Origin: Edaphochlamys debaryana
Taxonomy: Eukaryota; Chlorophyta; Chlorophyceae; Chlamydomonadales
Reading direction: 5' to 3'
Length of the DNA stretch: 64,000 nt
Assembly (NCBI GenBank): GCA_016858145.1
Contig: JAEHOE010000038.1
Coordinates: 434,001 to 498,000, forward strand
This document shows positions 1 through 64,000 of this stretch, one piece after another. Below the pieces are notes generated by a model. That model saw nothing but the letters and a program-made list of their open reading frames with translations, searched no databases and was not told the DNA's origin. Each line of letters begins with the position of its first letter. Positions within the stretch are counted from its first letter, which is position 1. The position numbers and the translations under genes were made by a program.

Positions 1-772
1 CAGGCGTAGCCACCGCAAACCACAGGGGTAACGTCCAACGCGTGTGCTGACGGAACGTCCAACACTCAGAGCTCACAAAGCACGCCTGCAACAAGAGCCG
101 AAGCACGAATCTACCAAGCAAGCGGACCATAGGAGCCAACGGGAGCCCTGCAAATGCCGATGAAGACATCAAGTCATGCAGCGATCGAGCCAATGGTCCC
201 ATTGATGCGTCTTCGCTGCTCATGCCAAAAGCATCATCACTACACCCAGCCCCTCCCCAGTCCCAACACATCACATGCCCATGCCACCCCTCGGCTCAGC
301 CGCCCAAGCACAAGCTCTTGCGCCCTTGCCCCTGCTTAATGCGCCTCCCACAAGTCACCCGCGCCCTTCCTTGCCTCAGCGTAACCAACTCAACGAAGAC
401 CCTAAAGGGCCCTGGCCGCGTCCACCTGCAACCAGTGTTGCTATCTTATACTCGATTAGTCGACCCGTAGTCCCCCGGCGGCAATGCCAACCACTGCCCG
501 TAGCCTCTGACTCCTGTATGTACGGTACGGCCAGACTCACGGCCTTCCATTGCCCTCCAATCGTACAGACGCAGGTCTCCAACCGCTACCGGTACACACG
601 TCACGCCTGCATGTCCCCCCGCCCCCAACCCCGCTCTCCGAGCGGGTAGCTCACGCCATCACCCCCGGAGGCACGTGGCTGGCATGGATCTGCGCCCGGA
701 CCACGGCGGTTGACCGTTGGCACGGTGAGTCATGCGGGCGCAAACGGTGCGCGGGGCCCATGCTGGGCCAGC
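1..772. other. Intergenic / 3' flank, no gene seen
   Basis: No conserved protein block or convincing exon on either strand. The left part is less GC-rich than the gene bodies. The right part must contain the 3' UTR of the minus-strand dehydrogenase that ends at 773. I saw no TGTAA-type polyadenylation signal on the minus strand here. Confidence 0.5.
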
Positions 773-3700
773 TCAGGCCCGCGCCGCGGCAGCGGCGGGC
801 GCCGCGGCGGGCGCGGGCGCCGGCGCGGGGGGCGTGACCTCGCACACCAGCGGCCGCCCGAGCTTGAAGTCCGCGATGTTCTGCGGAGCGGAACGCACGC
901 GGCAGAGGCAGGTAGGGAAAGCAACGATTGGAAAGGGCGGGAGCAAGGCAACAAGGAAAGGGCCGCTATCGTCCTCGGTACGCTGTGACCTGCCAATTGC
1001 ACGGCAGGGGCATCCCCCCCTTGGGCGGCAGGGCACTGGGGCCTCTTCCCCGGACTCCCGCTCGCCTTGCGAGCCCCCCCTCCTATCCCCCGCCCCCCAC
1101 CTGTACGGTGGTGGCGGCGATGTTGGACAGGGCCTCCCGCGTCAGGAAGGCCGAGTGGGGGGTCACCAGGACCTGGGGGTAGCTGGTCAGGATCTGGGGG
1201 CGGGAAAGGGGGGTGAGGGGGAGGAGGGGCATGTGGGTGATGGGGTGTCGCTGAAGGCCCAACATGCGGGCCCACTGCTGCCGGCCTTGCGCACAAGTGA
1301 ACCCCGGCCTCGGGTCACCCCCCTGTATGCGATACAAGCCCTCACATGGCACGCGCAGTGGACACCGGCTCCTCGCCTCCGTGCCTTCATCGCCAACCCC
1401 TGCAATGCCCCCCACCCCCAAAGCGGCCCACCTTGAACTTTCGGTCCCACTTCCCCATGCGCTGTGTGGTCTCGTACCTAGGGGCGGGGGCGGCGGAGAG
1501 CGGGGGACAGCCATGGATCAATGTATAAGGGGGATGCACGACTCCAGGAGGGTTTAGGGGTGTGGGGCTTTAAAGTTGACGGGCTCCGGAAGACCCTTAC
1601 CGCCCAATCCTCCCAGTCTCCGTTACAGCCCTCTGCAGACGCCGTTTCAGCAGGGGCCGTGTTGCATACGTGGACGCTCGATCCCCGTCCCAAGCCCCTA
1701 CCACACATGGATGCTGGACCCCTTTCCCCCTCCCCCCGCCCGACCCACATGGGGGACACTGGACCTCCCTCCCAAGCTCCGACCCACATGGATCCCGAAT
1801 CTTTCCTCCCCGACCCACATGGTGTGATCCTGGAAGAACAGATCCTGCTCGTTCTCGTACACATCCAGACCCAGGGCTCCGATCTTGCCCTCCTCCAGGG
1901 CGTCGATCACAGCGTCTTGGGTGTTGGGGTGGGGGGCAAGGGTGGGGAGGGCAGGAAGAAGAGGGGTGAGGGGAGGAGCACGGAGGGTGGCGAAAGGGAG
2001 GTTCTGGCGGTTGTTCGAAGTTCGGTACGGTACTTTCCGGAATGAGTCCTGAGTACGGCATGCGTGGCGAGGAGCGCAAGCCATGGATGTGCGAGCAGGC
2101 AGGTCGGCTGGCCGCATCGTGCCGGAGCGCCCATAATCCTTACCGACTCGTCCATGGATGGCTCGCTGACCCCCTCCCCCCGCCCCTTGGCCCTACCCGA
2201 GTCGATCAGGCCGCCACGTGACACGTTGATCAGTACGACACCGTCCTTCATCTTTGCGAGCCTGTATCCAGCAGACATGGCGGGGGGGGGGAAGGCCAGA
2301 AGGCAGGGGACACGTGAGAGTAGGAGGGCGGGGGCCGACGCCAGTTCTCTCTAGCCATCCGGCCAATTTGAGTGTTCACCCAACCCGCTCACCCCAAGCC
2401 CTTCCCCGACGCTACCAGCCCAAAGCTCCAAACCCAGGACCCCGCCTCCATGACCACCCACGTCTCTTTGTTGACCAGGTGACGGGTTGATGGCAGCAGC
2501 GGGCAGTGCAGGGACACTATGTCGCACTGCGGTGACGAGGGGGAGTCGGGGTTCGGGTGCGTATACTCCGTTGGCGGGATCGTAGGATAGGGGGACGTCA
2601 GCTCGGCAGAAAGCCAGCTGGGGCTATGATGGCGGTTCCTGGCGACGGCGTGGCCTGGGTACGGCTTGCCGTACCTTGGAGAGCATCTCGTCCAGGCTGG
2701 CGTACTTGATGCCCAGCGCCTCGACCTGACTTGGACGAGCATCAGTCAGGGCGTGTGAGCGCGTGTACGGCAGGACCGACCCTGTCCATCATTGTCAGCG
2801 GTACGCACTGGCCCCGCCGACTGTGTGTGTGTGTGTGGGGGGGGGTGCGCATGACGCAGTCGACGCAACACGCTGCAAGCCGGCCTCTCCGGACACACCT
2901 TGGGGTTCGGCCGCACGTCGTACGCGATGACGTTGCAGCCGATCCCCTGTGCGGTAGGAGTGCAGGAGCATAGGAGAGGGCATGTTGACAACTTTTCGAG
3001 CTGCCGCCTCCGTTCATCTGTCACGCCCTCTGCGGTGTGGGCTCTCGGCTTTGGGCCCTTGCGCTCCGTACCCCCAGCCAAGCCCCAAAGGAAGCCTCCG
3101 AGACAGCTGTTCATGGGAGGCCCACCGGCCGGACCCACCTAGGGGATGCGGGGGCCTATGGAGTTTACCAACAAGGGTTCCAAGCCCCTAGCCCCTAGCC
3201 CCTAGCCCCCTGGGGGATCACTAAGCCCCAACGGGCGCCCCCCAAACAGCTCATCACGGGGCGGCCCACCAGATGCAAGGAAATGGGTAGGAGCGTGCAG
3301 GAGGACATGGGCCCCTGCCTCCTAGCCTCTAGGCCCTACCTAGGCCCTGTCCACCAGAACTTCCAACAGTTCCAAGCCCCTAGCCCCCAGCCCCTGCCCC
3401 CCTGGGGGACCCACCTTGAAGATGCGGCAGGCCTCGTACCCGATGGCTCCCGTGCCAACCACTCCCACCACCTGGGCAATGTGGGCGTGGGAGAATCATT
3501 GTGCAAGACTTCTCAGCCGGGTGTGCCAAGGGCTGAGAAGTCGTGAGAGGAGACACAAGGGGATGCACCGGGCCCGCCCCAGAGCCCGTGTCCTCAGCTG
3601 TGGACCGGGCGGCCGGTGGGGAGGGAAGGGACCCCCCAGCATGCGGGCCATGTCTTAGCAACAAAGGCCCTGACAAGCTAGGGGCATGTGCACCGCTCCT

Positions 3701-6700
3701 CGCGTTTGAGCCGCATGCCCCGGCCCCAAGCTCACAACCTATGCCAACCTGCCCTGCCCCTTTCCATGAGCTGCTCCCCGCGCCCCTCACCAGGGGACCT
3801 TCTGCGCCCGGGCGCTTACGCTGCATGCCCCTCCCCCCGGAACTGAGCACCTTCCTCCAGATGGCCTCCGCCACCCACTCCCCTCCTTGCCCTTGGCTGC
3901 ATGCCCCTTCGCCGTAAGTAGCACCTACTATCCCCTTCACCGCTGTCCCTCACCCGCTGGCCCCCCCCCCTGCCCCCGTGCCCTGCCCTCACCTTGCCCT
4001 TGAGCTGCATGCCCACGAGCCCGCTGAGCGAGTAGTTGCCGATGCGGACGCGGATGTTGGCGGTGTGGAGGTGCCTGCGGAAGGCGGGGGAGTAGGAGGC
4101 TTGTTTGATTGGGAGGGTGGGCAGTGGAGCGGGACAGGCGGAAGTACGCTACGCGCTGGCACATTTGCCGCTTCAAAACCGCCACGCTTCCCCCAACTTC
4201 CGCTAGCCCCCCCTCCCCCTGAGCCGCCCCACGCCCTGCCACCTGTTTAGTGCCAACACGGGAGTCACGGCGTGCTCCGCCACATCCGCCCACGCTACAA
4301 AACACACACGCCCCTCTCCCCCAGCCTCCTCTACCCCCCCTCAGCCCCCCCACCTGTTGAGCGCGAAGAGCAGCGCGACGGCGTGCTCCGCCACGCTCTC
4401 CGGGGAGTAGGTGGGCACGCGGCACACCTGCGTCAGGGGGAGGAAGGTGATAGGTGCTGCGGCGTGGGCCTAGCGTCTAGGGTACGTGGTGCTGCGAGGC
4501 AGGGGCCACGCACTTGGCACGGGGACTGCTCGCTGCTGCGGCGCCCCCTGGGCGCCCATGCCCATGCCCATGAGCGCCAAGGGGGCTGGGGTGCAGGCCG
4601 TGGTCAGGGCCGTGGCATGTTCAGCCCCCGGCATCCAGCGGACCCCAGACGCTCCAGCCTCAGCCTCAGCCCCAACCAACTACACGGGCCCTCCACAGCC
4701 ACAGCGGGTGTGGGTGGTGGGAGGCAGAAGGGCGTAGGCCAAGGCCCCTACCCCGCCTTGCGTGCGCACGACCGAAATGGGTCACGCCCCTCCCTTTCGG
4801 CCCCGCACCCCAGCCCGCCATCCCAGCCCCCCCCCCCCCATTCCAGTCCCCCAGCCCCACCTTGATGCCGTGCTTGGCGCAGGCAGCCACGTCCACCCGG
4901 TCTGGGGGAGGGCGGGTCATGGGGCGACCGGGGTTATGACCGCACGGAATGGCTGGGCCGCTGTTGGGCCGCTGTTGCCACCCCGATCGTGCGCGGCTGT
5001 GAGGGTGCGTCCGCGGGGACTCCGACGCCCGAGGGAGCGGAGCCCCGGCCCACCCGGCGCCAGTTTTCCACCCCACCGCAGCGACCGCCTGGACGGGAGC
5101 ATGAGGGCCGTCCCAGCCACAGCTGCGCCGGCGAACTCCACGCCTCCACCCTCCCCTTGAAGCTCCCCACGCGTGCCTACCGTATCCCGCGCACCGCAGC
5201 GCCACCAGCTTGACCCCACACTTGGCCAGCACCTCGGCCACCTGGGGCCACACACGGGTACGTGCGGGGGGGCATGGGGGGCAGTCGGCAGAGGGGCAGT
5301 CGGCAGACAGGCCTGTGCACGTGCCTCTGCAAAACCCCTCCCTAGGCGCTGCGAGGGGCCCAGGCGGCCGCGCTACACCCCGTGCGCCCCAAACGCAGCA
5401 CGCGTGGCGGCTGAGCCACACGCGGCCAAGCGCCCCCGCCGGCAGTCGCGTAACCCCTGGGACCTGGTCGCAGTGCCGCGCGCCCCGCCGCCCCAGGCCC
5501 CGGCCCTGCCCCCGGCAGCACGTCGGGCGCTGGTACTGCCCTGACGGCTGGGCCCCTGGGTCTCGGCCCCCCCCCCGGCAGCACACATAACGTCCACTTA
5601 GAGTGCCATGACCAGGGGTTTCCTGCTGTGGGCCAGCCACTCTCAGCGGGCCCGGCTGTGCTCGCCTTGGCACTGTTTGGCACCGTGTCGCGTCGCCCAG
5701 CCCCACCCCCTCGCCATCCCGGCCCCCTCCTCCAGGCGCCCCACCTCCGCGGACAGGAAGTCGTTCACAAAGATGCACTGCGGAACATGGCGTTAGAAGT
5801 GGAGGCAGGAACTGGTTGAGGTTCCTCAGCCACTCATGTCAAGTTGCCGTACGGGTGGAGGCAGAGGGACGCGTGCCCGCCGTGCGATGCAAGGTGGTAG
5901 GCGGTACAGGTGCGTGGCTGGATGTATACCGATATATATATGGTTCACCCCCTGCCCGCAGCCTGCAGCCCGGGGCCCACCACGACGTCGTAGCCCTCCG
6001 CCAGCTTGGCCGTGTCCTTGTCCAGAGCGGGCTGCGGGGGGAAAGGCGGGGTTGAGCGGGGGGGTTGAGGTACGTGCCACACCTCGGTCGGGGGCACACG
6101 TGTGGGACGAGTACGTCTGAAGACGTCCGCAGTCCTGCCAAACCCGCCAACGCTCGGGTCACGTAATGGACGCGAGGCGCAACCGGACGACGCGAATGCG
6201 AGCACAGTCTTGGGCGGGTTCCGGGTTGGCGAAGGCCGTAGTGGCGGGCTCGGCATGCGCGATACTCGCCTCCACGAAGCTCGAGTTGGGGAAGAACGCA
6301 GTCATCGGCGGCACCAGGAAGTCCTTTACGTACTGCCGGGAGCTGTAGGAGATGGTCCTGACCGTCTTCAGCGCCTCCTGCAAGGCCAGGAAGCACATCG
6401 CTGCGTCGGAACCCCCTCGTTCAAGCTTAGCCCGGCCCACAACGTGCAGCGTACTCATCAGACCTAGCAATAGCGACTCGCCTCCTCAGCAACCGTTAGC
6501 TCGAGGAAGAAGTCCGAGACCGATGTAGTGTCCTCCTTGATCACTGTGGGCACGCCCGTTCCAAAGGGCGTGAGCTGAGCCAGTGTCTTGACACATGCGC
6601 GAGAGCGGCGTCCGAGGGTGCGGGGGTGCGCTGGCCGGGGAACCATGGAAGTGCATGCGCGGCGGGCGGGTGTCGCCACGCCCCGGCGGGACAGGCCAGA

Positions 6701-6712
6701 AAGGAGGGCCAT
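773..6712 (-). CDS. D-lactate dehydrogenase (LdhA type), 17 exons
   Basis: NAD-dependent reduction of pyruvate to D-lactate in fermentation. Exons (5'-3'): 6712-6482, 6377-6270, 6031-5981, 5777-5745, 5241-5181, 4901-4861, 4427-4354, 4074-3993, 3471-3415, 2946-2899, 2725-2675, 2526-2462, 2261-2197, 1915-1819, 1477-1432, 1193-1101, 880-773; all phases agree, giving 436 residues. The Rossmann motif VVGTGAIGYEACRIFK lies near residue 235. The expected catalytic Arg is in NVSRGGLIDS (about 316), Glu in DVYENEQDLFF (about 344) and His in VTPHSAFLT (about 383). ALRCAGYDRVDV and PESVAEHAVALLFALNR are typical of LdhA rather than glyoxylate or hydroxypyruvate reductases. About 77 basic, Arg/Ala/Ser-rich residues precede the enzyme and suggest organelle import. 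Introns 1 and 2 appear to start with GC (GAG|GCGAGT); for intron 1 a GT site nine bases upstream is also in phase. The tail is Ala/Pro-rich. Confidence 0.9.
3187..3427. repeat. Duplicated intron flank with AGCCCCT repeats in D-LDH intron 9
   Basis: Near 3187-3215 the heptamer AGCCCCT is repeated about four times and followed by CCCTGGGGGA. The same order (TTCCAAGCCCCTAGCCCC, then CCCTGGGGGAC) recurs at about 3371-3411, immediately beside the 5' splice site of exon 9. This reads as a duplicated copy of the intron edge, displaced by about 183 bp. Confidence 0.55.
4240..4285 (-). repeat. Decayed copy of exon 7 3' edge inside D-LDH intron 7
   Basis: The plus strand at 4240-4285 resembles the exon 7 edge at 4351-4396: the donor complement CACCTGTT followed by CACGGCGTGCTCCGCCAC, against GACGGCGTGCTCCGCCAC in the real exon. 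The offset is 111 bp. The middle of the copy has diverged. Confidence 0.7.
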
Positions 6713-6987
6713 AGTGAAGTGGTGAGTGGCAAGGGGGTATGAGGGGTAGTGCGGGGGAGCCGGGTCTGGGACGGGCGTTGACGCGTCTGCGTGCTGCATG
6801 CACGGTCAACCATGCGAGCCGGTGCAGACAGCAAGTCGTCCACAAGCACCCTGGCACACTTGCTGAGCGCTGCATCTAGACCTGCGCAGGCTGGCGCTGT
6901 AGCCGTGCCCTAGGAGCGCTGCAACATATAGCCCTTCTGCACATCTTCTAGCACAGCGCAAGCCCTGCTCGCACTAGTGGACCGGCG
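6713..6987. promoter_or_regulatory. Bidirectional promoter region, D-LDH / AP-2 sigma
   Basis: The start codons of the minus-strand dehydrogenase and the plus-strand adaptor subunit face away from each other across 275 bp, so both promoters and 5' UTRs must lie here. I recognise no specific element. The assignment rests on gene arrangement only. Confidence 0.5.
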
Positions 6988-8046
6988 ATGATTCGATTCA
7001 TCCTGCTCCAGAACCGAGCGGGGCGCACGCGCCTCTCCAAATACTATGTGCCAATCGAGGAGAAGGAGCGACGGAAGCTGGAGTATGAAATCCACCGCCT
7101 CGTGGTCAACCGGGACCCCAAGCACACGAACTTTCTGGAGGTGCGCAGGGCGTGTCGCTGGCGTGAGGGATGCGCGATGCCTGAGCGCCAGCTCCCGCGA
7201 CCCCGCAGTTCCGCTCCTACAAGGTGGTGTACCGGCGGTACGCGGGGTTATTCTTCTCAATGTGCATAGACTCCTCGGACAACGAGCTCACCTGCCTGGA
7301 GGCGATTCACCTCTTCGTGGAGATCCTCGACCACTACTTCAGCAACGTGTGCGAGCTGGACCTCGTGTTCAACTTCCACAAGGCACGTGGAGTGCGGGAG
7401 GACACGCTGGGGTGGTGGGGCACTTGCGAAGGGCAGCGGGGTTCCCACCCGGCCAAGGAGGGGAAGCGGGGTTTCGCATGCCACGCCGCGACACGGGGCC
7501 CTGTCCCAGCCCATCGCGCCAGCTGTTGGCTTGTTTGAGACGATTGGCCAAGCGCTCATGGATAGGCGAGGCAGCACCCGTGCCAGGCAGCGGGACCTGG
7601 CAGGCCTGACGCACGCCAAGCTGATCCCTGCCCACCACCTGCGCAACAGGTCTACCTCATCCTCGACGAGTTCATCTGCGGGGGGGAGATCCAGGAGACG
7701 GCAAAGAAGGTGCGCTGTCCATGCAAAAACTCCGCGACTGACGGCGAGCTGCAACTGCCGGCCGGCCAGCTGCCCTTGGCGGGTTTGCGGACCGTCTCGA
7801 GCCTTGGCCTTTGGAGAGAATGGCGAGGGAGCCAAAACCGGTGTCAGGGAATCTGCTACCCAAGCGTGCTGTGCAGCTGGGCGTGTCCGTGAGGCTGCCC
7901 TCTTGCGTGATGCAGCGGCACGCATGGCCCCCAGCTGGCACCCGTTGCTGGCACACTCGGCACCCCTTGCCAGCCATCCGCACCACCCCCAACCACCGCA
8001 GGTCATCCTCGAACGCCTCGCGGAGCTGGATAAGATCGACACGTGA
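6988..8046 (+). CDS. AP-2 complex subunit sigma
   Basis: Small (sigma) subunit of the clathrin adaptor AP-2, a longin-fold protein of the heterotetramer that selects cargo in plasma-membrane endocytosis. Exons 6988-7140, 7209-7382, 7650-7709 and 8002-8046 give 143 residues, the normal family length (about 142). The start [20 protein letters not shown] and the blocks [58 protein letters not shown] and [12 protein letters not shown] cover the whole family without gaps. The HK|VY junction forces intron 2 to begin GCACGT directly after an AAG codon, so this is a GC-AG intron. AP-1 sigma is less likely, because [10 protein letters not shown] and the C-terminus fit AP-2. Confidence 0.95.
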
Positions 8047-9157
8047 GGCGGAGCAAGGTTGGGCGCGGGACGAGGCGGCCCACGTGCCTGGGGGCAGGCG
8101 GGCCTGCAAACGGCGGGACGCGTGCCGTGGCGGCGGGAGCCGGCAAACGGGGGGCAGAAGCGGCGCGGCAAGCAATGTGGAGGGGGTTGCATGGAACTGG
8201 GCGGGCGGGCGGTGGTCGCCAGGCGCACGGGCGCGTGGGGTGGGCGCCGACCCGTGACCTCGGCGCACGCGTGGGGGGAGGAGGACGCTGCTAGGCGGGA
8301 GCAGGCTCAGACTTGACGTCCGGCGCTCAGCTCAGCCAGCGGCTTGTGGGTATCGCCGCACTCCTCCGTTGTGGCGGCGGGGGAGCCATCGGGAGCCACG
8401 GGAGTCGCAGGCCGCGTCCCGACTGAGCAGCGGCGCGGCCCCGCGGGAGGATGGCAGCGGCCGCGTGTGACCCGGGCGCGGTGACGTGCACACAGTGCCC
8501 GGGGCGAGGGCCTCTCCTGTGGGCCTCCCCCCGTGCGGGCTGGGCCGGTTGCGTTATGGCGGGGCCTGGGGCGCTGAGCGCAGGGCCCGTCAGCGGCGGC
8601 GGCGGTGGCCCTGGCCGAGAGCCACGGTGTTGTGGTCGCTGGTTCAGCCACTTCAGGGGTCTGGAAGCCCTTTCGCGGCAGCCCCGCAGCGGTGGGCGGC
8701 CTTCGGGCCCTGCGCGGCTTGAGATTGTGTGCTCGGTCGAAGGTGCATCGGTCGAAGGGACGTGGGGCGGCTTCGGTGCTGGCAGGGGACCGCGGTTGGA
8801 GCACGAGACGGCCGCTAGGGGCTGCTATGCGCATGGGCTTTGGTGGGGTGACGGGGCCCTGAAAGTCCGTGGTGTGGTTGCGTGACGAAGATTGGTGCTG
8901 GTGTCTGTTGGGCGGGTGAGCAACTTGAGGCTGGGTTGGTGCTGAGAGGTGCAGGGTAAAAATGGAGCATGGTGGAAGGTATCGAAGGATGATACGGCTG
9001 ACCCGGACGCTGCCGTATAGTTGCAAGGATAGGAGTAAGCGTTCGCGGTGAAGCGGACAGGATGATTGGGTTTGGCGTGGCACGGTGCGCCGTGGGCGGT
9101 TGGCGTTTAAGCGAGCCCACAAGAAGAGCAAGCACGCTGTCCTCGGCCACAGACACC
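8047..9157. other. Intergenic, no gene seen
   Basis: This contains the 3' flank of the sigma-adaptin gene and the upstream region of the P450. Several long open frames on both strands are unstructured Ala/Gly/Pro/Arg text typical of GC-rich DNA. None has family motifs or splice-supported extensions. Confidence 0.5.
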
Positions 9158-12100
9158 ATGCTTCTACACAAGCGACCACCTGCAAATAGCAGGACAGGCT
9201 ACAACACTGGCCAGCGGGTGAACCAATTCGCACGAACTGCTAAGTGCCGAGCGTCAACCACACCCGTCGCCGACTTGCCGCTACCAGAGGGCAGCTTAGG
9301 ACTGCCGGTTGTGGGCGAGACGCTCGAGCTGATCGTCGCAGGTAATCTGCTTGCATGGCAAGGACTGTGGGAGTCTCGCGAGCCACGGGCGCCAGCGGCG
9401 CACTTTGAGTCTTTTACAAAGCACATAGTCCTGCCTCGGCAACAGAGCTGGCCTGTAGCCTCTCCCTACGCGGAGGTCCATACCCTTCCTTCCCCGCCCG
9501 TCCCCCCCGCTCCACCCAGGCGACACCTTCGGCACCACCCGGCGGGAGCGGTACGGCGATGTGTACAAGACGCACATTCTTGGAGCGCCCACCGTCATGG
9601 TGTACGGCGAGGGGCCTGTACGGACGGTGCTGGCGGCGGAGGATAGGCTGGTGGCAAGCGATTGGCCCCAGGTGTGGGGGAGGGTGTGGGGGGCGCGCGG
9701 GCTACTGGTTGTGAGGGACAAGGGGGCCATGAGGGTGGAGTGGGGCAAGGGGATTGTGTTTTTGCGGAAGCCACCAGTTGAGGGCGAAAGGGAGGTGCCC
9801 CCCTTCCTCCCCTATCTATTCGTCCCCCCAACCGCCCCCTCTCCACCCCTTGTCCCCACCCCCGTCTCCTGCCCCCCTTTCCTCCCTTCACAACCCCACC
9901 CCCAGGCCACCTCTTCCCTGGTGGGCCCCCTCCCCCCCTGCCAATGCCCCCCTCCTGACACTGCCCCTCATTCCTCCCTCCCGACCTCAACCCCCCCCCC
10001 ACAACCTCCCCCCAGGCCACCTCGGCCCTGGTGGGCCCCGACTCGCTCAACCTGCTGTCGGGCCCCCGGCACGGGGCCGTCAAGCGGGCCCTGGCGGAGG
10101 CCTTCGGGGAGGCGGGCGTGCGGCGGAGGGTGCCGCGGATAGCGGCGCTGGTGCAGGTGGGTGGGGTGCGGAGGGCACAAAAGCGAAGGAATGATAGCAC
10201 GGGTGGAAGGGGCCGCGGCGAGGTCGGCGGCAAGCGCAAGACGAAAAAGGAAGCACGAATCGGGGCAGAAAGGATGAGCTGCAAAGTTACCTTTCCCCCT
10301 CCCCCCAGGAGTACGTGGGGCGTTGGGCGAGCGGGTCGCAGCCGCTGTCGGGGATCGCCGCATGCCAAGAGCTTTCGCAGGTGGGGGACGCGGAGGGTGG
10401 GAGAGATGTGGGTTTGGGAGGGGTCTTGTCGCCTTGCCAGGGAAGGGCACACACGGCACGACTGCGCGAGCTCTGACCCTGACCTCACAACCTTGCCTCC
10501 AACGGTCTTTCTTACCCCCTCCCCCAGGCCGTGTTTGACTGCGTGGTCCTCTCAGCTGTGCCACCATCTCATTCCCCCATTTCTCCCCCATCCTCCTGCC
10601 CAAACGGTCCTTTCCATCCCCCCTCCCGCCCTCCTCCACTTCAGGCCGTGTTTGACTGTGTTGTCCTGGGGGGCGACGGCAGCCCCTCCCGGGCCGCTGC
10701 GCTGCAGTCCCAAATGGCGGCTCTGGCGGGGGGCTTCCAGACGCCACCCCTGGAGCTGCCCTTCACGGGTAGGGGTGGGGTTGGGGTATGGGGTTTGGTG
10801 GTGGAAGGACGGGGGTTAGGGCAGAGGGGCACTGTGAGGCCGGCAGGGCGAGAGGAGAAGTGCGAGGGGGAGGCTTGACGCTGGAGGGGGCGGTGCCACC
10901 CCTGGAGCTGCCCTGCACGGGTGGGAATGGGGCCTGGGGGGGTGGGGGTGGGGCCTGGGGGGTGGGGCTGGGGGCGGGGCGCCGGGATGGGGGTGGTCTA
11001 GGGGCGGGGAAGGAGAGCTGTGAGTTGGAACGGGGAGGCGAAGAAGGCAAAAGGAAGCACGTCTAGCGCATTGAGCAGCACGCACGCAATGCGCCCCCTC
11101 CCTGCTCACCCCTTGCCCTGCAGCCTACGGCAAGGCAGTCGCCGCCCGCGCTGCCTTCGGCCGCCTGGCCGCCGAGTCCATCCAGCGCAGTCGGGCAGCC
11201 GCCGCCGTGGACTGCTGCATGTCAGACGCCGTGGCGCTCGCGGCGGCGGCGGCGGCGGGTGGCGGCGGCGGCTCCGACGCCGTGTCCCTGCCCGACAGCC
11301 TGCTGGTCGACAATGCGGCGGCGAGCATGTTTGGGAACGCCTCCACCGGTGGGTTGTAGAGGGCGGCCACAGGGCCTGTGCAGGCCGGGCACAGGGGCCA
11401 AGCATTCCATCGGGACTCACACAGCCCCTGCCGGCCTCCAACTCCCGCAGCCAGCCACACACGCACACGCACACTCCCTCCGCACACGCCTCCCCCCTCC
11501 TAGGCTAGCCCTCCTAGGCTAGCCCTCCTAGGCTAGTAGCTAGCCCTTCGTTTGCAGCGTAAGCGGGAGCGGTGAGGTCTCTGCACACCCTTGCCAGACC
11601 CTTGACCTCCCATTCCACCCCATTCGGGAACGCCTCCACCGGTGGGTTGGTACATACACGGGGCGTTCTGGGACAGGGGAAGCAGAGCGAGTGTGCGGGC
11701 GGGCATAGAGGCCTGGAGCAAGGGGCCCGTGTGCTGAACTCTGTCCGTCCCCGCCACCTATACCCCACAGGCCCCTCCCTTGCCAAGGCCCTGCAGTACC
11801 TGTGCGCACGGCCGGATGTGCTGGAGCGGCTGAGGGAGGAGCAGCGGGTGGGTGGCGCCGAGGGGGATGGGTGGCGCGAAGGGCGTGCAGTACCTGGGAG
11901 GTTGGGCGAAGGTAGAGGCGGGTGGGTCCAGGGCGGTTGGATGGAGCCACGGGGTGGCGACAGACGGAGGGGCAGGGGAGGGACTTGCTGATTCGCGCTT
12001 AAGCCTCTGTCGTACGGCACCCCGTACAGGATCTGGTGGCCAAGTACGGCGCTGACGTCATCAGCGGCGATGTGCTGGACGGCATGACGTACGGCAGCGC

Positions 12101-12796
12101 TGTCGCACGGGAGATCCTGCGCATCACGCCTGCCGTACCGGCCGTGTTCCGGGTCGCGATCACGGACTTCGAGATGGCGGGCCGCCGCATCCCCAAGGTA
12201 CGGCAAAGGACTGACATGAAACCCTTCAGCCCTTCTGATCCACAATTTGACCCCTGCCCACTCTTCCTATAATCCCTCGCCTTACCACAAGCACGCTGTC
12301 TGGCCATCTCCCACCACTGCCAGTGCCTCTTAACCCCAGCCCATTCCCATCCCCTGGCCCCTGCCTCCGCCCCCAGGGCTGGCGCGTGTGGTGCCACCTG
12401 GGGGAGTCGGTCCTCAAATACAACAAGGACGCATTCGCACCCGAGCGATGGCTGCCCGCGTCGACCACCTCTGCCTCGTCCGCTTCATCTTCGCCCCCTC
12501 CCTTGCCGTCCTCCCCATCGTCGAGCCCCGCTGCCGCCACGGCGGGTGGGGGCTGCCCCATGCACGCCGCCTCCGCCGCCGCCGCGGCTGCCGTACCCGA
12601 GTACAGCCTGCCGTTCGGTACGGGCGTGCGCACGTGCCTGGGGCGGCACATCGTGACGGCGGAGCTGTTGGTCTTCCTTGCCGTACTGGCACGTGGGTAC
12701 GACTGGACTGCTGCCAACCCGGCGGAGGAGTGGCGGGTGGTGCCGGCGCCGGCGCCCAAGGAGGGGCTGATGGTGACACTGAGGCGGAGGGGGTAG
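9158..12796 (+). CDS. Cytochrome P450, CYP85-clan-like
   Basis: Heme-thiolate monooxygenase; substrate unknown. Exons 9158-9341, 9520-9671, 10016-10156, 10309-10380, 10645-10768, 11124-11348, 11771-11847, 12030-12197 and 12377-12796 give 520 residues, normal for the family. Visible motifs: the N-terminal PLPEGSLGLPVVGETLELI, an I-helix-like segment around MFGNASTGPSLAKAL, the K-helix ExxR as EILR (353-356), the PERF-type FAPERW, and the heme loop FGTGVRTCLG with the ligand at about Cys468. DFEMAGRRIPKGWRVW resembles CYP85-clan members such as CYP26/CYP120. About 40 basic/Ser-rich residues before PLPEG look like a plastid or other targeting sequence, with no clear membrane anchor. ATG 9158 sits in the context ACACCATGC. 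Introns 2, 4, 5 and 6 each hold a copy of a neighbouring exon edge. A fragment of this gene's 3' end lies at 15274. Confidence 0.88.
9906..9929 (+). repeat. Copy of P450 exon 3 start inside intron 2
   Basis: A pyrimidine tract, CAG and GCCACCTC..CCTGGTGGGC repeat the acceptor and first 24 bases of exon 3 (10016-10039) with two mismatches, 110 bp upstream. The acceptor AG is intact, so this is a potential cryptic splice site. Confidence 0.85.
10528..10550 (+). repeat. Copy of P450 exon 5 start inside intron 4
   Basis: CCCCCAG followed by GCCGTGTTTGACTG repeats the first 23 bases of exon 5 (10645) with two mismatches, 117 bp upstream. The AG is retained. Confidence 0.88.
10895..10926 (+). repeat. 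Copy of P450 exon 5 end inside intron 5
   Basis: CCACCCCTGGAGCTGCCC and the following donor-like CACGG|GTGGGA repeat the end of exon 5 (10743-10768) with one mismatch, 152 bp downstream. The GT is retained. Confidence 0.85.
11496..11537. repeat. 14-bp tandem repeat in P450 intron 6
   Basis: Three tandem units of CCTCCTAGGCTAGC, trailing into TAGTAGCTAGCCC. A local minisatellite with no evident function. Confidence 0.8.
11626..11649 (+). repeat. Identical copy of P450 exon 6 donor region inside intron 6
   Basis: GGGAACGCCTCCACCG|GTGG plus TTG is identical over 24 bases to the true exon 6 end and donor at 11333-11356, displaced by 293 bp. Confidence 0.88.
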
Positions 12797-13303
12797 CATC
12801 TGGGTGCGTGGGCGGTTGGGGATGGTGGGCGGTTGGGGGTTGGGGGTGGGTTGGGTGAGGGTGGAAGAAGGGGGTGGTCGACCGGGGGGAGGGAGGGGAT
12901 GGCGGGGGGAGGGGAGAGCGGAAGTTCTGGGTCGTGATCCTGGGCAGGAGGGTACGGCGGGCGTTTAGTGGGAGGCGGGAGGTGGTGGAGGCGCTCGGTA
13001 GAGCAGGGATAGGGAGGGAGGAGACGTAAGTGCGGCACCGGACATGATGACTGCATGCAACCCCCAGTCCAGGCTGCTACTCTTTGTCACTGTCAATCTG
13101 TGCGTGAGTGCCGCTAACCAGCAGTCCTCTCCAGGCACTTCGTGCGCAAGCCAGCAAGCCAACACCAACCCCACTCGGTGAGCTAACCCTCAACCCATGA
13201 GGCGGCTCCGGGCGAGCGTTACAGCAGCCCACCCAAGCAAGCATCTAGCGCTCGCGTCTCGCGCCTGCCCCGCTAACCCAGCGTGCGTGCACTTGCAGGC
13301 CAC
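12797..13303. other. Intergenic, P450 to BTB gene 1
   Basis: A G-rich stretch directly after the P450 stop (GGTTGGGGG-type runs), then about 300 bp of ordinary DNA before the BTB start. CTTGCAG just upstream of ATG 13304 could be the acceptor of a 5' UTR intron, since a similar CTCTCGCAG lies just before the second copy's ATG. No gene seen. Confidence 0.45.
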
Positions 13304-14887
13304 ATGGCCCTCAGCCACCGCACCCTCACGCTAAAGGCGGCTCGGGGCCTGGTCGTTCGCCCCCGACCCGGCGGCGGCCCCGACCAGGCGCTGGTCTTCC
13401 TCGACGACGGGGGCGTCCACGAGCTGGAGGGAGTGGGCCCGGATGCCAAGCTGGGACCGAAGCTAGCAGCGTTGGCGGCGGACGGCGCCTGGCAAGGCAG
13501 TCCGGCCTACGACCCAGCGAGCGACGCGGTCTACTTCGCCCCCGCCCCCGCTCCCCCCTCTGGCTCCACCCCTCGCGCGCCTGTCGCTGCGTTCCCCGGC
13601 TTCGTCAGCAAGCTCGATGCCCGCAACCGGTTCCGCGACGTGGCGGGGTCGGGGGAGCGCGGGTTCACGGATGGGGCCGGCGTGGCCGCACGCGCCGCTC
13701 GCATCACCACGCTCGCCCCCGACGGCAAGGGCGGCGTGTGGATGTCTGACTGGGAGTGGATCCGGCGCCTGGACACCCGCAGCGGGGAGGTGACCACGCT
13801 GGGCGGCGTCAACCGTCCTGGCCGGGTGCACATGCCGAACGGCAGGTGGTGCAACCAACTCCGCTTCGACCCAGCCACCGACACTCTGTGGACGACCACG
13901 CGCACCGCCGTGTGGCGGGTGCGCGTCGACGGCGGCGGCAACGGCAGCGGCAGCGGCGGTGGGGTGGAGCTGGTGGCGGGGGACTGGCAGCAGCAGGGCA
14001 GCGTCGACGGTAGCGGCACGGCAGCGCGCTTTGACCTCATTACGGATGCGCTGCCCGTGTCTGGCGGCCGCCTGCTGATCGCCGACTGCCTCGACCTCCG
14101 CTGCATGGACGCTGGCGGCGCCGTCACCACCCTCCTGCGGGGCTGCTTCCCCTCTGGCGAGTACCGGCAGATGGCCATCCTGCCCAGCGGAGAGCTGGGG
14201 GTCATGATGCAGAACGGCCGCCTGGTGCTGGTCAGCGGCGGCGAATGGGCTTCGCCCGTGCCGCCGCCGCCCGCCGCCACCACGGACCTCCTGCTGAGCC
14301 TGCTGGCGCCGCAAGCGGCGGCGGAGGACGCTGGCGGCAGCGGCAGCGGCGACGCATCTGTCGCCCCTGGGACCGTGACGGTGCGGGTGGGGGGCCGGGC
14401 CTTCCCCGCGCACCGCTCCGTCCTGGCGGCCGGCTCAGAGTACTTTGCCCGGCTGCTGGCCCCCGGCGGCGGCTTCGCGGAGAGCGGCGCGGCGGAGGTG
14501 GCCCTGCCCGACGCAGACCCCGCCGCCTTCGCCCACCTGCTGTCGTACATGTACGGCACCTCGCTGGGGCTGCCTTGCACCCAGCTCCTGGCGGTGCCGG
14601 CTGAGCTGCTGCGCCCCACCGCTGCGCTGGCGGGGCGGCTGCAGCTGGCTGGAGCGGTGGCGGCGCTGACGGAGCGGCTGGCGGCGGCCGCCACGCCCGC
14701 CAGCGTGCTGTCCGACCTGGCGTGGGCGGACGCGCACGGCATGACGGACCTGGCGGAGAGGCTGCGGGCCTACGCGGTCTGGAACCGCCGGAGCGTCGTG
14801 GCCCAAGGGGACCTGGTGGCGGAGTTTGCAAAGTACTGGCCCCAGCAGGCGGCGGAGCTGCTGAAGGCCTTTGCTGAGGCCTTCTAG
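13304..14887 (+). CDS. Beta-propeller / BTB-POZ protein, copy 1 (intact)
   Basis: Single-exon gene of 527 residues. Residues about 1-340 form a propeller with NHL/SMP-30-like blades: repeated LVVRPRPGGGPDQALVF, GGVWMSDWEWIRRLD, GGRLLIADCLDLRCMD and GELGVMMQNGRLVLVSGG. A Gly/Ser/Ala linker leads to a BTB/POZ domain at about 357-430 (VRVGGRAFPAHRSVLAAGSE, then FAHLLSYMYGT). A helical BACK-like tail follows, ending AAELLKAFAEAF. BTB proteins of this type usually bring substrates to cullin-3 ubiquitin ligases; that role is inferred here. It is the only one of three tandem copies with both an ATG and an unbroken frame. The second half is nearly identical to copy 2, while the first half is much more divergent. 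Confidence 0.85.
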   Translation: MALSHRTLTLKAARGLVVRPRPGGGPDQALVFLDDGGVHELEGVGPDAKLGPKLAALAADGAWQGSPAYDPASDAVYFAPAPAPPSGSTPRAPVAAFPGFVSKLDARNRFRDVAGSGERGFTDGAGVAARAARITTLAPDGKGGVWMSDWEWIRRLDTRSGEVTTLGGVNRPGRVHMPNGRWCNQLRFDPATDTLWTTTRTAVWRVRVDGGGNGSGSGGGVELVAGDWQQQGSVDGSGTAARFDLITDALPVSGGRLLIADCLDLRCMDAGGAVTTLLRGCFPSGEYRQMAILPSGELGVMMQNGRLVLVSGGEWASPVPPPPAATTDLLLSLLAPQAAAEDAGGSGSGDASVAPGTVTVRVGGRAFPAHRSVLAAGSEYFARLLAPGGGFAESGAAEVALPDADPAAFAHLLSYMYGTSLGLPCTQLLAVPAELLRPTAALAGRLQLAGAVAALTERLAAAATPASVLSDLAWADAHGMTDLAERLRAYAVWNRRSVVAQGDLVAEFAKYWPQQAAELLKAFAEAF

Positions 14888-15040
14888 GCGCAAGGCGTTG
14901 CGGTGAGGAAGGTTGCCACTCGCTTATTAGAGGGGAGCACGTCCGGTTGACGGGCGAGGGTCAGCAGCCTGGACATGGGCATGGCATAACTGGCGAGAGC
15001 GGTTGGTGGGATTAATGAAGTTGTCCGGAGCATTACTGGG

Positions 15041-15148
15041 GTGCCCTGTGCAGCAGGGGTGCCCTGTGCAGCAGGGGTGCCCTGTGCAGCAGGGGTGCCC
15101 TGTGCAGCAGGGGTGCCCTGTGCAGCAGGGGTGCCCTGTGCAGCAGGG
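15041..15148. repeat. 18-bp tandem repeat, six copies
   Basis: GTGCCCTGTGCAGCAGGG is repeated six times with no visible mismatch, at 15041, 15059, 15077, 15095, 15113 and 15131, inside the likely 3' UTR of BTB copy 1. There are no spacers, so it is not a CRISPR array. Confidence 0.95.
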
Positions 15149-15273
15149 GTGGGTGTAAATGGAATGAGTGTTGGGTTTGGGGCGGGCCCAGGGCTGGGGC
15201 CCATCTAGCTTGGCCAGCCTTGATAGCGCCTCAGGCACGCCCGGTCGGCTGCAACATGCCAAGGTTCTCACAG

Positions 15274-15352
15274 GGAACGGCTGGCGGGTGGTGCCGGCAG
15301 CGGCGCTCAAGGAAGGAGTGATGGTAATGCTGAGGCGGGGTGAGGGGCGAGG
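15274..15352 (+). pseudogene. Fragment of cytochrome P450 3' end
   Basis: The stretch reads GWRVVPAAALKEGVMVMLRR and aligns with EWRVVPAPAPKEGLMVTLRR at the C-terminus of the P450 ending at 12796. Nucleotide identity is about 80% by eye over roughly 75 bp. No upstream P450 exons accompany it. It marks the edge of an old duplication that carried the P450 tail together with the BTB gene. Confidence 0.75.
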
Positions 15353-15888
15353 GTGAGGGGTGGGGGTGGTGGTGGTGTTGAGAGGGGCTGCAGGGCTGGT
15401 GAGACCGTGGTGCAACGAATCCTGCAGACGACTAGGCCGTCTTGAATGTAGGAGCTGGTAGGTGATGGAACATACAGTTGCGCGGGAGGCAGGGGGGTGG
15501 CGTTGCTCCGGGACGGAGGGAGATGGAGATGGAGGGAGATGGAGCAGCAGAGTTGCCATAGCGGCGCTTGTCGGCCCTGCAAACGCTCGGCACCCTACGC
15601 CCCTTGCCGCTTGAGCTTGATTCCTACTAGGTGCTCTGTGCAGAGGGCGGATATATAGCGGCACCGCCGGCCATCGTCACGGGTCGCACTTCGGCGCTTC
15701 GATTTACATCACCGAGCCGAGCCCGGCAGCCCGCCGGCTGGGTTCCGCTCCCGACAATCAGCAGCAAGGTGGCTGGGCGAGCACAGCGCGGTGGGTCGCC
15801 AGAGCGGGCGAGGGTTCTGGCAGGGTTTGGCCGTCCAAGGGCGCGCGCGGCGAACAAACGAAGTGCAACTCTCTCGCAGGCACTAATC

Positions 15889-17422
15889 ATGGCCCTCAGC
15901 CACCGCACCCTCACGCTAAGGGCGGCCCGGGGCCTGGTGGTCCGGCCCCGACCCGGCGGCGGCCCCGACCAGGCGCTGGTCTTCCTCAGCGATGGCGGCG
16001 TCCACGAGCTGATGGGAACCGAGGACGGTGCGGCGGGGGCGACTGCCAGGCTGGGGCCAAGCCTCACAACGCTCGCCGCGCCTCCCCTGCTGACCAGTCT
16101 GGCCTACGACCCAGCGAGTGACGCTGTCTACTTTGCCGTCCCCTGCCGAAGCGCTGCTGGTGGTCTAGGCGGTCTGGCCTTCCAGCGCAGCATGTTCTCC
16201 AAGCTCGACGCCAGCAACCGGATCAGCGACATGGCGGGGTGGGAGGGTGGGCTGTACAGCAACAGCATCAGCGCCCTCGCCCCCGCCGTGGGCAGCAGGG
16301 GCATTCTGTGGGTGGCGGAACGCAAGAGCATCCGGCGCCTTGACACCCACAGCGGGGAGGTGACCACGCTGGAGGGGGTGGAGCCACTTCACACTTGGTG
16401 GCAGAACCTCGCATGGGACCCTGCCGCCGGCACGCTGCTGGCGGCGACTAGCACGGCCCTGTGCCGTGTGCGCACGGAGGGCGCCGTCGAGGGCAGGGTG
16501 GAGCTGGTGGCTGGGCGCTGGGATATAGACGAGGCTGTCGACGGCAGCGGCGAGGTGGCTCGCTTCAAGGACATAACAGGCATGCTGCCAGTGCCGGGCG
16601 GCCGCCTGCTGATCGCGGACGGCCTCGACCTCCGCTGCATGGACGCTGGCGGCGCCGTCACCACCCTCCTGCGGGGCTGCTTCCCCTCTGGCGAGTACCG
16701 GCAGATGGCCATCCTGCCCAGCGGAGAGCTGGGGGTCATGATGCAGAACGGCCGCCTGGTGCTGGTCAGCGGCGGCGACTGGGCTTCACCCGTGCCACCG
16801 CCGCCCGCCGCCACCACGGACCTCCTGCTGAGCCTGCTGGCGCCGCAAGCGGCGGCGGAGGACGCTGGCGGCAGCGGCAGCGGCGACGCATCTGTCGCCC
16901 CTGGGACCGTGACGGTGCGGGTGGGGGGCCGGGCCTTCCCCGCGCACCGCTCCGTCCTGGCGGCCGGCTCGGAGTACTTCGCCCGCCTGCTGGCTCCCGG
17001 CGGAGGCTTCGCGGAGAGCGGCGCGGCGGAGGTGGCCCTGCCGGGACGCAGATCCCGCCGCCTTCGCGCACCTGCTGTCGTACATGTACGGCACGGCCAT
17101 GGGCCACCCCGGCACGCCCTCCCAGCTCCTGACCCCGCCGCCCGAGCTGCTGCGCCCCACCGCGGCGCTGGCGGGGCGGCTGCTGATGGGCGGCGGCGCG
17201 GTGGCGGCGCTGACGGAGCGGCTGGCGGCGGCCGCCACGCCCGCCAGCGTGCTGTCCGACCTGGCGTGGGCGGACGCGCACGGCATGACGGACCTGGCGG
17301 GGCAGCTGAGGGCCTATGCGGCTCGGAAGCGCAAGGCTGTGGAGCTGGACGGTCTGGAGCAACTGGCGGAGCAGAGCCCCAAGCAGGCGGCCAAGCTCAT
17401 GAAGGCCCTGGCTGACCTCTAG
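15889..17422 (+). pseudogene. Beta-propeller / BTB-POZ protein, copy 2 (frameshift in BTB)
   Basis: Same architecture as copy 1, with ATG at 15889 and the same propeller motifs. From about 16597 to 17040 it is nearly identical to copy 1 (14056-14510), a gene-conversion-like patch. At about 17041 the sequence reads GCCCTGCCGGGACGC where copy 1 has GCCCTGCCCGACGC, one extra base inside the BTB domain. The correct frame resumes immediately (YMYGTAMGHPG...) and runs to a stop at 17420-17422 with a normal BACK-like tail. If read through, the shifted frame stays open to 17415 but loses the rest of the BTB fold. A single-base assembly error is possible; otherwise the gene is broken. Confidence 0.75.
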
Positions 17423-18085
17423 TGCCTCTGTGTGCGCGGTAGGAAAAGGGTGCGTAGTGTAGGGTGCGGCCAACGATGGCTGCTTGGCTGCTTGGCGCCC
17501 GTGCGCATGGCCAAGCTGCTGAGGGCCTCATCACTGCAGGATCGGTGGGGCGGGTGGTAGGGCTTGATGCGGAAGGAGCCAGGACGCTGTCGTACCTGCT
17601 AAGCTAGCTAGGCAAGCCAAGGCAAGGCAGGCGTCGGGTACGTAGATGCTCACGGCCTGACGAAGGGTGCTGGGGGCAGAGGTTCTGAGGGAAGGCGTGT
17701 GTGGGTCAAGAACGAAGTGGGGTTGCAGCGGTGGTGAGGAGGCACGTGTGAGGGGGCTCGCTCAGCGGCCTGCTGGGCACGCAAGGGCATGCAAGCATGT
17801 TGCATCATGTTGAGGTTGATGAATGGATTGGAGTAAGGGCATGCGACAAGGAGACCTGTTGTATTGGCATTCGTGTTGCGGAGGCAGGCGCTCAGACTGC
17901 AAACGGAGAGAGTGTTGAACGGCTCACATATCAAGGTCACACGGAACGGCCCTTCGCATGTACGGCCTCATCTCTTCACTGTCTCGCCTTGCTCGGCCTT
18001 GCTCACTTGTCGAGGCGCTAGGCAGGCCTTCCCGCAGCGCGTCCCTTCCAAGATCGGATCAAGTCAGATATGATCAGGAACGAGC

Positions 18086-18300
18086 CCAGCCCTTTTCCTT
18101 GTCCTGCTCCCCGGCGCGCCGAATGCGCAGCCACCTCCGCTGCGGCGGCCCCCGGCCGCTCCCATTCCTGTTTGAGCCCTTGCCGCCGCCACCTCCGCTG
18201 CCGCTTCCACTGCTGCTTTCACCTCCGCCCCCGCTTGCGCCGCTGCTTCCGCCTCCGCTGCCCCAACCACCCCCTCCGCCGTTGTCTCCCTCAAGGCAGG
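18086..18300 (-). pseudogene. Isolated fragment of the last exon of the secreted propeller gene
   Basis: On the minus strand it begins CLEGDNGGG and continues through a degenerate Gly/Ala tract to a terminus matching TTGTCCTGCTCCCCGGCGCG. This parallels the last exon of the gene at 21251-21451, including the CCGCCGTTGTCTCCCTC block. No other exons of that gene are nearby. Together with the P450 scrap it shows that the BTB array arose from duplications with ragged ends. Confidence 0.75.
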
Positions 18301-18363
18301 GAAGGGGGAGGAAGACGGGGGAATTGCTCAGTCGTCGTCAGGCACGATGCCTGGGCAGGGGGG

Positions 18364-18394
18364 TAGAAGAACATCAACGAAGCGAAGCGCAGGG
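18364..18394 (+). repeat. Dispersed 29-bp sequence, copy 1
   Basis: AGAAGAACATCAACGAAGCG and the following AAGCGC also occur, reverse-complemented, at 46052-46080, with one mismatch over about 29 bp. The two copies lie 27 kb apart in unrelated intergenic DNA, so this is probably part of a repeat family. Confidence 0.7.
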
Positions 18395-18919
18395 CAGGGG
18401 GCCCCCGGCCAGGCCACTGCACGCATCCATAAGTACGCATGGTTATTGCAAAGAAGCCTGAGTCGAAGAGATCCGGGAGGCTCGAAGTCGAAGCATGGGT
18501 TTCGTGCCAAACAATCGCAAGGCCAGGGTCGCGAGCGTCGCGCACACTGCTGGCTCTATATCTTTGCACAATCATACTCCCCACACATATTCGTTCTAGC
18601 CGCGTTCTAGCGATAATTGTTTGAGCAAGTCAAGCCAAGCTCAAGCTTTCAAGCAAGGTTCGTCTGTCCGCGACGCAAGCCAGCTGGCTTCAGGCTTCCT
18701 GCCTTCGGCCTTTCGTCATGCAACGAATAGTGCACACTCGACCATATGTTGATGGACTGTGCGGAGTCGTGTGTTGGAGATGTCGTCTGGACGGAGTTCT
18801 CCATGTAGCCTACGTTGGCCAGTGGCTGCTAAGTCACGCGTTTAGGGGTTACTTGGCTCGGTTTTAGCTGACAGCTATCTAAACCCGCCAAACATGCGCT
18901 CGCTCAGGCAGGCGCTGGT

Positions 18920-20513
18920 TTGGCCCTCAGCTGCCGCTCGCTGGTGGCGGCGCTGGACGACGGACATGCGGCTGGCCTGGTGGTGCGCCCGCGGCCCGGC
19001 GGCGGCCCCGACCAGGTCCTGGTCTTCACAAAGGATGGGAACATTCACGAGCTGGAGGCAGCGGCGGCGGCTGCCCAGCTGGGACCCATGCTCGCAACGT
19101 TGGGCGACACCGTGTTGCCGGGCAATCTGGCCAGGGACGTGACCAGCGGCGCAATCTACTTTGCACCCGCTGCTGGCCGTTACCAAACGTACGGACATTA
19201 ACATCGCCCCGGGCTTCAGCGTAATCGCAAAGTTTGACGCCAGCAACCGGCTCAGCGTCGTGGCGGGGTCGGGAGACCGTGGCATGGAGGATGGGTGGGG
19301 CACCAAGGCCAGGTTTGACCGTATCGCCGCCCTCGCCGACGGCCGGGGCGGGCTGTGGGTGGCGGACAAAGACAGCATTCGGCGCCTGGACACGCTTAGT
19401 TGGAGGGTGACCACGCTGGGCGGCGGGGCGAAGGCGCCGAAGGAGGAGTGGTGGGAGAGCCTTGCCTTCGATCCCGCCGCCGGCACGCTGTGGGCGGCGT
19501 CAGCCACAGTCGTGTGCCGAGTGCGCACCGAGGGCAGCGTCGGGCTGGAGCTGGCGGCTGGGGTTTGGGAGGAGGAAGGCAGCGTCGACAGCAGCGGCAC
19601 GGCGGCCCGGTTCCATGACATCACCGCCCTCCTGCCGGTGGCGGGCGGCCGCCTGCTGATTGCCGACGGCCCCGACCCCCGATGCATGGACGACGCTTGT
19701 GGCGCCGTCAGCACCCTGCTGCGGGGCTGCTTTGTCAAGGACGGAGCACGGCAGCTCGTCGTCCTGCGTGACGGAGGGCTCGGGGCGGTCACAGCAGTAC
19801 ACGGCAGCCTCCTGCTGATCAGCGGCAAAGACTTCACACGCCCCTGGCAGCCTCCCACGCGGCTGGCCCCTGCTGCCTTTACGGACCACCTGCTGGGCGT
19901 GCTGGCGCCGCCAGCGGAGGTGTACGGTGGTGACGGCGGCAGCAGCGTGGCAAGCGGCCCCACCGCGACCGCTACTGCCGCCGCCCTGTGCGGGGCCGTG
20001 ACGGTGCGGGTGGGGGGCCGGGCCTTCCCCGCGCACCGCTCCGTCCTGACGGCCGGCTCGGAGTACTTTGCCCGGCTGCTGGCCCCCGGCGGCGGCTTCG
20101 CGGAGAGCGGCGCGCCGGAGGTGGCCCTGCTCGACGCGGACCCCGCCGCCTTCGCGCACCTGCTGTCGTACATGTACGGCACTTCCCTTGGGCTGTTCAG
20201 TGCCTCATCGCCGTCCCTGGCGGTGCCGCCTGCGCTGCTGCGCCCCACCGCTGCGCTGGCGGGGCGGCTGCTGATGGGCGGCGGCGCGGTGGCGGCGCTG
20301 ACGGAGCGGCTGGCGGCGGCCGCCACGCCCGCCAGCGTGCTGTCCGACCTGGCGTGGGCGGACGCTCACGGCATGACGGGTCTGGCGGAGCAGCTGAGGA
20401 CCTACTCGATCCCCAACCGCAAGGCCCTGGACCCCAGCGGCCTCCGGCAGCTGGTGGACAGCAGCCCCGAGCAGGCGGCAGAGCTGCTCAAGGCCTTCAC
20501 GGAGGACTTCTAG
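18920..20513 (+). pseudogene. Beta-propeller / BTB-POZ protein, copy 3 (start lost, frameshift)
   Basis: Homologous from LVVRPRPGGGPDQVLVF onward. The position of the ATG in copies 1 and 2 (CATGGCCCTCAG) reads TTTGGCCCTCAG here, so the start codon has become TTG. Between about 19140 and 19200, in a loop that varies among copies, the frame changes by one; the first frame hits a TAA at 19199-19201. From about 19161 a second frame runs uninterrupted through the propeller (KFDASNRLSVVAGSG...), the BTB domain (VRVGGRAFPAHRSVLTAGSE) and the BACK-like tail to a stop at 20511-20513. A shorter protein starting inside the propeller is conceivable. By comparison with copy 1 it is decayed at its 5' end. 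Confidence 0.75.
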
Positions 20514-21250
20514 GCGCGACTTTGTATGCAGGGGGTTTATTTGTCAAGGGAAGGGCTTGCAGGCTGTAGCCACACCCCGCTTGGGAGGACGCGACCCCAC
20601 AGACATTCTCTTTACTCAGCGAGGTGGCGGAAGCAGGGCAGGGTTGCCCCGGCGGGTGGAGACGTGGCTCACGGCTTCAGTGCGCGGCGGTTATGCTTTT
20701 CGTCAGGAGGTGGCAGGGGTGGAGCGCGCTCAGGCTGGGGCCGGCAGGGCTGGCAGTTGCGGTGTTGAAGAGCATTATTCGAGGTGGCACGTGGTGTCTA
20801 GGAGGCAGTCATGGGCATGGGCGGATTGGGTGGTGACGAGGTGTGTTGAGCCTTGAGCGAGGCGTTTAAAGTAACATGTGGAGGGTGATGGGTTTTTGCT
20901 AGCTGATTCAAGTTCACCTGTGTGTTGTTGAGGTTTTGAACGGAGGGAGAGTTCAAAGGTGACGGGCTGCTGAGGGCGAGGCGGGACAAGCGGCGGATAG
21001 GACAAGGGCGGGCCCCGGGCCATGTCCCCTCTCCATTTGAGGCGGCTTGTAACAGTTACAGTAGTGTTGATTATGGCTCACGCACGGCCAGCCGCGGTCT
21101 CTCGTGCCAACGGCTCGCACCATCTAGCCCGCCGGCGGGTGGACGTCTCACATGTACGGCATACGCTAATAGCAATGCGTGGCTCACTCAGGCCCTCAGA
21201 TACGATCATGGGCACATATCGGCGAATTACAGCTTCATCTTGAACCAGCC
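20514..21250. other. Convergent 3' flanks, no gene seen
   Basis: Lies between the end of BTB copy 3 (+) and the end of the secreted propeller gene (-). No conserved blocks; both 3' UTRs must end here. Confidence 0.5.
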
Positions 21251-23838
21251 CTACTTCTTGTCCTGCTCCCCGGCGCGCCGGATGCGCAGCCACCCCCGCT
21301 GCGGCGGCAGCGTGGCGGCCCCAGCCCCACTCCCATTCCTGCTCGAGCCCACGCTGCCACTGCCTCCGCCTCCATTGCTGCCCCCGCCGTCGCCGCCGCC
21401 GTTGTCTCCCTCCAGGCAGCCGCCCACTCTGTAGATGGCTAGCTCGTTGGGCTGTGGGAGGGAGGAGGGGTTGATGTTGGAGGGGACGGGCGGGGGTAGG
21501 TGATGAGCTGGTGTGCGTGAAGGGGTTCAGTTCGAGCTAGCTAGCCCCATGGGTGCCCACCGATCTCCCCCGCCCCTCTTGCCCACGCACCTCGCTGACG
21601 ATGAACATGGTGCGGCCGTCAGGGGTGAAGTCCATGCCCTGACGGGGAGGCAGGACGGGGGCCGGCGAAAAAGCGAGATGTAGGTACAGGGCAGAGGTAC
21701 AGGGCAGAGTACCACCGGCGCCTGGGGCGGAGGGGACCGTGTGGGCTGTCGGGCGTGGAGCTAGTCTAGGGGCCGGGGGAGGCGAGCAGACGCGCAGGGA
21801 TGGGAAGGGGTGCCTGAGGGAGCGAGCGAGCGAGGAGTAGAGTGCTGACAAGGGTGGCCCCGCCCCTGCCCACCCACCTCGGGTCTGTGGCCCTTGATGG
21901 GCAGCTCCTGCAGCACCCTCCCGTCCATGGTGCTGCGGATCACCCGGTTGCTCTCCTGCGGGACACAAGGAGGGATCGGAGCGACAGGGCACGCTTCGGG
22001 GGAAGGATTGGATTGGCGTCGTTGAAGGGGCGGGCTCACTGCTCTGGCACACGGCATCCCACACACACTGAACACCCTGCCCTCCCATCCCCTTACTTCC
22101 CCGACCGCACCTGCGACAGCACGAACATCTGCCCCAGCTGGGGGACGTACGTGATGGCCGCCAGGTCCCCCACGTCCGGGTAGGCCCGGTCGCCGTCGAT
22201 GACCTCCCACCAGTCGGCGCCCCCGGAGGCGCCGCCGGAAGCGCCCCCGTTGGTAGCGCCCTTGGCAGCGTTGGCGGCAGCGGGGTGGGGCTTGATGGCC
22301 ACGATGCGCTTGGGTCCCTTCTCTTGGGCCACGTAGTAGGTTCCGGTCCTGACAGGGGGGGTTAGGGAGGGGGGGAGCATGAGGGGAGCAGGTAGGGAAG
22401 GGGGTTGTGGTCCCTGCTCGGTACCTGCGGCACTTGACCCCGGGCTCCCCAGCTACGCACGGCAGCGCCCCTGCTGCTGCAGCCCTTGCTTCCCCGGCTC
22501 ACGTGCGGTCAAGCGTGAGGCCCTCGTTGCCCGCTCCGCCCCAGCGGGGGTTCTTGGCGGGAATGTAGGCCTGAGGATTCGGGCCGGGCCGGCACATGAA
22601 GGAGGGACCGGCCCCAAGGGGGCGAACTCTACTCATCGTCTGGCACCTGCATGCCCGCGCCTCGGCTCCTCCCCTCCGCCACCCCTCTGCCCGGCCCCTC
22701 CGCCTTCCTTCGCCCCCAGGCGAGTCTGCGGTCCGGCGGCGTCCCCAGGACCCCAGCCCACGGCCATCACTCACCACCTGCCGCCCCCCGCCGCCCGGGC
22801 TGACGTCGATGAGGCGGATGCCTCCGTCCTCGTTCTCCTCCGACACCGCCAGGAGGTCCTTGGACACGTAGACCACGTCTGGGGGTAGGCAAAGCGGGGG
22901 TTGGGCAAAAGGGCAAAAGGGGGGGGGAATCTGGAGGAGGCGTGAAGAAGGGGTGTCAAGGTGCGGAAGGGACAGGGGAAGGGGCGGAGCAGCCTGCAGG
23001 AGAGGCAGCAGGAGGCTGGCTGGAGGAGGCAGAACTGGACGGCTTGGGCAGGGGGACGGACGGGGGACTGTGGCCCGCCGCCACGCCATGCAGCCGGCCT
23101 TTACTTCCCTGCAAGGTACTGACCCGCCCACCCAAGCACCACCAAGCAGCGACCCACCCTCCGGGTCCTTGAGCCAGCCCATTCCCAGCTTGCGGAGCAT
23201 GCGGCCCGAGGTGTCGTACTCGTACAGCCTGCCGTACACATGCAAGTGTGCTCACGCAGGAGCACCAGACACGCATTGCAGGGAGGGCCCGACCCAGTGA
23301 CGCCCCCATACGTGCATGTTCACAAGAGCAACGAGTCAGATGCACGGGACTGCTAGCTCACGCGGGTGGGTTGTTGTCGATGACCCACAGCGTGCCCGTC
23401 TCTGGCATGTAGGCCACACCTGGGGGCGGGGTCGAGGGGTCGTAACGGGAGGCACCGGGGGCGTGTTGGGGGGGCACGACCCCGGCCCTCCCTAGCCTCC
23501 TACCCCGGCCGACACGGCCCCCAGCCAACGGAACGCCGCTGATCTCCATCCATCCATCCACGGCACCCTCCCAGGACACCGACCCCCGCCCACCCACCCG
23601 ACGCGTTGTCCCACATTTCCTTGAACTTGAAGAACGAGCACAGCCGCATGCTGCCCAGGTCCCACGGCACGCCCCCGCCGCCAGCCGCAGCACCCGCGGT
23701 GGCGGCGGCGGCGGCGCCAGAGGGCAGCAGCAGGGGGCCGACGGTGCAGAGCGCCGCCGCAGCCGCCGCCAGGAGCAGCAGCAGCCGGCGGCGGCGGCGG
23801 GCAGGGGCGGCGGCGGCGCGGCGGAGCAGGAGGGCCAT
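21251..23838 (-). CDS. Secreted SdiA-regulated/YjiK-type propeller protein, paralogue 1
   Basis: Nine exons: 23838-23598, 23419-23362, 23228-23158, 22878-22775, 22570-22503, 22348-22111, 21955-21878, 21638-21591, 21451-21251; phases agree, giving 368 residues. An Arg-rich start followed by a Leu/Ala core makes a strong signal peptide. Blade motifs: GVAYMPETGTLWVIDNNPP, YEYDTSGRMLRKLG, WLKDPEG, LAVSEENEDGGIRLIDV, GNEGLTLDRTTGTYYVAQEK, ITYVPQLGQMFVLSQESNR and GMDFTPDGRTMFIVSEPNE. This order (inner-life strands, DPEG, NEGL, EG) matches the bacterial YjiK/SdiA-regulated family, a six-bladed propeller of unclear function. The last exon adds about 50 Gly/Ser-rich residues and a basic end, AGEQDKK, missing from paralogue 2. 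Extracellular or wall location is likely. Confidence 0.8.
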
Positions 23839-24481
23839 GGCAGGGGTGCGGCGGCGCCGCTAGCTCGCTGCTGTGAGTGTGGCGTGGGGAAACTGGCAGC
23901 AGAGGCGTGCATGCACCATAACGCCGGCGGCATAGCTTTGAGCGCGACGCGGGGGGCCGAGGTGGCGGGGAGGGTGAAAGGCGCGCGCCTGAGAGCTCGA
24001 GCTCGGGGCCGCATATGCCTCTGCGAATGCCGCCGCTGAAGCCTAGGAGGGATGCGGACAAGCTAGCAGAAGGAGCGGGCTCACTGGCCTGGGCCCGGGC
24101 TTGCAGCCGCCGCCGCCGAGGGACCCAGGGGCCCGGGCCGCCGGCGCTCGGCCTCCCTCGGCTCGCCGAGGTCTGGAGCGAGGCTGCCCTTGGCCTTGCC
24201 GGGAGGCTGCAGGGTCGCCCATGGCACTAGGAGTCTTGCAGACTTGCAAAAGCGCTCGCGCCTTTGGCGAGCAACCAAGCGGAACCCGGCGAGCGGCGAC
24301 CCTGCGTGCCGCAGCACTTACTTTGGCCCCGGCCCTCAGCCCCCCATGCTTGCCTGCGCTGCCCTCGCCCCGGACCTGCCTGGACCTAAACCGGTACCCC
24401 TAGCTAGGCGGCCGCAATTCTCCTCCCTCCGCACGCGCACTCTTCCCGCCAGCTCTCCACCGCGCGCCGTCGACTGCAGCC
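23839..24481. promoter_or_regulatory. Bidirectional upstream region, propeller 1 / six-Cys protein 1
   Basis: A 643-bp head-to-head spacer between the minus-strand propeller gene and the plus-strand six-cysteine gene, two sec-type secreted products. It is GC-rich with no recognised motif. Shared regulation is possible but not shown by the sequence. Confidence 0.4.
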
Positions 24482-25527
24482 ATGCCCCTCGTGCCCCGCC
24501 GCCGCTCGCCTCCCCCCCGTGTGGGCCGCGCTCTGGCCCTCCTGGGACTGGTGCTGACCGCTTCGTTGCTGTGTGGCATGGGGCCCGCCCCCGCGCACGG
24601 TAAGGGTAGGGCAGGCCTGAAGCGGCTAGGACACCGCAGGCAGAGGGCTGGAGGGCTGCGGCGTCCCACTCCCCAGTTCCTACGCGCCCCCCCTCGCCCT
24701 TCAGTCCGCCCCGTAGGCTCCCACCTGCGGCAGAGCAAGAGCCAGGGCAGACATCTGCCCCTGCCCCCCTGCCCCCCTTAACAGGCTTCCGCCACCTCCT
24801 TCAGGCCCAGGCCCAGAGCCAGCCGCAGTGCGGCATCATGCGCAGCCTGTTGGACTTCCGGGCCTGCGCCGCGGGCAAGGGAGGCAACATCGATGACGCA
24901 TGCTGCGCCAACGTGAGGGCGGGGTGGGGGACCGGCGGGGGTCGGCGGGTTTGATTGGGGCAGGACGGCGGGGCTGGGACTGCGCAGGCAGAGGTTGACA
25001 CGAACCCTGCCTGGGTCCCTGCTGGGTACCCTGGTGACACGCCGAATCCTGGCATGGGGACGGGCAGGCGCGGGCGGGCATGGGGATGGGGGTTCGGAGG
25101 GAGCAGGGCCCGGGCCGGGCCGGGCCGGGCCCGCCCCACAAGGATGCGCCTTTCCCTCGGCCAGTGTGCATTACTCCCCGACGCCCCCGCCCCCCACCCC
25201 CTCGCCCCGCATACATCCACCCTCCTCGGCCCCCTGCCCTGCAGCTTCGCCCCTTCACGGCGGTGAGTAGATGTACTCCGGATCGACGCCGGATCTAGAT
25301 CCAGGGGGGTTCATCTGGGGGTCGCCGCAGGGTGACTTGCCCAACCCTGCCATCACTGCCGCACTGACCCACTGCCGTACTCCCTCTTGCTCGTACGCAC
25401 GCGCCCCCGTACGTACGTACCGCAGTACTACACGTGCCTGAAGGACCCGGAGATTGCGGCCAAGGTGGACGCCTTTATGGCGGGGAGGACCTCCGTACAG
25501 TCCTTCCGAGAGGCCTGCTTGGCTTGA
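24482..25527 (+). CDS. Small secreted six-cysteine protein, paralogue 1
   Basis: Exons 24482-24599, 24785-24912, 25245-25262 (an 18-nt microexon, LRPFTA) and 25426-25527; phases 1,0,0; 121 residues. The N-terminus is a signal peptide (VGRALALLGLVLTASLLCGM, cleavage near APAHG). The mature part has six cysteines spaced C-x11-C-x11-CC-x11-C-x26-C. The paralogue at 42644-43736 keeps the spacing (C-x10-C-x11-CC-x11-C-x26-C), the microexon length and YYTC. The C..C..CC..C..C order resembles prolamin-like/EC1 secreted plant proteins, but this is pattern only. It is divergent from a secreted propeller gene and upstream of its paralogue. AATAAA lies about 15 bp after the stop. Confidence 0.75.
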
Positions 25528-26458
25528 TAAGCCAGGCCTCAAATAAACTATAGGCCTGTCGCCCTGTCCACGTTGGTACTAGCTATGATGCTTGTGTGCC
25601 TGGCCTCCTGGGGATCCTAACGCCCTGGCGCCCTGGCGCCCTGGCGCCCTAGGTACCGTGTCTACCTAGCTTGTTACAACTGAGGTGCATTTGACCAAGA
25701 CTGGCGTTCGTTGGGGGCTCAGGACTTGAGGGCTGACCATGCATCCAGGCAGGTGGGGGCGGCCGGGCGGGGCTCGCGGGCAGCGGAAGAGCGGACCGCC
25801 CCGCCGCCGGGGCATGCACAGACAGGAATCGACTGATGACCGTGACTGCCAGTGGCGGCGGGCCGACGCTGCACGTGCAAGGGCAGCACAGCTCGAGCTA
25901 GCGCTGTGCAGTTCCAGATCCATGCGCCATCACTATGACCCCTGTGGGCTCTGGGATCCCGCACGGCTACGACCGGCCCGGCCCGCCCGGGGTGGGAGGA
26001 GCAGGGGGCCCGTCGGGTGCCGGCTGCCTGTCGGGATCACGCACGGCGGGGGGCAGGCGAGAGGAACAGGGGGCCTGGCTCAGGCGGAGTGTAGGAGACC
26101 ACTTTCAGGAGTAATCGTGTGTCGGCTGCATGGCGGGGGTTCGCACATACCCCGGGACCCCGCGGGGGGGCGGGGGAAGCGCCGGCACGAAGCGCCGGCA
26201 CGAACCGTTAAGGCGCCGGCAGCTTACGTCACCTCGGGCCGCGCCCCAACAAGAACCTGGCGCACACCGCACAGCCCGTCGTAAAGCAATCGCTCACAGC
26301 CCCTCGCTCACCGCATTCTCGCTGCAGCCCCGACGCCGCGATCCGCGCTCCCCGACGAAGATGCCGCTTCCGCTCATCGCCACCTCACCAGCAGCGCCGA
26401 TATCCACTCTGCTATCTAGCTAGCTGCACCACTCCAATTGGTCGCTCGCACAATAAGC
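25528..26458. other. Intergenic, no gene seen
   Basis: 3' flank of the six-Cys gene and upstream region of the second propeller gene. It contains four tandem CGCCCTGG octamers near 25620-25650 and a short GCGCCGGCACGAA duplication near 26180-26205. No coding signal on either strand. Confidence 0.5.
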
Positions 26459-28695
26459 ATGCGTTTAACGCAGCGGCGGCGGCAGCGACAGCGTTCAACG
26501 CAGGGGGCCGCGGCGGGTCGTCGGGTGGCGCTCCTGCTGCTAGCAGCGGCCTTGTCCGCTAGCGCCGAGCCGTGGAGCCTGGGCAGTTTCCGACTGTGCA
26601 GCAGCGTGCGGCTGCCGTGGGTGGACCAGAACGCGTCGGGTGGGTGGGGTGTGGGGGTGTGGGGAGGGCGGGGGGGGTGGGCGGGGGGGAGTGCGGTCGG
26701 AGTGCGGTGGGGAGGCGAGCGGGGAGAGGGCCGAGCGAGGGTCAGACTGACGCCGCTCGCAGAAATCAAGCCCTGCATTGCTATTGACCTTACTGGGAAG
26801 GCCGGTGGATGGGCTCGCGCGTGTGGCTGGGCGAAGAGGGGATGGGATACAAACTCGTGTGAGGGTGGGCGGAGGCTCAGGGGAAAGACCCTTTGCTTGG
26901 GCTCAACCAGCCATGCTCAACCCGCCTAGCGCCTGGATCCATGGATCCCACGTGCATGCCGGCGCGCAGGTGCGGCCTACGTCCCCGAGAGCAACACGCT
27001 CTGGGTGGTGCGGAACGAGCCCCCGGGGTGAGACGCGGCGTCACTGCAGAGGGGTGCGGAGGACTCCTCCTCGGCTCGGAGCCGAGGGAAGGGGTCGGCA
27101 CGATGGGCTTGCTGACCGGTGCGTATGCGGGCCTCAGGCTGTTTGAGTACGACACCTCCGGAACCCGGCTGCTGCGGTGGCTGGACATATCGTGGCTCAA
27201 GGACACAGAGGGTGAGGGCGGGATTGGCTGGGGGGGTGGGCACATACATTAGGGGCGGGTGCGTGGGGGGGGGGGGGGCGCAGCGGGCGGTGTCTGGTGT
27301 GTTCTATGTGGGCTCTATCCAAGGAACCACGCACGTGTCAAGCGCTAGGTGAGCGGGATGTGTGGTGAGGGCCCCGCCCTGGGCCGCCTTGGCTCACGGC
27401 TCTCCCTTCCCGGTCCTCCACCCGCCCTTCCCTCCCTCCCTCCCTCCCCAAGACCTGGCGTATATCGGGGGCGGGCGGCTGGCGGTTGTGGAGGAGGGGC
27501 CGGGAGGGGGGATACACGTGTTCGACATCGCCTCAGGGCGCCACGTGGTGAGCGAGTGGGCTGCCGTACCGTACGTCAGGTTGTACTGCGTGCACATGAT
27601 GCACATGCCGGCACCACGTGCGTATTGCGTGCACCCCCCAGGAGTCCTTCAACGTGGCGAACCCCCGTACGCAAGAGTACGGCAATGAGGGCCTGTCGTA
27701 CGACCCAGGGTGAGTCGTACCTACATGCTGACCCTCGGCTTATCTCGACCCTGAGCTCCCGGGTCCCGACCTTGCCGCCCCCCTCTCGCCCTCTCGCCCC
27801 CCCTCCCCTCTCCAGCCACCCCTTCCCACTTACCTCCTTCCCTCTCAGCCCTCCTCCCTTCTCCCCTCCTCCCCTCTCCCTCCCCCCTGTCAGGTCCGGC
27901 ATCTATTACGTGGCCCAAGAGAAGTGGCCCCGCCGCATCCTGGCGGTGCGCCCCAACGGCGACGGTAGCTCGCAGTGGTGGAACGTGGTGGACGGGGACG
28001 CGGCGTACCGGGGGGTGGGGGACATCGCGGCGGTGGCCTACGTGCCACAGCTGGGGCAGGTGTTCGTGCTGTCGCAGGTGGGGTTGATGCCGGCAGTGGG
28101 GGTGAGCTTTGGGGAGGAAGGGGCCAACAGGAGGGTTAAGAACAGGGGTGTCAGGAAAGCGAGTGCGCAAGGGCACGAGGGTATGTGGGTGGAGGACGGT
28201 GGGTGTGCTGCCGCAGGGCAGGCGCTCGCAATGAACTACGCCTGGCCAACCCTAGGCCCGAACCCACCCACCCCACCATCTCCCCAGGAGAGCAACAGGG
28301 TGCTCCGCAGCACCATGGAAGGGAGGGTGCTGCAGGAGCTGTGGGTGACGGGCTCGCAGCCAGAGGTGCGTGGCGGCTGGGGGCGATATAGTGGGGCTTG
28401 CATGGCAGGGGAGGGGGCGGGCCGCTGAGCGAGGCCGTTCAACCCGCCGCCCTGACAGGGCCTGACCTTCACACCCGATGGGCGGACCATGTTTGTTGTG
28501 GGGGAGGTGAGCGGCGTTGTGACTGCTTGTGTGCAGGGCTGGCGTGGCTGTGCTCGGGAACTCGAGGTCGAGGAGGGTGTCGGAGCGAGCGAATGGTCCC
28601 GGCCCCCGGGTCATGGTCCCCGATCCAGCATCCCTCCCGCCCGCACACAGCCCAACGAGATGGCCATCTACAAGGTGGATGACTGCGGGGCCTGA
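26459..28695 (+). CDS. Secreted SdiA-regulated/YjiK-type propeller protein, paralogue 2
   Basis: Exons 26459-26639, 26970-27027, 27138-27211, 27453-27547, 27642-27709, 27894-28077, 28288-28365, 28459-28506 and 28651-28695 give 276 residues. All eight introns sit at the same positions and phases (1,2,1,0,2,0,0,0) as in paralogue 1, so the pair arose by duplication of an intron-containing gene. The signal peptide is an Arg-rich start followed by VALLLLAAALSASA. Shared blocks: NASGAAYVPESNTLWVVRN, LFEYDTSGTRLLRWL, WLKDTEG, LAVVEEGPGGGIHVFDI, YGNEGLSYDPGSGIYYVAQE, YVPQLGQVFVLSQESNRV and GLTFTPDGRTMFVVGEPNE. It ends AIYKVDDCGA without the long Gly/Ser tail. Ligand and function are unknown. Confidence 0.8.
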
Positions 28696-28790
28696 GCCGG
28701 ACCGGACCGGACCGGACTGGGGCCTGAGCCTGGCCGGACCGGACCAGACAGGACTCGGGCCTGAGCCAGGCCGGACCGGGGTACTGGACC
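28696..28790. repeat. CCGGA-type degenerate minisatellite
   Basis: Degenerate pentamers of CCGGA/ACCGG begin within four bases of the stop of the second propeller gene, in its 3' UTR. The same motif recurs at 63424-63490 in an intron of the wall glycoprotein gene. Confidence 0.8.
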
Positions 28791-30127
28791 CCCCCCGGAC
28801 TTGGTGATTGGAATGCAACGCGGGATGGCTGCACATGGCACCGGAAGGGACCCCGGCAGGCACTGACGCGCCGTTGGGCCTATCTACCCTCCAGCGAAGC
28901 GGAGGGCTGTGGTCAGGGATCAAAGCAAAGCGCAATGCAGCGCAGTGCGTGCAGGGTAGGGGAGAGGAGAGAGGCCCGAGGGAGGGTGTGTGCACGAGAC
29001 CGATGAGGGCAGTAGTTGGGAGAACCAAGCGAGGCCAACGCCACTGACCTTCGAAGGGTACCGCTAGGTAACGATTGTGAGAGTATTGCAGTCTGGCTGT
29101 GTGAGTTGCGCGCTCGACCCTGACGCTCGAGCTGTTAGTGAGGCGCCGCCCAGTTTGAAGGGAACTAGGGATACATATTGGGATCAGTACCTCACGATTG
29201 TTACATGGCTCCACCTGAGAGCCACAACTTCCAGCCAGTCCTCAGTCGTCCCCACGTCGTCCCCAAGCGACGACCCGGCTAGCCAGCGTGGCGGTACATG
29301 CGTTCGCACCATCCCATATTCGCGGATGTGCCCAGATGCCCACCTGCCACTATGTCACCCAGCAAAACCCCGTTCGCACGTACCAAGCGGCACAACTGCG
29401 TCCACATCCCGCCCCATCCCGCCCGTGTCACAGAGCGTGGCTCATCCGTACTGCCCCGTTGTAAGCTTGTAACCCGCTCCACTTCTAATGCCTCTTGTCC
29501 CCGTGTCCCCGCAGCCTCAAGTCACGCCCATGAGGGCCCAGGCCCAGGCCCTGGCCCTGACAGGGCCTGCACAGGCACCCCGGCCGCTGCAGTAGCTCGC
29601 CTCTTCCCTGAGCTCCTCCGCCTGAGCTCCGCCAGCCTCCTTCGGCTAGGCTTCCTACAGGCCCAATAGCCCCAGTAGCCTCGCTCGCTAGCCCCAGCCT
29701 CACGGCGCGGCGTCCCGTGCGCACCGTCCCGCTCCGCCCAACACACTGGCTCCCGTCCGCCGCATGCTGCCTCCCGTGGCAGCCCCTGCCCGCTCCCCCT
29801 GGGCTGGGCGGAATGACATGCTTTCGGTCGTTGCCACGAAGCCCCCGACTCCGCGCCCTGCCCTCGCCCTCCGTGCTAGCCCCCGGTCCGGTCGAGGACA
29901 ACCCCAGTCGGGGTCCGGGTCCGGATCCGTATTTGGTCTCCTCGCGTCTGGTCCACGCCCGCTCCGAAGGCTGGCTCCTTTACGTAATATGCGCTTCCGT
30001 ACGCGCCAGCCGTCCGCAAGCATCAGCTCTTGGGCTGAAGCGTATGTTGCCAGACCCGCCGGGGACCCAGTGCATTGGGCCCAGGCGGGTCCGCGCCAGG
30101 CCCATGCGGGCCCTACACGTGGGGCCC
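28791..30127. other. Intergenic, no gene seen
   Basis: About 1.3 kb between the second propeller gene (+) and the glutaredoxin gene (-), convergent. TGTAA occurs near 29460 and 29470 on the plus strand but is far from the stop. Open frames are Pro/Arg/Ser text without motifs. Confidence 0.5.
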
Positions 30128-31793
30128 CTACTTGGCCCCCGCGGCCTTGCGGATGGGGTCCAGCAGCTTCTCCAGCTCGCCGCTGCCGTACGGTGGAGTG
30201 GTAGGCGAAAGGGCAGCGGGGGGGGGCAGTGCGGGGAGAGGGCCTCGTAAGTCAGGTCGCAGCACACCCCAAGTGAGACACCGCCCCACACTCCACGCCC
30301 CCCCTGGACCACCACCAACGCAACCCCCACCAACGTCCGTCACCCCAAGCACACCCTCCACCCTTCCACGCCACCCCCGCGCCGCATCCCCGGGCCCCAC
30401 TTGTCGTGCATGGACATGAGGATGTCGCAGCCGCCCACAAACTCGCCGTTCACAAACACCTGCGGCGTTGAGGAAGGCGGAATGAAGCGGCAAGTGAGGC
30501 AGTTGTCGCCTCTCCGCCAAGCGAGAGGGCGATCGGCACCAGCCCTTTCCGTCCCTGCCATCGCCCGGCCGATCCCTCGAGGCCCCTAAGCGACACGTGG
30601 ATGCATTCCTACGTGTGTCGCACCCTCTCGCTCCCAGCTGCGGCCCCCGCCCAAGCCCTTTCTTGAAAGCCCGGTCGCCCTCAAAAGCGGTTCTCCTCCT
30701 GCTCCTCCTCCCTTCCCGGGAAGTGACCCGCAGCAGCTGACCCTGTCGAGGTCCCTGCTGAACCCTCCCTTCCAGCCCCTTCCAACCCCTGTCGTGAACC
30801 CCGCTCACCATTCCCTCTCCTCCCTAAGCCCCTCCCTGTCCCCGGGCCCTAGCCCCTGCCCAGCCCACCTGGGGGATGGTGGGCCAGGAGGTGAACTTCT
30901 TGATGCCCTCCCGCATGGCCGGGTCCGCCAGCACGTTGGTGGCACCGAAGGGCACGCCTGGGGCCGCGAAACACACGGGGGAGAAGGGGAGGAAGTGGTG
31001 GGGGTGAGACGGATGGGAAGTGGGGCGCTGGCGGTATGCTTGGGCGCGTGTGGGCGGTGCTGCCCAGGGCGGTTTGGAGGCAAGCAGGGAACGGGCGCAG
31101 CAAGGGTTGGCGGACAGCAGGCTTACCGTATGCTTGCAGCACGACGCAGGCCATGCGGCTGAAGCCACACTGCGGCGCCTCGGGGGTTCCCTGGGTGGAG
31201 TTGCGGGCGCGGGGGCGGGGACGGAGGCGGGATGGTCGGGAAATAGTCGAGGCGACAACGTGGCGCACATGCCCACCTTTGCCCTGTCGCCTACGCGCAA
31301 ACCCGGGCGCCCCCTTGGCCCCTCGCTGAGCTCTAAGCCTAGAGCCGTGGCCTGCTCGCCTTCATGAACAGGTGGACCTTGTCTGCCGCAACGACGTGCT
31401 TAATGTGGTCCTCCACGCTGGGGGCCGCCCCGCCCGAGTACTTGGGCTTGAAGTCATCGTGGGAGTCCGCCTCGTTGGAGAATTTCCGCTGCAGCAGCCA
31501 TGCCGGTGCCGGCACTGCGACGGGTGCGAGGATGGGTATGTCGCAGCAGCCGGCAACACCGCTGTGCTGTTCAATTCTGCAGTCCTATTTACGTACCAGC
31601 TTGCCGTGTCCTAGCAAGGGCTCCAGCAGCCACGCGAGCGAGCATCCTGCTCAGCGATGCGCACAGTCGAGTCCAGGGGCGATTGAGCTGCAGCTATCAA
31701 GGACTCGCTAGTCGCACGTTGCAGGGTGGTGTGGAATGCACGTACTATGTGCGCGTAGCGTGCATGCACAGCTTTCGGGCTTTGATGCGGCAT
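30128..31793 (-). CDS. Monothiol CGFS glutaredoxin, GRXS15-type (mitochondrial)
   Basis: Carrier of [2Fe-2S] clusters in iron-sulfur assembly. Exons 31793-31718, 31514-31360, 31190-31127, 30957-30869, 30459-30401 and 30182-30128 give 165 residues. Active site CGFS at 85-88 within GTPEAPQCGFSRMACVVLQ, followed by [20 protein letters not shown] (glutathione- and cluster-binding loops) and GELEKLLDPIRKAAGAK. ADSHDDFKP before the domain parallels the DTHDDFKP segment of plant GRXS15, the mitochondrial class. Exon 1 (YAHIVRAFHTTLQ) has the look of a mitochondrial presequence; it is chosen on phase and composition and is the least certain part. Intron 2 follows an AAG codon and starts GCGAGC; no GT donor fits the FMK|GTPE junction, so it is a GC-AG intron. 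Confidence 0.88.
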
Positions 31794-32036
31794 GTCGCGT
31801 GCTCCGGAAGCGAGCTCAGTTCCAGGCAGTGCGCTTTGCATACACACGTAGGCACAAATACATGTAGACACGCCAGACGGGTGTTGCGCGCGCCAGAGCT
31901 GTACCTGCACTTGCAGCAGTTTGACAGCTGCTCCTGATATGCCGCGTAATAGCTGAACCGCTAAAGTCGGTCAGGGCCTTGTGACACCACCATCACCGAC
32001 CACGACATCGCGAGGAGCTGAGGGACAGTGGCCAGG
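31794..32036. promoter_or_regulatory. Bidirectional promoter region, glutaredoxin / DAG kinase
   Basis: 243 bp between the proposed start codons of two divergent genes. No specific element recognised. The left boundary depends on the less certain first exon of the glutaredoxin. Confidence 0.4.
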
Positions 32037-35000
32037 ATGTCAATGGCGCTGCGTGTCAGCGGGAACGCGCCAAACGAGGTAGACCTGTCCTCACGTTCTG
32101 AGCGCAAGCCTGCTCACTGCAATGCTAGATGTGCTGGGCGACGCAACCGTGAGCCCCGTCCCACACCCTTAAGCCCTCGCCGTGCCGCTATGCGCGCTGC
32201 TCGCCCCTGGAGGCCCCGGGCGTGCCCCGCCTCTCACGCGGGGCTGTGCGGCTTCTCACAGCTCCCAACGGAATCCCCCTCGCTGCCAGGCCCCCTGGCT
32301 CATCCCCCTAGCTCCGCCCGCCCGCTCGACGTCCGCTAGCACGGCCTTCCCTTGTAACCAGGGCTTCCGCTGCCGCAGGTGACCGCACCTCCGGCGAACC
32401 TCAGAGCCTACGAGGAATGGCGAAAGGCGGACACGCTGCGAGCTCCCTACCAGTAAGCAAGCGGCCGCGGAGGGCTCTACAGGGCCATGGGCGGGGGCGG
32501 GGGCCAAAACACGGGCCTGGAGTGGGAGGTGAGCCCTACCAGTGAGCAACGGGCCGCAGAGGGCGGAGGGGTGCAGGGCTTCGCGGGGCGAGGGTCGGGC
32601 GGGGGTGGGGAGTGGGCGCCTGCGGCAAAGCTCAGTCGGGTGCGAGTGGGGTGCGAAGGGACGGGTGCTCTGCGTGCTGGGCTTCGCGGGGCCACCGGAG
32701 CGGGTGGCCCCACGAGCTCGCATCGTGAAATAGAAATGAGTACCCCGGGGCCGTGCCTATACCGGCGGGCCGCCTGGGGTGGATTAAGGGGGCGGGACAC
32801 GACTGTCTCCGCCACCGTGCTCGCATCGTGAACCCCGGCCGCGTCCGCCCCACATCCCAACCCGCCCTCCCCACCACCTCGACTCCGCCCCCCAGGGTCG
32901 GCCCCGAATTTCTCCGCGGTATCCGTGTGGATGGCGTGGAGGGACACCTCGAGTGCCCACTGCTGTGCTTTGTGAACGCGCGGTCGGGGGGGCAGATGGG
33001 CTCACAGCTGGCCCTGCTGCTGAGCCAGGCCATCGGGCGGGTGCAGGTGCGTGGGGGCTGGGAGCGTGGGGGTGGGTCTTTTGGGGGGGGAGGGGCAGTG
33101 GAGGGGCGTGGGCCTTCGGGCGGGTGCAGGTTGGTCCTCTTGGAGGCAGGGAGGGTCTTTGTGTGAGGGGGAAAGGGGGCATTGGGTAGGGCGCGAGTCC
33201 AGGACGGGAGGAATGGGAGATGGACGGTCTGGCGGGGTTGGGGGGCGGGCTTGGGCAGGGCTAGCCCTGCTGCTGAGCCAGGCCATTGGAAGGGTGCAGA
33301 TGGGTCTTCTCGAGGCGAGGGAGGGGCATTGAAGGGGGGTGGGTCCTTGGGGGTTAGGGTGCAGTTCAGTCCGTTGGGTTTGGTGGGGACATGGCGGTGG
33401 GTCCTGCAATGCGGTGCAAGCGGATGTGCCCTGGGCCCTGGGGGTTTGGACGTGGGTAGGTGGGGCGGGGGTGCAGGTGGTTGCTGGCCTTCGGCCCAGA
33501 AGCCCTCAAGGACTGAGGAGCTCCCGATGGCTCGACGTGGGGCGAGGAGGGCTAGCGCTGCAGCCGAGGACGGGCAGCGGGTCGCTCCAGGTGGTTTGGT
33601 CGTGGCTGGTGTCTGGAACACTTCGTGGGTCCAGGGGTGGAGGTAGTCAGGTCATCTGGAGGGGTGCGGGGAGGGTTGAGGAGTGCTGGCGCGGCTCCCT
33701 GCGGGAGGGCGAAACGGGGTGGGTGAAGCAGTACGGGGCGTGCTGGTGCTGAGGGAATGCCCTTGGGATCCGAGCAGTGGGAGGGCGCTGGTGGGCGGGT
33801 GCGTACTCCTCAGCCGAGGCCCCGAGCCCTCGCCGGACCCAAAGTGGTTAGCGGGGAGTTCCGTAGTACGCCTGAGCAGTTCCAAGAAGGGTCGAGGACG
33901 GCTGACGGGGGGCGTCGCTGGAAAGGGATCAGAGGGGTTCGGGGAGGGTGGCGTTGGGGGGCATGGGGATGGATCAGGGCTGATGAGTGGTGGTGAGGGC
34001 ATGGCCCTGGAAGGGGAGAGCCATGGGGGCGGGGACCGGTCAGCCGCGAGCCGGGTGGGGTGTTGGGAGGCCCGCCGAAACCCGGATGGCGCCTGCTTGC
34101 TTTTCCGGCTCTGCACAATTGGGTCTGCTCACTGTACCTTCCCTCCTCCCTCCTCCTTCCCTCTCACGCACAGGTCTTTGAAATTGGCGAGAAGGACCAC
34201 CGACCCGACCGAGTGCTGCCCCTCCCCCCTGCAGCACCACCCCAAAACACACACGTTTTCCCCCCTCTCCCCCCTCCCCCCCCGCCCCCCCGCCCCCCCA
34301 GGTGTTTGACATTGGCGAGAAGGACCACCGACCCGACCGAGTGCTGTCGCGGTTCTACGACAACCTCCGGGTCATGGAGGCGGGGGGGGACGCCATGGCG
34401 GCCGTGATGCGCCAGGTGTGGGGGGGGGGGGGCGGGGGGGGTTGAGCGTGTGTGTTTTGCCGTCGGTGGGAGGGTGAGGCGGGTTGAGGGGATGGGACGC
34501 CATGTTGCCCGTGATGCGCCAGGTGGGGGGACGGGGGAGGAGGGGAAGAGGGTGTGGAGGGGGTGCACGCTGGGGGACGGGGCTTGCGGAGGGTTGACAG
34601 GACCCGCCCGCGTACCCCCGTGCAAGACGCGACACGGTGTGTTCCCGTGGCCGCTCCCAACCGCCCCCACCTGCACTCTTCCCGCCCCCCCCCCCATTTC
34701 TGCCGCTCCCTCTCTCCTTCCCCTCTCCAACTCGCACGAAACCCACCCCTCCCGCCCCCCGCCCCCGAACAACTAGACGCTCTCTCGCTTATCAGCTTCA
34801 AACACCCCCGCCCTCCCCCCCAGAGGCTCCGCCTGCTGGTGTGCGGAGGAGACGGCACCATTGCCTGGGTGCTGGGCGTGATCAAGAAGCTCAAGCTCTC
34901 GCCCGAGCCGCCAGTGGCAATCATGCCCATGGGCACAGGTGCGTGCCGTACGCGTGCCGTGCATGTGTCGTACATGTCGTACACGTGTACGGTTGAGCCA

Positions 35001-38000
35001 GCTCTCCGCCTAGGCCCATCACCCGGGCGAGACGGCCGGTAGCCAGGAGGAGGCTGGAGCTTGAGCAGGCCCGTGCATCACCCACGCCCACCCATCCCAC
35101 CCGCTCACCCCCTGCCCCTTTCGTTCCGATGGGGCACTTTATCGCAGCACGTGCCGCCATGCACACGCATGCACACCGCTCACACGCATGCGCGCACATG
35201 ACCCCCCCCCCCTCCCTGCCCTTTGTGACCTGCGGCTTTTGTTCGGATGGGCTCCTGGTTTGCTCGGCCGGTGCTGGCAAGCCGCCTGCGTACTGCATAC
35301 CGTGCCGTGTGCTCACTGCACATGCATTGGGTATCGCGCATTCATGTCGCGCATCTTGGCATTTGAACACAACCCCAAACCCTGCGCGCAGGCAACGACC
35401 TGTCCCGCAGCTTCCTGTGGGGCCCGGCGTACAGCCACGGGTGGATCAAGACCCATGAGGCCATGTACCAAACCCTCAACCGGGTGAGCCATGGGGGGTT
35501 GGGGAGAGGAGCTAGGGGGAGTCACGGCCGTTCATCTTCCTTTCCTTGGTTTTGGTGAATTATGAGGGGGGTGGGGAGAAGAACCATGAGGCCATGTATC
35601 AGACCCCCAACCGGGTGAGCCATGGGGTAATGGCGTGGGGTTGGGGGTGGAAAGCTAGGGGCACGGGCATGGGACCCTTCACCGGGCGGGTGAGCGGAGG
35701 GGAGATGTTCGGTGGCATAGGGGAGGTTGGGGTGGGGTGGGGTGGGGGCAGGGGGGGAGGGGGTAGAGTAGCCATGGACCAGGGTGTCAACGGGTTGGCT
35801 GGTCCTTTGGATTGTCCCCTCGCCGCCAATTGCTGGCGTCCCAACCTCTCCTCCCTCTGACCGTCTCCCGTCCCGCGCGCTGTTCTTGCTGCTAGCCTTC
35901 CCCCTGCTCGATGCTAGCCTTCTCGCAAATGCGTCCCCTCCTCTCTTCGTGTATCCTGTCCATCCTTCCCCTCCCTCCCTCGATCCCAAGCGCCACAGCC
36001 TAGCCTTCGCCGCTCCGCATGCCGGCACGGCACGCACCCATACACACGCCCTCCCCCCCTGCTTTCCTCCCCCGCCCCCTCAGGTGGCTACCGCCCGGGA
36101 GGACCGCCTCGACTGCTGGCACATCACCGTGACCACCCCCCGCAAGGGCATGTTCGTGCACGGCACGCCGCACTCCCTCTCGCCGCCCGCGCCCGCGGCG
36201 GCCGCCAGCGGACCCCTCACGCTCTCGCCCCCCGGCGGCCGCGTCTCGGGCCTGCCCCAATCCTTCCCCGGCGGCCCCGGCGCAGGGCCCTCCGCCCCGG
36301 GCTCGGTCGTGGGCGCGGGTTACGGCCGCGGGCACAGCAGCAGCCTGGCCGGCGGCGACCGTACGGCGCAGGCTGCCGTACATCCTGCCGTACAGGCGGC
36401 GCGCGACACGTCGGCGGCGGGGGAGCGGTCCGTGGCGGCGAGTGTGGTGGCCACCCTGGGGTCTGCCACGCCGCTCCACAACATCGCAACCAGCTCTGTC
36501 GGCTCCGCCGCCACCACCTTCACCACCGCAACCAACATGTCTCTGCACACGGGGGCGGCGCAGGTGCGTGAGTGTGTGTGGGGCCTCCATTCGTCTTCTG
36601 AGGGGCTATGCAGGGCGGGACAGAGGGAACACGTGAGCCAATCATGTTAGACTGATGCACGTCAAATCCCATTGGGGCCCGTCCGGCTCATGCACACACG
36701 TCCCCCCTCTCCCCCCCCAGGCCGGCACGTCCATACCCACCATCGTGTCGGGGGCTGTGAGCAACTCGGCGGAGGAGGACGGAGGAATAGGGGTGCTCAC
36801 GGTGGGTGTAAGGGCGGACAGAGTGGGTGCACAGGAGGTGTAAGGGAAGGGGTTTGCAAGGAGGGTTGATGGGTGGAGTTGAGGCGGCTGACGGGGCGGG
36901 TAATGAAGCTTACAGACATCATCAACTGTTTCATCCGCTCGCCGCCCTCATTCCCGTCAGGGCATGTTCTGGAACTACTTCAGTGTGGGCCTGGACGCCA
37001 AGGCCGCCTGGTCCTTCCACTCCCTGCGCGAGGAGCGGCCCGCGCTCACCTCCTCGCGCCTGGCCAACCAGTTCTGGTACTCGCTCTTCTCGTGCACATC
37101 GGGTGGGGGCTGGGGCTGAGGGGCTGGGTCAGGGATGCGGGATGGGCTGTTTGGGATGAGGAGTGGAGGGGGTGGGGTCATGACATAAGGGGTCGCTCTC
37201 CCTCACTTCCTCCACCTCCTCTTCCCCCCGACTCCTCCCATCTCCAAGGCTGGTTCTGCTGTGCCCAGCCGCTCTTATCTGCTGCACTGTCGTGTCTTGC
37301 TCATCTCCCGCCATCCTTCCTCTTACAGAAACCCTCCGCTGCTTTTCCCCTTTCCTTTGCCCCAAAGGCTGGTTCTGCTGCGCCCAGCCGCTCTCATCTG
37401 CTGCCCCACTCCCTTACCTGTTGAACCCCCCTTCCCCCCGCTCCCCCTCCCCCCCCAAAGGCTGGTTCTGCTGCGCCCAGCCGCTCAACGTCAAGGCCAC
37501 CCTCGAGGTGCTGCGGCCGGGGCCGGCGGGGGAGAGCGCCGGGTGGCAGCCCGTCAAGCTGCCGTACAACGTCAAGGCGCTCGTGGTGCTCAACCTGCAG
37601 GTACGGCAGTACGGCATTACAACAGCAGTACGGCAGGAATATAGCAATACGGGGTGGCCAGGTTCCCTGACCCCGAATCCTCGACCCCCACCCCACCCCT
37701 CCTCCACAGTCCTACGCGGGCGGCCGCAACCTGTGGGGCCCCCGCACCACCGCCGCGGCGGAGAAGAAGCACGGCTTCAAGAAGCCCTCCTACCATGACG
37801 GGCTGCTCGAGGTGGGGGGGGGAGCGGCGCGTGTGTATGCGTGCCTGTGTGGGAGTGTGGCACGTCGGGGCATGCACGACAGCCTGCTCGGGGTGCAGGC
37901 GGGCTGTCGGGATCCCATTGGTGGGTGGTGTGTTTGGTGCCAGTACTGGCATGGCGTGGTGGCAGCGTGCGACTGCATTGCGACGTGCCTTGCGAACGCA

Positions 38001-40986
38001 GGAGGCACGTGGTGTAGGTGGCCGTGTGTTGTTGGCAAAGGGCGGAGTGGCCCGCGGCAAGTGCCATGGTCAAAGAGGCACAGCACGCACCCATACACAC
38101 GCCCCCTCCCCCCCTGTTTCCCCCCCGCCCCCAGGTGGTGGGCCTGTGCAGCGGCTGGCACACCAGTGTGGTCATGGCCTCCAAGGGGTCGCTGGTGCAC
38201 GCGCGGCGGGTGTGCCAGGCGGCGGGGGTGCGCATCGCCGTGCACGTGAGCGGGCGGGGCGGAGGGGTAACGGGGCGTGTGTGTATGGTCGCGTGTCATG
38301 TCGTGCCGTGGGCTTTTGTGAGGGGAAAGGCGGCGGGGATGCGCATCGCCGTGCACGTGAGCGGGCGGGGCGGAGGGGTAACGGGGCGTGTGTGTATGGT
38401 CGCGTGTCATGTCGTGCCGTGGGCTTTTGTGAGGGGAAAGGCGGCGGGGGTGCGCATCGCCGTGCACGTGAGCGGGCGGGGCGGAGGGGTAACGGGGCGT
38501 GTGTGTATGGTCGCGTGTCATGTCGTGCCGTGGGCTTTTGTGAGGGGAAAGGCGGCGGGGGTGCGCATCGCCGTGCACGTGAGCGGGCGGGGCGGAGGGG
38601 TAACGGGGCGTGTGTGTATGGTCGCGTGTCATGTCGTGCCGTGGGCTTTTGTGAGGGGAAAGGCGGCGGGGATGCGCATCGCCGTGCACGTGAGCGGGCG
38701 GGGCGGAGGGGTAACGGGGCGTGTGTGTATGGTCGCGTGTCATGTCATGCCGTGGGCTTTTGTGAGGGGAAAGGCGGCGGGGATGCGCATCGCCGTGCAC
38801 GTGAGCGGGCGGGGCGGAGGGGTAACGGGGCGTGTGTGTATGGTCGCGTGTCATGTCGTGCCGTGGGCTTTTGTGAGGGGAAAGGCGGCGGGGGTGCGCA
38901 TCGCCGTGCACGTGAGCGGGCGGGGCGGAGGGGTAACGGGGCGTGTGTGTATGGTCGCGTGTTGTGTCATGCCGTGGGCTGTTGTGAGGGGAAAGGCGGC
39001 GGGGGTGCGCATCGCCGTGCACGTGAGCGGGGTTTGTGGGGGATGGAGACGGATGGGCGGGGCGGAGAGGTAAGTGGGCGTGTGATAGTGGGTGTCGTGT
39101 CAGGTAAAGGCGACGGGGATGCGCACAGCAGTGCACGGGAGCAGGCCTGGGTTAAGGGCTTCGCAAGGCGAGCGTAGATGCACGTGCGCTTTGCTTATAA
39201 GGGCCCGCCCTGGGTGCTCGGCGGCCCATGCCCCCGCCACCCTCCTTCCCCCTGGCATCCTCCCCCTCCCCCCGAACCCCCGCCACCTGCCCCCCCAGGC
39301 CCCCTATGAGCGCAACGACGGGGAGCCCAGCCACTGCTACATGCAGGTGGGGGGTGGGGGAGCATGGGGGCGTGGGGGTGGCAGAATTGGGGCTGTTGGG
39401 AAGGGCGGGGTGGGTTGGCATGGATGCCGGACGCTCGCGGGCACACCCAGAAGCTTGCGGCGTATCCCTTGGAGGTGTGGCATGGGATGTGTGACAGAGT
39501 TTAGGGGGTGGGAGTGGGGGCGGCGACAGCGGCTAGGGCTCGCGCACATCGGCAGGGTTTGATGCCTGAGGTAGAGGTGCCCAGGGCTCGGGGGGCTCCT
39601 AGGTGGACGGACTGGCACTATTGGCCGCAATGGCCGACACGGCACGCACCCATACACATACACGCCCTTCCCCACCCTCTTTCCCCCCCCCCCACCGCCC
39701 CCCCCCCATCCAGGTGGACGGCGAGCCCTGGAAGCAGGACATCCCCATCAAGGGCCGGGAGGCGCCCGTGCGGGTGGGACGGGGGGGATGGCAGGGAAGG
39801 GAAGGGTACCGAGCCAGGAGACCAGGAGGCTCATTCCGATCAACATTCCGATCTTCGTAGGAGAGGCCGAGGTCGACTGCGTGTAGAATCCCGAATCCCC
39901 GTTTCCCCCACCTCCCCAGATCGAGATCGTGCACGCCGGCGTCAGCCGGGTGCTGCGGAACGAGGACGGCGGCCGTTCCGTGTCCGATGTCTCTCGCGTC
40001 AAGCTCTCCACAGCCGGGGGCGCAGGGGCGGGGGCGGGCGCCGCCGGGGCCTCCACCACCCTCAATCCCATCGTCTCGGCCGTGCCCGAGCCGGGCCCGC
40101 CCTCGGTCCACTTCTCCGCCTCGCTCCCGCTCTCGCCCTCCCAGTCCTCCGTCCAAATGGGCGCTCTGCAGCAGCACTCCCACGCGCCCGCGCCCTCGCC
40201 CAGCAACGCCTCCGGAAGCCTCCCGGGCGCACTCTCCGGGCCGGGCGGGATCGGGGCTCCTGCGGTTATTACGGCTGGGGGTGCAATCGCATCCGGGGGC
40301 GGGGGTGGGGGGGCGGCCGGACACGGGGGCGGGGGGGTGGGGGCAGGCGGGGGGGTGGCGGTGGCGCCGCAGGGGACGAGCGCGTGGTCGAGGCTGGGCA
40401 GCGGCGGGCGGCCTTCGGCGGCGTCGGTCGCGGGAAGCTCAAGCGTCGCGGGGGAGCCGGCGGGGGGCGGCGGGGACGCGGGAAGCACCACGCGGACCGG
40501 CCCGGTGGCCGGGAGCAAGCAGGGTGCGTGGGGCCGGGGGGCCGGGGCAGGGTGGGTTCGGGGCTTGGGGGTGGGCGCTCGTGCCTCGGCTGTCTCCAAG
40601 GGCAAGGGCCGAAGCGGCATTTGGGGAGAGAAGGATCGCTGCCGGCCGGCCCCTTGTTTGCGGGGAATGGAGAGTCTTCTTGCCCATACCGCTTACCTCC
40701 TCCGTGCCTCAAACCAACCCCATCCCTGCCCCCCAAACCCCCATTCCCCACCCCCAGGCGACGGCGCCTCCATCGACGCCGCCTCCCCCACCCCCCTCCT
40801 GCTCCCGCCTTGCCCACCGAAACACACACGCGCCCTCATTCAACCCTCCCCAACCCCCCTTCCCCCCCAACCCCAACTCCCTCAGGCGACGGCGCCTCCA
40901 TCGACGCCGCCTCCCCCACCCCCCGCACGCTGTCCGAGAACCTGGGGTCGGGGGCGCAGAGCATCTCAGCGGAGGGGGCCGTGTGA
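32037..40986 (+). CDS. Diacylglycerol kinase, plant type
   Basis: Phosphorylates diacylglycerol to phosphatidic acid in lipid signalling. Sixteen exons: 32037-32078, 32379-32452, 32896-33046, 34302-34415, 34824-34938, 35392-35483, 36084-36563, 36721-36801, 36961-37102, 37461-37600, 37710-37811, 38135-38245, 39299-39346, 39714-39773, 39920-40523, 40886-40986; all phases agree, giving 818 residues. The catalytic domain starts at [12 protein letters not shown] (about 65); the nucleotide loop is [12 protein letters not shown] (GGDGT about 135-139), then [13 protein letters not shown]. The accessory domain has [54 protein letters not shown] and [10 protein letters not shown]. There are no C1 domains, as in short plant forms. 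A 160-residue Ala/Gly/Ser/Pro exon splits the kinase region, and about 200 low-complexity residues end the protein. Introns 3, 4, 6, 9, 12 and 15 contain copies of exon edges. Confidence 0.9.
33261..33299 (+). repeat. Copy of DGK exon 3 end inside intron 3
   Basis: 39 bases matching exon 3 positions 33008-33046 (CTGCTGAGCCAGGCCAT core) with a few mismatches, displaced by 253 bp. The donor GT has changed to AT here. Confidence 0.88.
34174..34218 (+). repeat. Copy of DGK exon 4 start inside intron 3
   Basis: 45 bases matching exon 4 positions 34302-34346 with two mismatches (GGCGAGAAGGACCACCGACC core), 128 bp upstream. It has its own pyrimidine tract and CACAG acceptor. Using it would shift the frame, because 128 is not a multiple of three. 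Confidence 0.93.
34496..34528 (+). repeat. Copy of DGK exon 4 end inside intron 4
   Basis: CCCGTGATGCGCCAG|GTGGG repeats the exon 4 end (34389-34415) with three mismatches in 27, 107 bp downstream. The GT donor is retained. Confidence 0.88.
35584..35620 (+). repeat. Copy of DGK exon 6 end inside intron 6
   Basis: CCATGAGGCCATGTAT..CAACCGG|GTGAGC repeats exon 6 positions 35453-35483 and the donor with three mismatches in 31, 131 bp downstream. The donor is intact. Confidence 0.92.
37249..37396 (+). repeat. Two copies of DGK exon 10 start inside intron 9
   Basis: GCTGGTTCTGCTG.GCCCAG starts at 37249 and 37368 as well as at the true exon start 37461 (offsets 119 and 94 bp). Both copies follow an AAG acceptor-like trinucleotide and share the downstream ATCTGCTGC, which the real exon lacks. 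They are therefore more related to each other than to the exon. Confidence 0.93.
37813..38122. repeat. Imperfect terminal inverted repeat of DGK intron 11
   Basis: Just inside the donor (37813-37853) is a G-run, AGCGGC, GCGTGTGTATG and CGTGCCTGTG. Just inside the acceptor (38078-38122) the reverse complement reads G-run, AGGGGGC, GTGTGTATGG, GTGCGTGCTGTG. The arms pair over roughly 35-40 nt with small gaps and could bring the splice sites together. Confidence 0.7.
38216..39036 (+). repeat. 111-bp tandem array of a 5' splice site, eight copies
   Basis: The end of DGK exon 12 plus donor (CGCATCGCCGTGCAC|GTGAG) recurs exactly every 111 bp, starting at 38231, 38342, 38453, 38564, 38675, 38786, 38897 and 39008. 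A ninth decayed copy lies near 39118. Units differ at only a few bases. 111 is 37 codons and the exon frame has no stop through the array, so any of the eight donors would give an in-frame protein with 0-7 extra 37-residue modules. Confidence 0.95.
40758..40795 (+). repeat. Copy of DGK exon 16 start inside intron 15
   Basis: CCCCAG followed by GCGACGGCGCCTCCATCGAC and CCCCCACCCC repeats the first 38 bases of exon 16 (40886) essentially exactly, 128 bp upstream. The acceptor is intact. Confidence 0.93.
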
Positions 40987-42643
40987 GGGGGGCGGGGTAG
41001 GGGACAGGGGGAGGGGTTGTGGGGACTGGGGATGGACAGGGCACTGGGGGAGGGAAGGGAGCGCTTGAGGGAATCCTAGTCATTGCCGCGCGTGGGGCCT
41101 GGAGCAGAGAGTGGATGGGTGCTGCAAGGGCCTTTTGCGAGAGCGGGCGGCCAAGAGGGGCCCCGAGGGGCGGGGGCGCTGCCTTGGCTTGGGCTGCAGC
41201 GCGCTAGGGCTAGGGAGGTCTTGTGAGGTGGATCGGAGGGGCAGGAGGGCTTGGTGTGGGGTCGAGCGGTCTGGAGTGATCTCGCCCACATCTGCTCATG
41301 TCTAGCGGGAGCGACGAGAGAGGTATAACTCCTAGAGCTACGGCAGCTCGCGCGGCCGGCCGATACCGGTAGTAGCATCGTCTGTTGGGGCGCGGTTCAA
41401 CGTTTGAGCGCGTAGAAGTTTGGCCTCTCGTCGTCACAAGGCGGTCACGCTCACCTGGAGCGAGCGAGGGAAGATAAGAACGATACCGGCAATGCCGAGG
41501 CTGGGTGCGTGTGGCGGTCGATATTGGGGTGTGGGTGTGGGCGTGGGTGTGGTCGGAGTCTGTCATTCTTTTGCCTGTCTTTTGCTCGCAGCGGTGCACT
41601 GGCGGCGTGTGCTTTGGGAGGAGAGGCGCACATGCGGTCTCGGTTAGTTGAGGAGGGGTGCTGTCACTGTTGTTCGGTCGCTGGAGGGTTGTGGGCGGGA
41701 GAGCGTGGGCAAAGGCGGTATGGACGGGAACGCGGTGATGGGGCGCGGAGGTGTATGTGTGGCGGAGGATGCGCCCCGGGAATTATAAGCGCCATGCATG
41801 TCTGCGTGGGCCCTAGGGCGTGGAAGGCTGGAAGTGGGCTGGTGCGGACGAGATGGGGCAGGCGCCTGCTGCGTTGCGTTGCTTGAAGCCGCGGCCGTGT
41901 GGGGGTGGCTTGGGAGGCATGCAAGCTTGGATTGACGGAGGGGCGGGTAGCATGCACAGGCGACGGCAGCATGCGAGGTTCATGCCGCGCGGGTGCTGAG
42001 GGGGCGGGAGTTGAACGTGTACGGTACGTGCATGTTCACTGTATGCCGATGTGTGGTGGGAGCTGACATGAACTCTGCTTCGTTCCGTATCCTAGTTGAG
42101 TGCCGGTTCGTTGCCCCTTCGTATGATGCGGAGAGCGGTGGGCGCCGAGCGAGGCTGGCAGGCGTGCGAGCGAGGGACGGGCCCTATGCGGCCTTCCATG
42201 CAGCACGGAGTCAGCTACAGTTAACAGCCTGGGGCCAACAGCTTAGGGGCAACAGTACCCAGCCTCCCAGCGCAACATATACCGGTACTTGGGGGCAACA
42301 GCTAGAGCCCAAGGGATGAGGGCAGTGGCGCCGCTCCAACCCAATGGCAGCAAGCCCCGCAGGGCGACTCAGCACATCACTACGGTGCTATAGCTTGCCG
42401 CCTCAGCAGCCAACAGGCAACTTGGGGTCAACTGACACGGGTCGGTGCGTGCTGCTAGCCCGCAACCCCGTTCCCCCAGCTGGTCATCTCCTCGCTCCTT
42501 CAACCCCCTTTCCTTCCCACGCCTTGACGCCTTTCTACTTCACACTCTCCCATCGACTATACCCAAGGCTCACCACTTATACCCTGCTCTCCTATTCGGC
42601 CTAGCCAAGGGACTGGGGGGCAGGAACGAACACCATCCCCTGC
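40987..42643. other. Convergent intergenic region, no gene seen
   Basis: 1.65 kb between the 3' ends of the kinase (+) and the second six-Cys gene (-). GTGTGGGTGTGGGCGTGGG occurs near 41530, and short GGGGCAACAG-type repeats near 42230-42300. No conserved coding block. Confidence 0.5.
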
Positions 42644-43736
42644 CTAGCGCCCCTGCTGCCTCAGGCACCCCCGGTGAGCGCTGTCCACAGTAGTGGCCCC
42701 CGCCAGGAACTGGTTGGCCGCAGCGACCAGCGTGGCGTCGTTTATGCACGTGTAGTACTGTACGGCATGGTGGACATGCATGAATGCATGTCAGGGGATG
42801 CCGGAGAAGATCCGTACGACAGAGCTAGGTGGATCCGCAGGTATGTAAGCAAGACGACCGGGCTGTCCCTCATCCCTCACCTCCCTTCCCCTTACCCCCC
42901 TGCCGACCCTCCATCCATGCATGCAGGTGTACGGCAGGTGATGAGGAGGTAAGAGTATGTACGACAAAGGTGGATCCGCCATGTCAGACGGCCGGGCGCC
43001 CCCTCGTCCTCCCCCTCCCTGCCTCTTATCCCCCTGCCTACCCTCCGTACATGGTCCTTACCCCCTCCCCTATGTTCCATCCCCTTCCGGCTTCCCAAAC
43101 ACACACCTGGGCCATGGGCAGAATCTTGAGCGGGCGAGGCAGGAATGGAGAGGGGCGATTGCAAGGACAATAGAGGGGCAGGGTGGGCGGGGCTGAGTAA
43201 GAACAATGCGTCAGAACAGTAGGGTCAGGAGCCCGTAGCCCCAGGGCAGGAGCACGAGGAGAGCGAGCTTGCCTGCTACCCGGGCCCCAAGCACCCTCTA
43301 CTAATCCACGCACACACCTTGCCGCAGCAGTCGGCATCGATGCTGTCACCCTTGCCCCGGGCGCACTCCCGGAAGGCCAGAGCGGAGCGGAGCGGAGCGC
43401 ACACGTCACCCCCCTCCCCCTGCCCACCCCCCTGCTGCAGCAGGGCCCGGCCCGCCGTGAAGAGGGTGCGGGGGGTGGCTGTGGGCCAGCCACAAGCAAG
43501 AGGGTGGGGAAGGCAAGGCGGGGTGAGTGCCGTCAGGTACTGCAGGACTAGTAGTAGGACTCGATTGCTTTGGGGCCACTCAGCCCTTCAGCACAGCCGC
43601 CGCCCTCCACACGCCTCGACTACCGGTACGTACCGTGCGCGTGCGCCGGTCCCATGCCGTAAAGAAGACCGGCGGCCAGGAGCAAGCCCAGCAGGGCCAG
43701 AGCGGTGGCGGGGATGCGACGGGGCTGCAGGGTCAT
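42644..43736 (-). CDS. Small secreted six-cysteine protein, paralogue 2
   Basis: Exons 43736-43634, 43478-43318, 43124-43107 (18 nt, ILPMAQ) and 42757-42644; phases 1,0,0; 131 residues. The signal peptide has the core ATALALLGLLLAAGLLYGM, then PAHAHG. Mature cysteines follow C-x10-C-x11-CC-x11-C-x26-C (TCALRSALAFREC, IDADCCGK, YYTC, HRGC). Paralogue 1 has the same intron positions, the same 18-nt microexon and the same YYTC after it. It lies 17 kb away on the other strand. The precursor is slightly longer because of a Gln/Gly insert before the first cysteine. Function unknown. Confidence 0.75.
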
Positions 43737-44891
43737 GGCGGCTGGACTGAGGCAGCGGACGGCTGCAGCAATGCGGGAGACGGGGGAAGAGGCAGGAGGC
43801 TGTGGTGCCGTGCCGGTGCGTGGGTGTGTAGTGGGTGTACAGCTGCGTGCTGGGCTCTTGGCGCGGGCGGTGGGCTGGGGGCTGTGTCCGGGGACAAAGG
43901 TTGTGGGGGACGGAGGTGAGAATGGTGGCTCGTGTGCTGGCGAGCGAGCAGGACGCGAGCACATCCCTTGACGACAGAACGCTAGAGGCGCGCGAGAAGG
44001 GGCCCGGGGCTCGCAGGGTGACAAGGCTGCGTGCGGCGCCGAGTCGAAAGTTCGGGGCCGAGTGGACCCGCGGGAACCCGCCCCACCCCTCGACGCGGCC
44101 ACCGCCCCGGCCACTGGGGCGGGCACACAAAGCCGGCAGGAGTAGTCCCCACTCTCCATCCATGATTGCGTGCACGTCAAACACAAAGCCTCACTTGCCT
44201 TCGCTTGCTCACGAGCACATAGGTTCGCACCATCGATCGATCGAGACATTACCCCAACCCGCATCCCCATCGACACTACAGGGGCCACTGGGCTCGGTAG
44301 CTGCATGCGCTCCCCTCCACAGGCCCTCCACCTGCTGCCGCCGCCGGTACCGGGGAGCCGGGTTCAAGGGGCAGGACGCCCGGATGCGAGGAACCTGCGT
44401 GGTGGCTCGGATGAGACAAGGGGGGAGGGCCAAGCAAAGGAGGCAGTCAGTGGCACGGGAGGAGCCGGATGGAGCGAGGGCGCGTGCGGATGAGCTCCTA
44501 TTAGAGCTTCAGCTGATCAAGGTTCAGGAACGCCCGGCAGTGAGGTCATGGTCTCGTTAACGGCAACACGGGGTGGGTGCAAAGGGCCCAATGGAGGAGG
44601 CCGGGCCGCCAGAGTTCGCGCCAAAGGCAGGTGCGTGTGGACGTGCGTGCACGCGTGTGAGGTGCGGGAGGAGGATGGGGGTGGGTGCCGCCGCCATGCT
44701 TCGGAGTTGTCTTCTGTATCTCCAGGCGGGCCCCTAGAGAGGCCCGTGATCAGCAGTAACCTGACTTTGCGCTTCGTCATGGGCAGGCGGCGGCACGTGC
44801 GGATCTACGGTATCACGCTGTGCCCAGCTTCAGTTCAAGCCAGCACGTGTGTGCGACCCCCGCCGCGCGCGTGCCCATGCCTCAGTAAACC

Positions 44892-45218
44892 CTCCTCATA
44901 GAGCTTCAGGTACGTCCAGCGCTGCGGCTGGGCGTGCTCGGATAGTTCAGGTCTCGTCAGCGGCAGGGGCATGCGGGTTGGATGGATGCGGCCGCGGAAG
45001 GGGGGTGTTCGTGGGGTCATGATTGAGCGCCCCCGTTCCGCAAGCACCAACTCCTTCTTGGCCGCGTTCCTCGGAAGAATGTGCTCGTGGGGATATGAAC
45101 ACCCGCGAGGGGGAGGGGCCCAGGGGCCCAGGGGCCCACGGGTCGCTCTGCCCGGTGCCGCGCGCAGGCTCCTGCGTCGTGAAGCCCGGCCAAGCGGACG
45201 CCTTGTTGTGGGTCGCAA
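44892..45218 (-). CDS. Possible exon of an unrecognised gene
   Basis: The minus-strand frame reads HILPRNAAKKELVLAERGRS, then PLPLTRPELSEHAQPQRW and TYLKLYEEGLL. This is more protein-like than the surrounding GC-rich frames. It could end at a GTTTAC donor at 44891. A partial echo of CTGAAGCTCTA occurs at 44500-44525, as with the exon-edge copies elsewhere. No start, partner exons or family were identified. Confidence 0.2.
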
Positions 45219-46051
45219 GGACTAAGGCGCTGCTGCCTGGCCCGGTGCTGGCTCGGGCAGAGTGGAGCGGTTGAGTGGAGAGGCTTTGCGACTGTGCGTG
45301 GCAAGGTATGCGTTGCTTGGCGCTGCTGCGGTGCTGCTACCGTTGTGGCAAGACGGCGGCTGGGCGGCTTCATAAGAGCCCGAGGCGGCGTCATGGGACA
45401 GGTGCCGCGTCGAGGCTAACGGCCACGCACGAACTCCTCCGTCCGCTTCACTCCTTGGCTCCTACGCCGCCTCTTGCGCCTCTAAGCTCCATGCCCCGGC
45501 TTACCTCGCTTATAGTGGGGAGACGGCGGGTTAGTGCGGTGTCTGCTGTGGGCGTGTGGGGGGGACACACGTGCGAATGCCATGCGCCTACCCGCGCTAA
45601 GGTGGGTGCAAGGGGCCGGAGAGCGAGGAGAGGGCGCCGTTGCGGGGGCATGCAGGAGCGCCTTGGAGGATGGCTGAAAGGGGGGGGGCGGGAAGCAGCC
45701 CCTTGCTTGCTGCCGTTGTTGTCTTGTACCCCTTGCTGCCTTGGGGTTGGCTCTTGGCGCTTAGGGGCAGCAGGGTCTTCCATCACCTCCAGCACCAAGG
45801 GGTTCAACGGCGGCGGGTCGGCGAGGGCGTGCGGTGGGGCCTAGGGGGGTCGAGGTAGGAACGGAGGCGGATGTAGCAAGGCTGGTAAGGCTACTACGGG
45901 AAGAGTGCTGCTGCGGGCTAAGCCTATAGCTCGTCATAATAGCGGTGCCATGGTACGCAGGGGATCTGAGGTGGCGCCATCAGTGTTACAAGGGAAGGGG
46001 CGGGCAGACTCGGCAGAGTCTGCACCCCACTCTGAAGCTGCACCCCCCTGC

Positions 46052-46080
46052 AGCGCTTCGCTTCGTTGATGTTCTTCTAA
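46052..46080 (-). repeat. Dispersed 29-bp sequence, copy 2
   Basis: Reverse complement of the sequence at 18364-18394 with one mismatch; both end in a TAGAAGAAC-type edge. It lies in low-information intergenic DNA. Confidence 0.7.
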
Positions 46081-46523
46081 CCCCACGCGGGCCGGGCCCT
46101 CCCCTTCACCAACATCCCTGCCACCAGCCCACCCCCCTCTAGCCATAACAGCTTTCAACCCGAGCAGGATTCCCCGTACATAGGCAACTTCACAGGCAAA
46201 ACGAAATGCTCCAAAAGCGCCAAAACACGCTGGCATTACAATACCCCAACAGGGGCCCACGCCTCTGTCCTTGATAGCCCCACGCCCAGCCACGCACACA
46301 AGCCGAGTAAGCCGAGGAACATCGGGTACATGGTCCATGGCCTCTGTCGGTCAGGCACGCGGAGCAATTACCAACCACCGATGGTGCCAAGGATGCAGCC
46401 CAAGATGTCTCTATCCGAGCACAACGACATCCACACGCCATGCCTGCTCCCCCACGCTGCACATGCCCACCTACCCCGACAGCCGGGACCCCCCCCCGAA
46501 GCCCTACGTATGAGAGCAGCCAG

Positions 46524-47121
46524 CTATATACCCATTGTGACCGCGCGGCTGAGCGTTCTGGTGACCGCGAGTGCGATGCCGGCATGGTCAATGTCCGAGT
46601 CCTCGCGGATTTTGCTGAGCACTGCGAACCCTGCCGCTTGCAGGCTTTCGGCTTTGCCCCTGCCAGGAGCGCAGATGACGAAGACCCGGTGGTAAACGCC
46701 TCCTCGTTGGCATGCGCCCTTGGCGAACACCCAGTCCGTCCGGTACTGGTCCATCATGGCGCGCCTGCCCCATGCTTCTAGTGCAAACTTGTAGTCATCC
46801 GCGTCTCCAAAGATGAAGTGGAAGCCCTCCACTTGGCAGACCTTCTTGGGCAGAAGGCCCAGGGTCCACCCCCGGTTCCAGCCAGCCAAGAAGCTTGACG
46901 TGTTCGTCGTGCCATAGCAGATGTAGCGGGCGTCGGAGTCATAATGATACAGCTTGTAGTCTGCGACGCGGGCGGGCGACGGGTATGGCTTTCGCTTAGC
47001 CAGGAGTAGACGATCACCAGGATGTCAAATGATTTAGGCTTTGAGCTACTAGGTGCTCACCAGACCAACGCGGGCCCAACGCGTCGACCAGCTCGCTTGC
47101 TGATCTCCAATTCGCTTCCAT
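46524..47121 (-). CDS. Unrecognised two-exon gene, lower GC
   Basis: Exon 1 47121-47061 (MEANWRSASELVDALGPRWS) joins in phase 1 to exon 2 46960-46524, giving 165 residues. The protein reads as a compact soluble fold: DYKLYHYDSDARYICYGTTN, FLAGWNRGWTLGLLPKKV, VEGFHFIFGDADDYKFALEA, YHRVFVICAPGRGKAESLQA and a helical end. No signal peptide, no membrane segment and no Ala/Gly/Pro low-complexity insert, unusual for this genome. Base composition is visibly less GC-rich than neighbouring genes, which may mean recent acquisition or a different expression class. I do not recognise the family; upstream exons could exist. Confidence 0.5.
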
Positions 47122-47615
47122 GGACGCCGCCGTTGTCGGAAACAAACTACACGTACAATGTGCGCGAAGCTCGCAGCTTTTATAGCATGCTGACAGGCCC
47201 GGCCAAGGCCCGATCAATTGAAAGTTCCGATAGGCCCCGCTTGGGCCTGAGGCAGGCCCAGGGCAGGCCTAGACCGTGGTCTGGGCCCTTAACTGCACTG
47301 AGCTGCGCAGCAGTTTTGGCTCGCCCTTCTGAAGGCAGGGTATGGAAACGCACGAGAGGAGGCGAACAGCGGCCTTGGAGCTGCCTCTGCTCTCTTGCCA
47401 CTTCCGGCCTAAACCCTGCCGAACCCTAAAGCCCCACGAGTCTTGAAAGTAGCCATACGGACTGACGGACACACATGCATGGCGCAACACTGCCGACGAC
47501 AATTTTGCAAAGGGTTCCCAAGACGAGTTAACTTGCTTTCTGTCTGCTCAGTTTCACCGCGGGCCCATGCCCTGGTCGAGGACCCCGCCACCCGACACTG
47601 CGCCTCCCACCGACC
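47122..47615. other. Intergenic, no gene seen
   Basis: Upstream region of the lower-GC gene and 3' flank of the tail-anchored protein gene. It contains GGCCC/GGCCT-rich repeats at 47200-47290. No coding signal. Confidence 0.5.
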
Positions 47616-47894
47616 CTACCGCCTCCGCCGCTCCCCCAACACACTGGTCGCCACAAACAGGCCCCCCAGCAGCAGCACCGGCCACATGCGGCCCCACCCG
47701 CCCGGCCCCCCGGGCTCCCCCTCCTCCCCCTCCCCGCCCTTGTTGACGATGTCATCCACCCGCCAGCCGCCGCCGCCGCCGCCGCGCCTGCTCCCGCCGC
47801 CGCCCTGCGAGGGGACCGGCGAGCGGGGCGCAGCGTTCTCCGCCTCAGTACCGGTGTGGCCATGCCTCATGCCCGGCTTCGGTGCGTCAGCCAT
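47616..47894 (-). CDS. Putative small tail-anchored membrane protein
   Basis: 92 residues from ATG 47894 (MADAPKPGMRHGHTGTEAEN), single exon. A hydrophilic Gly/Ser/Arg-rich body contains WRVDDIVNKGG. It ends in one hydrophobic segment (WPVLLLGGLFVATSVLG) followed by ERRRR, the layout of a C-tail-anchored protein of ER, mitochondrion or plastid. An in-frame ATG at 47984 would add 30 residues but would leave only 15 bp to the VMS1 stop codon at 48000, so the shorter form is preferred. Family unknown. Confidence 0.4.
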   Translation of the reverse strand: MADAPKPGMRHGHTGTEAENAAPRSPVPSQGGGGSRRGGGGGGWRVDDIVNKGGEGEEGEPGGPGGWGRMWPVLLLGGLFVATSVLGERRRR

Positions 47895-47999
47895 GCTACC
47901 ACAGTTCTGCTGATAGATAGAGACGCCTTTCCCGCCGTCGACAGCACCAAAGACGACGGCGCTTGGGCATCTCAACTCTGCCATTTCCGTGGTCCCATG

Positions 48000-50900
48000 T
48001 TACCAAAGCTTCTGCTGCTGTGACGCCTGCGAGAGCGCCCGCATGCGAGCCTCCGCCGCCGCCGCCATCATCTCCCGCCGCCGGGCCATCTCCTCGGGAG
48101 TGGGTGGCGCCGCCGCCGCCGCCGCCGCTGCTGCACCCCTGCCGCCGCCGCCCCGGCCGCCGGCCCCGGCCCTGCCAGCAGCTCCGCCCCGGCCGCCGCC
48201 AGCCCTGCCGCCGCCCGCCGCCGGGCCGCCGCCGCCACCCACCTTTCCGGCCCCCGCACCGCTGCCGCCGCCGCCGCCTCTCCCCGGAGCCTTGGCGGCC
48301 GCCGCATTGAGCCTGTGGGGAGGTGGAAAGTGGACTCGTAAAGGGTGGATGCATGGAGGCATCCGCTATACGGCGGTACGAGCGCAGCCCCTCCTTTCCC
48401 AAGCTTCCGGCCCCGGGCCCCGAGCCCCGACGAGTCCTCACCTGGCCGCAATGGCCGCCGCCTCCGCCGCCGCCTGAGCGATCTCATCCTCCACCGCCTG
48501 CCGCCGCGCCGCCGCCGCCTCGGCCTCCGCCGCCTTGCGCTGCTCCTCCCCGCCGCCGCCGCCCTCCGCCGCCTTCGCCTTGCGCTCGGCGTCCTTGGCT
48601 TTGAGCTTGGCCTTGTGGGCCGCCTGGGTGAAGGAATGGAGGGGGCAGCGGGGCATTTGTGCTGAGACTGGTGATTGTAAAAGGGGGATGGGAACAAGCA
48701 GTATGCAAGAGGAGTGAGGAGAGTCGACCACCTGTCTGAAGGAATGGAGGGTGAGCAGTATGAAATGGTGACGGGAAGCGGGGAAGATCCGTAGTCAGAT
48801 ATCATAGGGGGATGAAGAGGGGGGCTCTGAGCTTGGCCTTGGGTGCGGGGGTGGAGGGGTGGTGGAGGAATGCTTGCCACCAGCCTTGCCCGCACGGTGT
48901 GGGGTCCGAGCACAACCCCGCGTACTTCACAGTCGCACGCCACCTGATGAAGCTCCCCTTCACTATAACAGGTGAACTCCTGGTGCGTGGATGAAGGTCC
49001 CCTTACTGCCCCCCCTCCCCACCAAATCGCACCTTCCTGGCCTGCTGCTTCTGGCTTCCCTCATTGCCCGCCGTGCCCCCAAAACACGCACACGTTCTGA
49101 CACCCCCCTGCCCTCCCCTGCCCTGCCTCCCACGCCCCCCCGCACCTTCTTGGCCTGCTGTGCCGCCTCCATCTCCTCTGTCAGCGCCGAGGGAATGCCC
49201 GAGGCGCCGTAGTCCCACCTGCGGGGGCGGTTGACAGCAGCGTTGGGGAGGGGGGGTTTGAGGTGCCTGCCCCCTTCCCCGTCCCCCTTTTCCGCCCTGG
49301 CCCCCCTGCTGCATATGCACAGATCTCCCAAACAAGTCAGGACGGGCGCTGGCAGCAGCGCCCCCCACCCCATCCCCGGCACACCTGTCCGGGTTCTGCG
49401 CCATGAAGCGACGGAACGCGTCGCGCGTGTTCTTGTCGGCGGCCAGGGCGTAGGGGGGCCGGCCCTTGGCGTCCAAGGCGCAGGGGTCCTGCCCCCCCTC
49501 GAGCAGCCGCCGCACTCGATCGGGGTCCCCGGCCTTTGCGGCGCGGTGGAGGGGGCCCTCGGCGCCGGCGGGGGCGGCGGGCTCGGCGGAGGTGGAGGGG
49601 TCGGGTTCGGTGGTGGAGGGGGCGGTGGGCTGGGAGGTGGAGGGCGCGGAGGCGGAGGAGGCGGAGTCGAGCTGCGTGGCGGCGAGGGCCTCGGCTGCTG
49701 CTGCCATTTCGTCCTGGGGAGGGGGAGGGCAGGGGAGGGGGAGGGCAGGGGAGGGAGCGGGCGGGGAGGGCGGGAGGGAGGAGCTGGGCACTTGTAGCGG
49801 GTTTGCGTGGAGGTGGAGGTGGAGCAAGCCACCACTGCCAGGACAGTCCTCAAATTCCGCCCGTCCCCTCTCCCACCTCCCCCCTCTCCCCACGTAACTC
49901 CCCCCCAAAACCCAGATCCAGATCCAGATCCCACCTCCAGGTGCGCTGACTGCTGCTGCTGCAGGAGCTCCTCGGCTGCCTCGGGGCGGAACACCGTGGT
50001 CAGCAGCCGCAGCACGCGCTTGGTCTCCTGGCGGTTAGTGGTTGGTGGTGAGGGCGGTTAATGGTTAGGGCAGTTGGGGGTCCTCTCGCCCAGCCCACAA
50101 CTCAGGCTCCCGCCTGTGGCCGACCAGCCAGGATCCCTAGGCGAGCATTAACTTGGCACGCAAACTCTAGGCGGCCCACAACCGGGGGATTCGGGCAAAG
50201 ACTAGCAATCAGCAGAGCTCCTCCTGACAGGTGACAGGCAGCATCTGGTACAGGTGCGAGTGTTTGATGCACAACGGGAGCTCTGGTTGGGGCAATGGGA
50301 GGTTTGGGGCGGTTTGAAGCTGGGGCAGTTGATGATGAGAACCGTTAACTCCCTGGATACTGAATCCTGCCTCTTGGGGGTGGATCCTGAATCCAGGATC
50401 TGCGCTGGATCCTGATCTCACCTGGAACGTGGGGCGGTGCGTGATGAAGGGCACTCGGCGCAGGCGCGGGTTGGACTGCACCAGGGTGGTCTGGCCCTCG
50501 CTGTACAGGCTGCGGGGGGGGGGAAGGAGGCGGCGGGGTGGTAGGGGGGGGGATGCGATGAGGAAGGGACGCTGGCACAAGGACTTGGCCCCCGCGTAGT
50601 ACGGTGCCACGGGGCCATGACTCTGCACAGCGCAGCGTTTCTCCACCCCACAACCTCCCCAACCAGCACCTATGCACCGCGCACCTGCGCGCGTTGGAGG
50701 CGGGTGCGTGCGCAAAGATGAGGTCCGCCCCCCCGATGTGGCCCGCCCAGGAGGCGAGCAGCTCCTGCACGTCTCGCTCCAGGGCTTGCTGCGGTGGGTG
50801 TGCATGGGGGGGGGGGCCAACCGGGAGGATCGGGGTCAATGGTGACCTAAGCAATACACACATCTACCCTCTAAGTGCCCCTGAACAGTCAGCACAATCC

Positions 50901-53185
50901 GTCCATCTCCTCCTGGCCCTGCCACCCTGCCGTGTGTCCACGTGCACCAACCCGACCACGCCTCCGCCCCACGAGCCCCCAAGCCCCGAGGTCCTCCCCG
51001 CCCACTCCCCGCCCTCCCCCACCCGCTCCCCACCTCGTTGTACCGACGCAGGCGGGAGCCCGCGGACCTGGCGAACTTGCCGGTGGCGTCCTTGGAGGAC
51101 TGCTTGCCGCCCGCCTTGGCGCTGGGTGTGTGGACAGGGGGTGGGGGAGGGAGTGAGAGGGAAAGGTCTGAGATGTGGGCTCGTGACGGGACATCACGGA
51201 CCAAAGCCCCCTTTGCCCGGCCCTCTTACCTCAACCTCCACCCGACTCACCGCACCGACCGCACCACACAGCGGTGGAGGATCGTGTGCTCCCGCCTTCC
51301 CCGCCCCCCTCCCCCTCGTCCCCTTCCCCCCTCCCCCTCTTCCTCATCCCACCTACGGTAACCCCCCCCCCAAAACTCACCGCACCACGTATCGGTGGAA
51401 AGTCTTGTGCGCCACCACCTCGAAGCCCTCGAGCGCGTCGGGGTCGGCGTGCTTGGAGCTGGAGGGGGCCTTGGCGTCACGGGCCTGAGGGGGGGAAGGG
51501 GGGGGAGGGAGGAGAGTGGGGGGAGGGGGAGGGGTTTGGCGAGGTGTGGAGGGAGGAGGGCAGCAGGTTACGCCGAGGAGGGAAGGGGCCTGGCAGGTGG
51601 GGCAAGTGGTGCCGTGAAGAGAGGTGGGTGGTGGATGGAGGACGGAGGGTGGCCGCCTCAGGTTTCGGAAGTCGTCCAGGGGCTGCAACGGCGTGGGAGC
51701 ACGCGTCGGCGAAACACACACGCTACCCCACCTCCCTCTCTCCCCTCCATGCTTCTCACCTTGAACACCGTGGCCGCGAAGTGCCCCCCCCGCAGCAGCA
51801 CCACCACCCACACGCCCGCGGCCGCCCGCAGCCGCCGCAGCTCCGCCAGCAGCTCGGGCTGCGTGGAGGGCTGGCCCACGGCCTGGGAGGGAGAGGGGTG
51901 GGGAAAGAGGGGTGATGCGGGAGAGACAGGCGAGACACAGGTCTGTGCCTGTACACAACCACCAAGTCTGCTTGCCCTCTCAGCCCTGTCCCCCCTCCTA
52001 CAGACCTCCGACTTGGCCCTGCCTTGCTGTCAGCGGGCCGGTACCCCCCCCCCCCCGGCCCCCCACCTCGACGTGGTCCTGCCTTGCTTTCCGAGGCCCT
52101 GTACGACACATCTTGCCGACAAAACACACACGCTTCTCCCTACCTCTCCCCCCGGCGCCCCCTCTACTCCCCACCTTGACGTGGTCCTGCCTCAGCAGGC
52201 ATCGCCACACGGAGAAGGGAGAGCCGTCTGCGCGGGCGGGGTGGGGTGCGGGAATGGGGCAGGGACCAGCGAGGCGAGGAGGGGATGGGGTAGAGCAGGG
52301 GGCTCCATGCTTGGTCAGCCTCCTCCTTCCCTCTGCCACACTCCCTAGTCTCCCTCCCACTACTGTGGCCCTGCGCTTCCTGCGGCCCTCCGCCCTCCGC
52401 CCTCCTTCCCGTCAGTCCCCCACGTGCTCCCAGCCCAGCCCATAGCAATCCTCCTTAGCTTGAAGTCCTCGAATCACCAACAGCCCCACCCCCGCCCCTT
52501 CGCTGCCCTTCAGCCGACGTCTCAGTCCCTCAGCCGCACCTGCTCAGGCGGCGATGCTCCCCAGTCCCCCCTGCTCCCCCTGCCTGGTCCCATCGGTGCT
52601 ACACATGCTCCCCATGCGGTACCGCCCACCGCCCACGTGCTCAGCTCCGATCCCCCAACCGCCCCGCAGCCGTACCTGACGCCGTGAAGGTCTCCCGAGG
52701 GATTGTGAGCGCCTGTGGCCGGGTCACACACAGTCAAAGGACGACCCTGCTGTTTTAGGTGAGAACCGGGATTGTCCCGTTCGGGTGGGCTTCGGTCTCG
52801 CGGGCTGCTCGGTCCGCATGTCTGCTCTGCTTCGCTGTGCCCCTCTGCGCCGCCGGCGGGCCGCACCAGCTCTAGTCTACCTCACTATTACCAGCTACAA
52901 ACTACGGCTCCGACGCGGCTCCAGCGGCGACACACACGTAACGGGTTCGGGATGGGCGGGATGGGTCGGGCTTCGGTTTCCTCGGGCTTTCGGTTCCGTC
53001 TCTAAGGCCGGCCGGTTAATCACCGCGCCCACGATTCTCAGGCTCATGCGAGCAGCCCTTCACAGAGTCAAAGGAGCGCCCCCGGGCACCAAGCCGTAGT
53101 CCACAGCAGAGCCACACCAGGGGCTGCCCCTGCCCTCCCTCAGGTGCCCCTTTGCGCTTCCCAAGACGTCCTGCATGCCCACGTG

Positions 53186-53218
<33 letters not shown>

Positions 53219-55103
53219 GCAGCTGCCAGGCAGACCCCACTTAACCTCCTCAGGGTGCCTTCACGACACCCGAGGGTGCTGAGCATGTCGCTCCTCCTGA
53301 GCACCAGCACTCTCTCCCCCTAGCCCCTGACCTGCGACCACATCCACTGTCACAATGACTGGGCACCCTTCCCCCTCCCCACACAAACCCCCACCCTACC
53401 TGCTGTTGGGCGCCATGGCACCCGGCACCGTCTCCCTTGCCTCCCCGTACCCACTTCCTTACGCGCTCCCCCACCCTGCGTGTCCCTCCCCGACTGCTGC
53501 CCAACCCCATCCCCCCACCCGCCTCACCTGCTGCTGAGCGCCCTTCTTCCCCTTCTTCCGCTGCTCAGGGCCGGCGGCCCCGCCTGCAGCCCCGCTGGGC
53601 CCCGCCTCCAGCTCTTCCTCGTCCTCCTCCTCGTCCTCCTCATCCGTTTCGGACTCAGAGCCCGAGATTGAGACCTGCACCAGCGGCGGGGGGAGGCCGG
53701 AAGGCGGTGGCTTGGCAGCGTCACACGGTGTTAAGGCGCAGCTAGCATCAGGGGTGAACGGGCTGAGCGGAGTCCCCACCGCTCCCCCCCTATCCCGCAA
53801 CGCCGGCAGCGGGCCATTCGCGTGCCGGCATCCACCGAATGCACCCATGGCTTCCCAAGTACCCACCCACCACGCCCCTTTATCTTCCCTCTCCTTCCCA
53901 CACACCCGCCCCCAACTCCTCACCCCACCATTCCACCCCACCCCCCACCTTGCCCCACCCCCCACCCCAACCACCCAACCACCCCCCACCCCACCCACCT
54001 CCGTGCCCTGCTCCAGCACCTTCTCGAACGCCTCCTCGCTCACCGCCGGCCGCTTCGCCAGCCGCTGCTTCACATTGTATCTACAGGGGTGGAAGGTGGA
54101 GGGCGGGGGGGTGAGGAAGATGGGTGGGGGTATGCAGGATGGGGCTGGACAGCGGGCGTGGGACTGCCGTCCCGATGAGGCACGCAAGCCGCGTTAGCCC
54201 AGAAGCAAACCTGTGAGGCGTTGGGCCCTGCCAGGCCCAGCCGCCGCCCCCCCCCCCAAAACGCTGGGTCTGTGTGGGCGGAAACGGAGGTCCTCTCCCT
54301 CCCAAAACCCAAGGGCCCGAATGGCCGACGACGGAGGCCCTCTCCTCAACCCCCTGGCTCAGCCGCGACCACAAGCCTCGCCAGCCGAGGTAGCAAGAAG
54401 CAAGTCGCCTGAGGCCGTCCCAACCAGGTTTTGCCGCAGATACCTTCTTTCGAAAGCTTAGCCCTCTCTGCTCTCTTGGTTTTCGCTTCTCTTGCCAGAG
54501 ACCAACGCGGCCGGACCCCCTGGACCCAGAATCGGCAGCAATCCCTCCCTAGGCCCATGCAATGCAAGGCAGCGGCCACGGTAGCCCAAGGCCCATCCGG
54601 GCCCAGACCGTCAGCCGCTGTCGTCGCTCTGCAAAGCGGCAGTGCCAACCCCTTCGCCACCCCTGGAACCCGGGGCCCAAGCAGGCCCAGTAGGCCCTAC
54701 CGGTGCCAGTCCGTCTTGAAGTGCGCCCGCTGCTCCTGGGGAGTGGCAAATCCTGGGCATGTCACTCCGATCCCACACGTGAGACAGGTCGCCCCGCTCT
54801 CACGCCACGCGGCCGGGTTGCCCGTGCCGGTCGCGGCCGGGTTTGTCGGCCTGCATGGTGCCGAAAGGACGAGGGGAGTTGGGGAGTGAGGCTATGGGTA
54901 GCGGGTTGAGGAGGGAGGGAAGGTGGGCAGGGCCCAGGGGGTGCGGAAGAGGCAGGGGCGCACCCGGGAGAGGGACGGGCGGCTGCCGGGGGCTGCTTGG
55001 CGGCCTCGGTGGGAGCCGGCTCCGCGTTCGGTACCTCGCCCCGCACCACAGCCGAGTCGAAGAATTGCTGCGGCAGACCGAACACAGTGCCCACGATTGT
55101 CAT
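48000..55103 (-). CDS. VMS1/ANKZF1-type peptidyl-tRNA hydrolase
   Basis: Releases stalled nascent chains from 60S peptidyl-tRNA in ribosome quality control and partners with Cdc48/p97. Exons 55103-54964, 54850-54701, 54080-53999, 53674-53528, 52712-52676, 52227-52175, 51882-51760, 51484-51381, 51121-51034, 50788-50685, 50509-50422, 50027-49935, 49713-49385, 49218-49146, 48623-48442, 48312-48000; phases agree, giving 701 residues. C2H2 finger CLTCG...HFKTDWHRYNVKQRL (about 69-105); acidic linker SESETDEEDEEEDEEE; VLRF1 domain about 180-370 with GGHFAATVF, VAHKTFHRYVVR, GGKQSSKD...AGSRLRRYNE (Q286 is the candidate catalytic Gln) and ADLIFAHAP. Ankyrin repeats PLHRAAKAGDPDRVRRLLE (about 455-512). 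A charged coiled coil (KAKLKAKDAERKAKAAE) and an Ala-rich C-terminus end it. Exon 5 (37 nt) is placed on phase and similarity only. Confidence 0.9.
52063..52088 (-). repeat. Copy of VMS1 exon 6 end inside intron 6
   Basis: CCACCT.GACGTGGTCCTGCC on the plus strand matches the exon 6 end and donor complement at 52171 with one mismatch, 108 bp further into the intron. A third, weaker echo lies near 52000-52020. The GT donor is retained. Confidence 0.85.
53187..53217. repeat. Heptamer repeat in VMS1 intron 4
   Basis: Four tandem CAACCCT units. Complementary to AGGGTTG, which is not the known chlorophyte telomere repeat; a simple-sequence tract. Confidence 0.85.
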
Positions 55104-55472
55104 CGTGCCGCTGGCCTGCGCGCAGGCCGGCGCGCGATTCCCGTCGCGGTGTGCAGGCTACTCGGGGCGCTTGGGGGTAAGAGCTTCGTATGGTGTGTAA
55201 GAACCGTTCGGCTTGTGTGCGTGTTCTCAACAAGGTACAGGTCGTGGGCGTGGGGATGCAATCGAGTTTTGGCACCGATGCAAGCTTGTTCATCCGCGAG
55301 AGCTGCAGACGCCCGCACAATGCTGAACACAACCAACACACAGAGCCCGTTCCAGCGAACCTCTGCTGAGTACACGCGACCGAAGTGAGCACCCTGCATC
55401 TCCTACAACACCCATCGTCGCGCGACTCGAAAGATTGCCGCGCCTTGTGTGCACAGCCCCGTCACCCAACCC
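55104..55472. promoter_or_regulatory. Divergent upstream region, VMS1 / plastid protein gene
   Basis: 369 bp between the VMS1 ATG (-) and the proposed ATG of the next gene (+). No specific motif recognised. Confidence 0.4.
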
Positions 55473-57129
55473 ATGCTGCTGGCGACTCAGCGGGTGACAG
55501 CAGGGTGCTGCGCCCGCGGCGCCGGGTCACAGCGGCAGGTGGGGCTGGGGGGGTCGGGATGCATGGCTGGAGGGGAGACATGACAATTCCCCGTTACGAG
55601 TGCCGGCCGACACCACGTCGCCGACGGGCGGGGCACCAATAGATAGGTTTCTCACAGGTGTAGCGGGGGTGGGGTGCAGTCCTACATCTGGAGGGTCCTG
55701 ACCCTCCACCCTTTCCCCCTTCCATAGGCGGGGCCGCTCGCCGCACGCCAGTCCCCGCGGCCCCAGGCCCCTTCTCGCACCCCACGCAACCTCACACCAC
55801 CTGACACGGGTCGGGCCTGGGGCCGCCGGGCTGTTGCGGCCTCTGCAGCGGCCCCCAGCGCCGACGCGGGCGCACAGCAGGGGCCCCCGGGTGCTGTGGC
55901 GGTGATCGAGTGGGACGTGGTGGAGTATGAGTTGCCCGCGGGGGAGCGGAGGGAGGGCGCCACGCTGGGCCTCGGAAAAGTGGAGAAGGTGAGGGGCGGC
56001 TCACGCTGAGAGGGAGGGGTGGGGCTGGGAGATGGTGAGCTGGAGTATGTGGGGCGGTGACGTGGCGACAGGGGCCGTCTGCCTTTGGTGTGAATAAGTG
56101 CATTCTGGGACGCGGCCGGGTGGCCAGTGGTCAGGGCAGGAAGGTTCAAGTGGGGCCCCGTTCCGATCGGAGCTGCAGCGGCCCTGCAGGAGGGCCCTGG
56201 CCTTACCGCCACCATGCACGGCCCCACCCCTTTGCCGGTTGCGGCGTGCCTCAGGTGGAGGAGGGACGCGTGACGGTGTGGCCACTTGAGGAGGTGGGTG
56301 TTGGAGGGGCAGGGGGCAGGTGGTGGGCAACCCATGCGCTGACATGGACAGGGCAGCGCTGGGTGTGTCAGTGAATCCCGTGGCAGGAGTAAAGTTCCTT
56401 CACTCTGGCACCCCTCTCACGCCCAACTGGCCCCATGCCCTCCTGACCTCCGTCCCTCTTAGCTTCTGCCTCCCCCGTGAAACCCGCCGTAGGAGGCTGA
56501 GGAGGAGTGGGTGGAGAGCCACGACGCACGGCTGCAGGAGCTGCCGCCTTCTGCTATTCGGCGGGTGCTGGACTTCGACCTTTCACAGCGCCAGGTGGGA
56601 GATGGGCGTATGGGTGTTCGCGGGGCAGGGCTTGGGGCAGAGGAGCGGTTGCGAAAGGGCAGGATGCGGCCCGGAAACCCTGATGAGGTGGGTTAAACCT
56701 GGATCTGGGTACCGGACTCCAAAGTGGGATGGGGTGTGACATTGGTACGACAGGGGTGTCGGGCCTCACTTCGGGCCGCCTACCGACTTTGACTGGCTGC
56801 AGGACCGCGAGAGCAATCCGCACGGCGAGCACGCGCACGACGTGTACCGCCTGCTGAACCCGCCCTCACAGGTTGGCAAGGGGGGGCGGGACAGGGGACA
56901 TACACGGGCGAGGGAAACGGGGGGCAGAGACTGGGGCTGGTGAGGCTGGCGGAGACTCCAGGGGTAGTGGGAGTGATGCATTCCCGCTCTGCTGGACCCC
57001 TGGCTGACCCCTGCTGCCACTAAGGCACCAGGCTCTCGCTCCTTCCACCGCCATAATCCTTTCGCACCGACCCCACCCCAGGGCGTGTATCGGGGGCCCC
57101 GTAGCTTCCCCATCGTGGTGCGGAGCTGA
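55473..57129 (+). CDS. Unrecognised, probably plastid-targeted acidic protein
   Basis: Exons 55473-55538, 55728-55988, 56255-56293, 56493-56594, 56803-56871 and 57082-57129, all introns in phase 0, give 194 residues. The first about 80 residues are Ala/Arg/Ser/Pro-rich with few acids (MLLATQRVTAGCCARGAGSQ...), like a chloroplast transit peptide. The mature part is compact and acidic: VIEWDVVEYELPAGERREGA, VEEGRVTVWPLEE, ESHDARLQELPPSAIRRVLD, ESNPHGEHAHDVYRLLNPPS and GVYRGPRSFPIVVRS. No catalytic motif or membrane segment. Exon 1 is chosen on composition and phase. Family not recognised. Confidence 0.6.
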
Positions 57130-58482
57130 GGGCCAGGCGCGGCAGGCGGGAGCCATCTGACCTAGTAATCGTGAGTTACGATCAAGACAGAAGATAATAC
57201 GGTTGCCGGTCATGCGCCATTTTAGTTGAGAGGGCTCTTGGCAAGGGGATCCTTTACCTGGAGGGCCTAGACGCGCCGAGGCTACCTCCAGTGTGCCCAG
57301 CAGGCCCAGGCCGTGGTCGGGCTGGGCGGGCGCGGGTGTTGGAGGTGTAGTGTAGAAGTGGCAGGCAAGCGAGCGCGCGAGGGCACGGCCTGGAGACCAG
57401 TCGCCTGCTGTTGGAAGTGTGGCATGCGGTCGCGGAGTAACACATCGACGAAGTGACGGTCTGAGGTGCACTAACTGGTACTACTACTTGATACGTAATT
57501 TGGACGGGCATATGGGTGTGGATGGGTCTGTAGGTGTGTGAGAGCGACGAGAGAACGCAGGATGTCATGGATAGGGAGGCCGCTCAGGGCCGCTTGCGTA
57601 GTCCCACGGATGTTCAAGGCTTACGCCAGGGCCGACCCCTGGGCCGATCCTTGCTCGGCAGTAACCAGCAAGCCGGCCGCCGCAGCCAGCTATAGCCATG
57701 TAAGGTAGGGTTCAGGAATGCCCCTGGAGTAGACATGGATTAGGGCGGAGCCGCGCGACCATATCCCCGCGAGGTCAGAGCCGCAGATTTACGCACAAAC
57801 GTGGACGTTTGGGGACGTGGTACTCGCTCAGGTCGAGAGTCACATGCGCGTCCGAGCATGTCACACAGCTGGTTCCACCCCTCCGAAGCCAACGAGCAGT
57901 CCGGTGCATCCCGTACGTGTCCACTGCACGGTCAGGTGTCCGTGGCCCTGCGGCCATACATCACGGCACGACCCTCTCCCCTGGACCCTCGCGAGGCAGC
58001 AGAGCTGGTTACCCTAAGCACCGCTAAGGACACGGACCAGCTAGCGCAGCCTCGCCGCATGGCCGCCTCCCAGCATACAGCCACAGGTCACGAACTACCG
58101 GTAGCGTGACCAAACGTCTTCCGAACCCCTTCTTCTAACGGCCCACGCGTAAAAGGTATCCAACAGACTGCAGATTGCATCGCCTTCCCTTGCGCAGCCG
58201 GCATGTCCTGTAACGACGACAGACCCCTCATGTCGCGAACTGGATAGCACCCCCTCGAGACGCCCCTCAAGTGTCCGTAACCACGCGTGCACTCGAGCGC
58301 CACAAGCCATCACGCTTCCCCCCTTGTCACAATTGGTAAATGCATGCATCAGTCCCAACGGACTTGTGAAGAAGAAGTACTTAGGAGCAACGCGCGGGTC
58401 CTCAGCCCGCCCTCCGTGCTTCTAGGCCAGCGAGCTGCACGGCCCTCGCGCTAGCTCCTCAAGCACATCCTCGGCAGCTAAT
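57130..58482. other. Convergent intergenic region, no gene seen
   Basis: 1.35 kb between the 3' ends of the plastid-type gene (+) and the wall glycoprotein gene (-). Less GC-rich than the genes. No conserved open frame. Confidence 0.5.
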
Positions 58483-61400
58483 TCAGGCGTAGTTCGTGTA
58501 GTACGTCTGCAGGAGACGGTACGGCAAAGACGACAAGTACGACAGTCAGTTGATGACAGTGAGGCACATCTTTCCGCTAAAGGGGGGGGAGGTCGAAGGG
58601 GACTCGCATGCACGTGCATCCCAAGCATGCATGCAGCAAGGCTCACCGGGCAGCACGCCTCGTTGCTGCCGTACAGCGCCACCCAGACGTTGTTATCGTT
58701 GCTGGCCTGTACGGCGAGAAGCGTACGACGGGTGGGCGGTCATCTGCAAGGACGTATCGGTATCCTAGGCCCCAATTCACATGTCTCCCTCATGCCCACA
58801 CGCCGCCCGTCTCCTTCCGCGCCGTTTCACCACACCCAAACCCTTGACCGCCAAACGCATCCCTGGCCCCGGCGGAAGTCTCAAGCCCTAGCCCCCGTCC
58901 CCATCCATCGCCATGCTCCATTGGCCCCCCCACACCCGCTCCTCCGCTGCTCCTCACGCCGATCCCCTTTCCTGCACCCCTCAACCCTCACATGCTCCAA
59001 GCGACCACCACGCGTTCCACCCCCACCCCGTTTCCCACCTACCGTCATGGTCCAGAGCCCCGCGCCCTCCGGCCTTCGGAGGCAGATGTGCGCCGCCCCC
59101 TCGAGCACCAGCGCGGGCTGCCAGGCGTCTCCCCCCGTCACGTAGACCACACTGGCCTCGTCGGGGGCCCACTCGACTGTGATGGGGAGCGAGGGAGAGA
59201 GGTTTGGGATGGGGTTGAGTCTTGAGTGGGGTGGGGTAGGAAGGCTCAGCAGGGCAACATGCGGAGGCCTGGCCGCGCTGGCCTCGTCTGGGGGCCACTC
59301 GACCGTACGCAGGAGAGCAGATAGAGGTTTGTAGGTAGGCTCCAGCAGGGTTGAGCGTTTGCGGCATCTTGAGGGCAGGCGGCCCACAAGAAAGCAAGGC
59401 CGGGCTCCCTTTGCAACCCTTTCGTGATCAAACCCACATTCCCGCCGGCGCGCCGCACGGCACGTCACCGCCCACTCACGCGAAAGCGGCTTCCAGGAGA
59501 CCTCGCCGGTCGTCGAGTCCCTCTGCCGCAGGAAGGCGCCCTGCACCCCCCCGGCCGCTTCCCCGGCGATCCAGGAGGCGAGCCACAGCGCCATTTTGTT
59601 GACGGCGTTGAAGCGGCTGCCGCAGGGGGCCTGAGGGAGGGGGGGGGTGAGGGGGATGCGGGATTGGTGCCGTGAAGTGACGGGTAAGGAGACTAGGACC
59701 ATTGCACAAGAAGGGAAAGGACACCGTGCAAAGGTTGGCTGGAAGTGACTGGAAAGGAAGGAAGGGCAGGTGGCAGCTCAGTCCCACCTGGGGGTCCAGC
59801 GCCTGAGCCCTGCTGACCACCACGCAGTCGAGGAATGCCGTGCCGTTGCCCAGATCTGTCGTACTGACGACGTCGAGGTACGGGTACACAGTGTACGGCA
59901 TGATCCCGGGCGTGGTGTTGCATCTGTACGGCAAGGTCAGGAGAGAAGGGAGGCGGACATGAGCAGTGACGCGCGCCCACTGGCACATGGGTTGGAAACC
60001 TAGTGCGACCGTGGGATGAGAAGGGTACGGCGAAGATGGCCAAGCTCAAGGTCACCTCTGATACTGTGCTCCTCACTCCCCCCCACCCCCCCCCACACAC
60101 ACGGCCCCACCCCGCCCCAACCACGCAGCAACCCTCCTGCCCACTCACTGCGTCAGAGGGAAGGGGCTGAAGTCTAGCACGGGCAGCTGCGGCGCCGAGC
60201 AGCTCCGCAGGTCGCGCCGCTCCAGGGGCAGACACGCCGCGTCGCGCGGTGCGTCCGCGAGGGCCGAGGTGACGGTGGAGAGGGACATGCGCGCGCCAAA
60301 GAGCGCGATGGGGCACTGCGGAGAGAAGAGTGGGGTGGGATGGGTCGGGACGGTTGGGACGGTTGGGACGGGCGATGGGGCACTGCGGAGTGAAGAGTGG
60401 GGTGGGATGGGGCAGGGTGGGGCGGGGCGAGGTGGCACAACTAACGGTGCGTGCCCACGCTCTGGTGCGGTGATGGGGTTGCGGAGCTGGGCAGGTGACC
60501 ACGCCCACCCACCCAAGGCCCCATAAACATGAAAGAAAGAACACCAACCGTGCACAAACCACCCACTGCCATCTTACGTTCATGACCGCCCTCGGCACGA
60601 ATGGGTCCTCCGCCTCGAATAGCGCGTTGTAGTCGCCCCAGCTCTCGGCCTGCAGCGCCCCCTCCAGGTCCGCCCCCCGCAGGTCGCTGAGGAGCGTGCC
60701 GCAAAGGGTCAGGGAGGTGCGGGTGCAGACGGGGGAGGCGAAGCCGCTGGCCTGTGGGGTGGGGGAAAGCGGGGGAGACGAGTGGAGGGGTCGCGGAAGG
60801 AAATGGCGGGGCCGGGAGGGACGAAGGTCTGGGCCCAGCTGTAGGATGCGATATTCGAAAAGGAACCGCCGAGCCGAGGCATCGCGGAGCTGTAGGAATG
60901 GTAGGTCATGGGCCCCACGTGAGGTCGTGTGCCCCGCACCCCCGCAACCCCTTAGGCCCGCTGCTTGGGCTCCAGTCCACTTCCACAGGCGAGGACGGGG
61001 TTCTCGACTCTGAACCCCTGCAAGCGTGCATCCCACCCCACCGCACCCCATCCTATCCCAGCCCCCACTCCCACGCACCAGGCCCGCCTCCCGCACTTGG
61101 TCAAAGCTCTGAGCCGCCATGAACGCCCCGGCCTCGCAGCAGCTGGCGAACTTGAGGCCCTGCCGCTCGGCCCGCTCGATCCAAAGATTCGGCAGGCCGC
61201 AGCTCGTATTACCAAGGAAGTCCCATGTCGTACTGGCTGCCGTACCGTCGGGCCCCGTGACCTCCCAGCGGAAGCACGTGGAGCAAGGGTCGCTGGCGGG
61301 CGGCGATGGCGGTTGGTCGGTCAGCACGGGCGGCGGTTGGAGGTTGGGACCGGGGCTGCCGTACACAGGGCTTGAGGGTGAAGGTGAGGGGTACCTTGGG

Positions 61401-63752
61401 TAGCTCGGGGGCGGTGCGGCAGGCGGGGGAGGGAGAGGGAAGCTGGGTGGGGTGGGGGAGCCGGGGCGGGATGGCGGTGGCGCCCGGGGAACCGCCGGAG
61501 GGGGCCGTTCCGGGGGCGGCGATGTCTGCATCGTGGGCGGGCGCTGAGCCTTGGGCGGGGGTCGCCTGATCGGGGGCGGCCGTATGGGCACGGGGTGTGG
61601 ACGGAGGATGATGAAACGCCGCTTGGGGGGCGGGCGGTAGCGGGGCGGTGGATGCCTCGAAGCTGCGGCGCGCGGGGGCGGCGGGTTGAGCGAGGCCGGA
61701 GGGTGTGGTTCCGTTGAAACGTCGGGCTCGGTTCCCTCGTCAGAAGGGCCCCCGCGTGGGCGCGGCGGCGGGTGTGCGCGCACCCTCGGAGGCGGCCGTC
61801 TGAAGGGCGGTTGATAAAGGCTCGGCGTCCGGTCACGGAGGATGATTCGAGGGCGCTTGGGAGGCGGGCGCGCGCGTGGGGGCGGGGCCCTGCGCCGCGG
61901 CGGCGGCTGAGCCCTGGGCGGTGGGTCGAGGGATGAAGCCGGTGGAGATGGCACGGGCGAGGAGCGAGGCGGGGGCTTTTGCGAGTGAGCGCGGGGCGGT
62001 GGGCGCCGCATGGAGGGCGGCTGCCAGATGCTTGGGGTGCCGTCACGGATAATGATCCGTGGGCGCTTAGGGGGCGGGTTCCGGGGCCTGGATCGGGGTG
62101 GGGGCTGCCGCCGGAACGGCGGCGGCGGTAGCGGCTGCAATGGAGGCTGGAGCGGGGGTTGTGGTGGGGGCTGCAGGGGGGGCTCGCCTGGTTCTGAGGG
62201 CTCCTCGGGGGAGAGGGGAGTGTCAGAGGGTCCGCCGCTGGGTTTCGGCGGCTGCGGCGGGTACAGTGGCGGGGCCACCGGTGGAGGGGTGTTGGGCGGC
62301 GAGGGGGAGCTTGGCGACAGCGGCGGAGGCAGGGCTGGGTAAGCCGGCGGCGGCGGGCTCGGCATCAGCGGTGGCGGCGGGTTTGGCAACAGCGGCGGCG
62401 GCAGGCTTGGCATCAGCGGAGGCGGCGGGTTCGGCATCCGCGGCGGCGGCGGGCTTGGCATCAGCCGTGGCGGCGGGCTCGGCATCAGCGGCGGTGGCGG
62501 GCTTGGAAGCAGCGGCGGCGGCGGGCTCGGCAACAGCGGCGGTGACGGAGACGGGGGGTTGGGGAGCAGCGGCGGTGGCGGGGCATCTGGCGGAGGAGGC
62601 GCGTTGGGTGACAGCGGCGGCGGCGGGCCTGGCAGAAGTGGGGGCGGCGGCAGCCCGGGTGGCGGTGGCGGCGGCGGGGCCGGCCTCCGCGGCGGCCGCC
62701 GCTTGGGCGGCGGCGGCAGCGGCAGGCCCGGCCACAGCGGCGGCGGCCGGGCCGGGGGTATCCCTGTTGAGCCGTTGAAGATTCCGGTCCACAGGTCGAT
62801 GCACATGCTCGCTGCGCCAGTGTGTTGGTGTTGGGAGCCGGTCAGGAACAAGGACGAGGGCAGGAGCATGAGTGAGCTGCTGTTGCTGTTACTGTTAGCC
62901 CAACGTACTAAGCCCCGCTATGGCATGGACTCATCTCCAATTTTCCCGACGAGCCCCGACAGCCGCACAGGAACGAGCCCGTTCGGCCAGATACGTAGTG
63001 CCTGGCCCCGCCATTGCCCTGACACCTACGTGTCATGGTCTCCAGACAGGAGTCCGGAACCAGGTGGTCAGCCGCGTAGGTCACATTGGTGGCGGAGAAT
63101 ATGTAGTCACCTGCGGGGGGCCCGCGGCAGCTTGGCTTAGCGGACTGGTAGGCGGACCACAGGGAGTGGTGGCCGAAACGGGTGACAGGGCAGCTGGCGG
63201 ACAGAGGATGCAAAGCCCCAGCCGTCCGTCTTCCCTGCTCCTCGACCCTGCCCGCCTCACCTCCCGGCACCCCCGGTATGAGGCTGTGAACGCAAGAGGG
63301 GAGGGGTGGGCGGGGCTGTTAGCACCAGAGGGCTGATAGCACAATGCGTTCCCTATCTCCCTTTCCCAAGATGGAACACTGCATATCAACTTGTCGGCAT
63401 TCCTGTCAGCGTGACAGCCCTCCGGACTGGACCGGACTGCACCGAACCGGACCGGACTGGACCGGACCAGGTCAAACTGGACCGGACAGGAGGTCGTTGA
63501 CTCACTTGCTGGCGGGGGTCCACGTGACGAATCGTTCCATGTGGATGGCTGTGTCCAGGACCACGGGGTGAGGACTGGGTTCGGGGGTGGGGGCAGGGCG
63601 AGGGGGTGTCAAAGGCTCTTGAGGGTCGGCGGTCAGGCCCTGAGCCAGGCGGACAGGGCGGGGCCGACCCCCAACACGGGTGGTGGTGGTGGTGGTGGTG
63701 TCGTCCCCTGTGGTTCTTACCTCCCTGTGGTCAGGTACGTCTCGTTGTCAAC
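58483..63752 (-). CDS. Pherophorin-like hydroxyproline-rich wall glycoprotein (5' end beyond window)
   Basis: Extracellular-matrix protein: globular domain, proline rod, globular domain. Exons in the window: 63752-63721, 63574-63506, 63283-63261, 63110-63030, 62811-61079, 60751-60578, 60315-60149, 59923-59788, 59630-59480, 59176-59043, 58706-58647, 58506-58483; phases agree. The upstream part reads VDNETYLTT, HMERFVTWTPAS, DYIFSATNVTYAADHL and MCIDLWTGIF. Exon 62811-61079 encodes a rod of PPPPLLPSP/PPPR repeats of over 400 residues. After it come Cys-rich blocks CSTCFRWEVTGPDGTA, SCCEAGAFMAAQSFDQ, CTRTSLTLCGTLL, CNTTPGIMPYTVYPYLDVVS, CGSRFNAVNKMALWLASWIA, VYVTGGDAW and VWVALYGSNEACCP. Prolines in such rods are normally hydroxylated and arabinosylated. 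Assignment to the pherophorin family proper is by architecture only. The signal peptide must lie outside the window. Confidence 0.78.
59277..59306 (-). repeat. Copy of wall-glycoprotein exon start (59176) inside the preceding intron
   Basis: TCGAGTGG.CCCC.GACGAGG on the minus strand from 59302 matches the exon beginning at 59176 with a few differences, 126 bp upstream. The acceptor AG has been lost (ACGG) in the copy. Confidence 0.82.
63424..63492. repeat. CCGGA-type degenerate minisatellite
   Basis: Degenerate GGACCGGACT-type pentamer repeats within an intron of the wall glycoprotein gene. Same motif family as 28696-28790. Confidence 0.8.
63679..63701. repeat. GGT trinucleotide tract
   Basis: About seven GGT units in the intron between the first two wall-glycoprotein exons of the window. 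A plain microsatellite. Confidence 0.9.
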
Positions 63753-64000
63753 CTGGAGGAGGAAGGGAGGATCAATCAGGGCGCCGAAAATGCTCAGATG
63801 CACAGCACAGCTGGTTGGCGCCTTCCCTGTGTGCCTGTGTCCCTGCGTCCCTGCCTGCCCTCTGCTCCCCGCTGCCTGTGCTTGTGCCTGGTTGTGCGCT
63901 CATGCCCCTTGCCCTCGCCATCCTGTCCCCTCTCTGATCCCCAAAATACGGCATCCGTGACCCCTTTTAAGTGTGGCCTGCGGCCCGCCTCCTGGCACTT

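Follow-up and report, generated by a model that had tools for sequence, protein, structure and literature searches.

Introns of the green alga Edaphochlamys debaryana seem to lengthen by steps of about 115 bases through a tiny repeated sequence landing beside splice sites

The introns of this green alga seem to lengthen by steps of about 115 bases, through a tiny repeated sequence that lands beside splice sites. We consider it probable (roughly 60%) that the copies of exon edges found inside its introns make up half of a long target-site duplication around a very short dispersed element, and that later rounds of the same event, or unequal exchange, led to arrays. To our knowledge, the lengthening of introns is less understood than their gain. 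Here the insert appears to copy the splice site along with it, and the footprint should be datable event by event within one genome; since the splice site is copied, the exon and its frame would survive while a constant length is added to the intron.

The window, i.e. the whole stretch of DNA analysed, comprises 64,000 nt of E. debaryana (GCA_016858145.1, contig JAEHOE010000038.1, positions 434,001-498,000 of the forward strand). It was scanned throughout for ungapped local repeats at offsets of 40-1000, and four block-shuffled windows served as control. The scan returned 41 rows, against 0, 0, 0 and 0 in the shuffled windows; setting aside 11 rows that belong to minisatellites and 9 that are harmonics of a 111-bp array left 21 repeats. 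The initial annotation, made from the letters alone, had claimed that introns carry copies of neighbouring exon edges, and these 21 repeats, versus none in the four shuffles, show that the copies are real. Every offset that it had listed was recovered: 111 in D-LDH; 110, 117, 152 and 293 in P450; 108 in VMS1; 126 in the wall glycoprotein gene; and 253, 128, 107, 131, 119, 93 (given there as 94), the 111-bp array and 128 in DGK (diacylglycerol kinase). The DGK name comes from Pfam; the other four are putative names from the first reading of the sequence. One DGK event (40755, +128) was removed from the scan by the complexity filter and was detected separately, and the scan added three edges absent from the annotation, at 32445 (+89), 49028 (+113) and 60305 (+67).

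Offsets of 83-134 were found for 15 of the 21 repeats, the remaining six having offsets of 67, 152, 192, 212, 253 and 293; the 'near-constant' offset of 94-131 described previously thus fits most events and fails for the rest. By our reading, 19 of the 21 repeats span a splice site, the exceptions being at 3177 (+192) and 42852 (+134). Splice sites of DGK were taken from a joined 15-exon reading frame and those of other genes were placed by eye at GT/AG. In a further 207.9 kb fetched from elsewhere, mostly loci picked for the motif described below, offsets also peaked at 100-129 (11, 25 and 16 per 10-bp bin). In 30 kb from arbitrary places (L084-L086), two of four repeats resemble exon-edge copies (offsets 120 and 155). 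The comparison with shuffled introns had been set beforehand as a test that could refute the idea, but offsets proved unlike the shuffles in the window and peaked in the fetched loci.

Between the two copies there is often a filler that is common to unrelated genes, roughly CCGACGCGT-N-CAAAACACACACGC-TTTCCCCC, in which the core CAAAACACACACGC often follows an ACGCGT-type block and precedes TTTCCCCC. A 14-base filler core occurs exactly 307 times in the whole genome versus 5 for a reversed control, and 1,405 versus 104 times with at most one mismatch; longer forms of the motif, arrays included, gave 10 versus 0, 36 versus 0 and 58 versus 0. These genome-wide counts refer to recurrence of the sequence, its intronic position having been read at the fetched sites. 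The window holds six motif matches (0.06 expected), five of them between exon-edge copies, and an nhmmer profile of the filler gave five window matches at E<0.02, all near known core-motif sites. Rfam returned 0 matches in the four sources searched.

The motif does not accompany all events: of 17 exon-edge events in the window, 10 reach less than 12/14, too little for a clear match. In a hand-compiled, post hoc comparison, motif-like filler was present in 8 of 10 high-score duplications versus 6 of 31 weaker ones (Fisher p=0.001), or in 7 of the 10 with a stricter cut (p=0.005). The two high-score duplications without it are L043 and L053; together with the duplications that carry neither of two motif patterns (59, of which 26 still show an offset of 100-135), they indicate that some events do not require the motif. 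Simple repeats can act as filler, GATCCGGGATCC in L084 and CCGTCCCAA at 60305. One control was set aside because it was spoiled by arrays near motif loci. When five fillers were folded, three surpassed shuffled sequences by a clear margin (z -2.3 to -3.2) and two did not (z -0.37, 0.80), and a filler hairpin is therefore not relied on.

In DGK the pattern is documented by a reading frame: its 15 exons were joined into one open frame, which is intact across all decoys (as the intronic copies are called here), and every duplicated edge of the gene extends over an exon boundary (8 of 8, versus 1.07 expected). All copies in this gene are on the plus strand. The first of the exons found has its functional donor edge at 32445-32475 and a decoy at 32534-32564 (+89; motif 9/14), and the exon 2 donor (33007-33046) recurs at 33260-33299 (+253), with a partial copy at 33111-33131 (+83). 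Exon 3 is duplicated at both ends. Its acceptor decoy (34171-34218) precedes the functional copy (34299-34346, +128) with the core motif in sense at 34244-34255 (plus strand), and its donor (34387-34430) is followed by a decoy at 34494-34537 (+107) with the core motif antisense at 34447-34458 (minus strand). The exon 5 donor (35448-35496) has a decoy without motif (7/14) at 35579-35627 (+131). Two decoys precede the exon 9 acceptor, an outer one at 37246-37285, with one mismatch over 29 bases relative to the functional copy, and an inner one at 37360-37393, whose 34 bases are identical to the functional 37453-37486 (+93; no motif, 6/14). At exon 11 the donor edge (functional donor at 38246) leads into 7.3 copies of a 111-bp unit (38217-39031), the filler of which contains CCATACACACACGC in reverse (12/14). 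The acceptor of the last exon (40883-40924) has its decoy at 40755-40796 (+128) and the core motif, with one mismatch, at 40819-40830 (plus strand). Filler and decoy sit within longer introns that have a separate other end, for example 33047-34301.

In D-LDH (minus strand) the functional exon 3' end and donor at 4351-4394 is matched by a decoy at 4240-4283 (+111), and the core motif AAAACACACACG lies on the donor side at 4299-4310 (plus strand), antisense to the gene. The P450 gene (plus strand) has four decoys: two of acceptors, at 9899-9929 (functional 10009-10039, +110; no motif in the filler, 8/14) and 10525-10550 (functional 10642-10667, +117; no motif, 7/14), and two of donors, at 10895-10932 (functional 10743-10780, +152; top motif score 10/14) and 11626-11649 (functional 11333-11356, +293; top score 11/14 over 269 bases). 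For VMS1 (minus strand), donor decoys lie at 52061-52084 (functional 52169-52192, +108), with the core motif on the donor side at 52121-52132 (plus strand, antisense), and at 49028-49047 (functional 49141-49160, +113; variant motif, 12/14). By eye, a decayed third copy is present near 52001-52030. A one-mismatch core motif at 51711-51722 (plus strand) sits beside another VMS1 donor (~51759), where no decoy was detected. Acceptor decoys on the minus strand complete the set, in the wall glycoprotein gene at 59278-59303 (functional 59152-59177, +126; motif 9/14) and at 60372-60411 (functional 60305-60344, +67; CCGTCCCAA-like simple repeat as filler).

The anatomy of the duplications was measured at 18 chosen motif sites, L017, L035 and L067 being omitted. 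In this set the median length is 71 bp for the duplication (range 34-95) and 36.5 bp for the filler (20-63), and the median offset is 113 (93-128); simple motif offsets (n=28) have a mean of 115.2 (sd 8.3). The three omitted sites have apparent fillers of 71-80, and a filler of 'about 37' may thus be a low estimate. Flanking repeats exceed the 99% level of mismatched-locus controls at 33 of 69 exact-motif sites, some of which share an array; the other 36 show none that is significant. At 57 of the 69, the motif is followed by a pyrimidine tract (by a simple rule, 31 of these are donor-type and 23 acceptor-type, with 3 uncalled); at 12 such a tract is lacking. L017, L059 and L061 appear reversed. 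The filler usually has the same direction relative to the exon, i.e. sense at acceptors and antisense at donors. A duplication is seen around the filler; the right end of the filler is C-rich and blends into the tract of the target, which makes its right edge uncertain.

Under the target-site-duplication reading, an element of ~25-50 bp with the core CAAAACACACACGC would insert next to a splice site and duplicate ~60-85 bp of target, a stretch that reaches from the end of the intron across the splice site into 20-60 nt or so of exon. Of the two copies, the one nearer the exon would retain the working splice site and the reading frame, while the other, now intronic, would be a neutral decoy, presumably skipped in splicing and decaying. 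The offset would then be the sum of duplication (~71) and filler (~37), and later events at one edge, or unequal exchange between copies, would add whole units and yield arrays. We infer insertion rather than a product of deletion or conversion.

As to chemistry, non-LTR retroelements and SINEs insert by target-primed reverse transcription, with variable long target duplications and with one constant and one variable end. The events described here resemble them in having a long duplication of variable length, and may resemble them in having one constant end and a variable other end; unlike such elements, no convincing longer version accompanied by a distant exon-edge copy was found at 34 loci searched up to 1.5 kb (best distant matches: L042, score 17, G-rich; L046, score 13), besides the lack of Rfam matches. 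Taken on its own, target-primed copying of a short RNA is the chemistry that we prefer, tentatively and at less than even odds. The C-rich 3' end of this RNA would pair, at an intron end, with the strand that carries the G-run, and the second strand would be cleaved ~70 bp away, inside the exon; this would give the exon-facing orientation at donors and acceptors alike and would allow variable left (5') ends. Under RNA-primed insertion one would expect a small RNA that ends in ...AAAACACACACGCUUUCCCCC, or the complementary one. Targeting by C-runs alone was weakened as an explanation: C/G runs are present outside genes too (0-8 per kb in five stretches taken as intergenic, versus 12-14 per kb in genes), yet motif sites are mostly at exon edges, so that priming at C-runs would be insufficient by itself. 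More tentative still is the full picture, in which a splice-junction-targeted mobile sequence of ~35 bases, RNA-copied at exon-flanking C/G runs, would duplicate a whole splice site per insertion, adding ~115-bp intron quanta with the protein untouched, and its repeats would seed intronic minisatellites with tandem near-identical acceptors or donors.

A rather unlikely, though not far-fetched, source of the same structure is the repair of staggered breaks, with paired nicks ~70 bp apart near exon edges being filled in and joined, often with capture of a common short DNA fragment. The parts of PMC8355091 available to us report that fill-in of complementary overhangs yields small tandem duplications in other organisms, and the simple-repeat fillers (L084 and 60305) and the two motif-free events among the ten high-score ones agree with such repair. 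Captured filler should, however, be varied and in either orientation, whereas here one core is frequent and the pyrimidine tract lies exonward in 57 of 69 sites. The initial annotation proposed, as a simple reading, tandem duplication of a unit about one small intron long. Growth by such units, including the exon edge and splice site and leaving decoys, is upheld, as is whole-unit duplication as a secondary process, seen in the arrays; as a first step, plain duplication of a ~115-bp unit, with the motif as an ordinary part of intron ends, appears improbable. It adds no foreign sequence, yet many copy pairs enclose a shared filler; the duplicated part is ~71 bp, not 115, with a shared filler of ~37 bp (18 chosen sites); five of the six window motifs lie between the copies; and in 15 of 18 loci checked, no motif scores above 10/14 in the sequence scanned to the left of the left copy. 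In favour of plain duplication are the arrays, related CATACACACGC blocks at intron ends elsewhere in DGK and the three loci (L009, L057 and L075) where a good motif does lie on that side. By eye, a related CATACACACGC block is also present just beyond the scanned sequence in L045, and a weak one inside it in L080.

Retention of filler or decoy for a function, whether by enhancing splicing, offering a decoy splice site or forming a regulated alternative exon, strikes us as more doubtful again. Decoys can retain intact splice signals, and in the DGK pair with the 253-bp offset the four differences are all synonymous by our reading of the frame; other decoys (D-LDH, DGK exon 5), also by our reading, have altered amino acids, weaker copies less often have a motif-like filler beside them, and a filler that is sense at acceptors and antisense at donors is hard to regard as an RNA signal. 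False local duplication during assembly is very unlikely indeed, since an artefact would not be expected to yield a single filler that recurs at hundreds of loci, mostly in one orientation, and the copies show graded divergence.

Full-text searches of an open-licence library gave, among the top papers listed, no description of exon-edge duplications around such a short filler. Related systems include introners, which, in the accessible portions of PMC9860276 and PMC3443670, are short dispersed genic repeats that add spliced-out sequence, some taking splice sites from the target duplication. The filler is likewise a similar short sequence dispersed in genes and adds spliced-out sequence, but introners make new introns, whereas the filler is shorter than an intron and lengthens existing ones (DGK). 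The target duplications named in those portions are 3-9 bp, against a median of 71 (34-95) at our 18 chosen sites. For terminal inverted repeats of the introner type, one arrangement was searched, a palindromic full element in which the motif comes within 30 bases after its own reverse complement, and it occurs 0 times in the genome. None of the terms chlamydomonas, volvox, chlorophyt and debaryana appears in the main text of PMC9860276, nor does 'introner' appear in PMC8226300. In intron gain by tandem genomic duplication, as outlined in the sections at hand of PMC3443670 (the topic also of PMC4974935), a new intron takes its two ends from a repeated exonic AGGT. Both there and here, exon sequence that has been duplicated together with splice-like signals comes to lie in an intron; in DGK, however, the intron already exists and AGGT does not supply the two sites of a new one. 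The copies, adjacent in that process, are separated here by a filler (median 36.5 bp at the 18 chosen motif sites). The single-event tandem copies of tens of bases in PMC8355091 are comparable, but the available parts describe neither a recurrent filler nor a link to splice sites; here a frequent shared filler occurs besides varied and motif-free ones. Direct repeats near intron borders are similarly read as insertion footprints in the portions seen of PMC11782384, being 4-30 bp (mean 11.4) at both intron borders; ours are longer and flank a filler inside the intron.

According to the part of Craig 2021 (PMC8226300) available, introns of core-Reinhardtinia lack the usual length peak at 60-110 bp, a feature on which the arrays may also bear. 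Whole-unit tandem arrays were found at 38217-39031 (111 bp), C2:2766285-2768160, L049 and L087, and those at L087 and C2:2766285-2768160 offer natural tests of the choice between nearly identical competing acceptors. The clearest, L087, was met while paralogues were being sought as empty sites, for which L088-L090 resembled, by eye, unrelated low-complexity matches. It has six 125-bp units that carry 63 nt of exon, and the opposite end of the exon shows a second event.

Repeated exon edges were sought in the window (67.3% GC) by two scans. Exact 14-base seeds at offsets (start-to-start distances between copies) of 30-600 gave 56 complexity-filtered rows. A more sensitive ungapped scan (offsets 40-1000) gave 41 rows, and none when applied to four shuffled windows. 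The claim of the initial annotation that introns contain near-copies of adjacent exon edges was therefore borne out. Of the 41 rows, 11 were set aside as minisatellites and 9 as harmonics of a 111-bp array, which leaves 21: 15 have offsets of 83-134 and one each is at 67, 152, 192, 212, 253 and 293. The duplication spans a splice site in 19 of these 21 rows (judged from a gene model for the diacylglycerol kinase gene, DGK, and by eye for the other genes). In the DGK model, 15 exons join into one open frame, with AG before each exon, GT after all except the last and a stop codon at the end of the last; Pfam domains DAGK_cat and part of DAGK_acc were found on the first eight exons. All 8 functional DGK copies (those at the working exon edge, as distinct from intronic decoys) lie across an exon boundary, for which random placement averaged 1.07 with a maximum of 5 (20,000 trials). 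For comparison, the published description of the Edaphochlamys debaryana genome gives 142.14 Mb in 527 contigs, 67.1% GC, a median intron of 198 bp and 9.31 introns per gene (PMC8226300).

Comparison of the segments between copies (fillers) revealed that unrelated genes share AAAACACACACG. With at most one mismatch this motif has six matches in the window (0.06 expected); five lie between two exon-edge copies, and the sixth (51711) adjoins a donor where no decoy is detectable. In the genome as searched (141.9 Mb, 502 contigs), CAAAACACACACGC was found 307 times exactly versus 5 for the reversed pattern, and 1,405 versus 104 times with at most one mismatch. Extended forms were far above control (CGACGCGTCGGCAAAACACACACG, 10 versus 0; CGTGTCAAAACACACACG, 36 versus 0, 6 of the 36 in one array; AAACACACACGCTTTCCCCC, 58 versus 0, 17 of the 58 in one array), which confirms a longer unit.

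Most of the loci elsewhere in the genome (L numbers) were taken from this search, at about 80 of 100 places among the matches listed, and 69 motif sites, several belonging to the same array, entered gapped alignment. The flanking repeat exceeded the 99% level of a control, built from left-right pairs drawn from different loci, in 33 of the 69. Among sites without a significant flanking repeat, short matches of 10-12 bases at 115-124 bp, perhaps decayed remnants, occur in L055, L062, L052 and L078. At L010, next to L009 with its clear copy, a stretch looks related by eye. Simple motif offsets below 200 averaged 115.2 (sd 8.3, n = 28). At 18 chosen sites the medians were 71 for the duplicated segment (34-95), 36.5 for the filler (20-63) and 113 for the offset (93-128); outside this set, the apparent filler measures 71-80 at L017, L035 and L067. 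On its left the filler ends differently at different sites; its right end is C/T-rich and grades into the polypyrimidine tract.

When the motif is oriented as CAAAACACACACGC, most sites have a pyrimidine tract to its right and, beyond that, the functional exon edge. The 30 bases after the motif are at least 75% pyrimidine at 57 of the 69 sites, which a simple rule divided into 31 donor-type, 23 acceptor-type and 3 uncalled. Since the motif usually points toward the exon at both edge types, in gene sense it appears as itself at acceptors and as its reverse complement at donors; the prevailing arrangement is a mirror about the exon. The remaining 12 sites depart from this direction pattern. L017, L059 and L061 appear to be inverted; L044, L056, L068 and L073 resemble, by eye, matches that do not belong to it. 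At the rate of the reversed pattern (5 versus 307), roughly one of the 69 sites would be expected to match by chance, so four is more than chance alone accounts for.

The initial annotation had proposed tandem duplication as the origin of the copies; its outline is largely right, but the unit reads better as a tiny dispersed insert flanked by a long target-site duplication than as a bare tandem duplication. Tandem duplication of a local unit that includes the motif should leave a motif to the left of the left exon-edge copy. At 15 of 18 loci, a scan from 230 to 60 bases left of the motif (background in the window mostly 7-9 of 14) found nothing better than 10 of 14; L009, L057 and L075 reached 12-13 of 14 and look like second rounds. 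Against insertion, L045 has a CATACACACGC block just beyond the scanned stretch and L080 a weak one within it (score 9). These two blocks, together with the longer fillers beyond the chosen 18, lowered our confidence in the insertion reading from 0.62 to 0.60. The main rival is break repair with a captured filler. Introners work in a somewhat similar way, but by the tests made here the unit is not one of them.

The shared filler, the long duplication across the splice site, the prevailing direction and the arrays are seen in the sequence itself; the mechanism behind them may be primed insertion. On either flank of an exon (G-runs at donors, C-runs at acceptors), the adjoining G-run strand would offer a pairing site for the C-rich end of the element. 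Copying leftward, with another cut some 70 bp off, would produce the order of parts that is seen, and direction and location would be explained together. C/G runs number 0-8 per kb in five stretches taken as intergenic versus 12-14 in genes. However, runs outside genes appear to be seldom hit, so a further source of specificity would be needed, possibly transcription or nucleosomes positioned on exons.

Arrays follow the scheme edge-(filler-edge)n. L087 comprises six 125-bp units that include 63 nt of exon, and the opposite end of this exon bears an independent donor event; the six near-identical tandem acceptors of L087 (126-900) offer a natural test of acceptor choice. On contig C2, an array at 2766285-2768160 (L018-L034) holds 17 motif copies spaced 114-120, and L012 (C2:2625276-2625405), about 140 kb away beside similar exon sequence, holds 2, so unit number may change fast. 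Divergence is greater in the outer copy than in the inner one at DGK exon 9 and in the first VMS1 example. Such a gradient is expected if new units arise next to the exon, although the cases are few.

The window has 17 exon-edge events, and in 7 of them (4267, 34171, 34387, 38217, 40755, 49028 and 52061) the filler has at least 12 of the 14 motif bases. The other 10 fall below this level: four in the P450 gene, DGK 89, 253, 131 and 119/93, the wall glycoprotein gene and 60305. Among duplications with neither of two motif patterns, 26 of 59 lie in one 36-bp offset band, the same as for motif events (binomial P = 1e-21 under a null of uniform offsets from 40 to 1000). In a hand-compiled, post hoc comparison excluding loci rows with the exact motif, motif-like fillers occurred in 8 of 10 high-score duplications (closer copy matches) versus 6 of 31 low-score ones (P = 0.001); a stricter cut left 7 of the 10 (P = 0.005). 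Age is one reading of the motif-poor fillers. Yet two cases look young and have no motif filler, the copies in L043 (48/48 identical) and the inner decoy of DGK exon 9 (34/34), so either several fillers exist or duplication is possible without one.

Further repeats were observed. A GGCACGCACCCATACACACGCCC-like block stands shortly upstream of the acceptor in three DGK introns (window 36040, 38090 and 39650) and may represent older copies or a second, related element. Short CGACCCACATGG-like donor-edge copies in the D-LDH gene (window 1699-1820; spacing about 45-70) appear by eye to be a shorter form of the exon-edge pattern. The window also contains an 18-bp unit, GGGGTGCCCTGTGCAGCA, repeated perfectly in tandem about six times at 15038-15151, and a degenerate, possibly coding, 24-bp G+C-rich minisatellite at 62248-62760. 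Repeats spaced 220-283 at L045:3990-4800, unlinked to the motif, are possibly another element. Simple repeats resembling GGATCC(G)GGATCC were seen several times, in fillers or at the start of introns (L084:481, L053:1200, window 49925 and 50400), and are perhaps a second filler family.
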